From: Streptomyces poriferorum | Lineage (GTDB): Bacteria > Actinomycetota > Actinomycetes > Streptomycetales > Streptomycetaceae | DNA: 64,000 bases | Reading direction: 5' to 3' | NCBI RefSeq assembly: GCF_019399235.1 | Contig: NZ_JAELVH010000001.1 | Location: 1-64,000, forward strand | In this document: in pieces, positions 1-64,000 of the stretch | Numbering within the stretch: position 1 is the first letter of the stretch | How the letters are laid out: every line of letters begins with the position of its first letter | Program-made: the position numbers and the translations under genes | The notes under the pieces: generated by a model | The model's input: only the letters and a program-made list of their open reading frames with translations | What the model was told of the DNA's origin: nothing | Databases searched by the model: none

Positions 1-1
1 G

Positions 2-715
2 TCGGCCCGGGCCCGTTCGGTGTTGGTCGACCGGTTCGGGTCGGGCTGGAGCGATGTCGGGACCTTTCCGAGAACGACGGCGGGCGAAGCGGACGAGCTA
101 TGGGCGGCGCTGGAGGGAGCAAGGGAGCAGGCACCCTTCGTGCTCGTCGGTCATTCCTTCGGAGGGCTGCTGGTAGCCAACGCGGCCAGGCGTCGGCCCG
201 ATCTGGTGGCAGGTCTCGTGCTGCTCGATCCGACACCCCCGGAGGTGGTCGCCTTCGCACCGCGCAGCCGGCAGATCGCGCGGATGCGTCGTGGTCTCCT
301 GCTGACGGCGGTGCGGCAACTGTTCGGTGTCCACCGAGGTCCCGGAAACCGGGCGGGTCAAGGCTGCGCGGCAGCGTCGGTCTTCGCCGAGCTTTCGCCT
401 GCCGGTCTGGCGAGAGTCGGCTGGGAGACCGTGGTGTACGACGGGGACCTCGGGGACCTGCCTCTGGTACTGGTGATACCCCGGGATCTCATCGGCGGTG
501 AGGCGGTGCTGGCCGGCGCCCGGGACACTGCCGAGGCCGAACGGATCAGCCGCTTCTACCTCCGGAGCAGGGTGCGGTATCTGTCGGCGTCGACGGCGTC
601 ACGGCTGGTGCACACGCCGGAGGGAACGGGACACGACTTTCCGCACGAGGTTCCCTCGTTCGTGGTCGGTGTGGTCGGGGACCTGGTGCGGGAGCTCCGC
701 GCAACGGGCCCGTGA
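2..715 (+). CDS. alpha/beta hydrolase, 5'-truncated by window edge
   Basis: C-terminal part of an alpha/beta-hydrolase-fold protein. The visible product carries the nucleophile elbow GHSFGG near residue 50 of the visible part, an acid-strand segment LVLLDPTP after it and a late GTGHDFPHE segment that would hold the catalytic His. The open frame runs to the left edge without a stop (SARARSVLVDRFGSGWSD), and DRFGSGWSD is the internal strand motif just before the elbow helix, so the real start lies upstream. A GTG at position 20 is in frame but would remove the core strands, so I do not use it. The substrate cannot be deduced; esterase, lipase or haloperoxidase-like members share these motifs. 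It is convergent with the ABC importer to its right and is probably unrelated to the biosynthetic blocks. Confidence 0.75.
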   Translation, partial: SARARSVLVDRFGSGWSDVGTFPRTTAGEADELWAALEGAREQAPFVLVGHSFGGLLVANAARRRPDLVAGLVLLDPTPPEVVAFAPRSRQIARMRRGLLLTAVRQLFGVHRGPGNRAGQGCAAASVFAELSPAGLARVGWETVVYDGDLGDLPLVLVIPRDLIGGEAVLAGARDTAEAERISRFYLRSRVRYLSASTASRLVHTPEGTGHDFPHEVPSFVVGVVGDLVRELRATGP

Positions 716-874
716 CTGCCGCGCGAGTCGGTCCCGGCCGGTGTCGGCGGGAGGAGAAGCCCAGGTTCATGACGGTGCCGACGTGCGTGCTGCCGCGGCA
801 CGGCGGCTGCCGAGGGCGAGGGCCTTGCCGATCACCCCGGCTCCGCCGGACACCACGTCCGGGCGCCCCGCCGG

Positions 875-1666
875 TCACGACGTCCGTTCCTCGGACGGGG
901 ACGTACCCAGGGACGGCACGGAGGCGAGCAGCGCACGGGTGTAGGGGTGTTGCGGTGTGCGCAGGATGGTCTCGGTGGGGGCGCTCTCGACGATCCGGCC
1001 GTGCCGCATGACCGCAACGGTGTCGGAGACGTGGCAGACCGCCGGCAGGTTGTGGCCGATGAAGAGCACCGAGAGTCCGAGCCGACGCTGGAGTTCGCGG
1101 ATCGTGTTGAGGACGGAGGCCTGCACCGAGACGTCGAGCGCCGAGGTGATCTCGTCGGCGATCAGCAGGCCGGGGTCGACTGCCAGGGCGCGGGCGAGGG
1201 AAACCCGCTGGCGCTGGCCGCCGGACAGCTGCCTCGGCAGGCGGTCGGCGAGCCGGGGATCCAGGCCGACGAGGCCGAGCAGCTCGGTGACGCGCGCGGC
1301 GCGGGCGGCCCGGTCGAGTCGGCGGAAGACGGTGGCGGCTTCGACGAGCGTCTGGCGGGCCGTCATCCGGGGATCGAGCGCGGTGTCCGGATCCTGGAGG
1401 ACTACCTGGACGAGGCGGCCGAGCCTGCGCCGGTCCCTGACAGTGCGGGTACGGGCCTCCCGGCCGTCGATCAGGACCCGGCCACCCTGCGCGGGGACGA
1501 GGCCGACGATCGCGCCGGCCAGGCTGGACTTCCCGGAGCCGGACTCGCCCACGAGCCCGAGCGTGGTGCCGGACGGGATCTCCAGGGAGACGCCGTCCAC
1601 GGCGGCGAGGGAGGCGCGGGAGCCGGGATGGCGGACGGTGAGGCCGGTCACCTGAAGGTGGGTCAT
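875..1666 (-). CDS. peptide/nickel-type ABC transporter ATP-binding protein (DppF/OppF-like)
   Basis: Cytoplasmic ATPase subunit of a family-5 substrate (oligopeptide/nickel) importer, 263 residues from the chosen start. It shows Walker A GESGSGKS, the signature LSGGQRQR, Walker B LLIADEITSALD and the H-loop segment FIGHNLPAV, with the HPYTRALL C-terminal motif of OppD/OppF-type ATPases. The Walker B Glu is present (ADEIT), so it should hydrolyse ATP. The start ATG at 1666 overlaps the stop of the upstream gene in an ATGA junction, which decides it over longer in-frame extensions and indicates translational coupling. It is the last gene of the importer operon and shorter than a typical OppF. 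The transported substrate is not predictable. Confidence 0.9.
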   Translation of the reverse strand: MTHLQVTGLTVRHPGSRASLAAVDGVSLEIPSGTTLGLVGESGSGKSSLAGAIVGLVPAQGGRVLIDGREARTRTVRDRRRLGRLVQVVLQDPDTALDPRMTARQTLVEAATVFRRLDRAARAARVTELLGLVGLDPRLADRLPRQLSGGQRQRVSLARALAVDPGLLIADEITSALDVSVQASVLNTIRELQRRLGLSVLFIGHNLPAVCHVSDTVAVMRHGRIVESAPTETILRTPQHPYTRALLASVPSLGTSPSEERTS

Positions 1667-3528
1667 GAGCGGGCCACCGTCTTCAGGACCGCTGTCACCG
1701 GTTCCGGGTGCCAGCAGGCGACGCGGTGGGTGGCATCGAAGTCCTGCCACGGTGGAGCCTGCTCGGCGCAGTGGTCCTGGCGGCGCGGACAGCGGGGCTC
1801 GAACGGGCAGCCCGGTGCAGGCACGAGCGGGTCGGGCGGTCCGCCCCCGATCGTCGGCAGCGGTCGGCCGCGGTCGGCGGCGAGGTCCGGCACCGAGGCG
1901 ACCAGGGCCCGGGTGTAGGGGTGCCTGGCGCCGTCGGCGAGGCGGTCGGCGGGCACGGCCTCGACGATGGTGCCCGCGTACATCACCAGCACTCGTTCGC
2001 AGAACTCCCCCACGAGTGCGATGTCGTGACTGATGAACAGAAGCGCGGCGGAGGTGTCCCGCCGGATGTCCGTGAGCAGCCGGGTGATCTGCCGCTGCAC
2101 GGTCACGTCGAGCGCGGTGGTCGGTTCGTCAGCGATGATCAGCCCCGGTCGCGTCATCAGCCCCGCCGCGATCATCACGCGCTGGCGCTGGCCGCCGGAG
2201 AGCTGGTACGGACGTGAGCGCAGCAGCGCCGGGGACAGAGCGACCCGGCGCAGGGCGTCGGCAGCCTCCGCGGTGGCCTGTGCACGGCTCGTGCCGCGGT
2301 GGGCCCGGACGGCCTCGGTGAGCTGGGTACCGATCCGCAGGGACGGGTTGAGCGCCGAGGCCGGGTTCTGGAAGATCATGGACAGGCCCGTCGCGAGGTG
2401 CCGGTCCCGCTCCTTCGGCGTCAGGGCGGCGAGGTCGGCTCCCAGCAGGCGCAGGGTGCGCCGGGACACCCGGGCACCGTGAGGGAGCAGGTCGGCGAGG
2501 GCGAGCGCGGTGAGTGTCTTGCCGGATCCCGACTCACCGACGAGCCCGACGGCCTCACCCGGCCGCAGTGACAGGCTCACACCGCGCACCGGCTGGATCG
2601 TGCCGCCCGGGGTGGGGAGTTCGACGGTGAGGTCCTCGACCTGGAGGACCAGCCCGTCCTCGGCGGGGCCGCTCGGCGGGGGCGTTGGTGCGGGGGCGCG
2701 TGGCGCCGGGCCGCGGCGGGCGACGCTTCCGGCCAGGGCCTCTCCGAGCAGCTGGAAGGCCAGGGCCGCGTAGAGGACGGCCAGGCCCGGGGCCAACGCG
2801 GGCAGCGGCTCGGCGTAGATCCGGTCTAGCCCCTGACTGAGCAGCAGTCCCCAGTCGTAACCGGGCGGTTGGACGCCCAGGCCGAGGAAGCTCAGCCCGG
2901 AGAGTGCGACCAGAGTGGTGCCCGCCGCCGTGGTGGCGCTCAGGAGCAGCGGCTCCGCGATGTTGGGCAGGACATGCCGCCACAGAAGCCGGTGGCGGCG
3001 CAGGCCGAGGACACGGGCCGCGGCCAGGTGGTCGGTGCCCGCGACCCCCGCGGCGAGGGTCTGGGCGAGCCGGGCGAATCCGGGGACGCCCGCCGCCGCG
3101 AGGGCCAGCACCGCCCCGGCGGTGCCCGCGCCGAACACGACCGCGAGGAACATCGCGACGAGGAGTGCCGGGAAGGCGAGCAGGAGGTTGATCATCCCGG
3201 CGGTCAGCCGGCGGCCGCGCCTGCCGAGGACCGCGGTGCAGGACCCGACGATGATTCCCGAGCCTGCGCCCAGCAGGACCGCCGCCAGCGCGAGCAGCAG
3301 GGAGGGCCGGGTGGCGGTCAGTACCCGGGCGAGCAGGTCCCGGCCGAGGCCGTCGGTGCCGAAGGGATGGGCGGCGGAGGGGCCCCGGAGCACCACCGAG
3401 GGGTCCGGGCGGTCGGCTGCCGCGCCCCAGACCATCGGACCGGCCACGGCGAGCGCGACGAGCGACGCCAGCATGAACGCGGTGGCCCAGGCGATGGGTG
3501 AGCGCCGGAAGCCGGAGGGAAGGCACAT
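1663..3528 (-). CDS. fused ABC permease (DppC-like) and ATPase (DppD-like)
   Basis: A 621-residue fusion of two importer subunits that are usually separate. Residues about 1-270 are a DppC-like inner-membrane permease: an N-terminal membrane segment, the HPFGTDGLGRD periplasmic motif typical of DppC, and further membrane helices around an EAA-type loop (AARVLGLRRHRLLWRHVLPN). A Pro/Ala-rich linker (about 275-290) leads to an ATPase: Walker A GESGSGKT, Q-loop IFQNP, signature LSGGQRQR, Walker B LIIADEPTTALD, H-loop FISHD, and a C-terminal Cys-containing OppD-type tail (CPFEPRCPRRQDHC). It starts 3 bases after the preceding permease gene and overlaps the following ATPase by four bases. Fused DppC-DppD proteins are known in actinomycetes; both halves look intact here. 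Confidence 0.9.
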   Translation of the reverse strand: MCLPSGFRRSPIAWATAFMLASLVALAVAGPMVWGAAADRPDPSVVLRGPSAAHPFGTDGLGRDLLARVLTATRPSLLLALAAVLLGAGSGIIVGSCTAVLGRRGRRLTAGMINLLLAFPALLVAMFLAVVFGAGTAGAVLALAAAGVPGFARLAQTLAAGVAGTDHLAAARVLGLRRHRLLWRHVLPNIAEPLLLSATTAAGTTLVALSGLSFLGLGVQPPGYDWGLLLSQGLDRIYAEPLPALAPGLAVLYAALAFQLLGEALAGSVARRGPAPRAPAPTPPPSGPAEDGLVLQVEDLTVELPTPGGTIQPVRGVSLSLRPGEAVGLVGESGSGKTLTALALADLLPHGARVSRRTLRLLGADLAALTPKERDRHLATGLSMIFQNPASALNPSLRIGTQLTEAVRAHRGTSRAQATAEAADALRRVALSPALLRSRPYQLSGGQRQRVMIAAGLMTRPGLIIADEPTTALDVTVQRQITRLLTDIRRDTSAALLFISHDIALVGEFCERVLVMYAGTIVEAVPADRLADGARHPYTRALVASVPDLAADRGRPLPTIGGGPPDPLVPAPGCPFEPRCPRRQDHCAEQAPPWQDFDATHRVACWHPEPVTAVLKTVARS

Positions 3529-3531
3529 GGG

Positions 3532-4500
3532 TCACATCTCCCGGATGGCCGAACGGGGATCGAGTACGGCGAGCAGCACGTCGACGAGGAGACCGGCGAG
3601 CAGCACGGTGGTACCCAGTACCAGCACCATCGCCTGGACCACCGGGAAGTCCTGTGCGACCGCGGACTGGGCCATGGCGGAGCCGATGCCGGGCCAGGCG
3701 AAGACCTTCTCGACCAGCACGGTGCCCGCGATCAGGGCGGGCAGCAGACCGCCGGCGACCGTGAGTGCGGCTGTGGCCGTGTTGGGCGCGGCGTGCCGGA
3801 GGTAGCGCCGTGCGGGAGACAGCCGTTTGCTCCGGGCGGTGCGCAGGTAGTCCTCGTTCAGCACCTTCAGCGCTTCCACCCGGACGATGCGGAGCAGGAC
3901 GGCGGTGGGGGCGAGCGATAGCGCGAGGACGGGCAGGACGAAGGACCCGACGCCCGCCGCTCCGGCCACCGGGAGCAGTTGGAGGCCGACGGCCAGTAGC
4001 GCGGTGAGTCCGGCGGCCAGGACGAAGTCCGGCACTCCGGCCATGCCGGCGGTGACCGCCGTGAAGGCCAGCTCGGTTCGCGGGCGGCGGCCGTCGCGGG
4101 TACGGACAGCGGCGAGCAGGCCGCCGGGCAGGGCGACGACGAGGGTGGCCGCGAAGGCGAGGCCGGCGATCTCCAGCGTGGCCGGTAGCCGGGTGCGGAT
4201 CATCTCCGCCACCGGTGTGCCGGTGACCAGAGAGGTGCCGAGGTCTCCGTGCAGGAGGCCGCCGAGGTAGTGCCAGTACTGGGACAGGAAGGGTGTGTCG
4301 AGCCCGAGGGCGTGCCTGCGGGCAGCGACCAGGTCGGGGGCGGCGTCGACGCCGAGCGCGGCCCGGACCGGATCGCCGGGGACGAGGCGGATCATGGCGA
4401 AGGACGCGGTGAGCACGAATCCGAGGGACAGGAGCAGCCGGAGGGTGCGACGGCCGAGGAACACCGTCCAGGGGTGTCGCAGCAGTTGGGGTACGGACAT
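3532..4500 (-). CDS. peptide/nickel-type ABC transporter permease (DppB-like)
   Basis: Inner-membrane permease of the importer, 322 residues. The N-terminus has the DppB pattern: one membrane helix followed by RLVPGDPVRAALG, then FLSQYWHYLGGLLHGDLGTS, followed by five further hydrophobic helices. The EAA-type cytoplasmic loop that docks the ATPase is NEDYLRTARSKRLSPARRYLRHAAPN, and the conserved VEKVFAWPGIG segment follows. I chose ATG 4500 (MSVPQLLRHPW) because it starts at the family N-terminus; a longer open frame to 4932 overlaps the substrate-binding gene in another frame and has shadow composition. The gene sits 29 bases after the lipoprotein gene and 3 bases before the fused permease-ATPase, so the four genes form one operon. 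Confidence 0.9.
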   Translation of the reverse strand: MSVPQLLRHPWTVFLGRRTLRLLLSLGFVLTASFAMIRLVPGDPVRAALGVDAAPDLVAARRHALGLDTPFLSQYWHYLGGLLHGDLGTSLVTGTPVAEMIRTRLPATLEIAGLAFAATLVVALPGGLLAAVRTRDGRRPRTELAFTAVTAGMAGVPDFVLAAGLTALLAVGLQLLPVAGAAGVGSFVLPVLALSLAPTAVLLRIVRVEALKVLNEDYLRTARSKRLSPARRYLRHAAPNTATAALTVAGGLLPALIAGTVLVEKVFAWPGIGSAMAQSAVAQDFPVVQAMVLVLGTTVLLAGLLVDVLLAVLDPRSAIREM

Positions 4501-4529
4501 GGTGGGCCCTCGGTCACTGAGGTGGGCGG

Positions 4530-6113
4530 TCACTGGTGGAGGCGGATGCTGGTGGGCACGAGTTGGCCGCCGAAGGTGGTGGCGAAGGTGGTGCGGTAGC
4601 CGTACACACTGCTCCGGCCTTCGGCGATCGGCAGCGCGTCTGCCGATCGGAAGAGCGCGGCGGCTGCCCGGTTCCAGGTGCCGCATCCGGTGGTGTCGGT
4701 CTCCCGGAGCCCCTGGGCGACCAGGGCGTCGTACTCGGGATTGGCCACCCCCGCGAAGTTGAGGCCCTGGGCGGGGGCGGCTCCGGAGAAGAAGGGGATG
4801 AAGCCGACCGGCAGGGCGAAACCGGGGGTACTGCCGACCACCACGTCGAAGTCGGAGCTCCCGTACATGGCGTTGACGAGGGCGGGCAGGCTCTCGGTCA
4901 CCAGGTCGACCTCGGCGCCGAGCTCCGTCCACTCCCGGGCCATCAGCTCGGCGACGGAGGGCAGGGTCGGGCCGAGGTCGGGGCTGGTGATCAGACGGAG
5001 CCGGAGCGTCCGGCCGGCCCTGGTCAGCGGGCGGCCGTCGCCGGCGCGGGTCCAGCCGGCGGCGCGCAGGGCCTCGACGGCGTTCTGCGCGGGCAGGTTG
5101 GCATCGGCGAGATCGGCGTGACAGACGGCGCCCTCTGCGCCGAAGTCGGTGGCGGGGTTGCCGGTGCCGCCGACGGCGACGTTGGCCAGGCCCCGCCGGT
5201 CGAGGGCGGATACCAGGGCTCGGCGCAGCTTCCGGTCGGCGAGTACCCGGCCCGGGCGCTGGTTGAAGAACGTGAGCCCGACCACGGTCGCGACGTCCGC
5301 GGTGGTCAGACCGTGGCCGGTGAGCCGGGTGCGGTCGGGCCCGCTCACGCCTGCGATGTCGACGCCTCCGGTGAGCAGCAGGTTCGCCGCCGTGGAGGCC
5401 TGCGGCACCACCGTGATGACGATGTGCGCGGGGAGACCGGGGCGCGAGGTCGTCGCCCCCGCGGGTCCCCAGGAGTAGTCGTCGCGGACGGTGAACTCGT
5501 ACGGTCCGCCGGGGGTGTAGCCGGTCAGGACGTAGGGGCCGGTTCCCTGGGTGGCGCGGTCCAGTGAACCGGGGCGGTCGAGGCCGGCGGGGCAGACGAT
5601 CGGCAGCAGACCGATGGTGCGGGTGAGGAAGGGGTAGGGGGCGGCGGCAGTCGTCGACACCTTGCCGGTCCCGTCGTCGGCGCTCGCGGTGAACGGGACG
5701 TTCGGGAGGACGGTCCGGGCACCGGCGAGCTGGTTGGCCGGGTCTCCCGCGTAGGTGAGTGCCCGGGCCACCGCCGAGGCGGTGAGGGGAGTTCCGTCGG
5801 AGCAGGTGACGCCTGGACGGAGGGTGAAGGTGGCCGTGGTGGTGGTGGCCTGCCAGGCGGAGGCCAGTCCGGTGACCAGGGTGCCGTCGGGGGCGAGGTT
5901 GACGAGGGAGTCGTAGGCGTAGCGGGCCTGGGCGGCACCGAAGGCGGAGTACGGGTCGAAGCTCGGCGTCTCACTGGACTCGGCGATCCGGACGGTGCCT
6001 CGGTCCACCAAGGGGGTGCTCGTCGAGGAGGTGGCGACGCCGCAGCCGCCCAGCGCGACGGTCGAGGCCGTGAGAGCGGCCGCCAGCGCGACCGACGGAG
6101 TGCGTCGGAACAT
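4530..6113 (-). CDS. ABC transporter substrate-binding lipoprotein, family 5
   Basis: Extracellular solute-binding lipoprotein (DppA/OppA/NikA superfamily), about 527 residues. The N-terminus from ATG 6113 reads MFRRTPS, then a hydrophobic stretch and the lipobox LGGC with Cys at residue 24, so it should be secreted and lipid-anchored. The mature part begins with a linker and the family pattern VRIAESSETPSFDPYSA, then DSLVNLAPDGTLVTGLASAW. An upstream in-frame ATG at 6143 would add ten residues before the Arg pair. Neither start has a strong ribosome-binding site, and I prefer 6113 for its shorter n-region. It heads the operon and should set the ligand. Peptides, nickel chelates or other small molecules are all possible. 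Confidence 0.87.
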   Translation of the reverse strand: MFRRTPSVALAAALTASTVALGGCGVATSSTSTPLVDRGTVRIAESSETPSFDPYSAFGAAQARYAYDSLVNLAPDGTLVTGLASAWQATTTTATFTLRPGVTCSDGTPLTASAVARALTYAGDPANQLAGARTVLPNVPFTASADDGTGKVSTTAAAPYPFLTRTIGLLPIVCPAGLDRPGSLDRATQGTGPYVLTGYTPGGPYEFTVRDDYSWGPAGATTSRPGLPAHIVITVVPQASTAANLLLTGGVDIAGVSGPDRTRLTGHGLTTADVATVVGLTFFNQRPGRVLADRKLRRALVSALDRRGLANVAVGGTGNPATDFGAEGAVCHADLADANLPAQNAVEALRAAGWTRAGDGRPLTRAGRTLRLRLITSPDLGPTLPSVAELMAREWTELGAEVDLVTESLPALVNAMYGSSDFDVVVGSTPGFALPVGFIPFFSGAAPAQGLNFAGVANPEYDALVAQGLRETDTTGCGTWNRAAAALFRSADALPIAEGRSSVYGYRTTFATTFGGQLVPTSIRLHQ

Positions 6114-6354
6114 GGCGTCATGGTCGCACCGGGGATTGGTCATGGTGATTCAACTGACCTGCGCCCAAGGCGTGTTCGAACATCCCGAATCGCCGGGAGG
6201 CTTGACCGGGAGCCGTCGGGGGCGGCTGGGGAGGCGATTCTCGATTCACCCTTACGAGGGGTGCCGTGCCCACCGTGCCACCCGCGCGTTGCTCCCGGGC
6301 CGCGGCGAGCGGGTGCCGGCCGGGCGTGACATTTCCTCGAGCACCTAATCCGTT

Positions 6355-6367
6355 AATCAGACTGATT
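6355..6367. promoter_or_regulatory. palindrome AATCAG-A-CTGATT
   Basis: A perfect 6-base inverted repeat around a single central A. It is AT-rich compared with its surroundings, as repressor operators often are. Its position between divergent operons supports a regulatory reading, but no regulator is known. Confidence 0.3.
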
Positions 6368-6413
6368 GGTGTCCGGGTGCGCCGCAATTCAGTTACGCGG
6401 GGAGGCCCTCACC

Positions 6414-6427
6414 CACTCGCACGAGTG
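6414..6427. promoter_or_regulatory. palindrome CACTCG-CA-CGAGTG
   Basis: A perfect 6+6 inverted repeat with a 2-base centre. It lies about 210 bases upstream of the DUF5132-like gene and could be an operator. It is short enough that chance occurrence is not excluded. Confidence 0.3.
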
Positions 6428-6640
6428 AACTCGCAGGGGGTCATTTGGTCCATGCGGGCGTGGCTCGACTAGCGTGATCACGGGATCGGACGGGGCATTC
6501 CGACGTCCGGGAGAATCGATTCGTTGGATGAGCCCGGCTTTCTGGATGGAATGCTTCATATCCGCCCGGCTGTGCACTGCTTCGGTGTTCACCGCTCCCG
6601 GGTTCCCTGTCATACGTATGCGTAGAGAGGATGGAGCAAC

Positions 6641-6967
6641 ATGCCGCCTGTAGTACCGCCTTTCCTGATCGGCCTCATCGTCGCACCACTGGCCAAACGC
6701 CTGCTCAAGCCCCTGGTGGGTGGAGTCGTCAAAGCGTCCGTCGGCATCGCGATGGAGGTGAAGAAGGCAGCCCAGGAGGCCGGGGAGAACATTCACGACC
6801 TCGCGGCCGAAGTGGCCGCCGATGTGGTGGCCGCCCAGATCGCAGCCGGTGAGGCCGAAGGCCAGTCCGTGGACGGCCAGCCGGCCACGGGGCACGGCGC
6901 CAAGGGGGAACCGAGGACCCCGAAGATCCGCGCGACCGCCGTCAGCACCGGCGGAAAGACAAACTGA
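6641..6967 (+). CDS. DUF5132-like small protein
   Basis: A 108-residue protein. The N-terminus is hydrophobic (MPPVVPPFLIGLIVAPLAKR) and is followed by a basic amphipathic region, then a helical, Glu/Ala-rich segment (EVKKAAQEAGENIHDLAAEV), and a low-complexity polar tail from about residue 75. This matches my memory of the DUF5132 family, whose function is unknown and which tends to be encoded near HMA-domain heavy-metal transport proteins. The next gene encodes a transporter with an HMA-like N-terminus, which agrees with that association. A GGAG sequence sits 5 bases before the ATG. It probably associates with the membrane through its N-terminal hydrophobic segment. A strong hairpin separates it from the exporter gene. 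Confidence 0.65.
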   Translation: MPPVVPPFLIGLIVAPLAKRLLKPLVGGVVKASVGIAMEVKKAAQEAGENIHDLAAEVAADVVAAQIAAGEAEGQSVDGQPATGHGAKGEPRTPKIRATAVSTGGKTN

Positions 6968-6984
6968 CGCCCCATAAGGGATAT

Positions 6985-7043
6985 CGGCCGCCGCCGGGCG
7001 CGCATGCCGATTCATTTCGGCTGAATGTTCCCGGCGGCGGCCG
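6985..7043 (+). terminator. 14-bp GC hairpin between small gene and exporter
   Basis: CGGCCGCCGCCGGG (6985-6998) pairs perfectly with CCCGGCGGCGGCCG (7030-7043) around a 31-base loop that contains a smaller inner stem, GCCGA (7006-7010) with TCGGC (7017-7021). There is no following T-run, which is common for actinomycete terminators. It could terminate or attenuate transcription from the small gene into the exporter. Confidence 0.5.
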
Positions 7044-7080
7044 TTGACAGGCCGTTCGCCCGTTGAGAACTACCGCCCAC
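7044..7080 (+). promoter_or_regulatory. candidate promoter for exporter/NRPS operon
   Basis: A perfect TTGACA -35-like hexamer (7044-7049) directly follows the hairpin. No good TATAAT-like -10 appears at 17-18 bases (the region reads GAACTAC), so this is a weak prediction based on the -35 box and the position after a terminator-like hairpin. Confidence 0.3.
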
Positions 7081-7157
7081 AATTTCCCGCTCCGTCGCCG
7101 TAAACCGTCGTGTCCGTGGCGGTTCTCCGCGACCTCCGCAAACAGGTGATCGTACAC

Positions 7158-9455
7158 ATGCCATCGCTACTGGGTGCCGCCACCGAATTCCGCTCCGTGG
7201 AATTGGGTGCGAGCCCGCGCTCGGTCACACCGGGCCGCCAGCGCTGGGACGTCAAGCTGGTCCTGGGACGCCCCCGGACGGCCGAGATCCTCGCCGCCGC
7301 GCTGCGCCACATTCCCGGGATCACCGAGGCCCAGGCCAACCCCGTCACCGGCGGGGTGCTCGTCCGGCATGATGCGCGGCTGCGCGCCACGGACATCGGC
7401 CGGATCATCCGCAGAGCCGTCACCCGGGTCGCGGAGGAACCGGCCGGAGCAGGGCGTCCGGCACCGGCCCGCCCCGCCCCCGCATCGGCGCCCCGGGCGG
7501 ACCTCGGCCCGGTCGTGCGCCCGGTGCTCGCCGTCGGGGGCGGGGTCGCGGCCGGCGTCGCGCTGATCAAGGGCTCGACGCTGAGCAGGCAACTGGTCGC
7601 CGCGGGCGGGGTTGCCACGGCCACCGCTGTCGTCCTGCGGAAGGCCTGGCGCGGAACGGTCGACACGTCCCGGGACGCGACCGGGACCGGTGCCGAGCGT
7701 CACCCCTTGCTGGAGATCGTCGGTCCGCACCGGCGCCGCCTCTACAGGGCTGCCGCCCTGTCCGTCGCCTGCCAAACCGCGGAGATGGCGCTCGGTACCT
7801 TCCTCGGATGGACCGGACTGGTCCTCATCAAGGGTGAGGCGGCTCCGCTGGTGAGCCTCGGTCTGACCACGGCATCCGCTCAACTCTGGGGACTCGCGGG
7901 GCTGGTGGCCGTCGCCTGTGCCGCGGTGGCGGGCCTCTCGTACGCCTCGAACCTCCAATGGCGCCGACTCGGCCAGGACATCGAGCACGACTGGCGGAGC
8001 CGCACATACCGACACGTACAGCACCTCGAACTGGGGCACTTGGAGGGTGAGCGGACGAGCAAGGTCGCCGGCGCACTCACCAACGACGTCGGCCAGCTGG
8101 GCGCCTTCTTCGCCGGCCCGGCCAACGACGTGCTGCAACTCGGCACCAGCCTGGCCGTCCTGGTGCCGGCGTTCCTCCTCCTGGCACCGCAGATCGCCTG
8201 GATCGCCTTCCTGCCGGTCCCGGTCATCGCCTGGCTGTCGCTGCACCACCAGAAGAAGGCCGCGGCGGACTACGCCGCCACCGGCGAGTGCCGGTCCAAG
8301 CTGGGCAGCCAGGTGATCAACTCGCTCGAAGCCGGCGCGACGGTCAAGAGCTTCTGCACCGAGGACTACGAGGCGGAACGCATCGACGTCCTGAGCGAGT
8401 CGGTCCAGGAGAGCAGCCGGCAGACCGACCGGAGCACGATCCGCCACGCCGAGACGGTCCGTTCCTGCACCACCGCGTCGATGGCGGCAACCCTGCTGAT
8501 CGGCGGACTGTCGGTACTCAACGGCACCCTGCGCTTCGAGGTGTTCAGCCCGCTGATCGGGCTCCCCCAGATGCTGCTGATGCGGATGAGCCGGGTCGGC
8601 GGCATCACCGACCAGTACCAGCGCACCCTCGCCTCGTACAACCGGGTCCAGCGACTGCGCACCCTGCCCGTCGAGGCCGACGGCGGCGACGGGACGCTCG
8701 ACCTCGCCGAGGTACGGGGCGAGGTCGTCCTCGACGGGGTCACCTTCGCCTACCCCGGCCGGCCGACGGCCCTGAAAGACCTCTCGCTGACCATCCCGGC
8801 CGGGCAGGTGACCGCCCTGGTGGGCGCCACCGGCTCCGGCAAGACGACGATCGCCAGACTGCTGATGCGATTCCAGGACGCCCAGTCCGGGAGGGTACTG
8901 ATCGACGGACAGGACATTCGGGACCTGCGGCGGCACAGCCTGCGCCACGCCATCGGCTTCGTCGCCCAGGACCCGTTCCTCTTCGACGGCAGCATCGCGG
9001 ACAACATCCGCTACGGCAGCTTCGCAGCCTCGGACGAGGAAGTGCTCCGGGCCGCTGCCATGGCCGAGGCCCACACCTTCGTCGCGACGTTGCCGGACGG
9101 CTACGACACCTTGATCGGTGAACGCGGTGCCGCGCTCTCCGGCGGACAGCGGCAGCGGATCGCCCTGGCCCGGGCGATCCTCAAGGACTCCCCGGTCGTG
9201 ATCCTCGACGAGGCCACCTCCGCCGTGGACAACGAGACCGAGGCCGCCATCCAGCGCACCCTGCGAGGCTTCGCCACCGACCGCACGATGGTCGTCATCG
9301 CCCACCGCCTCTCCACGGTCCGCCACGCCGACCGCATCTACGTCATGGACAAGGGCGGCATCGTCGCCGAACAGGGCACCCACGACGAACTCCTCGCCCA
9401 GCACGGACTCTACGCATCCCTCTGGCAGCTGCAGGCCGGCGAACTCGCCGCCTGA
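7158..9455 (+). CDS. ABC exporter (half-transporter) with N-terminal HMA-like domain
   Basis: A 765-residue multidrug/peptide-type ABC exporter. Residues about 1-95 form an HMA-like ferredoxin-fold domain (RWDVKLVLGRPRTAEILAAALRHIPG) that lacks a CxxC metal motif. About residues 110-170 hold hydrophobic segments and a linker; 190-500 form the six-helix exporter membrane domain, and the rest is the ATPase: Walker A GATGSGKT, signature LSGGQRQR, Walker B VVILDEATSAVD, H-loop IAHRLS. The catalytic Glu is present. As a half-transporter it should homodimerise. I chose ATG 7158 because AGGTGA lies 8 bases upstream; an in-frame GTG at 7110 would add 16 residues. It ends 107 bases before the NRPS, so export of or self-resistance to the peptide is likely. 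A role in metal handling is possible given the HMA fold and the DUF5132-like neighbour. Confidence 0.85.
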   Translation: MPSLLGAATEFRSVELGASPRSVTPGRQRWDVKLVLGRPRTAEILAAALRHIPGITEAQANPVTGGVLVRHDARLRATDIGRIIRRAVTRVAEEPAGAGRPAPARPAPASAPRADLGPVVRPVLAVGGGVAAGVALIKGSTLSRQLVAAGGVATATAVVLRKAWRGTVDTSRDATGTGAERHPLLEIVGPHRRRLYRAAALSVACQTAEMALGTFLGWTGLVLIKGEAAPLVSLGLTTASAQLWGLAGLVAVACAAVAGLSYASNLQWRRLGQDIEHDWRSRTYRHVQHLELGHLEGERTSKVAGALTNDVGQLGAFFAGPANDVLQLGTSLAVLVPAFLLLAPQIAWIAFLPVPVIAWLSLHHQKKAAADYAATGECRSKLGSQVINSLEAGATVKSFCTEDYEAERIDVLSESVQESSRQTDRSTIRHAETVRSCTTASMAATLLIGGLSVLNGTLRFEVFSPLIGLPQMLLMRMSRVGGITDQYQRTLASYNRVQRLRTLPVEADGGDGTLDLAEVRGEVVLDGVTFAYPGRPTALKDLSLTIPAGQVTALVGATGSGKTTIARLLMRFQDAQSGRVLIDGQDIRDLRRHSLRHAIGFVAQDPFLFDGSIADNIRYGSFAASDEEVLRAAAMAEAHTFVATLPDGYDTLIGERGAALSGGQRQRIALARAILKDSPVVILDEATSAVDNETEAAIQRTLRGFATDRTMVVIAHRLSTVRHADRIYVMDKGGIVAEQGTHDELLAQHGLYASLWQLQAGELAA

Positions 9456-9562
9456 CCGCAGACAAGAAGCCACTCCGCCCGCCGATCGCGTGACATCACC
9501 GCACTCGGCGCGGCCCGGCACGTCCTGCGCGCATGCCCACCCATACTTCTGGAGGTACCCCC

Positions 9563-12500
9563 ATGTCCCGTCGCGACGGAGACGTCCTTCCCCTGACCGC
9601 GGCCCAGCGGGAGATCTGGCTCGCCGAGCAGAGCTCCCGGACACCGATTCCGGGCTACCGCGTCGGCGAATGCCTGGAGATCCACGGGCCGGTCGACCCG
9701 GAGCTGTTCGAAGCCGCGCTGCGCCGGGTGGTCGACGAGGTCGACGCCCTGCACGTGACGTTCGTGGACGGCGGTGAAGGCCCACGTCAGGTCCTGCGCG
9801 AGTCCTGGGACTGGGCGCCCGTCCATCTCGACCTCGGCACCGAGCCGGATCCCCGGGCGGCGGCCATGGACTGGATGAAGCGGGACCTGGCCCGTCCACT
9901 GGACCTCGGCCGTGATCCGCTGTTCGGCCACGCCCTGATCCGGCTGTCGGCGACGGAGTTCCTCTGGTACCTGAACTACCACCACGTGGTGCTGGACGCG
10001 ATCAGCAGCTCCATGGTCAGGCAGCGGGTCGGCGAGGTGTACTCGGCGATGGCCGAGGACGGTGTCGTCCCGCCCTGCCCGTTCGGCTCACTGCGGGATC
10101 TCGTCGACAGCGACGCCGCCTACCGCTCGTCCGTGGACTTCACCGCCGACCGCTCCTACTGGACCGGGCGCTTCGCCGACCTGCCCTCCCCGACCCGGCT
10201 CACCGACACGTCCGCGACCGACCCGCACCGGGCCCTGCGCGTGGCCGGGGAGGTGGAACTGCGGAGCCCCGAGGCACTGCGGGCCGCGGCGGGCCGGGCC
10301 GGTGTCCGGTGGTCCCGGATGGTGGTCGCGGCGACGGCGCTCTACGCCCACCGGCTGAGCGGCGCCCAGGACGTGGTACTCGCCCTCCCCGTCACCGCCC
10401 GTCGGGGCTCCGGACCCGACCTGATGTCCGTACCCGGCACCCTGTCCAACGTGGTGCCCCTGCGCCTGACCGTGCGGCCGGACATGCCGTGGGGCGCTCT
10501 CGTCGCCCAGGCGGCCCGGGAGGTCGAGTCGGCCGTCGCGCACGAGCGCTATCGCAGCGAGGACCTGCTGCGCGACCTCGGCGCGCCCGGCAGCATCGGA
10601 ACCGCGTTTCCGCTGATCGTCAACATCATGGCCTTCAACGCCCGGCCGAGCTTCGCCGGACATCCCGCCTCGGTTCACCACTTCGTGTCGGGGTCCACCA
10701 CCGACCTGGCCGTCTGGGTCTTCGACTACCGGGACGGCAACCCCCCGCTTCTCCGGCTGCACGGCGCCCCTGAGGCGTACGGCGACGACGACCTCGCCGC
10801 GCACCAGCAGCGGCTGCTCGCCCTGCTCGAAGCCGTCGCCGAGTGCGATCCGGACGAGTCGGTCGGCCGGATCGGCCTGCTCACGGCCGAGGAACACCGC
10901 GAGGTGGTGTCCCTCGGCACCGGGCCGACGGCGGCGGCTTCGACCGGGAGCCTGCCGGAGCTGTTCGGGGAGCACGTCCGGGCGACTCCCGACCTTGTCG
11001 CGCTCGTGTGCGGCGACGTCTCACTGACGTACGCGGAGCTGGACGCGCGGTCGAACCGGCTGGCGCACGCGCTCATCGCACGGGGCGCCGGGCCCGAGCG
11101 GCTGGTGGCGGTGTCACTGCCGAGGTCGGCCGAGCTCGTGGTCGCGATCCTCGCGGTGCTGAAGACCGGAGCGGCGTACGTCCCGGTCGACCCCGAGTAC
11201 CCGGCCGCCCGGATCGCGTACCTGCTCGACGACGCCGGCCCGGCTCTGGTGGTGACCGACGCCCGCAGCGGTGAGCGTCTGCCCGACGCGAGCACGGTGG
11301 GCCGGCTGGTGCTCGACGAGCCCGGGACGGCCACCCTGGTGGCGGGCTGCCCCGCCTCGGCCCCGAAGCCGGCCGTCGGTCCGAGCCACGCGGCGTACGT
11401 GATCTACACCTCGGGCTCCACCGGCAGGCCCAAGGGTGTGGTGGCGACGCACGGCGGTCTGCTCGACGTGCTCACCGACCACAAGCTCGTGCAGTTCGCA
11501 CCGCTGCTGGAGGAGCGGCGGCGGCTGCGCGTGGCGCTGACCACCTCGGTGTCCTTCGACGCTTCCTGGAACCAGCTGTTGGCCCTCTTCGCCGGCCACG
11601 AGCTGCACGTCCTGGACCATGCGACCTGGACCGACCCCGAAGCCTTCGTGGATTACGCCGCGTGCCGCGGGCTGGACTACATCGAGGCCACCCCTTCCTA
11701 CCTCCACGTGCTCGTCGCCCATGGGCTGCTGGACCATCCGCAGGGCCGCCCAGCACTGATCGCAGCAGGCGGCGAGGCCGTCCCCGAGCAGCTCTGGAGG
11801 AGGTTGCGGGCCGCCGACGGTTCCTCCTGCCTCAACCTGTACGGACCCTCGGAGTGCACCGTCAACTCGGTGACCGCTCCCACTGCATCGAGCCCGCACC
11901 CGGTCATCGGCCGGCCCGTCACCAACGCCCGCCTGTACGTGCTCGACGCCGCGTTGCGGCCGGTGCCGGCGGGGGTGCGGGGTGAGCTGTACATCGCGGG
12001 TGCGGGCGTGGCGCGCGGCTATCTGAACCGGCCGGACCTGACCTCGGGGCGGTTCGTGGCGGACCCGTTCGGGCCGTCCGGCTCGCGCATGTACCGCACG
12101 GGCGACCTGGTGCGGTGGAACGAGGACGAAAACCTGGAGTTCCTCGGCCGCACCGACGACCAGGTCAAGGTCCGCGGCTTCCGGATCGAACTCGGTGAGA
12201 TCGAGGCGGTCCTCGCCGAGCACCCGGGAATCGCGCGTGCCGCCGTCACCGTGCGCAACGACGAGGAACCCTTGCTGGTCGCCTACGTCGTCCCCGCCGC
12301 GGGACATGACGTCCGGGCGGACGCGCTGCGGGCCCGGCTGCGGGAGCAGTTGCCCGAGCACATGGTGCCGTCGTCGTTCGTGGTGCTGGACGCGCTGCCG
12401 CTGACACCCAACGGCAAGCTCGACCGTCATGCCCTCCCCGCGCCCGGGCATCGGCCCGTTACACCGGGCCGCGCTCCGCGCACCTCGGTCGAGCATCTGC

Positions 12501-12711
12501 TCTCCGGGCTTTTCGCCGAGGTACTGGGCCTGCCCCAGGCCGGTGTCGACGACGACTTCTTCGCTCTCGGCGGGCACTCCCTGCTGGCCACCCGGCTGAT
12601 TGCCAGGGCACGGTCCGTGCTGGGCGTGGAGCTGAGGCTGCGCGACCTGTTCGACGCGCCGACGGTGGCGGAGCTGGCGGCCGCGGTGGACCTCGCGGGC
12701 CGGGCGCGCCC
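9563..12711 (+). other. NRPS module 1: starter C, A1 (specificity unassigned), T
   Basis: The C domain (residues about 8-450) starts [15 protein letters not shown], resembles the EntF-type condensation domain, and has HHVVLDA at 140-146, so the final Gly of HHxxxDG is Ala. With no carrier protein before it, it must take an acyl group from elsewhere, for example an acyl-CoA or a free acyl carrier. The A domain has [10 protein letters not shown] near residue 616 and NGKLD near 950. Pocket residues by eye are D-A-N-E-A-G-L-V-N-K. This matches no code I know; the acidic Glu suggests a polar or basic side chain. Carrier Ser is about residue 1006. Confidence 0.75.
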
Positions 12712-15700
12712 CGCGCTGGAGCGGTGCGAGCGGCCCGAGACGGTCCCGCTGTCCTTCGCGCAGCGCCGGCTGTGGTTCCTGCACCGCATGGAGGGCCCGA
12801 GTGCCACCTACAACATCCCACTGACTCTGCGGCTGTCCGGCACCTTGGACCAACGCGCCCTGCAAGCGGCCCTGTCGGACGTGGTCGAGCGGCACGAGAG
12901 CCTGCGCACCGTCTTTCCGGTGGTCGACGGCGTGCCCTGCCAGCGGGTGCTCGGCACGGCAGGGCCGCGGCTGCGCGTGAGCGAACTCGGCGAACGCGAC
13001 CTGCCGGACCGGCTGGCGGAGGCGGCGCGGTACGGCTTCGAGCTCTCCGAGGAGCCGCCGTTGCGTGCCGAACTGTTCCGGCTCGGTGCCGAGGAGCACG
13101 TGCTGCTCCTGGTGGTGCACCACATCGCCGGTGACGGCTGGTCGACGGGGCCGCTCTCGCGGGACTTGGCGACCGCCTACGCGGCCCGGAGCGAGGAGAC
13201 GAAGCCGGAGTGGTCGCCGCTGCCGGTCCAGTACGCCGACTACGCCCTCTGGCAGCGGGAACTGCTGGGCGAGGGCACTGACCCCGACAGCCTGCTCGGC
13301 AGCCAGCTTGCGTACTGGCGGGAGAAGTTGGCAGACCTCCCCGCGCAGGTCGAGCTGCCCTTCGACCGGCCCCGGCCCGCGGCGATGTCCTACCGCGGCG
13401 CTCACCTGCCGATCCGGATCGACGCCGGTCTGCACCGGGAGCTGCGCGAAGTCGGCCGCGACGGCGGAGCCAGCCTCTTCATGATGCTCCAGGCCGGGCT
13501 GGCCGCTCTGCTGGGCAAGCTCGGCGCCGGTACCGACGTCCCGATCGGCACGCCGATCGCGGGTCGCACCGACGAGGCCCTGGACGACCTGGTCGGCTTC
13601 TTCGTCAACACCCTGGTCCTGCGCACCGATCTGTCCGGCGATCCGTCGTTCACCGATCTGGTGGGCCGGGTGCGTTCCGACGCGCTGGCCGCGTACGCGC
13701 ACCAGGAGGTGCCGTTCGAGCACCTGGTGGAGGCGTTGAACCCGACCCGGACGCTCGCGCACCACCCGCTGTTCCAGACCATGCTCACCCTGCAGAACGC
13801 GCCGTCCGGCACCTTCGAGCTGCCACGGCTGCGGGTGGAGACCGGCCTGGTCCCCACCGGGACGGCCAAGTGCGACCTGACGTTCGTCCTGGCCGAGCAG
13901 CCCGGCGAGGACGGCTTGTCGGGCGTGGTGGAGTACAGCACCGACCTGTTCGACGCGGCCACCGTCAGCGAAATCGTCGAACGGTGGCTGCGGTTGCTGC
14001 GCGCCGTCGTCGCCGACCCCGGCCGGCGCATCGGCCAGGTGGACGTGCTGTCCGCCGACGAGCTCCGGGCACTGCTGCCGGCCGGCGTCGACCGGGATGC
14101 GCTCGCCGCCGAGGGCGACGGTCGCGCCACGGGCCACGGCGTCGGGGAGTTGCTGGAGAACAGCCTGCCCGCGCTGTTCGAGCGGCAGGTGCGGGCGAAC
14201 CCGGACGCGGCCGCTCTCACGGACGGCGAAGTCACGCTGACATACGGCCAGTTGAATGCCCGCGCCAACCGGCTGGCGCGCGCCCTGACCGACCGCGGGG
14301 TCCGGCCGGAGGATCTGGTGGCGCTGGCCCTGCCGCGTTCGGCGGAACTGGTCGTCTCGGTGCTCGCGGTCCTCAAGGCCGGCGCCGCGTACGTACCGGT
14401 GGACCCGGAGTACCCGGCCGCCCGCATCGCCTATCTGCTCCGGGACACCCGGCCCTCGCTGCTCGTGACGACGAGCCGGATCGAAGAGCTGCCGGGTGCG
14501 GAGCACGTGGACCGGCTGCTGCTGGACACCACTGACCTGGACGGGCTGCCGGACACGGACCCGGGGGTCGCCGTCGACCCGGGCCAGGCCGCCTACGTCA
14601 TTCACACCTCCGGTTCCACCGGCAACCCCAAAGGTGTGGTGGTCCCGCACCGCAACGTGGTGCGCCTGTTCGACACGACGCGGGACCTGTTCGACTTCTC
14701 GGCCGAGGACGTGTGGACCCTCTTCCACTCCTACGCCTTCGACTTCTCGGTGTGGGAGCTGTGGGGCCCGCTGCTGCACGGCGGCCGCCTGGTGGTCGTC
14801 GACCACGACACCAGCCGCTCGCCCGGCCGGTTCCTGGACCTGCTCGTCCGCGAGCGGGTGACGGTACTCAACCAGACGCCGTCCGCCTTCTACCAGCTGA
14901 TGCAGGCGGACGCGGAGGCTCCGGAGACCGGCCGCCGGCTCGCGCTGCGCACGGTGGTGTTCGGCGGTGAGGCGTTGGAGCACGCCCGGCTGGCGAGCTG
15001 GTACGACAGGCATCCGCAGGACGCGCCGCTGCTGGTCAACATGTACGGCATCACCGAGACCACGGTGCACGTCACACACGCGGCGCTCGACGGGTCCGGC
15101 ACCGCCGCCGGCCAGATCGGCACCGCCCTGCCGGACCTGCGGACGTACGTACTCGACGACGGCCTGCGGCCGGTGGCCCCGGGCGTGCCGGGTGAGCTGT
15201 ACGTCGCGGGCGCGGGCCTGGCGCGCGGCTACCTGAACCGGCCCGGCCTGACTGCCGGGCGGTTCGTGACGGACCCGTTCGGACCGCCGGGGTCACGGAT
15301 GTACCGCAGTGGTGACGTGGTGCGCCGCGCGGCGGACGGCAGCCTGCGCTACGTCGGCCGGGCCGACCAGCAGGTGAAGGTCCGCGGCTTCCGGATCGAA
15401 CTCGGTGAGATCGAGGCGGCGCTGGCCGCGTATCCGGAGATCGCCCAGGTCGCCGTACTGGCCCGGCAGGACCGGACCGACGACACGCGGCTGACCGCGT
15501 ACCTGGTGCCGTCCGCGGGCGCCGCACCGAGCTCCGCCGACCTGCGGGAGCATCTGCGCGAGCGGTTGCCGGAGTACATGGTGCCGTCGGCGTTCGTCGT
15601 CCTGGACGCCCTGCCGCTGACCGTCAACGGCAAGCTGGACCATCGGGCCCTCCCCGCTCCAGACCTCACTCCGGCGGCCCCCGCCCGGGCGCCGCGCACT

Positions 15701-18700
15701 CCGCGGGAGCAGATCCTCTGCGAGCTGTTCGCGGAGGTCCTGGGGGTGGCGTCGGCCGGCGTCGAGGACGGGTTCTTCGAGCTGGGCGGGCACTCGCTGC
15801 TGGCCACCCGCCTCGCCGCCCGGATCCGCGCGACGCTCGGCGTGGAGATGCCGCTGCGCACCCTGTTCGAGGCGCCGACCCCGGCGGGCCTTGCCGCAGC
15901 CCTGGCGGCGGCCGGGCCGGCGCAGGCCGCCCTCGTCCGGCGCGAGCGCCCCGACGTGATCCCGCTGTCGTTCGCGCAGCGACGGCTGTGGTTCCTCCAC
16001 CAGTTGGAGGGCGCGGGCGCGAACTACCACATCTCCCTGGCCTGGCGGCTGTCCGGGGAGCTGGACCGGCGGGCCCTGGAGGCCGCCGTGGCGGACGTGG
16101 TGACCCGGCACGAGAGCCTGCGCACCGTCTTCCCGACGGTGGACGGCGTGCCGCACCAGCAGGTACTGGAGGCGGAGGCAGCCCGCCCGCGACTGCTCGT
16201 GAGCCCGGCCACCGAGGCGGAACTGCCCGCTCTGATGGCGGCGGCCAAGGAACGCCTGATCGACCTGGCGGTCGATGTGCCGCTGCGGGTCGAGCTGTTC
16301 GAGCTGGCACCGGACGAGCACGTCTTCCAGCTGGTGCTCCACCACATCGCGGGTGACGGCTGGTCGCTGGCCCCGCTCGTGCAGGGTGTGACCGCCGCGT
16401 ACGCGGCACGCCGCCGCGGCGAGGCGCCGCGGTGGTCGCCGCTGCCGGTCCAGTACGCCGACTACACACTGTGGCAGCAGGAGCTGCTCGGCGACTCCAC
16501 CGACGGGGACAGCCTGCTCGCCGGCCAGGCGGACTACTGGACCCGGCAGCTGGCCGGTCTCCCGGAGCTGATCCAGCTGCCCGCCGGCCGGGCCCGTCCG
16601 GCGGTCGCCTCACACCGGGGCGGTGCCGTACTCGCCGGTCTCGACGCCGAACTGCACCGCGGTCTGCGCGAGCTCGCCCGCGTGCACGGGACCAGTCTGT
16701 TCATGGTGCTCCAGGCAGGGCTCGCGGCGCTGCTGAGCAAGCTCGGCGCGGGCGACGACATTCCGGTCGGCAGCCCGGTCGCCGGCCGGACCGACCAGGC
16801 ACAGGACGAGCTGGTCGGATACTTCGTCAACACCCTGGTGTTCCGTACCGACACCTCGGGCGATCCGACGTTCGCCGAGCTGCTGAGCCGGGTCCGGGAC
16901 ACGGCACTGGCCGGGTACGCCCACCAGGACCTTCCGTTCGAGCACCTGGTCGAGGTCCTGAACCCGCCCCGGTCACTGGCACACCACCCGTTGTTCCAGG
17001 TGATGCTGGTACTGCAGAACGCTCCCCGGGCTGATTTCGCGCCGCCCGGGCTGCGCGTCGACGACATGCCGTCGACGTCCACCACGGCCAAGCTCGACCT
17101 GATGTTCACCCTGTCCGAGCGGCACGCGGAGGACGGCTCCCCGGAAGGGATCGACGGGTCCGTCGAGTACGCCTGCGACCTGTACGACCCGGCCGTGGTG
17201 GAGACGATGATCGGGCGGTGGGAGCGGCTGCTCCGCGCTGCGGTCGCCGATCCGCGGCAGCGCCTGAGCCGCCTCGACCTGCTCACCGCCGAGGAGCGCC
17301 GTGAGCTGACGGAGCGGGGCACCGGGCCGGCGGTGGCCGCGGCGCCGGCGGCGAGTGTGCTTGAACTGTTCCGGGCGCAGGTACGTGCGATTCCTGACGC
17401 CCTCGCGGTGGTGGGGCCGGAAGCGTCGCTGACGTACGCGGAGCTGGACGCGCGGGCGAACCGGCTGGCGCACGCGCTGATCGCACGGGGCGCCGGTCCG
17501 GAGCGGTTCGTGGCAGTGGCTCTGCCGAGGTCGACCGAGCTGGTGGTGGCGATTCTGGCGGTGCTGAAGAGCGGCGCCGCGTATGTTCCCGTCGATCCGG
17601 AGTATCCGGCTGCCCGGATCGCGTACCTGCTCGACGATGCCCGCCCCGTCCTGACGGTGACCGCTGCCCGCACCCTGGGCCGGCTGCCGGACGGTGCTGC
17701 CGGACGGCTGGTGCTCGACGAGCCGGAGACGGCCGCCGTGGTGGCGAGCTGCCCGACGGCCGACCCGATGGTGGCCGCAGACCCGAGCCACCCGGTCTAC
17801 GTGATCTACACCTCGGGTTCCACCGGCAGGCCCAAGGGTGTGGTGGCGACGCACGGTGGCCTGGTCAACCTGTTCGCCAACCAGCGGCCGCTGTTCTCCG
17901 GGGCCGGCGAGCGGCTGCGGATGGGGCTGACCACCTCCGTGTCGTTCGACGGCTCCTGCGACCAGTTGTTCGCCCTCTTCGCGGGCCATGAACTGCACGT
18001 CCTGGACGAGGCGACCTGGTCCGACCCGGAGGCCTACCTCGAGTACGCCGTGCGAGCGGACCTGGACACGGTCGGCGGCACCCCTTCCTACCTGCAGGTC
18101 CTGATCGAACACGGTCTGCTGGACCACCCTCGGTGGCGTCCTTCCGTGGTCGCGCTGGGCGGCGAGGTCATGCCGGAGCAGCTGTGGGAGCGGCTGCGGG
18201 CGGCCGACGGAGTGTTCTCCCTCAACTACTACGGGCCGTCCGAGTGCACGGTGGACTCGGTCGTCGCGCCGCTGGAGTCGAGTCCGCGCCAGGTGATCGG
18301 CCGGCCGTTCGGCGGTGTCCGGCTGCATGTGCTCGACGCCGCGTTGCAGCCTGTGCCGGCGGATGTGCCGGGTGAGCTGTACATCGCGGGTACGGGTCTG
18401 GCGCGCGGCTATCTGAACCGGCCGGGTCTGACCTCGGGGCGGTTCGTGGCGGACCCGTTCGGGCCGTCCGGCACGCGAATGTACCGCACGGGTGACCTGG
18501 TGCGGTGGAACGAGGACGGAAACCTGGAGTTCCTCGGCCGCACCGACGACCAGGTCAAGGTCCGCGGCTTCCGGATCGAACTCGGTGAGGTCGAGGCGGT
18601 CCTCGCCGAGCACCCGGGGATCGCGCGGGCCGCCGTGATCGTCCGGCAGGACCGGGCGCAGGGTTCCCGTCTGGTCGCCTACCTACAGGCCGCCACCGGG

Positions 18701-21700
18701 GCGGAGCTCCGGCCGGAGGGCCTGCGGGCCCACCTGCGCGAGCGGCTGCCGGAGTACATGGTGCCGGCCGCGTTCGTCTCCCTCGACGCTCTGCCGCTGA
18801 CCCCGAACGGCAAGCTGGACCGGCGCGCACTGCCCGAGCCCGAGTCCACCGCGACTCCGGCCGGCCGGGCACCGCACTCCCCCCACGAACACGTGCTGGC
18901 CGGGCTGTTCGCCGAGGTGCTGGGCCTGCCCCAGGTCGGTGTCGACGACGACTTCTTCGACCTCGGCGGGCACTCCCTGCTCGCTACGCGGCTGGTGGCG
19001 CGCGTCCGTGCGACGCTGGGCGTGGAGCTGGCCCTGTCCGCCCTGTTCCGAACCCCGACCGTGGCCGGGCTGGCTGCCGGGCTGGGCGGCGCCGGCCGGG
19101 CCCGGCTCGCGCTGGAGCGGGCGGAGCGACCCGGCCTGGTGCCGCTGTCGTCCGCTCAGCGCCGACTCTGGTTCCTGCGCCAGTTGGAGGGCGCCGAGTC
19201 GGTCTACAACATGCCGCTCGCGTGGCGGCTCTCCGGACCGCTGGACCTGGCGGCTCTCGAAGCGGCACTGAGCGACCTCGCCGGCCGGCACGAAACCCTG
19301 CGCACGGTCTTCCCGGCCACGGACGGCGTGCCCTACCAGCGAGTACTCGCCTCGGCGGAGGCGCTCCCGCGACTGTCGGTCACCCCGGCCGACGAGTCGG
19401 CTCTGCCGGAACTGCTGGCGACGGCCGCCGCGCGCGGTTTCGACCTCGCCACCGAACCACCGCTGCGCGCCGAGGTCTTCGAGGTCTCGGCGGACGAGCA
19501 CGTCCTGCTCCTGGTGATGCACCACATCGCCGGTGACGGCTGGTCGCTGGGCCCGTTGGCCGCCGACCTGGCAACCGCATACGCGGCACGCCGCAAGGGC
19601 GGGGCGCCGCAGTGGGCGTCACTGCCCGTGCAGTACGCCGACTACACCCTGTGGCAGCACCGGCTGCTCGGCGACGCGGCCGACCAGGACAGCCTGTTCG
19701 CCCGTCAGACGGACTACTGGACGCGGACACTCGCGGACCTGCCGGAGCAGATCCGGCTACCCGCCGACCGCCACCACCCCGCGACACCTTCCTCCTCCGG
19801 CGGCCACCTGGCCATCGAGCTGGACGCGGAACTCCACGCAGGCCTGGTCCGGCTGGGCCGGGAGCACGGCGCCAGCGTGTACATGGTGCTGCAGGCCGGT
19901 CTGGCATCGCTGCTGGACAAGCTCGGGGCGGGTACGGACATCCCGGTCGGCAGCCTGATCGCCGGCCGGACCGACCAAGCGCTGGACGACCTCATCGGGT
20001 TCTTCGTCAACACCCTGGTGCTCCGCACGGACACCAGCGGCGATCCGTCCTTCGCCGAACTGCTGGTCCGGGTCCGGGAGGCGGCTCTCGGCGCGTACGC
20101 ACACCAGGACCTGCCGTTCGAGCATGTCGTCGAGGCCCTCAACCCGTCCCGGTCGCTCACCCGGCAGCCGCTGTTCCAGGTACTGCTCGCGCTGCAGAAC
20201 GTGCCCCGCACCGAGTTCGAGCTGAGCGGTCTGACCACCGAGATCGTGCTGGTCCGGACGCCGACGGCGATGTTCGACCTCGGCTTCCACCTACTGGAGC
20301 GCGGCGGTACCGCAGGGTCGGCCGAGGGCATCATCGGGCGGGTCGAGTACAGCACCGACCTGTTCGACGCCGCCACGGTGGAGGCACTGGTCACTCGGTG
20401 GCTGCGGCTGCTGACGGCAGTGGTCGCCGACCCGGAACGTCCGCTGAGCCGGGTCGACGTCCTCACCGCCGAGGAGCGCCACGAGCTGTTGGTCACCCGC
20501 AACGACACGGCCGGCCCGGCACCCGATGCCACTCTGCCCGCGCTCTTCGAGGCGCGGGCCCGGGCGACGCCCCAGGCACCGGCCGTGGTGTTCGAGGACA
20601 CCGTGCTGACCTACCGCGAGCTGAACCGCCGGGCCAACCGCCTGGCCCACGCGCTGATCGCCCGAGGCGTGGGCCCGGAGCAGGCCGTCGCCCTGCGGCT
20701 GCCGCGTTCGGCCGAGCTGGTGGTCGCCGTCCTCGCGGTGCTCAAGACGGGCGCGGCGTACCTGCCGATCGACCCGGACTACCCGGCCGCCCGCATCACG
20801 TACATGCTGGAGGACGCCCGCCCGGCCGTCGTCCTCGACGACCTCGCGGCCGTCACACCGGCCGGCGAGCTGCCGGAGCACGATCCGGCCGTCGCCGTGG
20901 ACGACCGGCACCCGGCCTATGTCATCTACACCTCCGGTTCCACCGGCCGGCCCAAGGCCATCGCGATGCCCGCCGCCGGGCTGCTGAATCTGCTGGAGTG
21001 GCACCACCGGAGCGTCGGTGGCGAACCCGGCACGCGCACGGCGCAGTTCACCGCGATCAGCTTCGACGTCTCGGTGCAGGAGGTGCTGTCCGCACTGCTG
21101 TACGGCAAGACCCTGGTGGTGCCGACCGAGGAGCAGCGCCGCAGCGCGGAGCTGCTCGCCCACTGGCTGGACCGGCACCGGGTCGAGGAGCTGTTCGCGC
21201 CGAACCTGGTGATCGAGGCGCTGGCCGAGGCCGCCGAGGAGGCCGGGCTCGGCCTGCCGCACCTGCGGCTGGTCGCGCAGGCCGGCGAGGCCATGCGGCT
21301 GGGTGGTGCCATGCGCCGCTTCCGGGCCCGCCGGCCGGGCCGGGTGCTGCACAACCACTACGGGCCCGCCGAAACCCATGTGATCACCGCCTACGCGCTC
21401 CCGGCCGGCCCCGCCGACTGCCCGCTGCCGGTGCCGATCGGCCGGCCCATCGCCAACTGCCAGGCATATGTGCTGGATCCGGCGCTGCGACCGGTGGCCC
21501 CCGGTGTGCTGGGAGAGCTGTATCTGGCCGGGGCGGGGCTGGCTCGCGGCTATCTGAACCAGCCCGGTCTGAGCGCCGGGCGTTTCGTCGCCCATCCGTA
21601 CGGTCCGCCGGGCGCGCGGATGTACCGCACCGGCGACCTGGTGCGCTGGCGTGCCGACGGCGAGCTGGAGTTCGCCGGCCGGATCGACCACCAGGTCAAG

Positions 21701-24700
21701 GTGCGCGGGTTCCGGATCGAGCCCGGTGAGATCGAGGCCGAGCTGACCGCTCACCCGGGCGTGTCCCAGGTCGCGGTACTGGCCCGGGAGGACCGGATCG
21801 TCGCCTACGTCGTCCCCTCGGACTCGACCGGGGCGACCGCGGCGGCGCTGGCGGTGTTCCTGCGCGACCGGGTGCCGGAGTACCTGGTCCCGTCCGCGTT
21901 CGTGCTGCTCGACGCGCTGCCGCTGACGCCGAACGGCAAGCTCGACCGGGCGGCGCTGCCCGCGCCGGAGCAGGGCCCGGCCGCCGGCGGCCGGGCGCCG
22001 CGCACGCCGCAGGAGCAGATCCTGTGCGAGGTGTTCGCCGAGGTGCTGGGTCTCGCCGCCGTCGGGGTCGACGAGGACTTCTTCGAGCTGGGCGGGCACT
22101 CCTTGCTCGCCACCCGGCTGGTCTCCCGGGTCCGGGCGACCCTCGGGGTCGAACTGGAGCTGCGCGCTCTCTTCCGGACCCCGACCGCCGCCGGACTGGC
22201 GGCCGGGCTGCCCGGCGCCGGAACCGCGCGGCAGGCTCTGGTGCCCCGGCCCCGCCGCGAACTGATGCCGCTGTCGTTCGCCCAGCGCCGGCTCTGGTTC
22301 CTCCAGCAGTTCGGGGCGCCGAGCGCCACCTATCACATGCCGCTGGCCCTGCGGCTGTCCGGAGAACTCGACCGGGCCGCGCTGAGCGCCGCGCTCGTGG
22401 ACGTGGTGGACCGGCACGAGACCCTGCGCACGGTCTTCCCGCACACCGGCGGAATTCCGTACCAGCGGGTGCTCGACACGGCAGAGGCCGCCGTCCCGCT
22501 TGCCGTGCGCACGGCCGGCGAGAGGGAGATGTCCGCGCTGCTGCGCGAGGCGGCGGTGCGCGGCTTCGACCTGACCTCGGAAGTGCCGCTCCGGGCGGAG
22601 CTGTTCGCGGTCGCGCCGGACGAGCACGTGCTGCTGCTGGTCATGCACCACATCGTCGGGGACGGCTGGTCCATGGGCCCGCTCGCCCGTGACCTGGCCG
22701 CCGCCTACACCACCCGGCAGGGTGGCGGGGCGCCGGCATGGCCACCACTGCCCGTGACCTACGGCGACTACACCCTGTGGCAGCACGAGATCCTCGGCGA
22801 CGAGGACGACGCCGACAGCCTGTTCGCCCGCCAGGTCGCCTACTGGACGCAGACGCTGGCCGGGTTGCCCGAACAGTTGCAGCTGCCTGCCGACCGGCCG
22901 CGCCCGGCCGCCATGTCGTACAGCGGTGACGTGCTGGAGCTCCGGATCGACGCAGAGCTGCACGCGGCCCTCGTGGAGTTGGCACGACGATCGGGGGCGA
23001 CCCTGTTCATGGTGCTGCAGGCCGCTTTGGCGGCGCTGTACACGCGGCTGGGTGCGGGTACGGACATCGCGGTCGGGAGTCCGGTCGCGGGGCGTACGGA
23101 CGAGGCGCTGGACGATCTGGTCGGGTTCTTCGTCAACACGCTGGTGCTGCGCACCGACACGAGCGGTGATCCGAGCTTCGCCGAGCTGCTGGGCCGGGTG
23201 AGGGAGACGTCGCTGTCGGCGTACGCGCACCAGGACGTGCCGTTCGAGCACCTCGTGGAGGCGCTCAACCCGTCCCGCTCGCTGTCCCACCACCCACTGT
23301 TCCAGACCGGTCTGGTCGTGCAGAACGCCCCGGGCGGCGCCTTCGAACTGCCGGGCCTCCAGGTCTCCGGCATGCCCGTGCTCACCGGGACCGCGCGGCT
23401 CGACCTGACCTTCGGGTTCGCGGAGGAGTACGGCCCCGACGGCGAGCCGGCCGGACTCAGCGGCGCGATCGAGTACAGCACCGACCTGTTCGACCGTGCG
23501 ACGGTCGAGACCCTGGCCGCCAGGTGGACCAGGCTGCTGACCGCGGTCGCCGCCGCACCCGACCGGCCGGTGGGCGGCATCGACCTGCTGTCCGCCGAGG
23601 AGCGCGACGAATTGCTGCCCGCGGTCGAGGAGGGAGCGGCCGGGGAGAGCCTGCCCGAGCTGTTCGCGGCGCGGGTGGCGGCCGCACCGGACGCGGTCGC
23701 GCTGGTCAGCGGTGAGGCCGAGCTCACGTACGCGCAACTCGACGCGAGGGCCAACCGGTTCGCGCATGCGCTGATCGCCCAGGGAGTCGGCCCGGAACAG
23801 GTGGTCGCGGTATCCCTGCCGCGTTCGGTGGAATCAGTAGTAGCGGTCCTGGGCATCCTGAAGGCCGGAGCCGCCTACCTGCCCGTCGACCCGGCCTACC
23901 CGCGGTCACGCATCACGTACATGCTGGACGACGCCCACCCGGCCGTGGTCGTCGACAACCCCGCCATGCTGACCCAAGGCGACTGGCCGGACACCGACCC
24001 GGACATCCCACTCGACATCCGGCACCCCGCCTACGTCATCTACACCTCCGGCTCCACCGGCCGCCCCAAGGGCGTCGTCGTGAGCCACGCCGGTGTGTCG
24101 GGCCTGGTGGCGGCGCAGGTCGACCGGCTCGGCCTGGCGCCGGACAGCCGCGTGCTCCAGTTCGCGTCGCCCAGCTTCGACGCGTCGTTCTGGGACCTGT
24201 GCAGCGCGCTGCTCACCGGTGCCGCCCTCGTACTGGCCCCGGCCGAGGCTCCGCTGGAGGCCCTGACGGACCGCCGGTTCTCCGTCACCCATGTGACGCT
24301 GCCGCCCTCCGCCCTGGCCGCGCTGGACGGCACCGAACTCACGGCGACCACCCTGGTCGTGGCGGGTGAGGCGTGCCCGCCGGAGCTGGTGCAGCGCTGG
24401 GCGCACGGACGACGGATGATCAACGCGTACGGCCCGACCGAGACCACGGTGTGCGCGACCATGAGCGACCCGCTCTCCCCGGGATCCGGCGTACCGCCCA
24501 TCGGGCGACCGGTCGCGGGCTTTGCGACGTACGTTCTGGACGAGCGGCTGCGCATCGTCCCGCCGGGCGTGCCCGGGGAGTTGTACGTCGCCGGCCCGGG
24601 TCTGGCACGCGGCTACCTGGACCGGCCGGGCCTGACCGCGGAACGGTTCACGGCGTGCCCGTTCGGGCCGGCGGGCGCGCGGATGTACCGCACCGGCGAC

Positions 24701-27700
24701 CTGGTGCGCCGGCGTGCCGACGGCGAGCTGGAGTACGTCGGCCGGGCCGACCAGCAGGTGAAGGTCCGCGGCTTCCGCGTCGAACTCGGCGAGGTCGAGG
24801 CCGCGCTGGCCGATCACCCCGCCGTCGCCCAGGCCGCCGTCGCGGCCCAGGACGACCGGCTCGTCGGCTACGTGGTGGCCCGCCCCGACCTGGCTGCCCG
24901 TCCTGCGGAGCTGGCGGCGTACCTGCGCGAGCGGCTGCCGGACTACCTGGTGCCGGCCTTCTTCATGGTGCTGGACGCATTGCCGCTGACGCCCAACGGG
25001 AAGCTGGACCGGGCGGTGCTGCCCGTGCCCGAAGCCGCTCCGGCGGGGACCGGGCGGGTGCCGCGCACTCCGCAGGAGCAGATTCTCGCGGAGTTGTTCG
25101 CGGAGGTGCTCGGCGTGCCGCGGGTCTCGGTGGACGACGACTTCTTCGAGTTGGGCGGGCATTCCCTGCTCGCCACCCGGCTGGCCGCCCGGGTGCGCTC
25201 GGTGCTCGGCGTGGAACTCGAACTGCGCGCGCTGTTCCAGGCGCCCACCGTGGCGGGCCTGGCCGGGGCGCTGGCCGGGGCAGGCCGTGCCCGCCCGGCG
25301 CTGGCCCCGTACGAGCGGCCCGAGGCGGTGCCGCTCTCCTTCGCCCAGCGCCGGCTCTGGTTCCTGCACCGGATGGACGGCGCCGCCGCGACGTACCACA
25401 TCCCCCTGGCGCTGCGGCTGGCCGGAACCCTCGACCGCCCCGCACTGGATCGAGCGCTGGCCGATGTGGTGGCCCGGCACGAGAGCCTGCGTACGGTCTT
25501 CCCGGAGGTCGCCGGCGTACCCTGCCAGCGCGTGCTGGACGCTGCCACGGTCCGCCTCCGGGCCCGGCCGACCGAGGTGACACGGGACGAACTGCCGGAG
25601 CGCCTGGCCGAGTCCGCCCGGCAGCCCTTCGAGCTCGCGACAGAGCCGCCGCTGCGGGCCGAGCTGTTCGCTCTCGCGCCTGACGAGCACGTGCTGCTGC
25701 TGGTCATGCATCACATCGCCGCCGACGGCTGGTCCACCGGGCCGCTGGCCCGCGACCTGGCCGAGGCGTACGCGGCCCGTTGCGAGGACCGGACGGACAG
25801 CCGGCCGGCCTTGCCCGTGCAGTACTCCGACTACACGCTGTGGCAGCGCGAGCTGCTCGGCGACACCGCTGACCCGCGGAGCCGGTTCGCCGAGCAACTC
25901 GGCTACTGGAAACGGCAGCTGTCCGACCTGCCGGAGCTGCTCCCCCTGCCCGCCGACCGGCGCCGTCCGGCTGTCGCAGGCCGGCACGGAGACCATGTCG
26001 GCCTGGAACTCAGCCTTGAACTGCACGCCGCGCTGACGGAATTGGCGCGGAGCACCGGAACGAGTCTGTTCATGGTGCTGCAGGCCGCGTTGGCGGCGCT
26101 GTACACACGGCTGGGCGCGGGTACGGACATCGCGATCGGGAGTCCGATCGCGGGGCGCACGGACGAGGCGCTGGACGATCTGGTCGGGTTCTTCGTCAAC
26201 ACGCTGGTGCTGCGCACCGACACGAGCGGTGATCCGAGCTTCGCCGAGCTGCTGGACCGGGTGAGGGAGACGGCCCTGTCGGCGTACGCGCACCAGGACG
26301 TGCCGTTCGAGCACCTCGTGGAGGCGCTCAACCCGTCCCGCTCGCTGTCCCACCACCCACTGTTCCAGACCATCCTTGCCGTGCAGAACGCGCCGATGGG
26401 CCGCTTCTCACTGCCCGGCCTGGACGTCACCACCTACGCGGTCGCGACCGGCACCGCCAAGTTCGACCTCGGCGTGAGCATGGTCGAACAGTTCGGTCCC
26501 GACGGGAGCCCGGCAGGAATCGCGGGCGCGGTGGAGTACGCCACCGACCTGTTCGACCGCTCGACGGTTGCCGCCCTGGTCCGGCGATGGACGCTCCTGC
26601 TGGAGTCCGTCACCGCCGACCCCGGACTGCCGATCGGGGAGATCGACCTCCTCGGCGACGACGAGCGGCACCTGCTGCTGGAACGCGACAACGCCACCGC
26701 CCGGGACGTGGACACCGTCCCGCTGCCGCAGGCCTTCGCGGCGCGGGTGGCGGCCGCACCGGACGCGGTCGCGCTGGTCAGCGGTGAGGCCGAGCTCACG
26801 TACGCGCAACTCGACGCGCGGGCCAACCGGTTCGCGCATGCGCTGATCGCCCAGGGAGTCGGACCGGAACAGGTGGTCGCGGTATCCCTGCCGCGTTCGG
26901 TGGAATCAGTAGTAGCGGTCCTGGGCGTGCTGAAGGCCGGCGCCGCCTACCTTCCCATCGACCCGGCCTACCCGCAGTCACGCATCACGTACATGCTGGA
27001 CGACGCCCACCCGGCCGTGGTCGTCGACAACCCCGCCATGGTGACCGAAGGCGACTGGCCGGACACCGACCCGGACATCCCACTCGACATCCGGCACCCC
27101 GCCTACGTCATCTACACCTCCGGCTCCACCGGCCGCCCCAAGGGCGTCGTGGTCGGCCACGGGGGTGTCGCGAGTCTGGTCGCGGGACAGATCGAGCGCT
27201 TCGCGATCGAACCCGGCAGCCGGGTCCTCCAGTTCGCCTCGCCCAGCTTCGACGCCTCGGTGTCGGAGATCTTCACCGCACTGCTGGGCGGCGCCACCCT
27301 GATGCTGCCCCCCGCCGCCGATCCGGTCGCCGCCCTGACCGATCCGGGCCTCCGCGCCACCCACGTGACGGTGCCCCCGTCCGTCCTGGCCGCAGTGCCG
27401 GACGGCACGGTGACGGTGTCGACGCTGGTGGTGGCGGGTGAGGCGTGCCCGCCCGAGCTGGTGGAGCGCTGGGCGCACGGACGACGGATGATCAACGCGT
27501 ACGGCCCGACCGAGACCACGGTCTGCGCGACCATGAGCGACCCCCTTACCCCGGGACCCGGCGTGCCGCCCATCGGCCGGCCGATCGCCAACGCCCGTGT
27601 GTACGTGCTCGACGACCGTCTGCGGCCGGTGCCGCCGGGCGTGACGGGAGAGCTGTACGTCACGGGCGCGGGCCTGGCTCGCGGATACCTCCACCGGCCC

Positions 27701-30700
27701 GGCCTGACGGCAGGGAGGTTCGTCGCCTGCCCGTTCGGATCCGGTGAGCGCATGTACCGTACCGGCGACCTGGTGCGCCGGCTGGCGGACGGCCAGCTGG
27801 AATACGTCGGTCGCGCCGACGACCAGCTGAAGGTCCGCGGCTTCCGTGTCGAGCCCGGCGAGGTCGAGGCCGTCCTGGCCGAACACCCCGCTGTCGCCCA
27901 GGCCGCCGTCGCGGCCCAGGACGACTCGCTCGTCGGCTACATCGTCCCGCGCCAGGACTCGGCCCGGGACAGCGGCCTGGAAGCGGACCACGTGGGCGAG
28001 TGGCAGGACATCTACGACGCCCTGCCCATCGCTCCCGACGCAGCGGCCTTCGGTCACAACTTCGTTGGCTGGAAGAGCAGTTACGACGGCGGCCCGATTC
28101 CTGTCGAGCAGATGCGGGAATGGCGGGACGCGACCGTGACCCGCATCCTGGCCCTGAAGCCGCGCCGGGTGCTGGAGATCGGAGTCGGCACCGGCCTGCT
28201 GCTCTCGCAGATCGCGCCCCGGTGCGAGACCTACTGGGCGACCGACTTCTCCGCCACCGCGATCGACGCCCTGACCGCCCAGGTCGCGAAGGAGGAGGGG
28301 CTGAACGGACGCGTGGTACTGGAGACCCGTCCGGCGCACGACACCGACGGGCTGCCGGGCGGTGAGTTCGACACCATCGTGATCAACTCGGTGGTGCAGT
28401 ACTTCCCGACCGCCGAGTACCTCGCGGACGTGATCGGGAAGCTGATGAAGCTGCTCGCCCCCGGTGGTGCGCTCTTCGTCGGCGACGTCCGCAACCTGCG
28501 GCTGCTGCGTCCGCTGGCCACCGCTGTGGAGCTGCACCGGGCCGGCGACGGCTCCGACCGCGCGGCCGTGCGCCGCGCGGTGGAGCAGGCCCTCAGGGTG
28601 GAGAAGGAACTCCTCGTCGATCCGGACTTCTTCACCGTCCTGCGCGAACGGGGCACGGACATTGGCGCGATGGCCGTGGAGGTCAAGCGGGGCCGCCACC
28701 ACAACGAACTGACCCGCTACCGGTACGACGTCACGCTGCGCAAGCCGCTCCTCGCCCCGGAGAGCCCGGCCGCATCCGTCGAGCTGGCCTGGGGGCGGCA
28801 GATCACCGGGACGGCCGGGTTGCGCGAGCTGCTCGCCCAGCCGCCCGCCGAGGTGCTGCGGATCACCGGGGTGCCGAACCGCCGTGTGGTGGGGGAATCC
28901 GCCCTCGCCCGGGCGGTACAGGACGAGGACGGACCGCTCGCGGAACTGCTGGAGCGGTTGCACGCCCCGCAGGAGAGCGACCTCCCCGACCCGGAGGATT
29001 TCCACGCCCTCGGCGAGGAGTTCGGCCGCACGGTGGCCGTCACCTGGTCAGCCACCGCGGCTGACGCCGTGGACGTCGTCCTCGCCGGCGCACGCCACGG
29101 CTCGGCATTCGAGCCGTGCCGGCCGGCCGGGGCCTCCGGCCGGCCGCTCTCCTCGCTGACCAGCCGCCCGGCCGGCATCCGTGGCACCGGCGCACTCCTC
29201 GGCGAACTCCGGGACTGGCTGCGCGGGCAGCTGCCCGACTACCTCGTCCCGTCCGCGTTCGTCGCGATGGACGCGCTGCCGCTGACGGCCAGCGGCAAGC
29301 TCGACCGCCGTGCGCTGCCCGCCCCCGACCTCGGCACAGCCGCTGTCGGGCGGGCGCCGCGCACCCCGCAGGAACAGGTCCTCGCGGAGCTGTTCGCCGA
29401 GGTGCTCGGGCTGGCACAGGTCGGGGTCGACGACAGCTTCTTCGACCTCGGCGGACACTCACTGCTGGCAACCCGCCTGGCCTCCAGGGTCCGGGCGACC
29501 CTGGGCGCGGAGCTGGAGGTCCGGACCCTGTTCGAGACCCCGACCGTGGCCGGGCTGGCGGCCCACCTGGACGGTTCCGGAGCAGCGCGGCCCGCGCTGA
29601 CCGCCCGGCCCCGTCCGGAGCACCTGGAACTGTCCTTCGCCCAGCGCCGCTTGTGGTTCCTGCACCGGATGGACGGACCGAGCGCCACCTACAACATGCC
29701 GCTCGCGCTGAGCCTGACCGGCAGCCTCGACCGGTCGGCCCTGCACGGCGCACTCGCGGACGTGATCGCCCGGCACGAGAGCCTGCGGACGGTCTTCCGC
29801 GAGACCGACGGCGTGCCGTACCAGGTCGTGCTGAGCACCGCGCAGGCACACCCGGCGCTGCCGGTGGTCGAACTCTCCGAGAGCCGGCTGGCCGAGCGCC
29901 TGGCGAACACGGCCCGGCGCGGCTTCGACCTGGCCGGGGAGCCGCCGATCCGGGCCGAGCTGTACGCACTCGCCCCCGACCGGCACGTGCTGCTGGTCGT
30001 GGTGCACCACATCGCCGCCGACGGCTGGTCGATGGGACCGCTCTCCGGCGACCTCGCGACGGCCTACGCGGCGCGCTGCCGGGGCGAGGAGCCTCAGTGG
30101 TCCCCATTGCCGGTGCAGTACGCCGACTACACCCGCTGGCAACGCGACCTGCTCGGTGACGCCACCGATCCGGACAGCCTGTTCGCCCGGCAACTGGCCT
30201 ACTGGAAGGACGAGCTGACCGGAATTCCGCAGCAGGTGCAGCTGCCCGCCGACCGGCCCCGGCCGCCGGTCGCCTCCCAGCAGGGCGACCGGGTCGTGGT
30301 ACGGCTCGACCCCGAGCTGCACCAGGCACTGCGGGACCTGGCCTCCGCGCGCGGGGCCAGCATGTTCATGGTGCTCCAGGCGGGTCTCGCCGCTCTCCTC
30401 AACCGGCTCGGTGCCGGTACGGACATTCCGATCGGCAGTCCGATCGCCGGCCGTACCGACCAGGCACTGGACGAGCTCGTCGGCTTCTTCGTCAACACGC
30501 TGGTGCTGCGCACCGACACCAGCGGCGACCCCTGCTTCGGCGAACTGCTCGGCCGGGTGCGGCAGAAGGCGCTCACGGCGTACGACCACCAGGACGTGCC
30601 CTTCGAGTACCTGGTCGAGTTGGCCAACCCGGTGCGATCGCTGGCCCATCACCCTCTGTTCCAGATCATGCTGGCCCTGCAGAACGCGCCGCTCGGTGAG

Positions 30701-33568
30701 TTCGCCCTGCCGGGGCTGGAGACCGGACACCTGGAGGCACCGACCGGGACCTCCCGGGTCGACCTGACGTTCAGCCTGGCCGAGCAGTTCCGCCCGGACG
30801 GAGGTGCCGACGGTCTGGTCGGCGCGGTGGAGTACGCCACCGACCTGTTCGACGCGTCCACGGTGGAGCTGCTGTTCGAGCGCTGGGCCCGTCTGCTGCG
30901 CGCGGCGGTCGCCGACCCCGGCCGGCCGATCAGCCGGATCGACCTCATGTCCGACGCCGAACGCCACCGGCTGCTGTACGGCTTCAACGACACGGCCGCA
31001 AAGACGCCGTCGGCCTCGGTTCCGGAGCTGTTCGCCCGTCAGGTACGTGCCAATCCGGACGCGGTCGCGGTCGCGGCGGGCGGCACCGAGCTGACCTACG
31101 CGGAACTCGGCCTGCGGGCCGACCGCCTGGCAGGAGCGCTGATCCGCCAGGGCGTGCGGCCGGAGACGCCGGTCGCGGTCCTGATGGACCGCTCGGCGGA
31201 GCTTGTCGTGGCGATCCTGGCGATCGTCAAGGCGGGTGGCGCCTACGTGCCGCTGGACTCCCGCTTCCCGTCCTCCCGGATCGACCTGATCATGCGGGAG
31301 AGCGGGGCCGCCCTGGTCCTCACCCCGGAGGTGCTCGCCGCTCTCATGCGGTCCGCGGCCGCCGACCCGTACGAGGCCGACGTCGTCTGCGAACCGGGGC
31401 AGGTGGCGTACATCATGTACACCTCCGGCTCGACCGGACGGCCGAAGGGCGTGGCCGTGACCCACGGGGACGTGGCCGGCCTGGCACTGACGCCCGAATG
31501 GCGTGGTGGCGGACATGAGCGGGTGCTGATGCACTCTCCGACGGCCTTTGACCTGTCGACCTACGAGCTGTGGGTTCCGCTGCTCAACGGTGGCCGAGTC
31601 GTGGTCGCACCGCCCGAGCAGCTCGACCTCGACCTGCTGCAGCACACGATCACTGCGCACGGGGTGACCGGACTGTGGCTGACCGCCGGTCTGTTCCGTC
31701 TGGTCGCCGAGGAGCGACCGGGCCTGCTCGCCGGGGTCCGCGAGGTGTGGACCGGCGGCGACGTGGTCTCCCCCGCCGCCGTCGCGCGGGTGCTCGCGGC
31801 CTGCCCCGGCATCGAGGTGGTCAACGGCTACGGGCCGACCGAAGCAACCACCCTGGCCACCTGTCACCCTGTGCGCGACCTTCCCGAGAACGCCGCGACC
31901 GTGCCGATCGGCGGGCCGATGGCGAACATGCGCGCCTACGTGCTCGACGACCGGCTTCGGCCGGTTCCGGCGGGCATGGTCGGTGAGCTGTACCTCGCGG
32001 GGACGGGCGTGGCCCGCGGCTACTTCGGCCGCCCCGGCCTGACGGCTGAGCGCTTCACCGCCGACCCGTACGGGCCGGCCGGAAGCCGGATGTACCGCAC
32101 CGGCGACCTCGCCTGGTGGCGCCCTGACGGGCACCCCGGGGCGGCGGCCGGGGGCGGCACCCTGGAGTTCGCCGGACGCGTCGACCACCAGGTCAAGCTG
32201 CGCGGCCAGCGGATCGAGCCCGGGGAGGTCGAGGCGGTCCTGACAGGCTGCCCGGGCGTCGCCCAGGCGGCTGTGGTCGCCCGTGAGGACCGGCCGGGAG
32301 ACAAGCGGCTGGTCGCCTACCTGGTACCCGCACCCGAGGGTGCGCCCGGGACGGCGGAGCTGGCCGGCCGGCTGCGCCGCGAGCTGCCCGACTACATGGT
32401 GCCGGCGGCGTTCGTCATCCTGGACACGCTGCCGCTCACCGCCAACGGCAAGCTCGACCGAGCCGCTCTGCCGGCCCCCGACTACGGGGCATCGGATGCG
32501 GGGCGCGGCCCCCGGACGCCGCAGGAACAACTGCTGTGCGGCCTGTTCGCCGAGGTCCTCGGCCGGGAGCAGGTGGGCATCGACGACGGCTTCTTCGATC
32601 TGGGCGGGCACTCGCTGCTGGCCGCCCGGCTGGCCTCCCGGGTTCGCGAGACCCTCGGCCTCGAGCTGGGGCTCCGCCTGCTGTTCGAGGCGCCGACCGT
32701 GGCCGGGCTCAGCGAACGCCTGGGCATGAACGGTCCGGACGACGCGCTGGACGTGCTGTTGCCGCTGCGTTCGACCGGGACGGGCACACCGCTGTTCTGC
32801 GTCCACCCCGGCGGCGGCATCAGCTGGTCCTACAGCGGGCTGCTGAACCACCTCGGCCCGCAGCACCCGGTGTACGCGATCCAGGCACGCGGCCTCGGCC
32901 GCCCCGAGCCCCTGCCGGCGTCCTACGAGGAGATGGCGGCGGACTACGCCGACCACATCCAGAAGATCCGGCCGGAGGGCCCGTATCTGCTGCTCGGCTG
33001 GTCCGCGGGCGGCCTGATCGCCCACGCAGTGGCCTGCGAACTGCAGGCCCGTGGCGAGCGCACCGCGCTCCTGGCGATCCTCGACGCCTACCCGGTGAAG
33101 GACGTGCGATTCGAGGAGGAGCCGGTGCCCACCGTGCGGGACGTGCTCGTCGGGGTGCTCGATGTCGACCCGGACGAACTGGACGACCAGGAGATCACCT
33201 ACGCCGAGGTCGCCGAGGTACTGAACCGGCGGGGCAGCGCGCTGGCCGGCCTGAACGAACGCCAGGTCGAGGTGATCGTCCAGATCATGATCAACAACGC
33301 GAAGCTCGCCGTCGACTTCGTCCCCGGCCGGTACGACGGGGACCTGCTGCTGTTCAACTCCACCATCGACCGGGACCACGACGACGCCGGTCCGGCTCTC
33401 TGGCACCCGTACATCACGGGCCGGATCGAATCCCACGAGATCACCACCCGGCACGACCAGATGACCCAGGCGGGATCGCTGGCCCAGATCGGGCCGGTCC
33501 TGGCCGCCAGGATCGCCGAAGCCACCGGTGACGCCGGTGACACCACCCATTCCCCTCAGGAGGACTGA
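9563..33568 (+). CDS. seven-module nonribosomal peptide synthetase with terminal thioesterase
   Basis: A single polypeptide of about 8001 residues with order C-A-T, C-A-T, C-A-T, C-A-T, C-A-T, C-A(nMT)-T, C-A-T-TE. I chose ATG 9563 (MSRRDGDV) because GGAGG ends 7 bases upstream; an in-frame ATG at 9533 lacks such a site. All seven carrier serines are in GGHS motifs (about residues 1006, 2078, 3138, 4180, 5201, 6633, 7684), and each later C domain has an intact HHxxxDG. There is no epimerisation domain, so all-L residues are expected. A-domain pockets read by eye suggest ?-Thr-?-Pro-Phe-(N-Me)Tyr-Val-like. Residue order, Thr at position 2 and the thioesterase fit an Ahp-type (cyanopeptolin-like) cyclic depsipeptide closed between the Thr hydroxyl and residue 7. 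The gene is followed at once by mbtH and a P450 gene. The product is inferred. Confidence 0.93.
12712..15934 (+). other. NRPS module 2: C, A2 (Thr), T
   Basis: The C domain has HHIAGDG near residue 1186. The A domain has [10 protein letters not shown] near 1682, and the pocket reads D-F-W-N-V-G-M-V-H-K by eye, which is the standard threonine code (DFWNIGMVHK) with one conservative change. This is the clearest assignment in the protein. The Thr side chain would supply the hydroxyl for macrolactone closure by the thioesterase. Carrier Ser is about residue 2078. Confidence 0.85.
15935..19110 (+). other. NRPS module 3: C, A3 (possibly a basic residue), T
   Basis: The C domain has HHIAGDG near residue 2260. 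The A domain (TSGSTG near 2750) belongs to the same GHELHVLD-type subfamily as A1. Its pocket reads D-G-D-G-A-G-Y-V-D-K by eye. Asp at the third and ninth positions could neutralise a cationic side chain, so Arg or another basic residue is a reasonable guess, not an assignment. In Ahp-cyclodepsipeptides this position sets protease selectivity. Carrier Ser is about residue 3138. Confidence 0.65.
19111..22240 (+). other. NRPS module 4: C, A4 (Pro-like), T
   Basis: The C domain has HHIAGDG near residue 3320. The A domain pocket reads D-V-Q-L-A-A-H-V-I-K by eye, against the proline code DVQLIAHVVK, so Pro or a substituted Pro is expected. The A3 motif is [10 protein letters not shown] and the following segment IAMPAAG differs from the other modules. 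Carrier Ser is about residue 4180. If the product is an Ahp depsipeptide, this is the residue to be oxidised. Confidence 0.8.
22241..25300 (+). other. NRPS module 5: C, A5 (Phe), T
   Basis: The C domain has HHIVGDG near residue 4362. The pocket reads D-A-W-T-V-A-A-V-C-K by eye, against phenylalanine DAWTIAAICK. The first half of this A domain (about 23662-24080) is almost identical in DNA to module 6. Carrier Ser is about residue 5201. Confidence 0.8.
23662..24080 (+). repeat. near-identical DNA block, copy in module 5
   Basis: About 420 bases covering the start of A5 up to the A3 motif ([13 protein letters not shown]) match the block at 26734-27152 with few differences, including synonymous positions. 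The flanking A4-A5 pocket region diverges. This points to recent duplication or gene conversion between modules 5 and 6. Confidence 0.8.
25301..29600 (+). other. NRPS module 6: C, A6 (Tyr) interrupted by N-methyltransferase, T
   Basis: The C domain has HHIAADG near residue 5383. The pocket reads D-A-S-T-V-A-A-V-C-K by eye, a tyrosine-type code (beta-hydroxy-Tyr is a known alternative). Between A8 and the A9/A10 region an N-methyltransferase of roughly 390 residues is inserted (about residues 6135-6530), with SAM motif VLEIGVGTG near 6203. The A10 motif after it is ASGKLD instead of xNGKLD. N-methyl-Tyr is therefore expected. Carrier Ser is about residue 6633. Confidence 0.82.
26734..27152 (+). 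repeat. near-identical DNA block, copy in module 6
   Basis: Partner of the block at 23662-24080, offset by 3072 bases. A second shared block lies in the C domains (about 23000-23300 and 26060-26365, offset about 3063), covering the segment around [20 protein letters not shown]. Confidence 0.8.
29601..32740 (+). other. NRPS module 7: C, A7 (Val-like), T
   Basis: The C domain has HHIAADG near residue 6815. The A domain is from a different subfamily ([31 protein letters not shown]). Its pocket reads D-L-Y-W-W-G-G-T-L-K by eye, which shares W, the GG pair and T with valine codes such as DAFWLGGTFK. A branched aliphatic residue is likely but not certain. Carrier Ser is about residue 7684. Confidence 0.65.
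32741..33568 (+). other. NRPS terminal thioesterase
   Basis: A type I thioesterase with oxyanion-loop segment FCVHPGGG and nucleophile elbow GWSAGG (Ser about residue 7814), an ILDAY acid-strand segment and a late RHDQMT segment that would carry the catalytic His. The order T-TE at the end of the last module fits cyclising release. The Thr hydroxyl of module 2 is the expected nucleophile. Confidence 0.85.
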
Positions 33569-33571
33569 CCC

Positions 33572-33787
33572 ATGACCAACCCCTTCGACGACCAGGACGG
33601 CACCTTCCTCGTCCTCGTCAACGACGAGAACCAGCACTCGCTCTGGCCGCAGTTCGCGGACGTCCCGGCCGGCTGGACCGTCGTCCACGGCCCCGACTCC
33701 CAGGCCTCCTGCCTGGAGCACGTCGAGCGGTCCTGGACCGACATGCGGCCCAAGAGCCTCGCCGACGCCATGAACGCCCAGCGGTAG
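33572..33787 (+). CDS. MbtH-like protein
   Basis: A 71-residue MbtH-family chaperone that binds NRPS adenylation domains and supports their folding and activity. It carries the full family signature: [10 protein letters not shown], then [22 protein letters not shown] and SL. AGGAGG lies 9 bases before the ATG, inside the last codons of the NRPS, and the gap between the two genes is 3 bases, so they are co-expressed. It should serve the seven-module NRPS, probably the Tyr or Thr modules whose relatives often need MbtH. Confidence 0.95.
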
Positions 33788-33797
33788 CACGGCCGAC

Positions 33798-35045
33798 ATG
33801 ACCTCCACCGACACACTGGGCGGGGCCCGCGAAACCGCGGGCCCCGCCCGGCCCGACGACCTCGCCGCGGCCCTGCTCACCCCCGGGGCCCGGCGGGATC
33901 CGTACCCGCTCTACGCCCGCATGCGGAGCGAGGACCCGGTCCACCGAAGCCCCCAGGGCATCTGGTACCTCACCCGGTACGCCGACGTCGAGGCGGCCCT
34001 GGGCGACCTGCGGCTGTCCAACGACCGGGACAGGATGACCCGCGCCTACAGCGGGCTCGGCGGCGACCTCAAGGCCTTCAGCCGGCTCACCGAGCGACTC
34101 GGCCGGGTGATGACCAACACCGACCCGCCGGACCACGCCCGGCTGCGCAAACTGGCCAACAGAGCCTTCACCGCCCGGCGGGTGGAGGCACTGCGCGACG
34201 GCGTCCAGCGGATCGTCGACCGGCTCATCGACGAGGCGGTCGCGGCAGGACCGGCCATGGACCTGATCGAGGCCGTCGCCTCCCCGCTGCCGATGTCCGT
34301 GGTCTGCGAACTCTTCGGCATTCCGGAGGTGGACCGACCGCAGGTCAAGAGCTGGTTCCGCCGCTTCGGCCGGCTCAGCGAGGACATCGGCAAGTCCGAG
34401 GCGGCGATCGACCAGTACGAGGAATACCTGTCCGGGCTCATCCGGCAGCGCAGGCGTGCACCGGGCGACGACCTGATCAGTGCCCTGGTCGCCACCCAGG
34501 CGCAGGACGAACGGCTCACCGACTCCGAACTGCTGTCCACCTGCTTCGTCCTGATCACCGCCGGCGACGAGACCACCACCCACCTGATCAGCAACGGCGT
34601 GCTGGCGCTGCTGCGCCACCCCGACCAGCTGGCCCGGCTGCGCGCGGACCCGGACCTGATCCGCGGCGCCGTCGAGGAACTGGCCCGCTACGACACGGTG
34701 ACCCAGGCCATCGTCCGCGTCGTCGCGCAGGACCTGGAGATCGGCCGGCGGACGCTGCGGGAGGGCGACCTGGTGTACCTGTTCCTCGGCGCGACCAACC
34801 GCGATCCCGAACGCTTCGAGGATCCCGACCGGCTCGATCTGTCCCGTCCCGGCAACCGGCACCTGAGCTTCGGCCACGGCCCGCACTTCTGCCTCGGCGG
34901 CCCGCTGGCCAAGCTCCAGGCGGAGGTGGCCGTCGGCACCCTGGTGCGCAGGCTCCCCGAGCTGCGGCTGGCCGACGCGTCAACCCTGGACTGGCGGGAC
35001 AACCCACTGCAGCGGCGGCTGACCGCTCTCCCGCTCGCCTACTGA
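33798..35045 (+). CDS. cytochrome P450 monooxygenase
   Basis: A 415-residue soluble bacterial class I P450. It has the I-helix oxygen-activation motif AGDETT (about residues 255-260), an ExxR in EELAR, and the heme-binding loop FGHGPHFCLGG with the Cys ligand at about residue 365. All key residues are present. It starts 10 bases after mbtH, so it belongs to the NRPS operon, and it needs a ferredoxin and reductase that are not in the window. In Ahp-cyclodepsipeptide pathways a P450 is proposed to oxidise the ring carbon of a Pro residue, which then rearranges to 3-amino-6-hydroxy-2-piperidone. This enzyme is the obvious candidate. Aromatic or beta-carbon hydroxylation of a bound residue is the main alternative. 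Confidence 0.92.
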   Translation: MTSTDTLGGARETAGPARPDDLAAALLTPGARRDPYPLYARMRSEDPVHRSPQGIWYLTRYADVEAALGDLRLSNDRDRMTRAYSGLGGDLKAFSRLTERLGRVMTNTDPPDHARLRKLANRAFTARRVEALRDGVQRIVDRLIDEAVAAGPAMDLIEAVASPLPMSVVCELFGIPEVDRPQVKSWFRRFGRLSEDIGKSEAAIDQYEEYLSGLIRQRRRAPGDDLISALVATQAQDERLTDSELLSTCFVLITAGDETTTHLISNGVLALLRHPDQLARLRADPDLIRGAVEELARYDTVTQAIVRVVAQDLEIGRRTLREGDLVYLFLGATNRDPERFEDPDRLDLSRPGNRHLSFGHGPHFCLGGPLAKLQAEVAVGTLVRRLPELRLADASTLDWRDNPLQRRLTALPLAY

Positions 35046-35071
35046 CACCGAACGACGAAGGAGTACCGACC

Positions 35072-35830
35072 ATGGCCCGAGAGTTCGAGGTCTGCCGGGA
35101 GCAGTACCTGCCCGTCCCGCCCGACCAGGTGTGGAACGCCGTAGCCACCGGCCCCGGCAACCTCGGCTGGCTCTACCCGATGGAGATCGAGCCGCGCGTC
35201 GGCGGGAAGGTCACCCGGGGAGACGCCACCGTCGTGGCGTGGGAGCCGCCGCACCACTTCGCTGTCCGGGCAACCCAGGAAGGCGGGTTCTCCAACACGC
35301 TCAGCTACCGCGTCGAGTCGTCCGACGGCGTCACGAGCCATCTGCGGATGGGAATCCACTGGGTGCACACCGGTGTCGTCGACGACGCCTGGAACTGGGA
35401 CGCCAAGACGGACGTCGCCGAGAAGTACGTCGACTTCCACCAGCACGCCCTCGCCGAGTACCTCCGGCACTTCGCCGGTCGCCCCGCCGTCTACGTCAGG
35501 GCCCAGCGCCCCGAACCCACCGCCGACCCGGCGAACTTCGCCGCCCTGCGCCGACGCCTCGGCCTCGCCGACGACGCGGCCGTCGGCGACCGGTTCACGC
35601 TCCTGGCACCTGGCCCCGAGCACGACCCCGTGGAGGTGGTCGTCGACTGGCTCAGCACCGACTTCGTCGGTCTGCGAGGCCCGGATGCCCTGTACCGGTT
35701 CTTCAACGGCAGCACCTGGAACGTGCCGGTCTGGCTCGGCCACCACCTGTTCGCCCCGGAGACCGACGAGGAACAGACCACGAAGGCGTGGACCGCCTGG
35801 CTCGACGACACCCACGCCCAGGAGCTCTGA
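35072..35830 (+). CDS. SRPBCC/START-like ligand-binding protein
   Basis: A 252-residue protein with an N-terminal SRPBCC (AHSA1/polyketide-cyclase-like) fold: CREQYLPVPPDQVWNAVATG, a VGGKVTRGDATVVAWEPPHHF strand region, and a C-terminal helix, followed by a second, shorter region from about residue 145 (LRRRLGLADDAAVGDRFTLL) that looks like another alpha/beta unit. AAGGAG lies 8 bases before the ATG. Proteins of this fold bind hydrophobic ligands and some catalyse cyclisation or hydration, but no catalytic residue can be named here. Its place between the P450 and a tiny gene, with a one-base overlap (TGATG) to the latter, ties it to the peptide pathway. The role is unknown. Confidence 0.75.
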   Translation: MAREFEVCREQYLPVPPDQVWNAVATGPGNLGWLYPMEIEPRVGGKVTRGDATVVAWEPPHHFAVRATQEGGFSNTLSYRVESSDGVTSHLRMGIHWVHTGVVDDAWNWDAKTDVAEKYVDFHQHALAEYLRHFAGRPAVYVRAQRPEPTADPANFAALRRRLGLADDAAVGDRFTLLAPGPEHDPVEVVVDWLSTDFVGLRGPDALYRFFNGSTWNVPVWLGHHLFAPETDEEQTTKAWTAWLDDTHAQEL

Positions 35831-36030
35831 TGGAAACCTCCACGCAGACTTTGCTCTTTGCCGCCGAACTCATCGAGGAGAACGGCACCCACACCCTCGT
35901 CGTCCAGGACGTGAGGAGAGATACCGTCCAGTCCACTCCGGTCCCCAAAGCCATGGTCGACAAGCTTCCGGTGTTCCTCTCGGCGCTCGTCGCCAAACTC
36001 CATCCGGCGCCGGCCCGAAACCGCTGGTAG
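35830..36030 (+). CDS. small uncharacterised protein, 66 residues
   Basis: The product begins METSTQTLLFAAELIEENG, continues with a beta-like stretch THTLVVQDVRRDTVQSTPV and ends with a helical KAMVDKLPVFLSALVAKLH segment. No signal peptide or Cys motif is present. The ATG overlaps the stop of the SRPBCC gene by one base (TGATG), which makes translation very likely and argues that the two proteins work together. I do not recognise a family. Confidence 0.6.
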   Translation: METSTQTLLFAAELIEENGTHTLVVQDVRRDTVQSTPVPKAMVDKLPVFLSALVAKLHPAPARNRW

Positions 36031-36276
36031 CCCGCTCGCAGAAGGGGGAGGGCCGAAGACGCGTGGGAAGCCCTCCGCCAACACCCGGGTTCCACAGCCT
36101 GGTTCACCGGCTGCAGCGGTCTCGCCGCACTAGATGTCCCGCCGTACGAACTGGTTGTCGGCGGACTCACTCCTTCCGGTAGCGCAGGTCTCCACACCGT
36201 CACGCCTCTCACCCCAGGAGGTTACGTAGAAGCACTCATTGAGCCGAGTCCGGGATGCACGGACCGCAGGAGACAG

Positions 36277-36819
36277 GTGACGGACATGCGAACCGAGGCC
36301 ATCCAGAGGGCCGAGCTGGTCTTCTCCCTTTTCGACGCCAACGGCAACGGAGTCCTCGACTCCGATGACTTCGACCTCATGACGGGACGTGTTCTGGAGG
36401 TGGCCGTCGCATCGGACGACGGCGCCAGGCAGGCCATCCGGGCCGCGTTCCGTCGCTACTGGACCACGCTGGTCACGGAGTTGGACGCCAACGGCGACGG
36501 TGTGATCTCCGTCGACGAGTTCCGTCCGTTCGTGCTCGACCCCGAGCGCTTCGGTACCACGATCACCGCTTTCGCCGAGGCGCTCGCCGTACTCGGCGAC
36601 CCCGACGGGGACGGACTGATCGAGCGCCCGCTCTTCGTCTCGCTGATGACGGCGATCGGCTTCACCGAGGCGAACATCCACGCGCTCTTCGACGCCTTCG
36701 GCCCGGACGCCGAGGACCGCATCACCGTGACCACATGGGCCAGGGGCATCGAGGACTACTACGCCCCGGACATGGGCGGGATCCCGGCTGACCAGCTGGT
36801 GGCCGTCCGGGCCGTCTGA
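36277..36819 (+). CDS. EF-hand calcium-binding protein
   Basis: A 180-residue protein of the bacterial calmodulin/calexcitin-like type. Three canonical EF-hand loops are visible: DANGNGVLDSDD (about 20-31), DANGDGVISVDE and DPDGDGLIERPL, each with the D-x-N/D-x-D/N-G pattern. A fourth loop (GPDAEDRITVTT) is degenerate. It has no signal peptide and should be a cytoplasmic Ca2+ sensor or buffer. I use GTG 36277 because AGGAG lies 4 bases upstream; ATG 36286 is the alternative. It is 247 bases after the previous gene, so it may have its own promoter, and it ends just before the terminator hairpin. A link to peptide biosynthesis is not evident. Confidence 0.87.
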   Translation: MTDMRTEAIQRAELVFSLFDANGNGVLDSDDFDLMTGRVLEVAVASDDGARQAIRAAFRRYWTTLVTELDANGDGVISVDEFRPFVLDPERFGTTITAFAEALAVLGDPDGDGLIERPLFVSLMTAIGFTEANIHALFDAFGPDAEDRITVTTWARGIEDYYAPDMGGIPADQLVAVRAV

Positions 36820-36830
36820 CACGGCCCGGA

Positions 36831-36876
36831 CATGCGGCGTTCCGTGGCGGCGCGTGCCGTCACGGAACGCCGCATG
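36831..36876. terminator. bidirectional terminator hairpin between convergent blocks
   Basis: CATGCGGCGTTCCGTG (36831-36846) pairs perfectly with CACGGAACGCCGCATG (36861-36876), a 16-bp stem with a 14-base loop. It sits 11 bases after the EF-hand gene and about 140 bases from the end of the methyltransferase gene on the other strand, so it can end transcription from both sides. Confidence 0.8.
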
Positions 36877-37013
36877 CCGGCACGGACGCCCGACTCGCCC
36901 CCACACGCGCGGGCGTCAGCCTTTTATGGCTGCCGAGATGACGGCCGCGCGGGCGTCGGCCCCGTGAGGTGGCGGCGGTGCCGGGCCTGCGCGGACGTCG
37001 TCGTGGGTGGCCG

Positions 37014-38000
37014 TCAGGGGCGGGGTTTGTGCGCGAACACCCACCGGTTCCCCTCCAGCGCGTCGTTCGGCTCGGGAAGGGGACCACGCCCCCGCAGACG
37101 GGTGAACTTGAAGGGTGTGTGCATCGAGGTGGACCAGCCCTTCGCCGCCAGGTCACCCGCGGAGTCGGGGCGCGGCCCCCTGTCGAAGAGGTCCAGCAGA
37201 TCGATGCCGATCTGCTCCCGCGTCGCCGCGTAGATCGCGCTGTCGCGGTATGCCAGCAGGTCCTTCTCCAGCTTGGCCTCGAAGGCCAGGGCGCTGCCCC
37301 CGGTGGTGAGCCGGTCCACCGTGTCGATGAGGTATGTCTCGGCGGGACCCGGCAGGTAGAAGAGCAGTCCTTCGGCCAGCCAGACGCTCGGTGCGGCCGG
37401 ATCGAAGCCTGCGGAGGTCAGCGAGGTGACCCAGTCGTCACGCAGGTCGACCGGTACCTGGACCCGCTTCGCCCTCGGGGCGGCCGAAAGGCCCGCGAGT
37501 ACCTGTTGTTTGAAGGCCAGCACGCCCGCCCTGTCGACTTCGAAGACGACGCAGTCGGACGGCAGGTCCAGCCGGAAGGCCCGGGTGTCCAGTCCCGCTC
37601 CCAGCAGGACCACCTGCCGGACGCCCGTACCGACCGATCGCTGGAGGAAGTCGTCCAGGACTCCGGTCCGCAGACCGAAGTAGCGGGCGAACCTCCCCCA
37701 CAACGGGTTGTCGTCCCCGTCCGGAACCTGCTGGATCCTCACCGGCCAGTCCGCGCACGCGGGGGCCGCGCGTACGAAGTGTTCCGCGTAGACGTCCTGG
37801 GCCAGGCTGTCGGGGCGGTGGGTCTCGATCGCCCGTGCGGCGGCGACCAGGAGGGCGGTCAGTCCCACGCCTGCGTCCACGCCTTCCGCGCCGGTCGGCC
37901 GCGTCGCCGTGGTGGTCGTGTCCCCTACGGTGGGATCGAGGAAGTCGGAAGGGTCGCTGCTGGGATGACGGGGGTCCTCGGTGGTGGACGTCTCACTCAT
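37014..38000 (-). CDS. SAM-dependent O-methyltransferase (PF04072/TIGR00027-like)
   Basis: A 328-residue class I methyltransferase of the leucine-carboxyl-methyltransferase-like family, members of which O-methylate carboxyl or hydroxyl groups of secondary metabolites. The SAM motif is VVLLGAGLDTRAFRL, followed by the acidic strand end VFEVDR and the family segment WLAEGLLFYLPG. The first 40 residues are polar and low-complexity. The start ATG overlaps the stop of the alcohol dehydrogenase gene in an ATGA junction, so it is the last gene of the leftward polyketide operon. The substrate may be an oxidised furan acid or a polyketide carboxylate or hydroxyl, but nothing in the sequence decides this. 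Confidence 0.87.
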   Translation of the reverse strand: MSETSTTEDPRHPSSDPSDFLDPTVGDTTTTATRPTGAEGVDAGVGLTALLVAAARAIETHRPDSLAQDVYAEHFVRAAPACADWPVRIQQVPDGDDNPLWGRFARYFGLRTGVLDDFLQRSVGTGVRQVVLLGAGLDTRAFRLDLPSDCVVFEVDRAGVLAFKQQVLAGLSAAPRAKRVQVPVDLRDDWVTSLTSAGFDPAAPSVWLAEGLLFYLPGPAETYLIDTVDRLTTGGSALAFEAKLEKDLLAYRDSAIYAATREQIGIDLLDLFDRGPRPDSAGDLAAKGWSTSMHTPFKFTRLRGRGPLPEPNDALEGNRWVFAHKPRP

Positions 38001-39100
38001 CGTTCTCTTCTTTCCGGCAGCAGGACGGGCTTGATCACGCGTCCGGCGTCACAGTCGCGTTCGGCCTCGTTGATGTCGGCCAGCGGGTAGGTGCGGATCA
38101 GTTGGTCGAAGGGGAAGCGGCCGGCCTGCCACAGACCGATCAGCCGGGGTATCAGAAGTCCGGGTACGGCATCCCCCTCGCAGATGTGCCGGATGCCGCG
38201 GCCCCCGTCGAGCGTGCCCGGTTCGAGCGGCAGGGCCGTGTGCAGACGTGCCACGAGCCCGAGAGTGCCGGTGGGGCGCAGCGCGCGGAGCGTGTCGTTG
38301 ATGAGCGGGGCGGAGGCCGTGGTGTCCAGGGCGTACTGCGCGCCGCCGTCGGTGTGCCGGCGGATGTGCCCGGCCAGTTGGGCCGTCGCGGCGGACAGCG
38401 GGACCGCGCCGAACCGCTCGGCCAGGTCCAGGCGCCCGCGATGCCGGTCGACGGCCACGGTCCGTACGCCGGCGGAGGTGGCCGCCATGACCGCGGTCAG
38501 GCCCACCGCTCCCGCGCCGAGTACGACGAGGGTGTCACCGGGACCGGCACGGAAGGTGTTCAGTACGGCTCCGGCACCGGTGAGGGCGCCGCAGCCGAGC
38601 GGACCGAGCAGTTCGAGCGGCAGGGCGGGGTCGACCCGGACGGCGTTGCGCGCCGGGACGAGGGCGTATTCGGCGAAGGAGGACTGGCCGAACCACCGGG
38701 AGGCCAGCGCTCCCCCGGCGGCGTCGGTGAACCGTGACGCCTCCTCCTCGCGTCCCCCGAAGAGGTTGAGTGAGGCGAAGGAGTCGCAGTAGGCGGGGGC
38801 CGCGCCGCGGCAGTTCCGGCAGTCTCCGCATGAATCGAAGCTCAGCACGACGTGGTCACCGACGCCGATCGCGCTGTCCGGGCCGTCACCCGACGCCACC
38901 ACGACTCCGGCCCCTTCGTGGCCGAGGACGGCCGGCAGCGGGGTGCGGCCGGCTGATCGCCGGACCGCGAGATCGGTCCGGCACATTCCGGATCCCGCGA
39001 TCTCGACGAGGATCTCACCGGCGGCCGGGCCGGTGCCCACGACCTCCTCGACCGTGAACGGGGACTCGTACGAGCGCAGTACGGCGGCTCGGAACCTCAT
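37997..39100 (-). CDS. zinc-dependent (aryl-)alcohol dehydrogenase
   Basis: A 367-residue medium-chain alcohol dehydrogenase, closest in layout to benzyl-alcohol/aryl-alcohol dehydrogenases. It has the catalytic zinc region GSGMCRTDL and GHEGAGVV, a structural-zinc cluster CGDCRNCRGAAPAYC and the cofactor motif VVLGAGAVGLTAV followed by AVDRHRGRL, whose Asp suggests NAD(H). ATG 39100 overlaps the aldehyde dehydrogenase stop (ATGA), which rules out the much longer in-frame extension. With the aldehyde dehydrogenase just upstream it forms an alcohol-aldehyde-acid oxidation pair. Given the MfnB-like enzyme at the head of this sub-operon, the hydroxymethyl group of a furan is an attractive substrate. 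This is inference. Confidence 0.88.
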   Translation of the reverse strand: MRFRAAVLRSYESPFTVEEVVGTGPAAGEILVEIAGSGMCRTDLAVRRSAGRTPLPAVLGHEGAGVVVASGDGPDSAIGVGDHVVLSFDSCGDCRNCRGAAPAYCDSFASLNLFGGREEEASRFTDAAGGALASRWFGQSSFAEYALVPARNAVRVDPALPLELLGPLGCGALTGAGAVLNTFRAGPGDTLVVLGAGAVGLTAVMAATSAGVRTVAVDRHRGRLDLAERFGAVPLSAATAQLAGHIRRHTDGGAQYALDTTASAPLINDTLRALRPTGTLGLVARLHTALPLEPGTLDGGRGIRHICEGDAVPGLLIPRLIGLWQAGRFPFDQLIRTYPLADINEAERDCDAGRVIKPVLLPERRER

Positions 39101-40506
39101 CGCTCTTCCTCCCGCGGCCGGTGCACGACGAACGGGCGGAGGTTGCCGTAGAGGCCCCACGGACCGCCCGCGACACCGACCCCGCTGTCCTTGACGCCTG
39201 CGAAGGGCTGGGCGAGGGAGAGTTCGGCGTGGTGGTTGATCCAGGCCGTGCCGCATTCGAGCCGGTCGGCTGTCGCCGCCGCCCGGTCGAGATCGGTGCC
39301 CCACACGGAGCCGCCCAGCCCGAAGCCGGTGCCGTTGGCCGCCTCGACGGCCTCGTCGAGGTCTCGGTACGGCAGCACCGGCAGAACCGGTCCGAACTGT
39401 TCCTCGGTCACCACCGGGTCGTCGGGAGGGACGTCCGTGAGGATCGTGGGAGCGAAGAAGTAGCCCGGTCCGTCGAGCCGGTGACCGCCGGTCGCCGCCC
39501 GGGCGCCGGCGGCCAGGGCCTGTTGTGTGACCCGCTCGACCCGGGCCAGCTGGGGGGCGTTGTTGACCGGCCCGAGCCGGGTGTCCGGGTCCAGGCCGGG
39601 TCCGACGACGACGGTCTTCGCGCGGTGCGCGAGGGCCTCGACGACCTCGGCGTGGAGCCGGGCCGGTGCGTAGACGCGTTTGACCGCCATGCAGACCTGC
39701 CCGCAGTTGCGGAAGGCGGCCCAGAACAGCCGGTCCGCGATCCGGTCCACGTCGACGTCGTCCAGGAGGACGGCCGCGTCGTTGCCGCCCAGTTCCAGGG
39801 TGACGCGGGCGAGGGAGGCCGCCGCAGCTCCGGCGACGGCCCGTCCGGTCGGCACCGAGCCGGTGAAGGTGACGTGGCGGATCCCCGGGTGCGAGGCGAG
39901 GTGGGCTCCGAGGGGTTCCCGGCCGGTGACGACGGTCAGGACGTCCTCGGGCAGAGCTGTGGCGAGGACGGCACCGAGCAGTCGGGTGGCGAGGGGGGTG
40001 TAAGGAGACGGTTTGAGGACCACGGTGTTGCCGGCCGCGAGTGCGGGCGCGAACTTGGCCGACGCGAGCTGGAGTGGGAAGTTCCACGGCACGATCGCGG
40101 CAACCGGTCCGAGGGGGCGCCAGCGGATCTCGCTGTGCACGGGTCGGCCGTCGTCGATCCGGCGGGTACGGGGAGCCAGATCGGCGAAGTACCGCAGCCG
40201 GGCCGCCGTACGGGCGACCTCGGCGTACGACTCGGCCAGGGGCTTGCCCTGTTCCCGGGTGAGCAGCGGAGCGAGGTCCTCCCCGGCAGCCTCCACGGCG
40301 TCGGCGGCGGCGTTCAGTCCGGTGGTACGGGCGGCCGGGTCGGCGCGCCATCCGGTCCAGGCGCGCCGGGCCCGGTCGACCGCGTCGTCCAGCTCGTCCG
40401 GCCGCTGGTCGGGGGTCTCGTCGAAGGTCTCCCCGGTGGCCGGGTCGATGACGGGAAGGCTTGGGGCAGGGTGTCCGGGGGCGCGGCCGGCTTCGGGTGT
40501 CGGCAT
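39097..40506 (-). CDS. NAD(P)-dependent aldehyde dehydrogenase
   Basis: A 469-residue ALDH-superfamily enzyme that oxidises an aldehyde to a carboxylic acid. The catalytic Cys lies in NCGQVCMAV (about residue 272), the general-base Glu in LELGGN (about 238), and the cofactor-binding region includes VPWNFPLQ and the FTGSVPTGRAV segment. All key residues are intact and the length is normal. It starts 8 bases after the stop of the MfnB-like gene and overlaps the alcohol dehydrogenase gene by four bases. The context points to oxidation of a furan aldehyde to a furoic acid. A more general housekeeping or detoxifying role is possible but less likely given the tight coupling. Confidence 0.9.
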   Translation of the reverse strand: MPTPEAGRAPGHPAPSLPVIDPATGETFDETPDQRPDELDDAVDRARRAWTGWRADPAARTTGLNAAADAVEAAGEDLAPLLTREQGKPLAESYAEVARTAARLRYFADLAPRTRRIDDGRPVHSEIRWRPLGPVAAIVPWNFPLQLASAKFAPALAAGNTVVLKPSPYTPLATRLLGAVLATALPEDVLTVVTGREPLGAHLASHPGIRHVTFTGSVPTGRAVAGAAAASLARVTLELGGNDAAVLLDDVDVDRIADRLFWAAFRNCGQVCMAVKRVYAPARLHAEVVEALAHRAKTVVVGPGLDPDTRLGPVNNAPQLARVERVTQQALAAGARAATGGHRLDGPGYFFAPTILTDVPPDDPVVTEEQFGPVLPVLPYRDLDEAVEAANGTGFGLGGSVWGTDLDRAAATADRLECGTAWINHHAELSLAQPFAGVKDSGVGVAGGPWGLYGNLRPFVVHRPREEER

Positions 40507-40514
40507 CCCGGCGT

Positions 40515-41270
40515 TCAGTTCAGGGCCGGGACGTCGGCGGCGTGCTCCCGGGCCTGCCGGTCCATCTCCGCCCGAAAGGCGGCGACCAGGTGCGGCTGGA
40601 TCCTTCCGGCATTGCGGTCACCGCCCGAGCAGACCGCTCCCCGCACGCCCACGATGTCCGTGCCGATACGGGTCAGCGGGCCGAGGTCGGCCTGCTTGAC
40701 GCTGCCTGCGAGGGCGGCGAGCAGACCGGACGCGTGGGCGCGGCGGACGAACTCGCCGCAGATGTCCGGCGGAACGTGGTCGAACAGCCGCGTCCCGTCC
40801 TTGATCGCGGTGTCCAGCATGGCCGCGTCGGCACCGGCGCGGGCTGCGATGTCGGGCAGGGCGAGCGGATTGACGCAGCCGACGCGGTGGGCGTCGGCAT
40901 AGCCCGAGGCGACGACGAGCGCGTCCGGGCGGTGGTCCTTCACCGCCCGGACAACCGCCCGCATGACCTCGACGCCCTGCTCAGGAGTGGTACATCCGTA
41001 CAGGCCCACCTTGATGTACGTGGCGCCGGAGACGGCCGCGCCGAGCGCGGCCTGCGCCACGGTGCCGGGCTTGTACGGCACGTCGCCCACGGTGGCGGAC
41101 ACCGGTTTGTCCGCCGGTACCGCGTCGCGGATCTCCCGGATGACCCAAGGGAAGTTGGCGCCGAGAGAGCCCTCGTCGGGCTTCTTGACGTCGACGATGT
41201 CGAGGTGTTCCGCCGCCTTCGCGCAAGCGAGCGCTTCCTCGACGCCGTCCGGGGAGATGAGAAGCAACAC
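40515..41270 (-). CDS. (5-formylfuran-3-yl)methyl phosphate synthase (MfnB-like)
   Basis: An aldolase-fold protein of 251 residues from GTG 41270, very similar to archaeal MfnB, which condenses two glyceraldehyde-3-phosphate molecules into 4-(hydroxymethyl)-2-furancarboxaldehyde phosphate, the furan precursor of methanofuran. Conserved blocks include [60 protein letters not shown] and [18 protein letters not shown]. The Lys residues of DVKKP and YIKVG and the Asp of LDTA lie in conserved family blocks. I chose GTG 41270 because AAGGAG lies 6 bases upstream and it gives the family N-terminus (VLLLISPDG); upstream in-frame codons to 41435 look non-coding. With ALDH and ADH downstream it probably makes a furan building block for this polyketide cluster. 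Confidence 0.9.
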
Positions 41271-41629
41271 CGTGAACTCCTTCCGCCGCGAGTCCGCCCG
41301 GCCTGGGCACGGGGAACTGCGGATCACCTGGTTCATGTGCGGTGTGCTCATCATTTCCAGTGTCCGCGCGGGGCGGTAGGGCGTGCGGAGTTCCCCGGAC
41401 GGCGCGTGTACGCACGCGAATGGCTCCGAGTGCACCGGCGCGACAGGACTGAGAGCGCCGGTTTGACCGCGGACCTCCTGGACCGTGGCCTGTTCGGCGT
41501 CACCCGCCCGTAGGCCGGACGGTTCGAGGTCCTGACCTCGAGGAAGCGGTGGCGCAGGGCGCGCGGCGGGGAGAAGAGCCGTCGCTGCGAGCCCTGTTCA
41601 AGACGAAGTAATGGCGCATTCGGCGCTCG
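41271..41629 (-). promoter_or_regulatory. intergenic leader upstream of the MfnB-like gene
   Basis: A 359-base gap separates the acyltransferase-ACP gene from the MfnB-like gene on the same strand. It is the only large gap in the leftward polyketide block and should contain a promoter for the mfnB-like/aldh/adh/methyltransferase sub-operon. I see no confident -35/-10 pair, and no strong hairpin in the part nearest the gene. Confidence 0.35.
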
Positions 41630-42877
41630 TCACGCGAGGGCGCGGATCGCCTCGATGGTCCGGTCCACGCTGAGGGTCCCATTCGCGCAGTCGCGCAGCA
41701 GGGCCGTCACCCGTTCGTCCTGGTATTCGCGCAAAGGCTCGGGCGGGGCCTCGGGCGCTGTGGCTCGGGCGACGTCGTCGCGGGTCAGGAGGTAGTCCGC
41801 CAGGGCGGCGCAGGAACGGTGCTGGAAGATGATGTCCGGCTTGACCGGGACGCCGAGGACCGTCCCGGCCCGGCGGGCCAGGCGCACGTAGATGATGGAG
41901 TTCAGGCCGAGCTGCCGGAACGACGCGTCCTCGTCGAAGCCCAGCGCCTCGTCGCCGATCTCCGGCCGGAGGATCTCGCGCTTGATCCGCTCGATCAGGT
42001 CTCGGCGTGGGTCGGGCGCGGGTTCCTGCGTGGCGGTGATCCGGTCGATGAGCGAGGTGAGCACCTTCGATTCGCCCAGTTCCGTGAAAGCCGACACGCC
42101 CGCGTCCCGCAGATACCTGATGCAGTCGGTCCAGCGGACGGGCTTGGTGATCTGCTCAGCGAGCAGGTCGCGGACTTCCCGCGCATCGGGGCCGAACGGC
42201 CGGCCGGTCACGTTGGAGATGACCGGTGTCCGCAGTTCGCCCACGTCGACCGAGGCCAGCAGGGAGCGGAAGCGCGCGGCGGCCGGGGCCATCGCCGGCG
42301 CGTGGAAGGGCCCGCTGACTCGGATCGGGACGAAGCCTCGGACGCCCTCCACCTTCTCGAAGACCGGCTTGATCCGCGCCAGCTCCTCGCGGCTGCCGGA
42401 GAGCACGAACTGCTCGGGCGCGTTGTAGTTGGCGATGACGACGCCGGTGGCGTCGTGCTGCTTCAGCGTCTCCTCGACGGTCTGCGCGCAGATGCCGACG
42501 ACTGCGGCCATCGCACCGCCGCTGACGTGGCTCATCAGTTCCGCGCGGCGTTGCACCAGCGTCAGGCCGGTTTCGAAGTCGAAGGCGCCGGCCGCGAACA
42601 GCGCGCTGTACTCGCCGAGGCTGTGGCCCGCGAAGAAGTCCGCGGGTGGCAGGTCCTCCTGCGCCGCTGACCAGTGCAGCGCGTTGACGACGTAGATCGC
42701 GGGCTGCGCGTACACGGTGTCGGAGAGCCGTCGTTCCGGGTTTTCCAGGCAGAGCTCTTCGATCGGGTATCCGAGCACCCGGTCGGCGCGGCGACGGAGC
42801 TCGGGGAACCTTCCGAACAGGCTTCGTCCCATCCCCTTCTTCTGGGTGCCCTGTCCCGGGAACACGTAGCAGCGCAT
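41630..42877 (-). CDS. trans-acting malonyl-type acyltransferase fused to an acyl carrier protein
   Basis: A 415-residue protein. Residues about 1-285 are a FabD-like acyltransferase: VFPGQGTQKKGMG, nucleophile GHSLGE (Ser about 86), the QRRAEL Arg segment, and GPFHAPAM, the F that marks malonyl-CoA selectivity. Residues about 295-370 are a carrier protein with GLNSI (phosphopantetheine Ser about 327). A C-terminal tail of about 45 residues follows. ATG 42877 overlaps the KAS III-like stop (TGATG). The AT-less PKS proteins upstream, and the destroyed AT in the 52313-43938 protein, need such an enzyme, so it is expected to load malonyl units in trans. The attached carrier could hold its own malonyl or acyl group, perhaps for the KAS III-like partner. 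Confidence 0.88.
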   Translation of the reverse strand: MRCYVFPGQGTQKKGMGRSLFGRFPELRRRADRVLGYPIEELCLENPERRLSDTVYAQPAIYVVNALHWSAAQEDLPPADFFAGHSLGEYSALFAAGAFDFETGLTLVQRRAELMSHVSGGAMAAVVGICAQTVEETLKQHDATGVVIANYNAPEQFVLSGSREELARIKPVFEKVEGVRGFVPIRVSGPFHAPAMAPAAARFRSLLASVDVGELRTPVISNVTGRPFGPDAREVRDLLAEQITKPVRWTDCIRYLRDAGVSAFTELGESKVLTSLIDRITATQEPAPDPRRDLIERIKREILRPEIGDEALGFDEDASFRQLGLNSIIYVRLARRAGTVLGVPVKPDIIFQHRSCAALADYLLTRDDVARATAPEAPPEPLREYQDERVTALLRDCANGTLSVDRTIEAIRALA

Positions 42878-43941
42878 CAGATCCGCCCGCCCCCGAGGTC
42901 GAATCCGGCCGGCGGCGTCGGCCACTCGGGAAGCTCCGTGATCCGGACCACGGCGCACGTCCAGGTGAACCCGGCGCCGACGCCGAGCAGCATGCAGAGG
43001 TCGCCGACGGCTACGGCGCGCTCCTTTACGAGGTGTTCGAGTCCGGCGATCTGGTCGCCCGCGCCGAGGTGGCCGACAGTGCGGCCCCAGGACCAGGTCG
43101 TGAGATCGAGGTCGATATCGAGTGCGGCGAGGACCTCGCGCTGCAGCACGGTGCGTCCGAAGTGCGGAACGACGAACCGGGCGACGTCGCTCAACAGGAT
43201 GCCCGCGTCGTGCAGGGACCGCTTGACGCAGTCGCTGAGGCCGGCCCGGAATCGGCGGGTGAACTCGTCGAGCTCCACGTCTCCCAGGTACTGCAGTTTG
43301 CGCAGACGCAGGTCGATGGGGAGCGTGGGGTCGTGGTGCGGTGTGAAGGGCGCGTCGCCGCGATGCAGGCGCTCAAGGGTGGGATCCGAGACCGTGGAGG
43401 TGCTCAGCACCTGTGCGAACCCGGACCTCTTGCTGAGCACCATCGCCGACGCGCCGTCGCCGGGCACGATGCCGATGTCGCTGTTCCAGCGGTCGATCGC
43501 CGGCGGACTGACCTTGTCGGCGGTGGTCACGAGCGCCGCCACGTCGTCGGTGGCCGTGAGGGAGCGCGCCGCGATGTCCAACGCGGTCATGCAGCCGTTG
43601 GAAGCGTTCTTGACCTCGAAGGCGAGCGCCGAATGGTCCCCGAGCACTTCGCGGTGGATGTAGGAAGCCGTCGGGTAGAGCTCGAGGCCCTGGAAGTACA
43701 CGCAGGCGTGCAGCAGCAGCGCGATGTCCTCGGCCCGGTGGCCCGACCTTGCCAGGGCATCTCTGGCAGCGGCCACCGCCATCTCGGGCGGAGCCTCGTC
43801 CGTGGCCTCGCAGACGGACTCGAGCTGCGTGTCCTCGGCGTCCTGGGCATCGAACCGGCCGTCGGCGACGGCCTGTTCGACCTTGGTCGCCGGGGGCAGG
43901 TAGGTGGCGATACCCGCGATGAACAGGGCCTCTGTCTTCAC
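42877..43941 (-). CDS. KAS III-like enzyme with altered catalytic triad
   Basis: A 354-residue thiolase-fold protein of the 3-oxoacyl-ACP synthase III group. The nucleophile Cys is in ASNGCM (residue 117) and the first His in VPHFGRT (260). Where canonical FabH has Asn in a GNTSAAS-type motif, this protein has GHLGAGD with His at 291. KAS III homologues with changed triads are known to act as acyltransferases (ester or amide formers) in place of carbon-carbon condensing enzymes, so starter transfer or product esterification is as likely as chain initiation. It begins at a GTG that overlaps the PKS stop (GTGA) and ends in a one-base overlap with the AT-ACP gene. It has no signal peptide and should be cytosolic. 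Confidence 0.85.
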   Translation of the reverse strand: MKTEALFIAGIATYLPPATKVEQAVADGRFDAQDAEDTQLESVCEATDEAPPEMAVAAARDALARSGHRAEDIALLLHACVYFQGLELYPTASYIHREVLGDHSALAFEVKNASNGCMTALDIAARSLTATDDVAALVTTADKVSPPAIDRWNSDIGIVPGDGASAMVLSKRSGFAQVLSTSTVSDPTLERLHRGDAPFTPHHDPTLPIDLRLRKLQYLGDVELDEFTRRFRAGLSDCVKRSLHDAGILLSDVARFVVPHFGRTVLQREVLAALDIDLDLTTWSWGRTVGHLGAGDQIAGLEHLVKERAVAVGDLCMLLGVGAGFTWTCAVVRITELPEWPTPPAGFDLGGGRI

Positions 43942-46900
43942 TTCTCGTTCCCTCTCAGGGTGGTGGTGTCGTGGAGCAGGAGCCCGGCGATGGCCTCGGC
44001 GGTCGGGTAGTCGAACACCAAGGTGGCGGGCAGCGTGATGTTCAGCCGCTTGGCGAGGCGCTTGCGCAACTGGACCATGGTGAGCGAGTCGATCCCGAGG
44101 GAACGCAGTGCTCTGTCGGCCGGCACGCTGTCGGGTCCGGGCAGACCGAGCACGTCGGCGGCCTCGCTGCGGACGAGGTCCAGCAGCAGAGCCGCTCGTT
44201 CGGCTTCGGAGGCGTCCGCCATCCGCGTATCGAGCGACTGTGCGGGCTCGGAGACCTCGGCTCGGCGCCCCTCGGTTGCACGCGGCACCATGTCGCGCAG
44301 CAGGGGAGGCGCCTCCGCATCGCCGAGCGCGTGTCGCAACGACGCCAGTTCAAGGTGCACGGGCATCAGCTGGGTATCGGGCCGCGAAAGTGCGACGTCC
44401 AGGGCGTGCAGGCCCTCGCCCAAGGTCAGGGCGCCGATCCCCTGACGCCGCAGGCGTCCCAGCTCGGCCTTGCTGAGATGGGCGGTCATGCCCACTCCGG
44501 CCTGTTCCCAGAGCCCGAAGGCGAGGCTCAGTCCGGCCAGACCCCGCTTGCGCCGGTTCGCCGCCAGGGCGTCGAGCGTCGCGTTCGCCGCGGCGTACCC
44601 GCCTTGTCCCGCGGTGCCCAGCGTTCCGGCCGCCGAGGAGAAGAGTACGAACGCGGCCAGGTCCAGCTGCCCGGTCAACTCGTCCAGCAGGCGCGCGCCC
44701 TGGACCTTGGGTGCCATCACCCGGTGCAGCCGCTCAGCGGTGAAGCCCTGCACCAGGCCGTCGTCGAGCACGCCTGCGAGGTGGAACACGGCCGTGAGGG
44801 GATGGCGCGGGTCGATCCCTTCCAGTACTGGGGCCACTGCGGCCCGGTCCGCGACGTCGCCCGCGACCAGGTCCACCCGCTCGGCGCCCGCGGCTTCGAG
44901 TTCTCGCACGAACGAGCCGGCTTCGGGGGCGTTGCCACCGCGCCGCGACAGCAGCACGAGCCGCCGCACGCCGTGCGTGCGGACCAGGTGCGTGGCCAGC
45001 GCGCTGCCGAGCTCGCCGAGACCGCCGGTGATCAGCACGGTGCCGTCCGGGTCGAGGGCGCGTGGCACGGTCAGCACGGTCTTGTGCGCGGCATTCTGCT
45101 GCGCGTGGCGCAGGGCATACGGCGCGTCACGTATGTCGAAGGCGGTGAACGTCGCCTCGTCCTGCCGCGCGTCGCGGGGGGAGGGATCAGCGGCCGCCTG
45201 CGCGAAGGTGAGGTGCGCGGGCATCGGCCGGAGGACGGCAGCGTCCACGCTGATCCGGTTGCCGAGCGCGCCTGCCGCGCTGCCCATGACCCGGTCACCC
45301 TCGTGCAGGGAGGTGACGTCACTGCCGACCTCCATGACGATCCCCGCGAACTCCAGAACCTGTGCGTGCCCCGGGCTCATCCCGGCGGCGCGCACCATGA
45401 CGCGGACTTCCCACGGCCCGACCGGCTCCGGCGCGCCCTCGTCGTCCGGGGCGACGACGACGTCCAGCTGATCGTCTTCCCTCCGACGCACGTGCCAGCT
45501 GCCTTCGTCCGGCAGGACGAACGCGTCGGCCTCGCCGATGGTCGGCCTTGCCCGTGGCACGTGGGCGCTCTCGCCGCGCAGCACGCACTCCGGCTCGCCG
45601 CCGGTCTCGATCACGCGCGCCAGGAGCCGGAAGTCCGGGGCGCCTGAATCCAGGTCGATCAGGCGCAGGACGCGCTCAGGTTGCTCCGTGCGGGCCGTGC
45701 GCACCATGCCCCACACCGCGGACTGGGCCCAATTGCCTACCTGGTCAACAGGACTTGACGACACTGCGTCTCGGGTGATCCAGACGAGTTCCGCGCCCTG
45801 GAGCCGGGCATCGCCCAGGCACACCTGAAGCGTCCTCAGCGCTTCGGCGGCGCTGCGTTCCGCGTCGTACCACTGAGCGGACGCGCCGTCAGGCAGCGTG
45901 AACAGCAGTCGCCGAGGAGTGTCCGCCCGTACATCGAGCCACTTCACGAGGGCGTCCAGATCGGGTACGACGTCGGCGCCGAGCCCCGCGCCCAGCTCCG
46001 CGTCGCCGACCACGAGGGTGCCCGCAGGGTCGGAGGTTTCGGCCACGGGGTGTACGCGTTCGAAGCCGACGCGGTAGAGGTGCTCGGCGGCCGGGTGTCC
46101 GCGACGTCTGCCGCGCTGGAACTTGAGCCTGCCGATCCGGGCCACCAACTGCCCTGCCGGGTCCGAAAGCCATATGGAGGCAGGCGCGAGGCCCTCGTCT
46201 CCGTCGGGTTCGAAAGAAACCCGCACGGTCAGCTCTCCACCTGCGGCACGATACAGCTCGACATCCGGCCAGATGAACGGGACCAACGGCCCAGGAGCGG
46301 CACCCGCCTCCATCAGACCCGCGACGACGACCTGCAGTGCGGCGTCGAACAGTGCCGGATGCAGGCCGTGGCCGGCCGGATCCAGCGTGTCCGGAAGGGA
46401 TACCCGCGCGTAGTAGACGCCGTCGCGGCAGGCGAGTTCGCGCAGTCCTCGGAAAGCCGGGCCGTAGTCGAGCCCGTTCGCGAGGGCGCGTCCGTAGAAG
46501 GCTTCGATGTCGAGGGCCCGGGCATCGGACGGCCGGCTCCCGAGGTCCGGGGGCGGCATCGTGGCGTCGACGCGCACACCGGTCACGCACTCTCCGGTCA
46601 CGTGCTGCTGCCAGTTCAGCGGCTCATCCGTGTCCTCGGGCCGGCTGTAGAACGCGAAGGGGCGCCGTCCGTGCGCGTCCGGCTCGCCGACGGTGGCCTG
46701 GATCCGCAGCGCGCGGCCCGGAAGGAGGACGACCGGCTCCAGCAGCGTCACGTCCGCCACGGCCTCGGCGCCTGCGGCCCGGGCGGCGAACAGCACAGCG
46801 TCGATCAGGCCCGCGCCCGGCACGTAGACCTGCCCGCTGACGACGTGATCGGCCAGCCACGGGCACTCGTCGAGCGACAGCCGGCCCATGAACAGGTGAC

Positions 46901-49900
46901 CGCCGCTGCCGGCGAGAGTCGTGATCGCATCGAACCACGGGTGGCAGTACGGGGACTGATCGGCCGTCATCGCGGTGGGCCCGGCCGGAAGCTCGCCGAG
47001 CCAGAAGCGTTGCCGTTGGAACGCGTACGTCGGGATGTCGGCCTTGCCGGCGCCACGGGACCCGAGGACCCGCTCCCAGTCCAGGGGGAAGCCCCGTTCG
47101 AACAACGTGGCGGCCGCTCGCCAGAGCCGGTCCACCCCGCCCGAGACACCTTCGGAGGGTGGGACGACCTCCACGAACACTCCGAAGCCCTCGCCGCGCA
47201 GCCGCTCCAGCGCGCGGCCGAGCCTCATGGGCTCCGGCTCCGGCTCCGGCAGGTCTCGGAACCAGTAGTCGCCGCCGAGCTCCTGGGCCGGCACGACCTC
47301 GCCCGTCAGGCTCGAACAGAAGGGGACTGAAGCCCGGGCAGGGACAATCCCTGGAATCTCACCGCCGACCGCGTCCCCCGAGCGAACGCGAGCACGAAGG
47401 GCGATGACACGGGCGCCGTCCTCCAGGCTCAGTGCCCCGCTCACCACCGCAGCGGCGACCTCGCCCCGCACGTCGCCCACCACCGCCGCCGGCTCCACAC
47501 CCCAACTGCGCCACAGCGCCGCGAGTCCGAGGTATACCGCGAACAGCGTGCACGGCAGCCCGTCCGAGCTGTTCACGTCCTCCTCGCCGCGCAGCACCTC
47601 CAGCACGGACCAACCGGTCAACGGCGAGAGGACCGCGTCGCACTCCGCCACGGCGTCGCGGAACACCGCGCTCTGCTCCAGCAGTTCCCTGCTCGTCCCT
47701 GGCAGCTGCGCGTCCTGACCGCCGAACACGAAGGCGATCTTCCCCCTCGCCGTGCCGGAGCCGGGCTCGACCGCCCGCAGGGCTTCGGCAGCCTCCATGG
47801 CGCTGCCCGCGAAGACCACGGCGCGCGCGTCGAAGTGCGTACGGCCGACGGCGGAGGTGTAGGCGATATCCCGCATCGGCGCGGCGGGCCGCGCGTCGAA
47901 CCACTCGGCCCAGTGCTGTGCCTGCGCACGCAGGGCGGCCGCGTCGGTGCCCGAGATCACCAATGGGTGGACGAGACCGTCGCCGGGCCGGTCGACGACG
48001 ACGGTCGCCGGTGCTTCTTCGATGATGACGTGCGTGTTCGTGCCACTGATACCGAAGGAGCTGATGCCGGCACGACGCACCCGCCGGGTCCGCGGCCACT
48101 GCCGCGGCTGCCGCAGGAGCTCCAGTTCGCCGCCGGACCAGTCGATCCGGGTGCTCGGCTTCTCCGCGTGGAGAGTGCGGGGCAGCCACTCGTGCTGAAG
48201 CGCCATCACCATCTTGATGACCCCGATGACGCCGGAGGCCGCCTGGGCGTGGCCGATGTTGGACTTGGCCGATCCCAGGTGCAGGGGGCGCACGCGGCCC
48301 GAGAACACCGCGGCGAGGGCGCCGGCCTCGACGGGATCACCGAGCACGGTGCCCGTGGCGTGCGCTTCGACGACGTCGATGTCGGCCGGGGCCAGTCCCC
48401 CGTCGGCCAGGGCACCGCGTAGCACGCGCTGCTGCGCGAGACCGTTCGGCGCGGTGAGCCCCTGGCTGCGGCCGTCCTGGTTCATGGCGGTGCCCCGCAC
48501 AACGGCCAGTACACGGTCACCGTCGCGCCTCGCGTCCGAGAGGCGCTTGAGCACCAGGACACCGCAGCCTTCGGCCCAGCTCGTCCCGTCGGCGTCGTCG
48601 GCGAAGCTCTTGCAGCGACCGTCGGCCGCGAGCCCGTTGAGGCGGCTGAACTCGACGAAGATCTGCGGGGTGCTCATCACGGTCACTCCGCCGGCGAGCG
48701 CCAGGTCGCATTCGCCGCTGCTCAACGCCTCGCACGCCAGGCGCAGGGCCACGAGCGACGAACTGCACGCGGTGTCGATGGTGAGCGCCGGCCCGGACAG
48801 GCCGAGGGTGTAGGCCACGCGCCCGGAGATCAGGCTCGACCCGTTGCCAGTGATCTTGTAGCCGTCGCTGCTCCCGACGTCCCAGCGCCGAGCGATGTCG
48901 TAGTCCGAACTCATCGCCCCGAGGTAGACGCCCGTGTTGCTGCCTTCGACGGACGCGGCGGGCAGGCCGGCCCGCTCGAGTGCCTCCCAGACGACTTCCA
49001 GAACGAGCCGCTGCTGCGGGTCCAGGGACAGCGCCTCACGCGGGCTGAGCCCGAAGAACGCCGCGTCGAAGTCCTCGACGTCGCGTACGAAGCCTCCCTT
49101 GCGCTCGAAGCGCCTGCCGGTGGCGTCGCGCTCCGTGTCCTCGAGCGTGCTGAGATCCCACCCGTCCCAGCGCTGCGGGAACGGGGACGAGGCTTCGCGG
49201 CCGTCGACGAGGAGTTCCCAGAACGCTTCGGGCGTGTCGATCCCGTCCGGGAGCCGGCAGGCCATGGACACGATCGCGACGGGGTCGTCGTCGTCGGGCC
49301 GCCTGGGCACCGCGGCGACGGCGGTCGGGACTTCCGGGGTCTCGTACTGCGCATCGGCGTGCGTCAGCAGCAGTGTCGCGATCGCTTGCGGTGTGGGGTA
49401 ATCGAAGGCGAGCGCCATGGGCAGCGCGACCCGCGTCCGTGCGCTGAGCCGGTTTCGCAGCTCGACCACCATGAGGGAGTCGAATCCCTGGTCGCGCAGC
49501 GCCGTGCCGGGGCGCACGTCGTCCGCGGGCAGGCCGAGCAGGGCCGCCGCCTCTCCCGTGACGAGTGCGACCATCGATCCCAGACGCTCGGGTTCGGGCA
49601 GCGCGCTCACCTCCTCGCGCCACGCGGCGCCGTTGACGACCGGTACCGCGTCGTCGTGTTCGTCCAGCCAGTAACGGCGGTGTTCGAACGCGTACGTCGG
49701 AAGGTCCACCCTGCGCGCGTCAGTGGTCGAGAACACTCGCTTCCACGGGATCGGAACCCCTTGGACGTGCAGGTCTGCCGGCGCCCGCAGCACCTGCCCG
49801 ATCCCGCCGTGATCGCGGCGCAGGCTGCCCACCACGACGGCCGGCCCGTCGGCTTCGGTTCCCTGCGCCAGGGCTATCCCGAGCACCGGATGCGGACTCA

Positions 49901-52313
49901 CCTCGACGAAGACTCCGAACCCGTCCGCCCGCAGGCGTTCCAGCGCTCGATCGAAGCGCACCGGCTCGCGCAGGTTGCGGCACCAGTACTCCGCGTCGAG
50001 CTCCGGCCCGGCCGCCCGCTCCCCCGTCACGCTCGAATAGAAGGCGATCTCCGCATCCGCTGGGGAAAGGCCCGCGAGCTGCTCGCGCAGCGCGGGCAGC
50101 AGCGAATCCATGTGCGGGCTGTGCGACGCGTAGTCCACGTCCACGCGCTGGCAGTACGCGCCCGTGGCCTCCATCTGCGCGAGGAAGCGGTCCACCGCCT
50201 CGGTGTCTCCGGCCACGACGGTCGATCGCGCGGTGTTCACCACGGCAACGGACAGCGCCTCGCCGTAGGGCGCCAGCTTCTCGAGGACTTCGCCGACCGG
50301 GCGCTCCACGAGCCCCATCGCCCCGTCCGGCGCATGTTCGTGCACGGCCCGAGCGCGCGACGCCACGATGCGAGCGCCGTCCGCCAGGCTCAACGCCCCA
50401 CTGACGACCGCCGCGGCCACCTCACCCTGGCTGTGGCCGACGACCGCCGAGGGTTCGACGCCCCAGGCGCGCCACATCGCGGCGAGACCGACGTACATCG
50501 CGAACAACGCCGGCTGCACCACGTCCGTGCGCGTGAAGGGCGGCGCGAGACCGTCCTGCCCACGCACCACCGCGGCGACCGAGAAGCCGGTGTACGGGGC
50601 GAGGGCGTCGTCGCAGGCCGTCACGGCCTCGCGGAACGCGTCGTTCTGCTCCCACAGCGACTGGCCCATCCCCCACCATTGGGCGCCCTGGCCGGGGAAG
50701 ACGAACGCGACGCGGCCGCGACCGGCAGCCGCGCCCGTCACCACCGCGCCGTGGCTCTCGTCCGCGGCGAGCGCCCGCAGACCGGCCACCGCCTCGTCCG
50801 TCGTTTCGGCGATCACCGCGCCGCGCGTGGAGTGCTGCGTGCGGGTCGTCGCCAGCGAGTGGGCGACGTCGGACAGCCTCGTCCCGGGCGACTGCTCCAG
50901 GTGGCTCGCCAGCCGTGCGGCGTTGCGCGCGAGCGAGCGCGGGCTCGTGCCGGACACCGTCAGGCAGACCGGACCGCTCTCGTCCGGTGTGGCCCGTACC
51001 GGAGCGCCCTCGGGCGCCTCGCCGAGGGCGACATGCGCGTTGGTGCCGCCGTATCCGAAGCTGCTCACCCCCGCGAACCGCGGCCCGGCCGGCCACGTAG
51101 CTGCCTCGGTGACCACTTCCAGACGTTCGGCGGGGAAGTCGATGCGCGGGTTCGGCGTGCGAAAGTGCAGGCTCGGCGGGATGACGCCGTGGTGCACCGC
51201 GAGCGCGGCCTTGATGAGCCCGAGGGCGCCGGCCGCCGGTTCGAGATGGCCGAAGTTCGTCTTCGCCGAACCGATGCGCAGCGGCGTGCGCCGGTCGGGC
51301 CCGAACACGGTGCCGAGCGCGCTCGCCTCCGTCACGTCGCCCAGCGGCGTGCCCGTGCCGTGCGCCTCGACGTACGCCACCGCACGCGGCGGGACGCCGG
51401 CGTTCTCCCACGCCGAGCGCAGCACCTCCGTCTGCGCCTCGTGGCCGGGGGCGGTCAGTCCGTCTGTCGCGCCGTCGTTGTTGACCGCGCTGCCGTGCAC
51501 CAACGCGTAGACGCGGTCGCCGTCGGCGAGCGCGTCGGACAGCCGGCGCAGCACGACTACGGCGCAGCCCTCGCCCCGGGCGTAGCCGTCGCCGTCGCCG
51601 TCGAAGGCCCGGCACAGGCCGGCAGGGCTCTGCGTACCGAGTTTCGTCATGGCCACCGAGGTGTTCGGGTGCAGCATCAGGTTGACGCCGCCGGCCAGTG
51701 CGAAGTCCGACTCGCCGGAGCGCAGGCTCTGCACGGCGAGGTGCACCGCGACCAGAGAGGAGCTCGACGCGGTCGCCACGGCCATCGCGGGGCCCCGCAG
51801 CCCCAGGGCGTAGGCGATGCGGGACGGGATCACCGAGTTGTCCCAGCCGATGGCCGAGTGGGCGTGGATCGCCTCGGCGGCGCCCTGCGTGAACAGCGGG
51901 TACTCCTGCCACATCGCGCCCATGAAGACGCCGGTGCGCGTACCCGAGAGACTCGCTGTGGAACGCCGCGCGTCCTCGACGGCGGCACAAGCCACCTCCA
52001 GGGCGATCCGCTGCTGCGGGTCCATCTGCCGTGCCTCGGCCGGTGGGATGCCGAAGTGCTCCGCGTCGAATCCCGTGACGTCATCGAGGAACCCGCCTCG
52101 ACGGTTCGCCGCCCGGCCGGACGCCTCCGCGTCGGCCCATGCGGTGGCGTTCCACCGGTCGCTCGGCACCTGACGCACCGCGTCGACGCCTTCGAGCAGA
52201 GCCTGCCAGAGGCCGGTCGGGTCCTCGATCCGTGCCGGCAGCCGGCAACCGATGCCGACGATCGCGATCGGCTCGGGGCGGCCGTACGTCCGGCCGGCGG
52301 TCTGGTCAGTCAT
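43938..52313 (-). CDS. modular type I PKS: KS(Ser)-AT-ACP / KS-AT(dead)-DH-ER(remnant)-KR-ACP
   Basis: A 2791-residue PKS of two modules. Loading module: KS whose active-site Cys is Ser (TASSSS, residue 183), with HGTGT and NFGH intact; AT with GHSQGE (Ser 628) and YASH, the methylmalonyl signature; ACP Ser 946. A decarboxylating propionyl loader is likely. Module 1: normal KS (TACSSS, Cys 1183; HATGT; NIGH); an AT-like stretch with GDVRGE in place of GHSQGE and a large internal deletion; DH with HxxxGxxxxP (His 1823) and DAALQ; an ER lacking its nucleotide-binding core; KR with GGLGELG, LDD (B-type) and GYAAANA; ACP Ser 2743. The start overlaps the upstream PKS gene by 8 bases. Expected output: an alpha,beta-unsaturated acyl chain extended by a trans-supplied unit. 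Confidence 0.92.
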   Translation of the reverse strand: MTDQTAGRTYGRPEPIAIVGIGCRLPARIEDPTGLWQALLEGVDAVRQVPSDRWNATAWADAEASGRAANRRGGFLDDVTGFDAEHFGIPPAEARQMDPQQRIALEVACAAVEDARRSTASLSGTRTGVFMGAMWQEYPLFTQGAAEAIHAHSAIGWDNSVIPSRIAYALGLRGPAMAVATASSSSLVAVHLAVQSLRSGESDFALAGGVNLMLHPNTSVAMTKLGTQSPAGLCRAFDGDGDGYARGEGCAVVVLRRLSDALADGDRVYALVHGSAVNNDGATDGLTAPGHEAQTEVLRSAWENAGVPPRAVAYVEAHGTGTPLGDVTEASALGTVFGPDRRTPLRIGSAKTNFGHLEPAAGALGLIKAALAVHHGVIPPSLHFRTPNPRIDFPAERLEVVTEAATWPAGPRFAGVSSFGYGGTNAHVALGEAPEGAPVRATPDESGPVCLTVSGTSPRSLARNAARLASHLEQSPGTRLSDVAHSLATTRTQHSTRGAVIAETTDEAVAGLRALAADESHGAVVTGAAAGRGRVAFVFPGQGAQWWGMGQSLWEQNDAFREAVTACDDALAPYTGFSVAAVVRGQDGLAPPFTRTDVVQPALFAMYVGLAAMWRAWGVEPSAVVGHSQGEVAAAVVSGALSLADGARIVASRARAVHEHAPDGAMGLVERPVGEVLEKLAPYGEALSVAVVNTARSTVVAGDTEAVDRFLAQMEATGAYCQRVDVDYASHSPHMDSLLPALREQLAGLSPADAEIAFYSSVTGERAAGPELDAEYWCRNLREPVRFDRALERLRADGFGVFVEVSPHPVLGIALAQGTEADGPAVVVGSLRRDHGGIGQVLRAPADLHVQGVPIPWKRVFSTTDARRVDLPTYAFEHRRYWLDEHDDAVPVVNGAAWREEVSALPEPERLGSMVALVTGEAAALLGLPADDVRPGTALRDQGFDSLMVVELRNRLSARTRVALPMALAFDYPTPQAIATLLLTHADAQYETPEVPTAVAAVPRRPDDDDPVAIVSMACRLPDGIDTPEAFWELLVDGREASSPFPQRWDGWDLSTLEDTERDATGRRFERKGGFVRDVEDFDAAFFGLSPREALSLDPQQRLVLEVVWEALERAGLPAASVEGSNTGVYLGAMSSDYDIARRWDVGSSDGYKITGNGSSLISGRVAYTLGLSGPALTIDTACSSSLVALRLACEALSSGECDLALAGGVTVMSTPQIFVEFSRLNGLAADGRCKSFADDADGTSWAEGCGVLVLKRLSDARRDGDRVLAVVRGTAMNQDGRSQGLTAPNGLAQQRVLRGALADGGLAPADIDVVEAHATGTVLGDPVEAGALAAVFSGRVRPLHLGSAKSNIGHAQAASGVIGVIKMVMALQHEWLPRTLHAEKPSTRIDWSGGELELLRQPRQWPRTRRVRRAGISSFGISGTNTHVIIEEAPATVVVDRPGDGLVHPLVISGTDAAALRAQAQHWAEWFDARPAAPMRDIAYTSAVGRTHFDARAVVFAGSAMEAAEALRAVEPGSGTARGKIAFVFGGQDAQLPGTSRELLEQSAVFRDAVAECDAVLSPLTGWSVLEVLRGEEDVNSSDGLPCTLFAVYLGLAALWRSWGVEPAAVVGDVRGEVAAAVVSGALSLEDGARVIALRARVRSGDAVGGEIPGIVPARASVPFCSSLTGEVVPAQELGGDYWFRDLPEPEPEPMRLGRALERLRGEGFGVFVEVVPPSEGVSGGVDRLWRAAATLFERGFPLDWERVLGSRGAGKADIPTYAFQRQRFWLGELPAGPTAMTADQSPYCHPWFDAITTLAGSGGHLFMGRLSLDECPWLADHVVSGQVYVPGAGLIDAVLFAARAAGAEAVADVTLLEPVVLLPGRALRIQATVGEPDAHGRRPFAFYSRPEDTDEPLNWQQHVTGECVTGVRVDATMPPPDLGSRPSDARALDIEAFYGRALANGLDYGPAFRGLRELACRDGVYYARVSLPDTLDPAGHGLHPALFDAALQVVVAGLMEAGAAPGPLVPFIWPDVELYRAAGGELTVRVSFEPDGDEGLAPASIWLSDPAGQLVARIGRLKFQRGRRRGHPAAEHLYRVGFERVHPVAETSDPAGTLVVGDAELGAGLGADVVPDLDALVKWLDVRADTPRRLLFTLPDGASAQWYDAERSAAEALRTLQVCLGDARLQGAELVWITRDAVSSSPVDQVGNWAQSAVWGMVRTARTEQPERVLRLIDLDSGAPDFRLLARVIETGGEPECVLRGESAHVPRARPTIGEADAFVLPDEGSWHVRRREDDQLDVVVAPDDEGAPEPVGPWEVRVMVRAAGMSPGHAQVLEFAGIVMEVGSDVTSLHEGDRVMGSAAGALGNRISVDAAVLRPMPAHLTFAQAAADPSPRDARQDEATFTAFDIRDAPYALRHAQQNAAHKTVLTVPRALDPDGTVLITGGLGELGSALATHLVRTHGVRRLVLLSRRGGNAPEAGSFVRELEAAGAERVDLVAGDVADRAAVAPVLEGIDPRHPLTAVFHLAGVLDDGLVQGFTAERLHRVMAPKVQGARLLDELTGQLDLAAFVLFSSAAGTLGTAGQGGYAAANATLDALAANRRKRGLAGLSLAFGLWEQAGVGMTAHLSKAELGRLRRQGIGALTLGEGLHALDVALSRPDTQLMPVHLELASLRHALGDAEAPPLLRDMVPRATEGRRAEVSEPAQSLDTRMADASEAERAALLLDLVRSEAADVLGLPGPDSVPADRALRSLGIDSLTMVQLRKRLAKRLNITLPATLVFDYPTAEAIAGLLLHDTTTLRGNEK
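45080..45440 (-). other. truncated enoylreductase remnant inside PKS module
   Basis: The protein reads PWEVRVMVRAAGMSPGHAQ, then GIVMEVGSDV and GDRVMG (ER N-terminal half), and jumps soon after FAQAAA to FTAFDIRDAPYALRHAQQN (ER C-terminal end). The nucleotide-binding stretch of about 150-200 residues (GGVG-type motif) is absent, so it cannot bind NADPH. Confidence 0.75.
46980..47740 (-). other. degenerate acyltransferase domain in PKS module 1
   Basis: FVFGGQDAQ replaces FxFPGQGxQ, and GDVRGE replaces GHSQGE, so the Ser nucleophile is Val (residue about 1615). After the RARVRS segment the protein jumps to SVPFCSSLTGE, losing the YASH/HAFH region. The flanks still resemble the intact AT of the loading module, so it looks like a decayed cis-AT. 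Confidence 0.8.
49320..52313 (-). other. PKS loading module: KS(Ser), methylmalonyl AT, ACP
   Basis: KS about residues 15-440 with Ser183 in place of Cys, so it cannot condense but could decarboxylate, as KSQ loaders do. AT about 560-870 with GHSQGE and VDVDYASHSPHM, a methylmalonyl-type motif. ACP about 915-990 with DQGFDSL. Propionyl starter expected. Confidence 0.8.
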
Positions 52314-55300
52314 GGGTAGCCCCGATCTCGTCGGACGCGTAGAGCGCCAGGCATGTCTCCTCGATCGCGGCGAGCGGGCCCGCGTCGTTCAGGATCGTCA
52401 TGTGGTTCGCGGCATCGATCTCCATGAGGCGAAGACCCGGCAGCTCGCGCACCCAGTCCTGCTGGTAGTTCACGTGGTCGAGGGAGAAGGTCTCGCCGAC
52501 GACCTGGAAGTAGGGTTCGCTCTCGCCCAGGAAGAGCCCGCGCCGGTTACGGAAGTACGTGGACACCACGGCTTCCGGCCGCGGCAGCGGCCTGATGGTG
52601 TGCTCGCCGACCCGGTAGGCGAGCTGGATCGCTATGTTGCGCCTGATGAACCGCGCGATCTGCGCAGGTTTCATGGCGAACCCGCGCCCTGCCGCCAACT
52701 CCGCGAGCCGCAGGACGAACGCGTCCTCGTCCAGGTCCTCCGCGAGCTCGTCCCGGTGGACGAGACGGGCACGCAGGACCGCCGGGTCCTTCTCCCCCGC
52801 CGGCCAGAGCAGGGAATTGACGACCTGCAGGGCCGCGCTCCGCGCCGTCCGGAACCCGTTCGCATTCGACTTCGCCAGGCCGGTCTCGTCCGGCGAGTCC
52901 ACCATCGTCAGCGAGGCCACGTCCTGGCCCCGCGCCTGCAGCCGCCGGGTCACCTCATAGGCGACGATGCCGCCGAGGCAGAATCCGCCGACGTCGTACG
53001 GTCCCTCGGGCTGCACCGAGCGGATGAGCCCGGTGTAGTACTCGGCCATGGCCGTGACGCCCTCGATCGGCGCGTCCCCGGTCAGCAGGCCCCGGGCCTG
53101 GATGCCGTAGAACGGGCGGCCGATCCGCTGGGCGATCGTGCGGTACGACTCGACGCCGGCGAGGGCGCCGTGGATCCAGAACACCGCCCTGCCCTCGGAC
53201 GCGCCGTTGAGGCGCACCAGCTCGGGGGCCAGCGGACGCGCGTGCGCCCGCGTGGAGCGGGCCTCCGCCTCGGGCAGCCTCGCGACCACGTCGTTCAACG
53301 TGTCGTGCGGCTGCCACCAGTCGGGCTGGAACCCCGGAAACACGTTGCTGATCCGTCCCAGCATCGCGACCAGAAGCAGGGAGTTGAGACCGTAGTCGGC
53401 GAGCGACCTCGTGCCGTCGATCTCGTGGCGCGACAGGCCGAGCACCGAGGCGACGAGGTCGGCGACGAAAGCTTCGCCATCCGGAGGGGCGACGCGGCCG
53501 GCGACGAAGACTTCACCATCCGGAGGGCCGACGCGGCCGGCGACGAAGACTTCGCCATCCGGAGGGCCGACGGCTGTGTGCGGGGCCTGATCCGGCCGCG
53601 GTGCCTGCTCGGCGAAACACGTCAGCCGTGCGAAGGGGTACCCGGGCAGTGCGATCCGCCTGCGTCGAGCGCCGCGATGCGTCAGGTCCCAGTCCATGAA
53701 CCTGCCCGCGACCCAGTGTTCTGCTACCTGGTCCAGCTGCGCCGGCATCCCGTCGTTCTCGGCGCCGGCAGCGGGATCGACGCCGTCGGCGAACGCCACA
53801 TGGGCGAGCGTGTCCGGGTCGCCGTCGAGCCAGCCTCCCAGAATGCGGGCGGCCTCGTCCGTGCCCTGCGCTACGAACGCCAGCCGGCAGCTCATCGCTT
53901 CCCGGCCGACCTGCAATGTGTACGCGATGTCCGCCCAGGAGCGCGGATCCGCTTCGGCGAGCCGATGCATCAGCCGGCGCGCCCGCTCGCGCAGAGCGTC
54001 GACGCTCTGCGCCGAGAGCACCAGGACCTGCGAGCCCCGGTCGTCGTCCCGGGTAGCGCAGGCGATGTGCTGCTCCAGGACAACATGCGCGTTCACGCCG
54101 CCGATCCCGAAGCTGTGCATGCTCGCGCGGCGTGGCAGCAGCCGGCCGGCGTCGTCGGTGCGCTCGGGCCACGGCAGGTTCCGCTCGGCGATGCGCAGCC
54201 GCGTCTCCTTGAGGGAGATGTCGCGGTGCAGCCGCCCGAAGCCCGGGAGCGCCGGGATCACGCCGTGCCGCACCGCCAGCGCGGTCTTCACCAGCGCGGC
54301 CAGGCCGGAGACGACCTCCGTGTGCCCGATACAGGGCTTCACGTTGCCCAGATACGTCACGTCCTCGCTGTCGTCCTCGCCGCGGCGTCCGGCGCCGAGC
54401 GCCGCCAGCTCCGCGCTGTCCGCCAGAACCGAGCTCATGCCGTGGGTCTCGATGTAATCCACGGCGCCCGGATCGATCCCGGCGTCGGCGTAGGCGTGCG
54501 CGACGGCTGCCTTCATGCCCCTGATGTTCGGTGCCGTGAAAGACACCCCCCTGCCGCCGTGGGCCACGCCGGTGCCGCGCACGACGCAGTAGACGAAGTC
54601 CCCGTCCTCGATTGCCCGGCTCAGTGGTTTGACCAGTACGGCGGCGACGCCTTCGCTGCGCGCCGTACCGTCGGCGTCCTGCTGAAACGGCCGGACGTCG
54701 CCGCGCGGGCTGAGCATCCCGGCGGCCCGCATCCCGCCGAACCCCGCGGGCGACATCACCAGGTTCACCCCGCCGACGAGCGCCTGCTCGCACTCGCCGT
54801 CGCGGATCGACCGGATCGCCCGGTGCAGGGCCACGAACGAGGACGAGCACGTCGTGTCGTACTGCTCGCTGGGGCCGTTGAGGTCGAGCAGGTACGAGAT
54901 CCGGTTGGGCACCATCGCGGGCGACGGCAGGCTCATCAGGTCCGTGGCGGCGGGCCGGTATTCGCTCTGCGTCGTGGCGACGAACACGCCCGTCGGCCGG
55001 TTCCGCAGCTCGGCCGGCCGGTAGCCCGCGTCCTCGACCGCGTTCCAGGACGTCATCAACAGCAGGCGCAGCTCCGGCGTCACCTGTCGCGCCTCGGTTA
55101 CCGACATGCGGAAGAAGAGCGGATCGAATTCATGCACGCCTTCGAGGAATCCGCCCCGCAGCGCGGCTGCCTCGTCGCCGTAGGCCGCCCAGTCCGCACG
55201 CTTTTCCGGCGGGGCGGTGATGCACCGTGTGCCCTGCTCGACGATCCGCCAGAACTCGTCGACGTCGTCGGCCCCGGGGAAGCGCGCGGACATGCCGACG

Positions 55301-56814
55301 ATCGCCATGCCGTCGAGCGCGGCCTCGTCGAGCTCAGGCTCAGGCTGAACGGGATCGGGCGCCCGGTCCGGCGACGCAGGCTCCGCCGGAAGCACCTGCC
55401 GCAGGTCCTCGGCGTATTCGGAGACGATGAACTCGCCCAGCTCGGCGAGGGTGTTGTGCTCGAACAGCACAGTGATGTCGAGGTCGATGCCGAGCGTCCC
55501 GCCGAGGGTCCGGGCCACATTCACAGCGAAGATCGAATCGAGCCCGTAGTTCGAGAAGGACTCGCCCCGCCCGATCCTCGTCCGCGGGATGTGCAACGCC
55601 TCTGCCAGCACATCGAGCGCGACTGCCTCGATGTGGGCGCGCAGACGGTCTCCTGGCTCGCTCCCGGCGCTCCGATCGGCCGCGGCCGGCGCCGGGCTCT
55701 CGCGCACCGGCGCCACTTGCGGCGCGGACAGGCGCGGTACGGCCGTCGCCTGCCGTATGACGCCGTCGCTCTCGGCCACGATGATCTGCTGTCCCAGATC
55801 CTCGGCATCCCGCGCGGGCAGGGCGATCCCGCGGAATCCCTCCTGGGTCAGGACGTGCCGCCACTGCGCCGTGGAGAGCAGCGGGCTGCCCTGGATACGC
55901 AGGTGCGGGTCCTCGTAGCGCCACCATCCGTCGAGGAGGCCGAAGGAGAACTGGCTGAGCAGGTTGTTCGCGGTCAGCTCGTTCAGGACCAGCAGTCCGC
56001 CGGGTTCGAGAAGCGCCTTGGCGTTGCGCAGGGTACGGCGGATGTCCCCGGTGGCATGCAGGACGTTGGCGGCGACCACGACGTCGTACCCGCCGAGGGT
56101 GAAGCCCTGATCCGCCACCGGGCGCTCGATGTCCAGGATTCCGCAGGCCAGCCAAGGGTTCTCCGCACCGAACGAACGCTCCGCGTGGTTCAGGAAGACC
56201 CTCGATATGTCGGTGTAGCAGTACTCGCGCACGTCCAGCCGCGCGGACCGCAGCGCATCCAGGACGACCGCGCTCGTGGCACCCGTGCCGGCGCCGACCT
56301 CCAGGATCCGCGGCGCAGCCGCCGTCCGGGCTCGTGCCCGCCGCCGCAGCCGCACCACCAAGTCGTCCGCCAGCACCTGGTTGAAGAACGCCGACGCCGG
56401 GTTGGTCGCGTAGGCGTTCTGCACCAGCTCCAGCGATCCCCCGGGGAAGATGACCTCGGTGGCCGGTCGCCGTCCGCTGAGAATGTCGGGGAAGGCACGC
56501 AAGGTGGTCTCCACCAGCAGGTGGGTGGCCGCGAGGTCGGGATTCTCCCGCCACGCGGGCTTTTCCGTCTCCCACTCGCGCCACAGCTGCTCGAGCGGCC
56601 GATCCCGCGTGGCACCGTCGAGCAGGATCCTGCCGTCCCGCCGATCGATGTAGCCGGCCGCCTCGAAGACGCGCAGGCACTCGCCGAACCAGGCTCCGTA
56701 TCCCGGCGCGAGACCTGCCGACTCCCGTGCGGCCTCCGGAGTCCGGCCGGATTCGCGGAACGCGCCGAGCGTGCACAGATGGGACCAGAGAAAGTCGAGC
56801 AGCAGCTGCTTCAT
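52306..56814 (-). CDS. AT-less type I PKS: cMT-ACP / KS-ACP-TE
   Basis: A 1502-residue protein starting with a C-methyltransferase (LEVGAGTG near residue 165, YCYTDIS, AANVLHATGD) and an ACP (NYGLDSI, Ser 427), the downstream half of a module whose KS-DH-KR part ends the previous protein. Next come a KS (about 530-950) with Cys 656 in DTTCSSS but THGMSS in place of HGTGT (His 791 kept), a short post-KS linker without AT, an ACP (DYGLNSL, Ser 1145) preceded by a triplicated 13-residue unit, and a thioesterase (about 1240-1495) whose nucleophile elbow is GFCLGG, so Cys 1279 replaces Ser. AAGGA lies 8 bases before the ATG. It looks like the releasing protein of the assembly line, fed by the free AT. 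Confidence 0.9.
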   Translation of the reverse strand: MKQLLLDFLWSHLCTLGAFRESGRTPEAARESAGLAPGYGAWFGECLRVFEAAGYIDRRDGRILLDGATRDRPLEQLWREWETEKPAWRENPDLAATHLLVETTLRAFPDILSGRRPATEVIFPGGSLELVQNAYATNPASAFFNQVLADDLVVRLRRRARARTAAAPRILEVGAGTGATSAVVLDALRSARLDVREYCYTDISRVFLNHAERSFGAENPWLACGILDIERPVADQGFTLGGYDVVVAANVLHATGDIRRTLRNAKALLEPGGLLVLNELTANNLLSQFSFGLLDGWWRYEDPHLRIQGSPLLSTAQWRHVLTQEGFRGIALPARDAEDLGQQIIVAESDGVIRQATAVPRLSAPQVAPVRESPAPAAADRSAGSEPGDRLRAHIEAVALDVLAEALHIPRTRIGRGESFSNYGLDSIFAVNVARTLGGTLGIDLDITVLFEHNTLAELGEFIVSEYAEDLRQVLPAEPASPDRAPDPVQPEPELDEAALDGMAIVGMSARFPGADDVDEFWRIVEQGTRCITAPPEKRADWAAYGDEAAALRGGFLEGVHEFDPLFFRMSVTEARQVTPELRLLLMTSWNAVEDAGYRPAELRNRPTGVFVATTQSEYRPAATDLMSLPSPAMVPNRISYLLDLNGPSEQYDTTCSSSFVALHRAIRSIRDGECEQALVGGVNLVMSPAGFGGMRAAGMLSPRGDVRPFQQDADGTARSEGVAAVLVKPLSRAIEDGDFVYCVVRGTGVAHGGRGVSFTAPNIRGMKAAVAHAYADAGIDPGAVDYIETHGMSSVLADSAELAALGAGRRGEDDSEDVTYLGNVKPCIGHTEVVSGLAALVKTALAVRHGVIPALPGFGRLHRDISLKETRLRIAERNLPWPERTDDAGRLLPRRASMHSFGIGGVNAHVVLEQHIACATRDDDRGSQVLVLSAQSVDALRERARRLMHRLAEADPRSWADIAYTLQVGREAMSCRLAFVAQGTDEAARILGGWLDGDPDTLAHVAFADGVDPAAGAENDGMPAQLDQVAEHWVAGRFMDWDLTHRGARRRRIALPGYPFARLTCFAEQAPRPDQAPHTAVGPPDGEVFVAGRVGPPDGEVFVAGRVAPPDGEAFVADLVASVLGLSRHEIDGTRSLADYGLNSLLLVAMLGRISNVFPGFQPDWWQPHDTLNDVVARLPEAEARSTRAHARPLAPELVRLNGASEGRAVFWIHGALAGVESYRTIAQRIGRPFYGIQARGLLTGDAPIEGVTAMAEYYTGLIRSVQPEGPYDVGGFCLGGIVAYEVTRRLQARGQDVASLTMVDSPDETGLAKSNANGFRTARSAALQVVNSLLWPAGEKDPAVLRARLVHRDELAEDLDEDAFVLRLAELAAGRGFAMKPAQIARFIRRNIAIQLAYRVGEHTIRPLPRPEAVVSTYFRNRRGLFLGESEPYFQVVGETFSLDHVNYQQDWVRELPGLRLMEIDAANHMTILNDAGPLAAIEETCLALYASDEIGATHD
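53464..53580 (-). repeat. three tandem 39-bp units within PKS gene
   Basis: Three adjacent 39-base copies (53464-53502, 53503-53541, 53542-53580) encode the repeated unit VGPPDGEVFVAGR, in frame, just before the ACP of the 52306-56814 protein. The last copy in protein order (APPDGEAFVADLV) runs into the first ACP helix, so the extra copies look like duplications of that segment. Confidence 0.85.
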
Positions 56815-56839
56815 GATCAGTTCCTTCGAAAGGGCGCGA

Positions 56840-59800
56840 TCAGATCGCGAGCGCGGTCAGCTCTGCGGTGCGGGCGCGCAGCCGCCCCAGTTCGGCGCCC
56901 GGCGCCGTCGCCGGTTCCTGGGCATCGGCGGGCACAGCGTCCGGCTGTACGGCAGTGGGGAGGATGACTTCGTCGTCGCCCAGGACGATGCCCCGGTTGT
57001 TGAGCTCGGGACCGAACTTCATCAACGTCAGCCTGCTGACCGGCCCCGCGCACAGCCGTTCGATCGCCGCCGTCAGCTCGTCCGGCTGAATGAGCGGCGC
57101 CTGCGCTCCGACCAACGCGCCCCGCTCGCCCTCGGTGGGTGCGTTGTTGAAGCAGTAGCCCAGATTCAGCACCTTTCCGGCAGCGCCGTAGTGGCGTTGC
57201 AACGTCGGTGCGAAGGAATCGAGGAACGTGCAGGCGGCCGCGTAGTTCGCCTGCTTGATGGCTTTGAGGTAGGAGTTGATCGAGGACAGGAACAAGGCGA
57301 AATCGAGCGACTCTCCGCCGAACACCTGCATGCACCGGACGCTCGCGTCGACCTTGCCGCGCAGCACGTCCTCGAACTGCGCCTCGCTCATCCGCGCCAG
57401 GCTCGCCCCCGAGAACACCAGGCCCGAGTGGATGACGCCGTGCACCGCGCCGAACCGCCGGACGATCTCGTCCTTCGCCGCGCGCAGGGACGCAAGGTCG
57501 GTCGCGTCGGACTGCAGGTACAGCGGCGCAGGCCCGTCCGCGCCGGTCGACTGCGCGATGGCGGCCTCGACTCGCGCGTCCCGCGGCCTGCGTCCGAGCC
57601 ACACCACCTGGGCGCGGTACCGGCGGATCAAGTACTCGCTGATGGCCGTGCCTAGGGCGCCCGCCCCGCCGATGATGACGTAGGTGCCGCCCCGACGCAG
57701 CCGGGACGACGTCGGCGAGGCCGGCTGAACGGTCATCAGCCGCTGCCCGTGCCACCGGCCGTCGCGGTGGATACGCAGGTTGCCGTCCGGGTCCGCGGCC
57801 AGGTCGAGCACCGCGGTGAGAGAAGACGCGTCGTAGTCCTCGACGTCCGCCACCCGCACCCGCCAGTTCGGGTACTCCTTCGCAGCCGACCCCGCCAGAC
57901 CGGCGACACCGGCGTGCGCCGGGTCGACGACCTCGGCCTCCTGGACGGCGTGCGCCCGCTCAGTGATCAGGGTCAGGCCCAATGAGCGATCGCCGTACCC
58001 TGCGGCCAGAAGTGCTTTCACCGTGCGGAAGGCATGCAGCGAGCCGCTGGACTGGCCCTCGACGACGCGCGCACCGGACCGGTCATCCACGGCGCTGGGC
58101 GCCACCCAGATCAGATGGTCGAGTTCCGGGACCGACCGGACGGACTTCTCCAGATCGTCGTACGTACTCTGCGAAGGATCCGCGACCACGTGGGCGCCTG
58201 GACAGCGCGCGAGGAGAACGTCCCGCGCCTGCCCTGGGGGCGCGATGATGCCCACTGTTTCGGAACTCCGCGGCCACCTCGTGGATTCCGTCTGCCGAAG
58301 GGGGTCCCACACCGGCAGCAGCGTGACGGCGCCGCCGTCCGCCGGGTCCTGTGTCTGCTCGGCCCGACGGCCTGCGATGCCTCGCAGACGCAGGCACACC
58401 GTGCCGTCGTCGGTCGCGAGGTCGATGTCGATCCGCTCCGCGCCGCGCGTGTCCTCGGCGCGACGTACCAGGGCCCACATCGTGGTCGCGCAGGGGGCGA
58501 GGACTTCGGCCGATTTGATGGCGAACACCAACCCGGCCTGATCGCCGCCGTCGAGCAGTCGCATGCACTGCATCGCCGAGTCCACCAGCGCCGGGTGCGG
58601 GACGAGGCCGTCCATGGTTCCTGACGCCGCGCCGGGCAGCCGCAGTTCGGCGAGCACCGCGTTGTCGCTCCGATGCACCGCCACGACCCCCTGGAACGTG
58701 GGGCCGTAGTCAATACCGCGATCCCGCCACTCGGCGTAGAAGCGCAGGGGGTCGAAGCCGGTGGACCGGAAATCCCGAAGCAGCGCGGGCAGATCGAGCT
58801 TCTGCGCGGCCGTCGGCTCCGCAACGGACACCTCGCCCTGGCAATGGAGAACGGGCTCGTCTCCGGCGGACTCCGCCGAGGACACGCTGAACCGGGTCAC
58901 GTCGCCATCCGCGCGAAGAGCCACCTCCAGTGCGCGCGGCACGCCCGGGACCGCGAGGGGTCGCAGGAAGACGATGTCGTCCATGCGCACCGCGTCGCTC
59001 GCGGTCCGCCTCGCCGTCGCGGCGACCCACTGCAGATACATGGCCCCCGGGGCGATCCCGGTTCCCTGCACCTGGTGTTCACGCAGGTAGAACTCGTCGC
59101 CGGTGAGGACCACCCCATCGCGCCGCGGCCGGTCGTCTGCCGCCGCGCGGGCCGGCAGCGCATAGCGTTCCCGCTCGAAGGGGTAGCCCGGCAGCGGAAC
59201 GCGGCGGTAGCGGCGGTCGCGGAACAACTCGGCGAAATCCGGTGCCTCACCGTCGAGGAACTGTTGGGTGAGTGCCTGCAACCTGGCGTCCGCGCGCTGC
59301 GCCGGGCTGTCCTGCCCGGAGAGCCAGGCAGTGCACTGGTTCTCCAGTTCCGCGACATCCCCGACCACGCGCGCCCATCGGTGCCGCAGGTGCCTGCGGC
59401 CGAGCAGGAGTGTGTGGCTCACCTCGCCGGCGTCGAGGTCCGGGTGCTCGCGGCAGTGACGCGCGAGCCGGGCCACCTGTTCGCGCAAGGCTTGCTCCGT
59501 CGCCGCCGACAGCGCGATCAACCGGGCCCCGTCCTGCCTGCTCCGCGGCGGCGTGGGCGGCTTCGACGCCTGTTCGATGACGGCGTGGGCGTTGGTTCCG
59601 CTGGCGCCGAGCGACGTGATCGCGGCGCGCCGCCTGCCGCCGTCCGGCACGTCCCACCGCCTCGGCTCCGTGTGCACGAAGAACGGGCTGCCGGCCAACG
59701 TGACACTGGAGTTCGTCTCCGTGTGGTGGGGCAGACCGGGGATCATCTCGTGCCTCATCGCCAGCAGTGACTTGATGACGCCGATCACGCCGGCCGCGGC

Positions 59801-62800
59801 CTGCGCGTGGCCGATGGAGGCCTTCGTCGAGCCGAGCGAGCAGAACCGCTCGGCGTCCGTGAAGCCGCGGAACGCGCGGTCGAGCGCCCGGAATTCCACC
59901 GGGTCGCCGAGCTTGGTTCCGGTGCCGTGTGCCTCGACCAGTCCGATCCCCGCGGGGTCGATTCCAAAGTCCTGATAGATCTGCCGGATCAGCTTTTCCT
60001 GCGAGGTCCCGTTCGGCGCGGCGATCCCGTTTGTCGTGCCGTTGTGGTTGATCCCGATTCCGCGGATCACGCCGTGGATGTGGTCGCCGTCCGCCTCTGC
60101 GTCCGAGAGCCGCTTGAGGATCAGGGCACCGACTCCTTCGGCCGGCACGAATCCGTCGGCCGCCTGGTCGAACGAGCGGCACCGGCCCGCCGGGGAAAGC
60201 ATCCCGGCCCGCGACGCCGCCAGATACAGCCGCGGCGAGTTCTGGACGTAGACCCCGCCCGCGATCGCTGTGGTGACCTCGCCCGCCCACAGCGCCTGGC
60301 ACGCCAGGTAGAGGGAGACCAACGAGCTGGAGCAGGCGGTGTCGACCGCGATCGCCGGCCCGTGCAGGTCCAGGTAGTACGCGATGCGGGACGGCACGAG
60401 CGAGTTCATGTTGCCCCACAGTGCCTGGCCCGGGTAGTCGGCCGGCACCGTCAGATCCAGGTAGTCGCCCGCAGCGCAGCCCACGTAGACGCCGCACCGG
60501 TCGCGGTCGAGCGACTCGCCCGCGTGGCCCGCGTCCTCGAGCGCCCGCCACGCTTCCTGAAGGAACAGCCGCTGCTGCGGCTCCATGTAGACGGCCTCCG
60601 CGCCGGAGATCCCGAAGAAGAGCGGGTCGAACTCGTCGACGCCGTCCAGGAGACCGCCGTCCAGGCACACGCTGCCCAGCGACGCGAGGTCCCAGCGGGA
60701 CACCTTCGAGACGGCGTCCCTGCCGGAGGCCATCAGGTCCCAGAACTCGTCGGCATCCCGGGCGCCCGGAAACCGGCCGCTCATGCCGACGATCGCGACG
60801 GGCTCCCGGCCACCGCCCGACGGCCCGGATACCGCGCGCGGCCCGGATACCGCGGACGGCCCGGATGCCGCAGACTGCTCGGACACCGCCGACGGCCCCG
60901 GTATCGCGGACAACCCTGACACCGCCACCGACGGCTCGGGCACCGCGGCCACGATGGCGGCGCCCTCCTCGTCGAGGATGAATCGCGTCAGCCGCTTGAT
61001 GGACGGGTTCTCGAACAGCACGCTCGGATCGAGGCCGGTGCTCAGCGACTCGTTGAGCCGTTGCACCAGGGAGACGCCGGTGAGCGAGTCCAGTCCGTAG
61101 TCGGCGAAGGGCTTGTCGGCCGCGAGCTCATCCGCAGTCAGCTTCAACGTCTCGGAGAGGATCCGCTCGACGGTAGCGCGGACGTGATCCTCGACCGAAC
61201 CGGGCGCGGCAGGCCGCGGTTCCCGGCGCGAACCGGCGCGCGCCAGGATCACCTGCTGGCCCAGGACGCGGGCGGGCTCCGCCAGCAGTTCGACCGTGTC
61301 GAACCCGCACTCCCGCAACACTTCGCGCCACGAGTCCGAGGACAGCGCCGGTCCGCCCTGGATACGCCGTCCGTCCGTGGGCCGCCACCACCCTTCGAGA
61401 AGCCCGAAGGTCAGGTGCGACCACCAGTCGTTCCGGGCGAGCTCATTGAGTACGAGGACTCCGCCGGGCCGCAGCAGTGCTCTGGCATGGCGCACTGCCT
61501 GCACGATGTCCCTGGTGGCGTGCAGGACGTTGTTGGCGATGACGATGTCGTAGCCACCCACGGCAAGTCCCTGTGCGCCGGGCTCCCTCTCCGCGTCGAA
61601 GGTCGTGAAGGACAGGTACGGCACGTGGCCGGCGAACCGCCGCTCCGCGTCGATCAGGAACGCCTTCGAAATGTCCGTATAGCAGTACTCAGCGAGGTCG
61701 CGGCCCGTCAGCCGGGCGAAGACGCGCTCGCTGGTGCTGCCGGTACCCGCTCCGATCTCCAGCAGCCGGATCCCGGCGCGGCGACGGGCGTCCACCTCCG
61801 CGCGCACCGCGCCGGCCGTCACGTCGTTGAAGTAGTCGGCCGTCGCGTTCCCCCGGTACGCCGGTTCGACCAGCTCGAACGAGCCGCCGGGGAACATGAC
61901 CGCCGTGGCCTTCGTCCGCCCGGACAGGATCGCGGGCAAGGCCTCGATCATGCGCTCGGTCAGGCCGGTCTTGGCCGCCAGCTCAGGATCTCCGGCATGG
62001 GCGTCCTTCCACGCGCGCCAGGCGCGCCACGACTGTTCGAGGTCCGGCGCACTCTTCCCGGGTGCCACGAATTCGCCCTCACGCACGAGTTCTCCGTGGC
62101 TCAGCAGCACGGTCACCGTACGGTCGAGCCACTGTGCGAAGGACGGCGTGATCCCTTGCCCGATCAGGTCACCCAGGCCGCTCAGGTCACGGCGAACGGG
62201 CGCGTGGAAGAGTCCTGCCGCCACGAGCTGTGCGAGCACGAGCGGGCGCGAGAGGCTGTCCATCTCGTCTGTCGCGGACGTGCGACCGGACAGGAACGCT
62301 TCGACGCTCTCGGGCCCGGCCGCGGCCACGAGCGACGATGCCGCGTCGAGCGGTTCGGTGGCCCGGGAAACAGACACCGCCTCGGCGGTCGGCCAGAACC
62401 GTTTCGCAGCGAACGGATACGCCGGCAGGCTCACCCGCACCGGCGGGTTCGTGCCGTGGTAGGCGTGCCACTCGACGTCGATGCCGTTGACCCACAGGGG
62501 CGCGATCCTGTCCCACTTCCCGTGTTCGAGCCACCCGGCGACCACGTCTCGCAGCTCCCCGGGGCGATCGAAGAGGCCGAGCAGCTGGTCCTCGGGCCGT
62601 CGGGCCGTACCTTCGAACACCGCTCCGCGCGCCCCGCGCTCGACGTACTCCTGAAGGGTTGCGATCAGCCCGTCGACGTCGTTCGCGACGAAGACCACTC
62701 GTTCGGTCATCGCCCGCCGCCCGACCTGCAGCGTGTAAGCGAGCGACGCCAGATCGCCTTGCGCGTCCCGGTATCCCGGCAGGAACTCCAGAAGCTGCCG

Positions 62801-64000
62801 CGCGAGGACGCCGAGCCGCTCCCCATCACGGGCCGAGAGGACGACTGCTTGGGGTCCGGGTCGTCCGGCGGCCCGCGCACCGATCGGCGCTTGTTCCAGT
62901 ACCGCGTGCGCGTTGGTGCCGCCGATCCCGAAGGAGCTCAATCCGGCCCGCGCGGGCTCGTCGCCGTCCAGCGGCAGATTCCGGTCGGCCACGAAGAACG
63001 GCGACTCGTCCCACTCGATCTCCGAGCTCGGCACGTCGCAGTGCAGGGTCCGCGGAACCTCGCGGTGCCGCAGGGCCAGGGCCACCTTGATGAGGCCGGC
63101 GATCCCCGCGGCCGCGTCCAGGTGGCCGATGTTGCTCTTGACCGAGCCGATGCCGCAGTACTGGCTGCGTGCCGTGTGATGCCGGTACGCCTCGGTCAGA
63201 GCCGCAACCTCGATGGGATCGCCGAGCCTCGTGCCCGTGCCGTGCGCTTCGACGTAGCTGATCGTCGACGGGTCCACGCCCGCCTTGTCCAGCGCCTTGC
63301 GGATCACCTCGGTCTGGCCGCGCATACCGGGCGCGTAGAAGCCTGCCTTGTCGCCGCCGTCGTTGTTCACCGCGACGCCCCGGATCAGGCAGTAGATGTG
63401 GTCTCCGGCAGCGATCGCCTCACTGGCGCGCTTGAGGACGACCACGCCGACACCTTCACCGCCGGACATGCCGTCGGCGCCGTCGGCGAACGCGCGGCTG
63501 CGCCCGTCGCTCGAGAAGTTCAGGCCCGGCTGGTGCACGTATCCCAGCTCCCCCGCGGAGAACAGGCTGGCCGCGCCGACGATCGCCTGGTCCGCGTCGC
63601 CGGCCAGGAGTCCCTGACAGGCGACGTGCACCGCGCTCAGCGCCGAGGAGCAGTTGGTGCTCACCGCCATGCTGGGGCCACGCAGGCCCAGCTTCGTGGA
63701 AATCATCGTGGGTACCGTGCCGCCTTGCGCGAACAGCCAGGCGGCGTAGGTCTCAGAGCTCTCCAGGACCCGTGGGCCCGACGCGTTCGCCATCAGAGCC
63801 GGGAGCAGGGCCTGGTAGAAGTTCGTGCTGGTGGACGTGGTGACGCTGGTCTCGGGAACGTCCTCCGGGCGGTAACCGGCATCCTCCAGCGCCTGCCACG
63901 CGTGCTGCAACAGCAAGCGCGCCTGTGGGTCCATGAACTCGGCGTCGCGGGGGGAGATGTCGAAGAACGCCGCGTCGAACTCCGCCCTGCCGTCCACGAC
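56840..64000 (-). CDS. AT-less type I PKS, partial: KS-cMT-ACP / KS-DH-KR
   Basis: The visible 2386 or so residues begin inside a KS and run to a stop at 56840; the 5' part lies beyond the right edge. First visible module: KS with VSTNCSSALS (Cys present, usual Ala replaced by Asn), HGTGT and NIGH; a long trans-AT-style post-KS linker; a C-methyltransferase (LEIGAGTG, YCYTDISK, ANNVLHATRD); ACP (DYGLDSL). Second: KS (DTACSSS, HGTGT, SIGH), DH (HQVQGTGIAP, DSAMQ), KR (GGAGALG; SS and QANYAAA catalytic residues) and no ACP before the C-terminus. The missing cMT-ACP is the N-terminus of the next protein. No AT domain is present, so extender units must come from a free acyltransferase. Confidence 0.92.
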   Translation of the reverse strand, partial: VVDGRAEFDAAFFDISPRDAEFMDPQARLLLQHAWQALEDAGYRPEDVPETSVTTSTSTNFYQALLPALMANASGPRVLESSETYAAWLFAQGGTVPTMISTKLGLRGPSMAVSTNCSSALSAVHVACQGLLAGDADQAIVGAASLFSAGELGYVHQPGLNFSSDGRSRAFADGADGMSGGEGVGVVVLKRASEAIAAGDHIYCLIRGVAVNNDGGDKAGFYAPGMRGQTEVIRKALDKAGVDPSTISYVEAHGTGTRLGDPIEVAALTEAYRHHTARSQYCGIGSVKSNIGHLDAAAGIAGLIKVALALRHREVPRTLHCDVPSSEIEWDESPFFVADRNLPLDGDEPARAGLSSFGIGGTNAHAVLEQAPIGARAAGRPGPQAVVLSARDGERLGVLARQLLEFLPGYRDAQGDLASLAYTLQVGRRAMTERVVFVANDVDGLIATLQEYVERGARGAVFEGTARRPEDQLLGLFDRPGELRDVVAGWLEHGKWDRIAPLWVNGIDVEWHAYHGTNPPVRVSLPAYPFAAKRFWPTAEAVSVSRATEPLDAASSLVAAAGPESVEAFLSGRTSATDEMDSLSRPLVLAQLVAAGLFHAPVRRDLSGLGDLIGQGITPSFAQWLDRTVTVLLSHGELVREGEFVAPGKSAPDLEQSWRAWRAWKDAHAGDPELAAKTGLTERMIEALPAILSGRTKATAVMFPGGSFELVEPAYRGNATADYFNDVTAGAVRAEVDARRRAGIRLLEIGAGTGSTSERVFARLTGRDLAEYCYTDISKAFLIDAERRFAGHVPYLSFTTFDAEREPGAQGLAVGGYDIVIANNVLHATRDIVQAVRHARALLRPGGVLVLNELARNDWWSHLTFGLLEGWWRPTDGRRIQGGPALSSDSWREVLRECGFDTVELLAEPARVLGQQVILARAGSRREPRPAAPGSVEDHVRATVERILSETLKLTADELAADKPFADYGLDSLTGVSLVQRLNESLSTGLDPSVLFENPSIKRLTRFILDEEGAAIVAAVPEPSVAVSGLSAIPGPSAVSEQSAASGPSAVSGPRAVSGPSGGGREPVAIVGMSGRFPGARDADEFWDLMASGRDAVSKVSRWDLASLGSVCLDGGLLDGVDEFDPLFFGISGAEAVYMEPQQRLFLQEAWRALEDAGHAGESLDRDRCGVYVGCAAGDYLDLTVPADYPGQALWGNMNSLVPSRIAYYLDLHGPAIAVDTACSSSLVSLYLACQALWAGEVTTAIAGGVYVQNSPRLYLAASRAGMLSPAGRCRSFDQAADGFVPAEGVGALILKRLSDAEADGDHIHGVIRGIGINHNGTTNGIAAPNGTSQEKLIRQIYQDFGIDPAGIGLVEAHGTGTKLGDPVEFRALDRAFRGFTDAERFCSLGSTKASIGHAQAAAGVIGVIKSLLAMRHEMIPGLPHHTETNSSVTLAGSPFFVHTEPRRWDVPDGGRRRAAITSLGASGTNAHAVIEQASKPPTPPRSRQDGARLIALSAATEQALREQVARLARHCREHPDLDAGEVSHTLLLGRRHLRHRWARVVGDVAELENQCTAWLSGQDSPAQRADARLQALTQQFLDGEAPDFAELFRDRRYRRVPLPGYPFERERYALPARAAADDRPRRDGVVLTGDEFYLREHQVQGTGIAPGAMYLQWVAATARRTASDAVRMDDIVFLRPLAVPGVPRALEVALRADGDVTRFSVSSAESAGDEPVLHCQGEVSVAEPTAAQKLDLPALLRDFRSTGFDPLRFYAEWRDRGIDYGPTFQGVVAVHRSDNAVLAELRLPGAASGTMDGLVPHPALVDSAMQCMRLLDGGDQAGLVFAIKSAEVLAPCATTMWALVRRAEDTRGAERIDIDLATDDGTVCLRLRGIAGRRAEQTQDPADGGAVTLLPVWDPLRQTESTRWPRSSETVGIIAPPGQARDVLLARCPGAHVVADPSQSTYDDLEKSVRSVPELDHLIWVAPSAVDDRSGARVVEGQSSGSLHAFRTVKALLAAGYGDRSLGLTLITERAHAVQEAEVVDPAHAGVAGLAGSAAKEYPNWRVRVADVEDYDASSLTAVLDLAADPDGNLRIHRDGRWHGQRLMTVQPASPTSSRLRRGGTYVIIGGAGALGTAISEYLIRRYRAQVVWLGRRPRDARVEAAIAQSTGADGPAPLYLQSDATDLASLRAAKDEIVRRFGAVHGVIHSGLVFSGASLARMSEAQFEDVLRGKVDASVRCMQVFGGESLDFALFLSSINSYLKAIKQANYAAACTFLDSFAPTLQRHYGAAGKVLNLGYCFNNAPTEGERGALVGAQAPLIQPDELTAAIERLCAGPVSRLTLMKFGPELNNRGIVLGDDEVILPTAVQPDAVPADAQEPATAPGAELGRLRARTAELTALAI
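60820..60935 (-). repeat. imperfect Ser-Gly-Pro linker repeat in PKS gene
   Basis: Between an ACP and the next KS the protein reads as repeated SGPSAVS-like units (SAIPGPSAVSEQSAASGPS and on). The DNA shows an imperfect period of about 18-24 bases. It is a flexible interdomain linker. Confidence 0.6.

Follow-up and report, generated by a model that had tools for sequence, protein, structure and literature searches.

The window analysed here is a stretch of 64,000 nucleotides from the start of contig NZ_JAELVH010000001.1 of Streptomyces poriferorum, whose genome assembly is a 695-contig draft. The genes and domains for which coordinates are given below are all encoded on the minus strand. The AlpA3-like protein P0001 (43938-52313) has 2791 aa and the order KS(S)-AT-ACP-KS-AT°-DH-ER°-KR-ACP, in which AT° and ER° denote relics of an AT and an ER. 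Two KSs, two AT stretches, a DH, a KR and two ACPs are recognized in P0001 by Pfam domain search, and no methyltransferase is found in it by the same search. P0001 is followed by a gene for a free AT with an ACP (41630-42958), with a KASIII-like gene (42877-43941) located between them. A genome-wide search with PF00698 places three AT stretches on this contig, at 49755-50705, 47382-47732 and 42047-42868.

The loader KS of P0001 (51024-52280) carries TASSSS in place of TACSSS and retains both His motifs; this change from Cys to Ser had been overlooked in the preliminary description of the locus. The Ser, together with a methylmalonyl-type loader AT, is present in 10/10 Streptomyces sequences and in Actinokineospora. 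Because the four nearest KS relatives outside the alp orthologs (two in G054 and one each in G251 and G284) keep the Cys, the Ser is likely to be derived in this lineage. The loader AT (49740-50717) is full length and intact, with GHSQGE and YASH motifs, and its specificity is assigned from YASH, which we take to be a methylmalonyl-type motif. These motifs are undamaged in all ten Streptomyces sequences and in Actinokineospora. In module 1, the KS (47994-49292) has its active Cys and is DEBS/Lsd14-like, the DH (46089-46952) has the HxxxGxxxxP and DxxxQ motifs, and the KR (44484-45101) retains its Ser/Tyr motif.

Two further synthases are encoded upstream of P0001. The AlpA1-like protein (3578 aa, 56840-67576, running past the window end at 64000) consists of C-A-PCP, KS-MT-ACP and KS-DH-KR, and the AlpA2-like protein P0002 (1502 aa, 52306-56814) consists of MT-ACP-KS-ACP-TE. 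The preliminary description had proposed that both lack an AT and use methyltransferases and that a free AT is encoded in the same locus. This is borne out by the absence of PF00698 from both proteins, by the Pfam methyltransferase domain in each and by the AT at 41630-42958, which has a C-terminal ACP. The code of the A domain in the AlpA1-like protein, read by eye as DILQLGLIW, resembles what we take to be a glycine code, and the TE nucleophile of P0002 is Cys (GGFCLGG), with Cys found in 5/5 sequences examined. The KASIII-like gene beside P0001, which had gone unnoticed in the preliminary description, encodes an AlpE homologue of the DpsC/CerJ kind. Its closest solved structures are the daunorubicin KASIII, presumably DpsC, followed by CerJ and ChlB3. 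When 396 genomes from the phylum were searched for this KASIII with an E cutoff of 1e-100, only its own genome and one other (G056) gave matches. The free AT-ACP is a homologue of AlpT; among solved structures it most resembles DisD, which we take to be a trans-AT.

Alpiniamide is a small Streptomyces antibiotic with two halves around a glycine, and its structure has four methyl branches, a 3-OH, a C4=C5 double bond and a 3'-OH (Paulus et al. 2018, PMC6113372). Because the locus matches Table 2 and the text of that paper gene for gene, the cluster is predicted to be an alpiniamide synthase; the likeness was set by the published gene and domain description. The alp cluster of Streptomyces sp. 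IB2014/011-12 shares the five core genes and their domain content, with an NRPS-PKS, a PKS-TE and a KS-AT-ACP/KS-DH-KR-ACP protein, a Ser in the loader KS, a methylmalonyl loader AT, a Cys in the TE, a bidomain AT-ACP trans-AT and a daunorubicin-like KASIII, the last of which is required for production (PMC6113372). The two also differ: the order in P0002 is MT-ACP-KS-ACP-TE, whereas the alp table lists KS, ACP, cMT, TE, and the AT-ACP gene is followed here by a 4HFCP synthase/ALDH/ADH/methyltransferase block and there by alpF and alpG. The relics of the module-1 AT and ER have no mention in the parts of PMC6113372 covered here. The cluster is also described as hybrid cis/trans-AT in the title of Sigrist et al. 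(2020), who, according to citing papers, report that the two halves are made separately and then joined. The cluster and its hybrid character are already published, and the earlier claim that no cluster with this layout had been described does not survive the match with the alpiniamide cluster.

The descent of the KSs was assessed in a tree of 52 rows, subsequently reduced to 45 (six cut-off KSs and one long row were dropped), in which the cis and no-AT labels came from our own AT search. The KSs of P0001 nest among cis-AT groups (support 98/94 and 100/99), and searches against named structures agree with this placement. A tree that forces all 12 rows representing the cluster's KSs, drawn from three genomes, into a single clade was rejected by an AU test (p 5.9e-96). 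A second AU test on the cis group gave p 0.237; it was framed after the tree had been seen and leaves out two post-NRPS cis KSs. Two placements call for caution, since the KS after the NRPS module falls in a mixed group and the second KS of the large protein is joined to another long branch, which makes its position unsure. Because the P0001 KSs sit with cis-AT KSs and the one-clade model is rejected, the tree supports the proposed mosaic, in which a protein of cis-AT descent would work with trans-AT partners; the KSs of the other proteins are not of cis-AT descent, subject to the caution on these two placements. Sigrist et al. reportedly have one half made by cis-AT and the other by trans-AT enzymes.

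The module-1 AT (47094-47708) had been described as wrecked, and it is: the catalytic Ser is lost (GDVRGE) and the small subdomain is deleted, so that the distance from the active-site motif to the YW block is 68 residues against 147 in the loader AT, a shortening of about 80 residues. The lesions of AT° and ER° lie at identical places in 10/10 Streptomyces P0001 sequences, with internal stops in 0/10, and an intact module-1 AT occurs in 0/11 aligned sequences. On this comparison, the lesions are old and fixed, not in progress. In an AT tree containing AT1 and AT° from 4/10 Streptomyces and AT1 of Actinokineospora, AT° and the loader ATs form one clade (100/99) within a group mostly bearing YASH, with a long AT° branch (0.74). 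The identity between AT° and the loader AT is 54-59% in 9/10 sequences and 49% in the tenth (G213), which carries an insert. AT° looks like a long-dead copy, a paralogue, of the neighbouring loader AT. Its dN/dS is 0.41 (95% 0.32-0.52, below 1), exceeding the 0.245 of the loader AT in 99.4% of 500 bootstraps and resembling the range of the DH (0.30-0.51); that of the KS-AT linker is 0.52 (95% 0.32-0.84), a constraint about equal to that of AT°. These ratios were computed without Actinokineospora. Literature searches returned no paper on a degenerate AT and nothing on point concerning AT loss in trans-AT evolution.

The truncated ER had also been missed earlier. ER° (45129-45506) comprises 126 residues, matches ADH_N over 30 residues (25.2 bits) and has a dN/dS of 0.75, with an upper bound of 1.02. 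Actinokineospora inagensis shares the five genes, its P0001 homologue has a single AT stretch and a full-length ER, and the module-1 AT is absent from it. By this alignment, it represents a distant relative from which the module-1 AT is cleanly missing.

In the proposed biosynthesis, half A would arise from P0001 as a propionyl starter with two methylated extensions, of which one is dehydrated and one left as the alcohol. The loader AT would take methylmalonyl, which the KS(Ser) loader decarboxylates to propionyl, and would also charge the ACP of module 1, which extends with methylmalonyl, probably twice. The module-1 AT, as a paralogue of the loader AT, would have become redundant and died; in Streptomyces the ER would have died as well, so that the C4=C5 double bond remains. 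Half B would consist of glycine and two methylated malonate units, assembled in the order C-A(Gly)-PCP, KS-MT-ACP and KS-DH-KR with the N-terminal MT-ACP of P0002, for which the free AT-ACP supplies malonyl. It weighs against this model that module 1 would have to work through two rounds and that the KS-ACP of P0002 would have no chain extension left to perform. Because AT° groups with the loader AT and both methyltransferases can be accounted for by half B, we infer that module 1 is served by the loader AT instead of the free malonyl AT and that this rendered AT° redundant; the iteration of module 1 and the order of events are parts of the same inference. Of the two candidates to replace the dead AT, the intact loader AT is more likely, because the extender units of half A are both methylated, yet P0001 has no methyltransferase. 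A comparable arrangement is proposed for the irumamycin PKS, where the AT of the adjacent module would load a module whose own AT is inactive; the covered part of PMC11672594 mentions no trans-AT partner for that module, whereas a free AT is present here. The whole explanation, an alpiniamide synthase in which the loader AT feeds module 1, is given a probability of roughly 0.7. For the evolutionary account, in which the paralogous methylmalonyl AT died since the loader AT serves both carriers, leaving a constrained relic in Streptomyces and, in Actinokineospora, a cleanly excised AT beside an ER of full length, the odds are about even; on this account half A would carry the double bond in the first lineage and lack it in the second.

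Module-1 feeding is assigned otherwise in the covered parts of PMC6113372, in which AlpT malonyl serves modules 1 and 2 and methyltransferases act across modules. Loading of module 1 by the free AT in trans would likewise have made the built-in AT dispensable, with the methyls of half A coming from a cross-module methyltransferase. Alpiniamides indeed take up labelled methionine (the +1 peak rises from 20 to 38.7%, read in PMC6113372 as 'at least some' of the methyls), and the AlpT homologue, with its structural likeness to DisD, follows the KASIII gene in 11/11 sequences compared. Against this stand the lack of a methyltransferase in P0001 and the two MT domains that half B can account for in order. 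AT° also groups with methylmalonyl-type ATs, and therefore a swap to malonyl would also alter the building block. Free-AT loading is considered rather unlikely, and the earlier suggestion that AT° fell into decay once the free AT had assumed its role is doubtful, given its grouping with the methylmalonyl-type loader AT and the fixed lesions.

Alternatively, AT° could persist as a scaffold on which the free AT docks, as purifying selection on AT° and the acyl-transferase docking domain 'AD' named in a figure legend of PMC6113372 might suggest. This is improbable, as Actinokineospora manages without a module-1 AT and AT° is constrained to roughly the same degree as the KS-AT linker; an AlphaFold model of KS2-AT° built from 11 sequences (pLDDT 38.5) is too poor for judgement. 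A further reading takes AT° and ER° for mere decay confined to a single strain or for a misassembly. It would fit the draft state of the genome and the dN/dS of ER°, but AT° evolves under DH-like constraint. An assembly artefact is refuted, and single-strain decay is rejected, because the same in-frame lesions recur in every Streptomyces sequence with no internal stop, and this reading retains only a very slight probability.

With loader-AT feeding as the preferred reading, the remaining value of the locus lies in a natural series of AT loss within one orthologous protein: an intact sister AT, a dead relic and a clean absence. With this series one can examine which AT supplies a module that lacks its own and at what points an AT may be excised without harm, a practical matter for PKS engineering. 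In addition, a reduced alpiniamide analogue is predicted from Actinokineospora inagensis.

Five genes lie in a row on the minus strand of the contig (67576 to 41630). The first encodes a large AlpA1-like protein of 3578 amino acids (56840-67576, running past the window end) with the domain order C-A-PCP, KS-MT-ACP, KS-DH-KR. It is followed by an AlpA2-like protein (52306-56814; MT-ACP-KS-ACP-TE), an AlpA3-like protein (43938-52313; KS-AT-ACP-KS-AT°-DH-ER°-KR-ACP, where AT° and ER° denote relic domains of module 1), a KASIII-like gene (42877-43941) and a gene for an AT-ACP fusion (41630-42958). A PF00698 search of the contig returns three AT stretches, all of them outside the large and AlpA2-like proteins. 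The domain anatomy in the preliminary description was right, but its statement that no such cluster had been described was wrong, as the same genes (alpA1, alpA2, alpA3, alpE and alpT) were published in 2018 as the alpiniamide cluster (PMC6113372). The loader AT, Ser-bearing KS, AT-ACP and Cys TE have all been described for that cluster, and a construct lacking alpE produced no alpiniamides (PMC6113372). In its Table 2, the second module of AlpA3 is given as KS, DH, KR and ACP without AT, and the sections consulted contain no mention of an AT or ER relic in module 1. Sigrist et al. 2020, as summarized by citing papers, reported that two halves, or chains, are built separately and then joined.

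The ancestry of the KSs was examined using phmmer against solved structures and a careful KS tree. The chain 7zma, which topped all five phmmer lists and has two KS stretches per chain, was set aside. The first KS of the AlpA3-like protein then best matches CurL (422 bits) and the PikAI KS, with GfsA (383) above PksL (327), and its second KS best matches Lsd14 and DEBS (545). The AlpA2-like KS best matches PksJ (326 vs 251 for CurL), and the two KSs of the large protein best match chains named as hybrid NRPS/PKS (6mhl, 5elp) and PksL (423 vs 351 for CurL). PksJ, PksL, 6mhl, 5elp and DisD come from trans-AT systems. In the tree, both AlpA3-like KSs nest within cis-AT groups (support 98/94 and 100/99), and the AlpA2-like KS groups with no-AT KSs (99/98). 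The KS that follows the NRPS module falls in a group that mixes both kinds (two cis KSs, two no-AT KSs), which is uninformative on ancestry, and the second KS of the large protein pairs with another long branch, so its placement is unsure. The loader KS has its closest relatives in cis-AT proteins of three other Streptomyces, and these KSs carry Cys. Placing all 12 KS rows of the cluster in a single clade was rejected (p 5.9e-96), whereas grouping the AlpA3-like KSs with cis KSs other than those following NRPS modules was not (p 0.237). The proposed cis/trans mosaic thus stands. The abstract of Sigrist et al. reportedly divides the two halves between cis-AT and trans-AT chemistry, one to each, and the sequence evidence here points the same way.

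Close orthologs of the AT-ACP (84-93%) were present in 4 of 294 other genus members sampled, and a KASIII-alignment scan of genome contigs gave eight named loci: seven Streptomyces, including S. microflavus, S. cyaneofuscatus, S. griseus NCTC13033 and S. longispororuber, and Actinokineospora inagensis DSM 44258. The comparison set consists of ten Streptomyces sequences, including S. poriferorum, plus Actinokineospora; loci L037 and L040 are genomes G056 and G213 and were counted once. The AlpA3-like protein aligns over its full length in the nine other Streptomyces (83-91% identity to that of S. poriferorum), and no pair among the ten exceeds 94%.

Adjoining the alp genes is a block (37014-41435, minus strand) encoding an LCM-type methyltransferase, a Zn alcohol dehydrogenase, an aldehyde dehydrogenase and a 4HFCP (furan) synthase. 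When 3.5-9 kb downstream of the AT-ACP was compared in 10 other sequences, this block was found only in genome G052, so it looks accessory and perhaps represents a furan pathway of its own. An EF-hand protein (36277-36819, plus strand) also adjoins the cluster and has a 93% identical neighbor in G052. In addition, a separate NRPS cluster (9533-35830, plus strand) encodes a protein of 8011 aa (seven C domains, seven A domains and a TE), an MbtH-like ORF of 71 aa identified by eye (33572-33787), a P450 (33798-35045) and a protein without Pfam match (35072-35830).

In the AlpA3-like protein, the loader AT carries the motifs GHSQGE and YASH, whereas AT° reads GDVRGE in place of GHSQGE. The motif starts with GD in nine of the ten Streptomyces sequences and with GH in locus L035, and the catalytic Ser is absent in all ten. 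The active-site motif and the YW block are separated by 68 residues in AT° versus 147 in the loader AT. In S. longispororuber (G213 = L040, 4461-6980), a low-complexity repeat is inserted in AT° at the exact site of the small-subdomain loss. ER° is reduced to 126 or 127 residues throughout the ten sequences, and in S. poriferorum its Pfam match is limited to 30 residues of ADH_N; the Actinokineospora ER stretch has 277 residues and matches both ADH_N and ADH_zinc_N.

All five genes are present and consecutive in Actinokineospora, with identities of 59% (large protein), 61% (AlpA2-like), 73% (KASIII) and 49% (AT-ACP), and of 67% across residues 16-1518 of the AlpA3-like protein. The motifs of its loader KS(Ser) and loader AT are intact, and the latter is the single AT stretch found by Pfam in this protein; in module 1, the KS linker joins the post-AT linker directly in the alignment. 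Therefore, in both lineages module 1 has a dead AT or none of its own, and, among the sequences compared, the ER was lost on the Streptomyces side only.

The AT tree places AT° and the loader ATs in one clade (100/99) within a methylmalonyl-type group. AT°, on a long branch, is closer to the Streptomyces loader ATs than the Actinokineospora loader AT is (95/84), so from its sequence AT° looks like a copy of the loader AT or homogenized with it. Computed across the ten sequences, dN/dS rises from 0.14 in KS2 through 0.245 (loader AT), 0.28 (KR), 0.39 (DH) and 0.41 (AT°, 95% 0.32-0.52) to 0.75 in ER° (0.56-1.02). Of 500 bootstraps, 99.4% show AT° as relaxed relative to the loader AT, yet it is not neutral, and ER° is near neutral. 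Separately, the loci L052, L054 and L055 encode cis-AT PKSs with tandem ATs behind one KS (ACP-KS-AT-AT-KR-ACP), in which the GHSxG motif is missing from the first AT of every pair.

Alpiniamide A (C17H29NO6) has a part A with a 3-OH and C4=C5, a part B with a 3'-OH beside the CH2 on the amide nitrogen, and four methyl branches overall (PMC6113372). From the published numbering (C-8, C-9, C-7', C-8'), we place two methyls on each part, on extender units. If the last module of the large protein is completed by the N-terminal MT-ACP of the AlpA2-like protein, part B and the large protein would be colinear, and both methyltransferases and the second KR would then be used as the structure requires. 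The 2018 paper proposed that AlpT gives malonyl to modules 1 and 2 and that methyltransferases and KR are shared across modules; for the feeding of labelled methionine, the +1 peak is given there (PMC6113372). The AlpA3-like protein lacks a methyltransferase and has a single KR, a single DH and one AT with intact motifs, of methylmalonyl type. It would then account for part A, probably with its loader AT charging both of its ACPs and module 1 acting twice. The preliminary description attributed the death of the module-1 AT to takeover by the free AT; as AT° clades with the loader AT, this AT probably died owing to its sister AT in the same chain instead.
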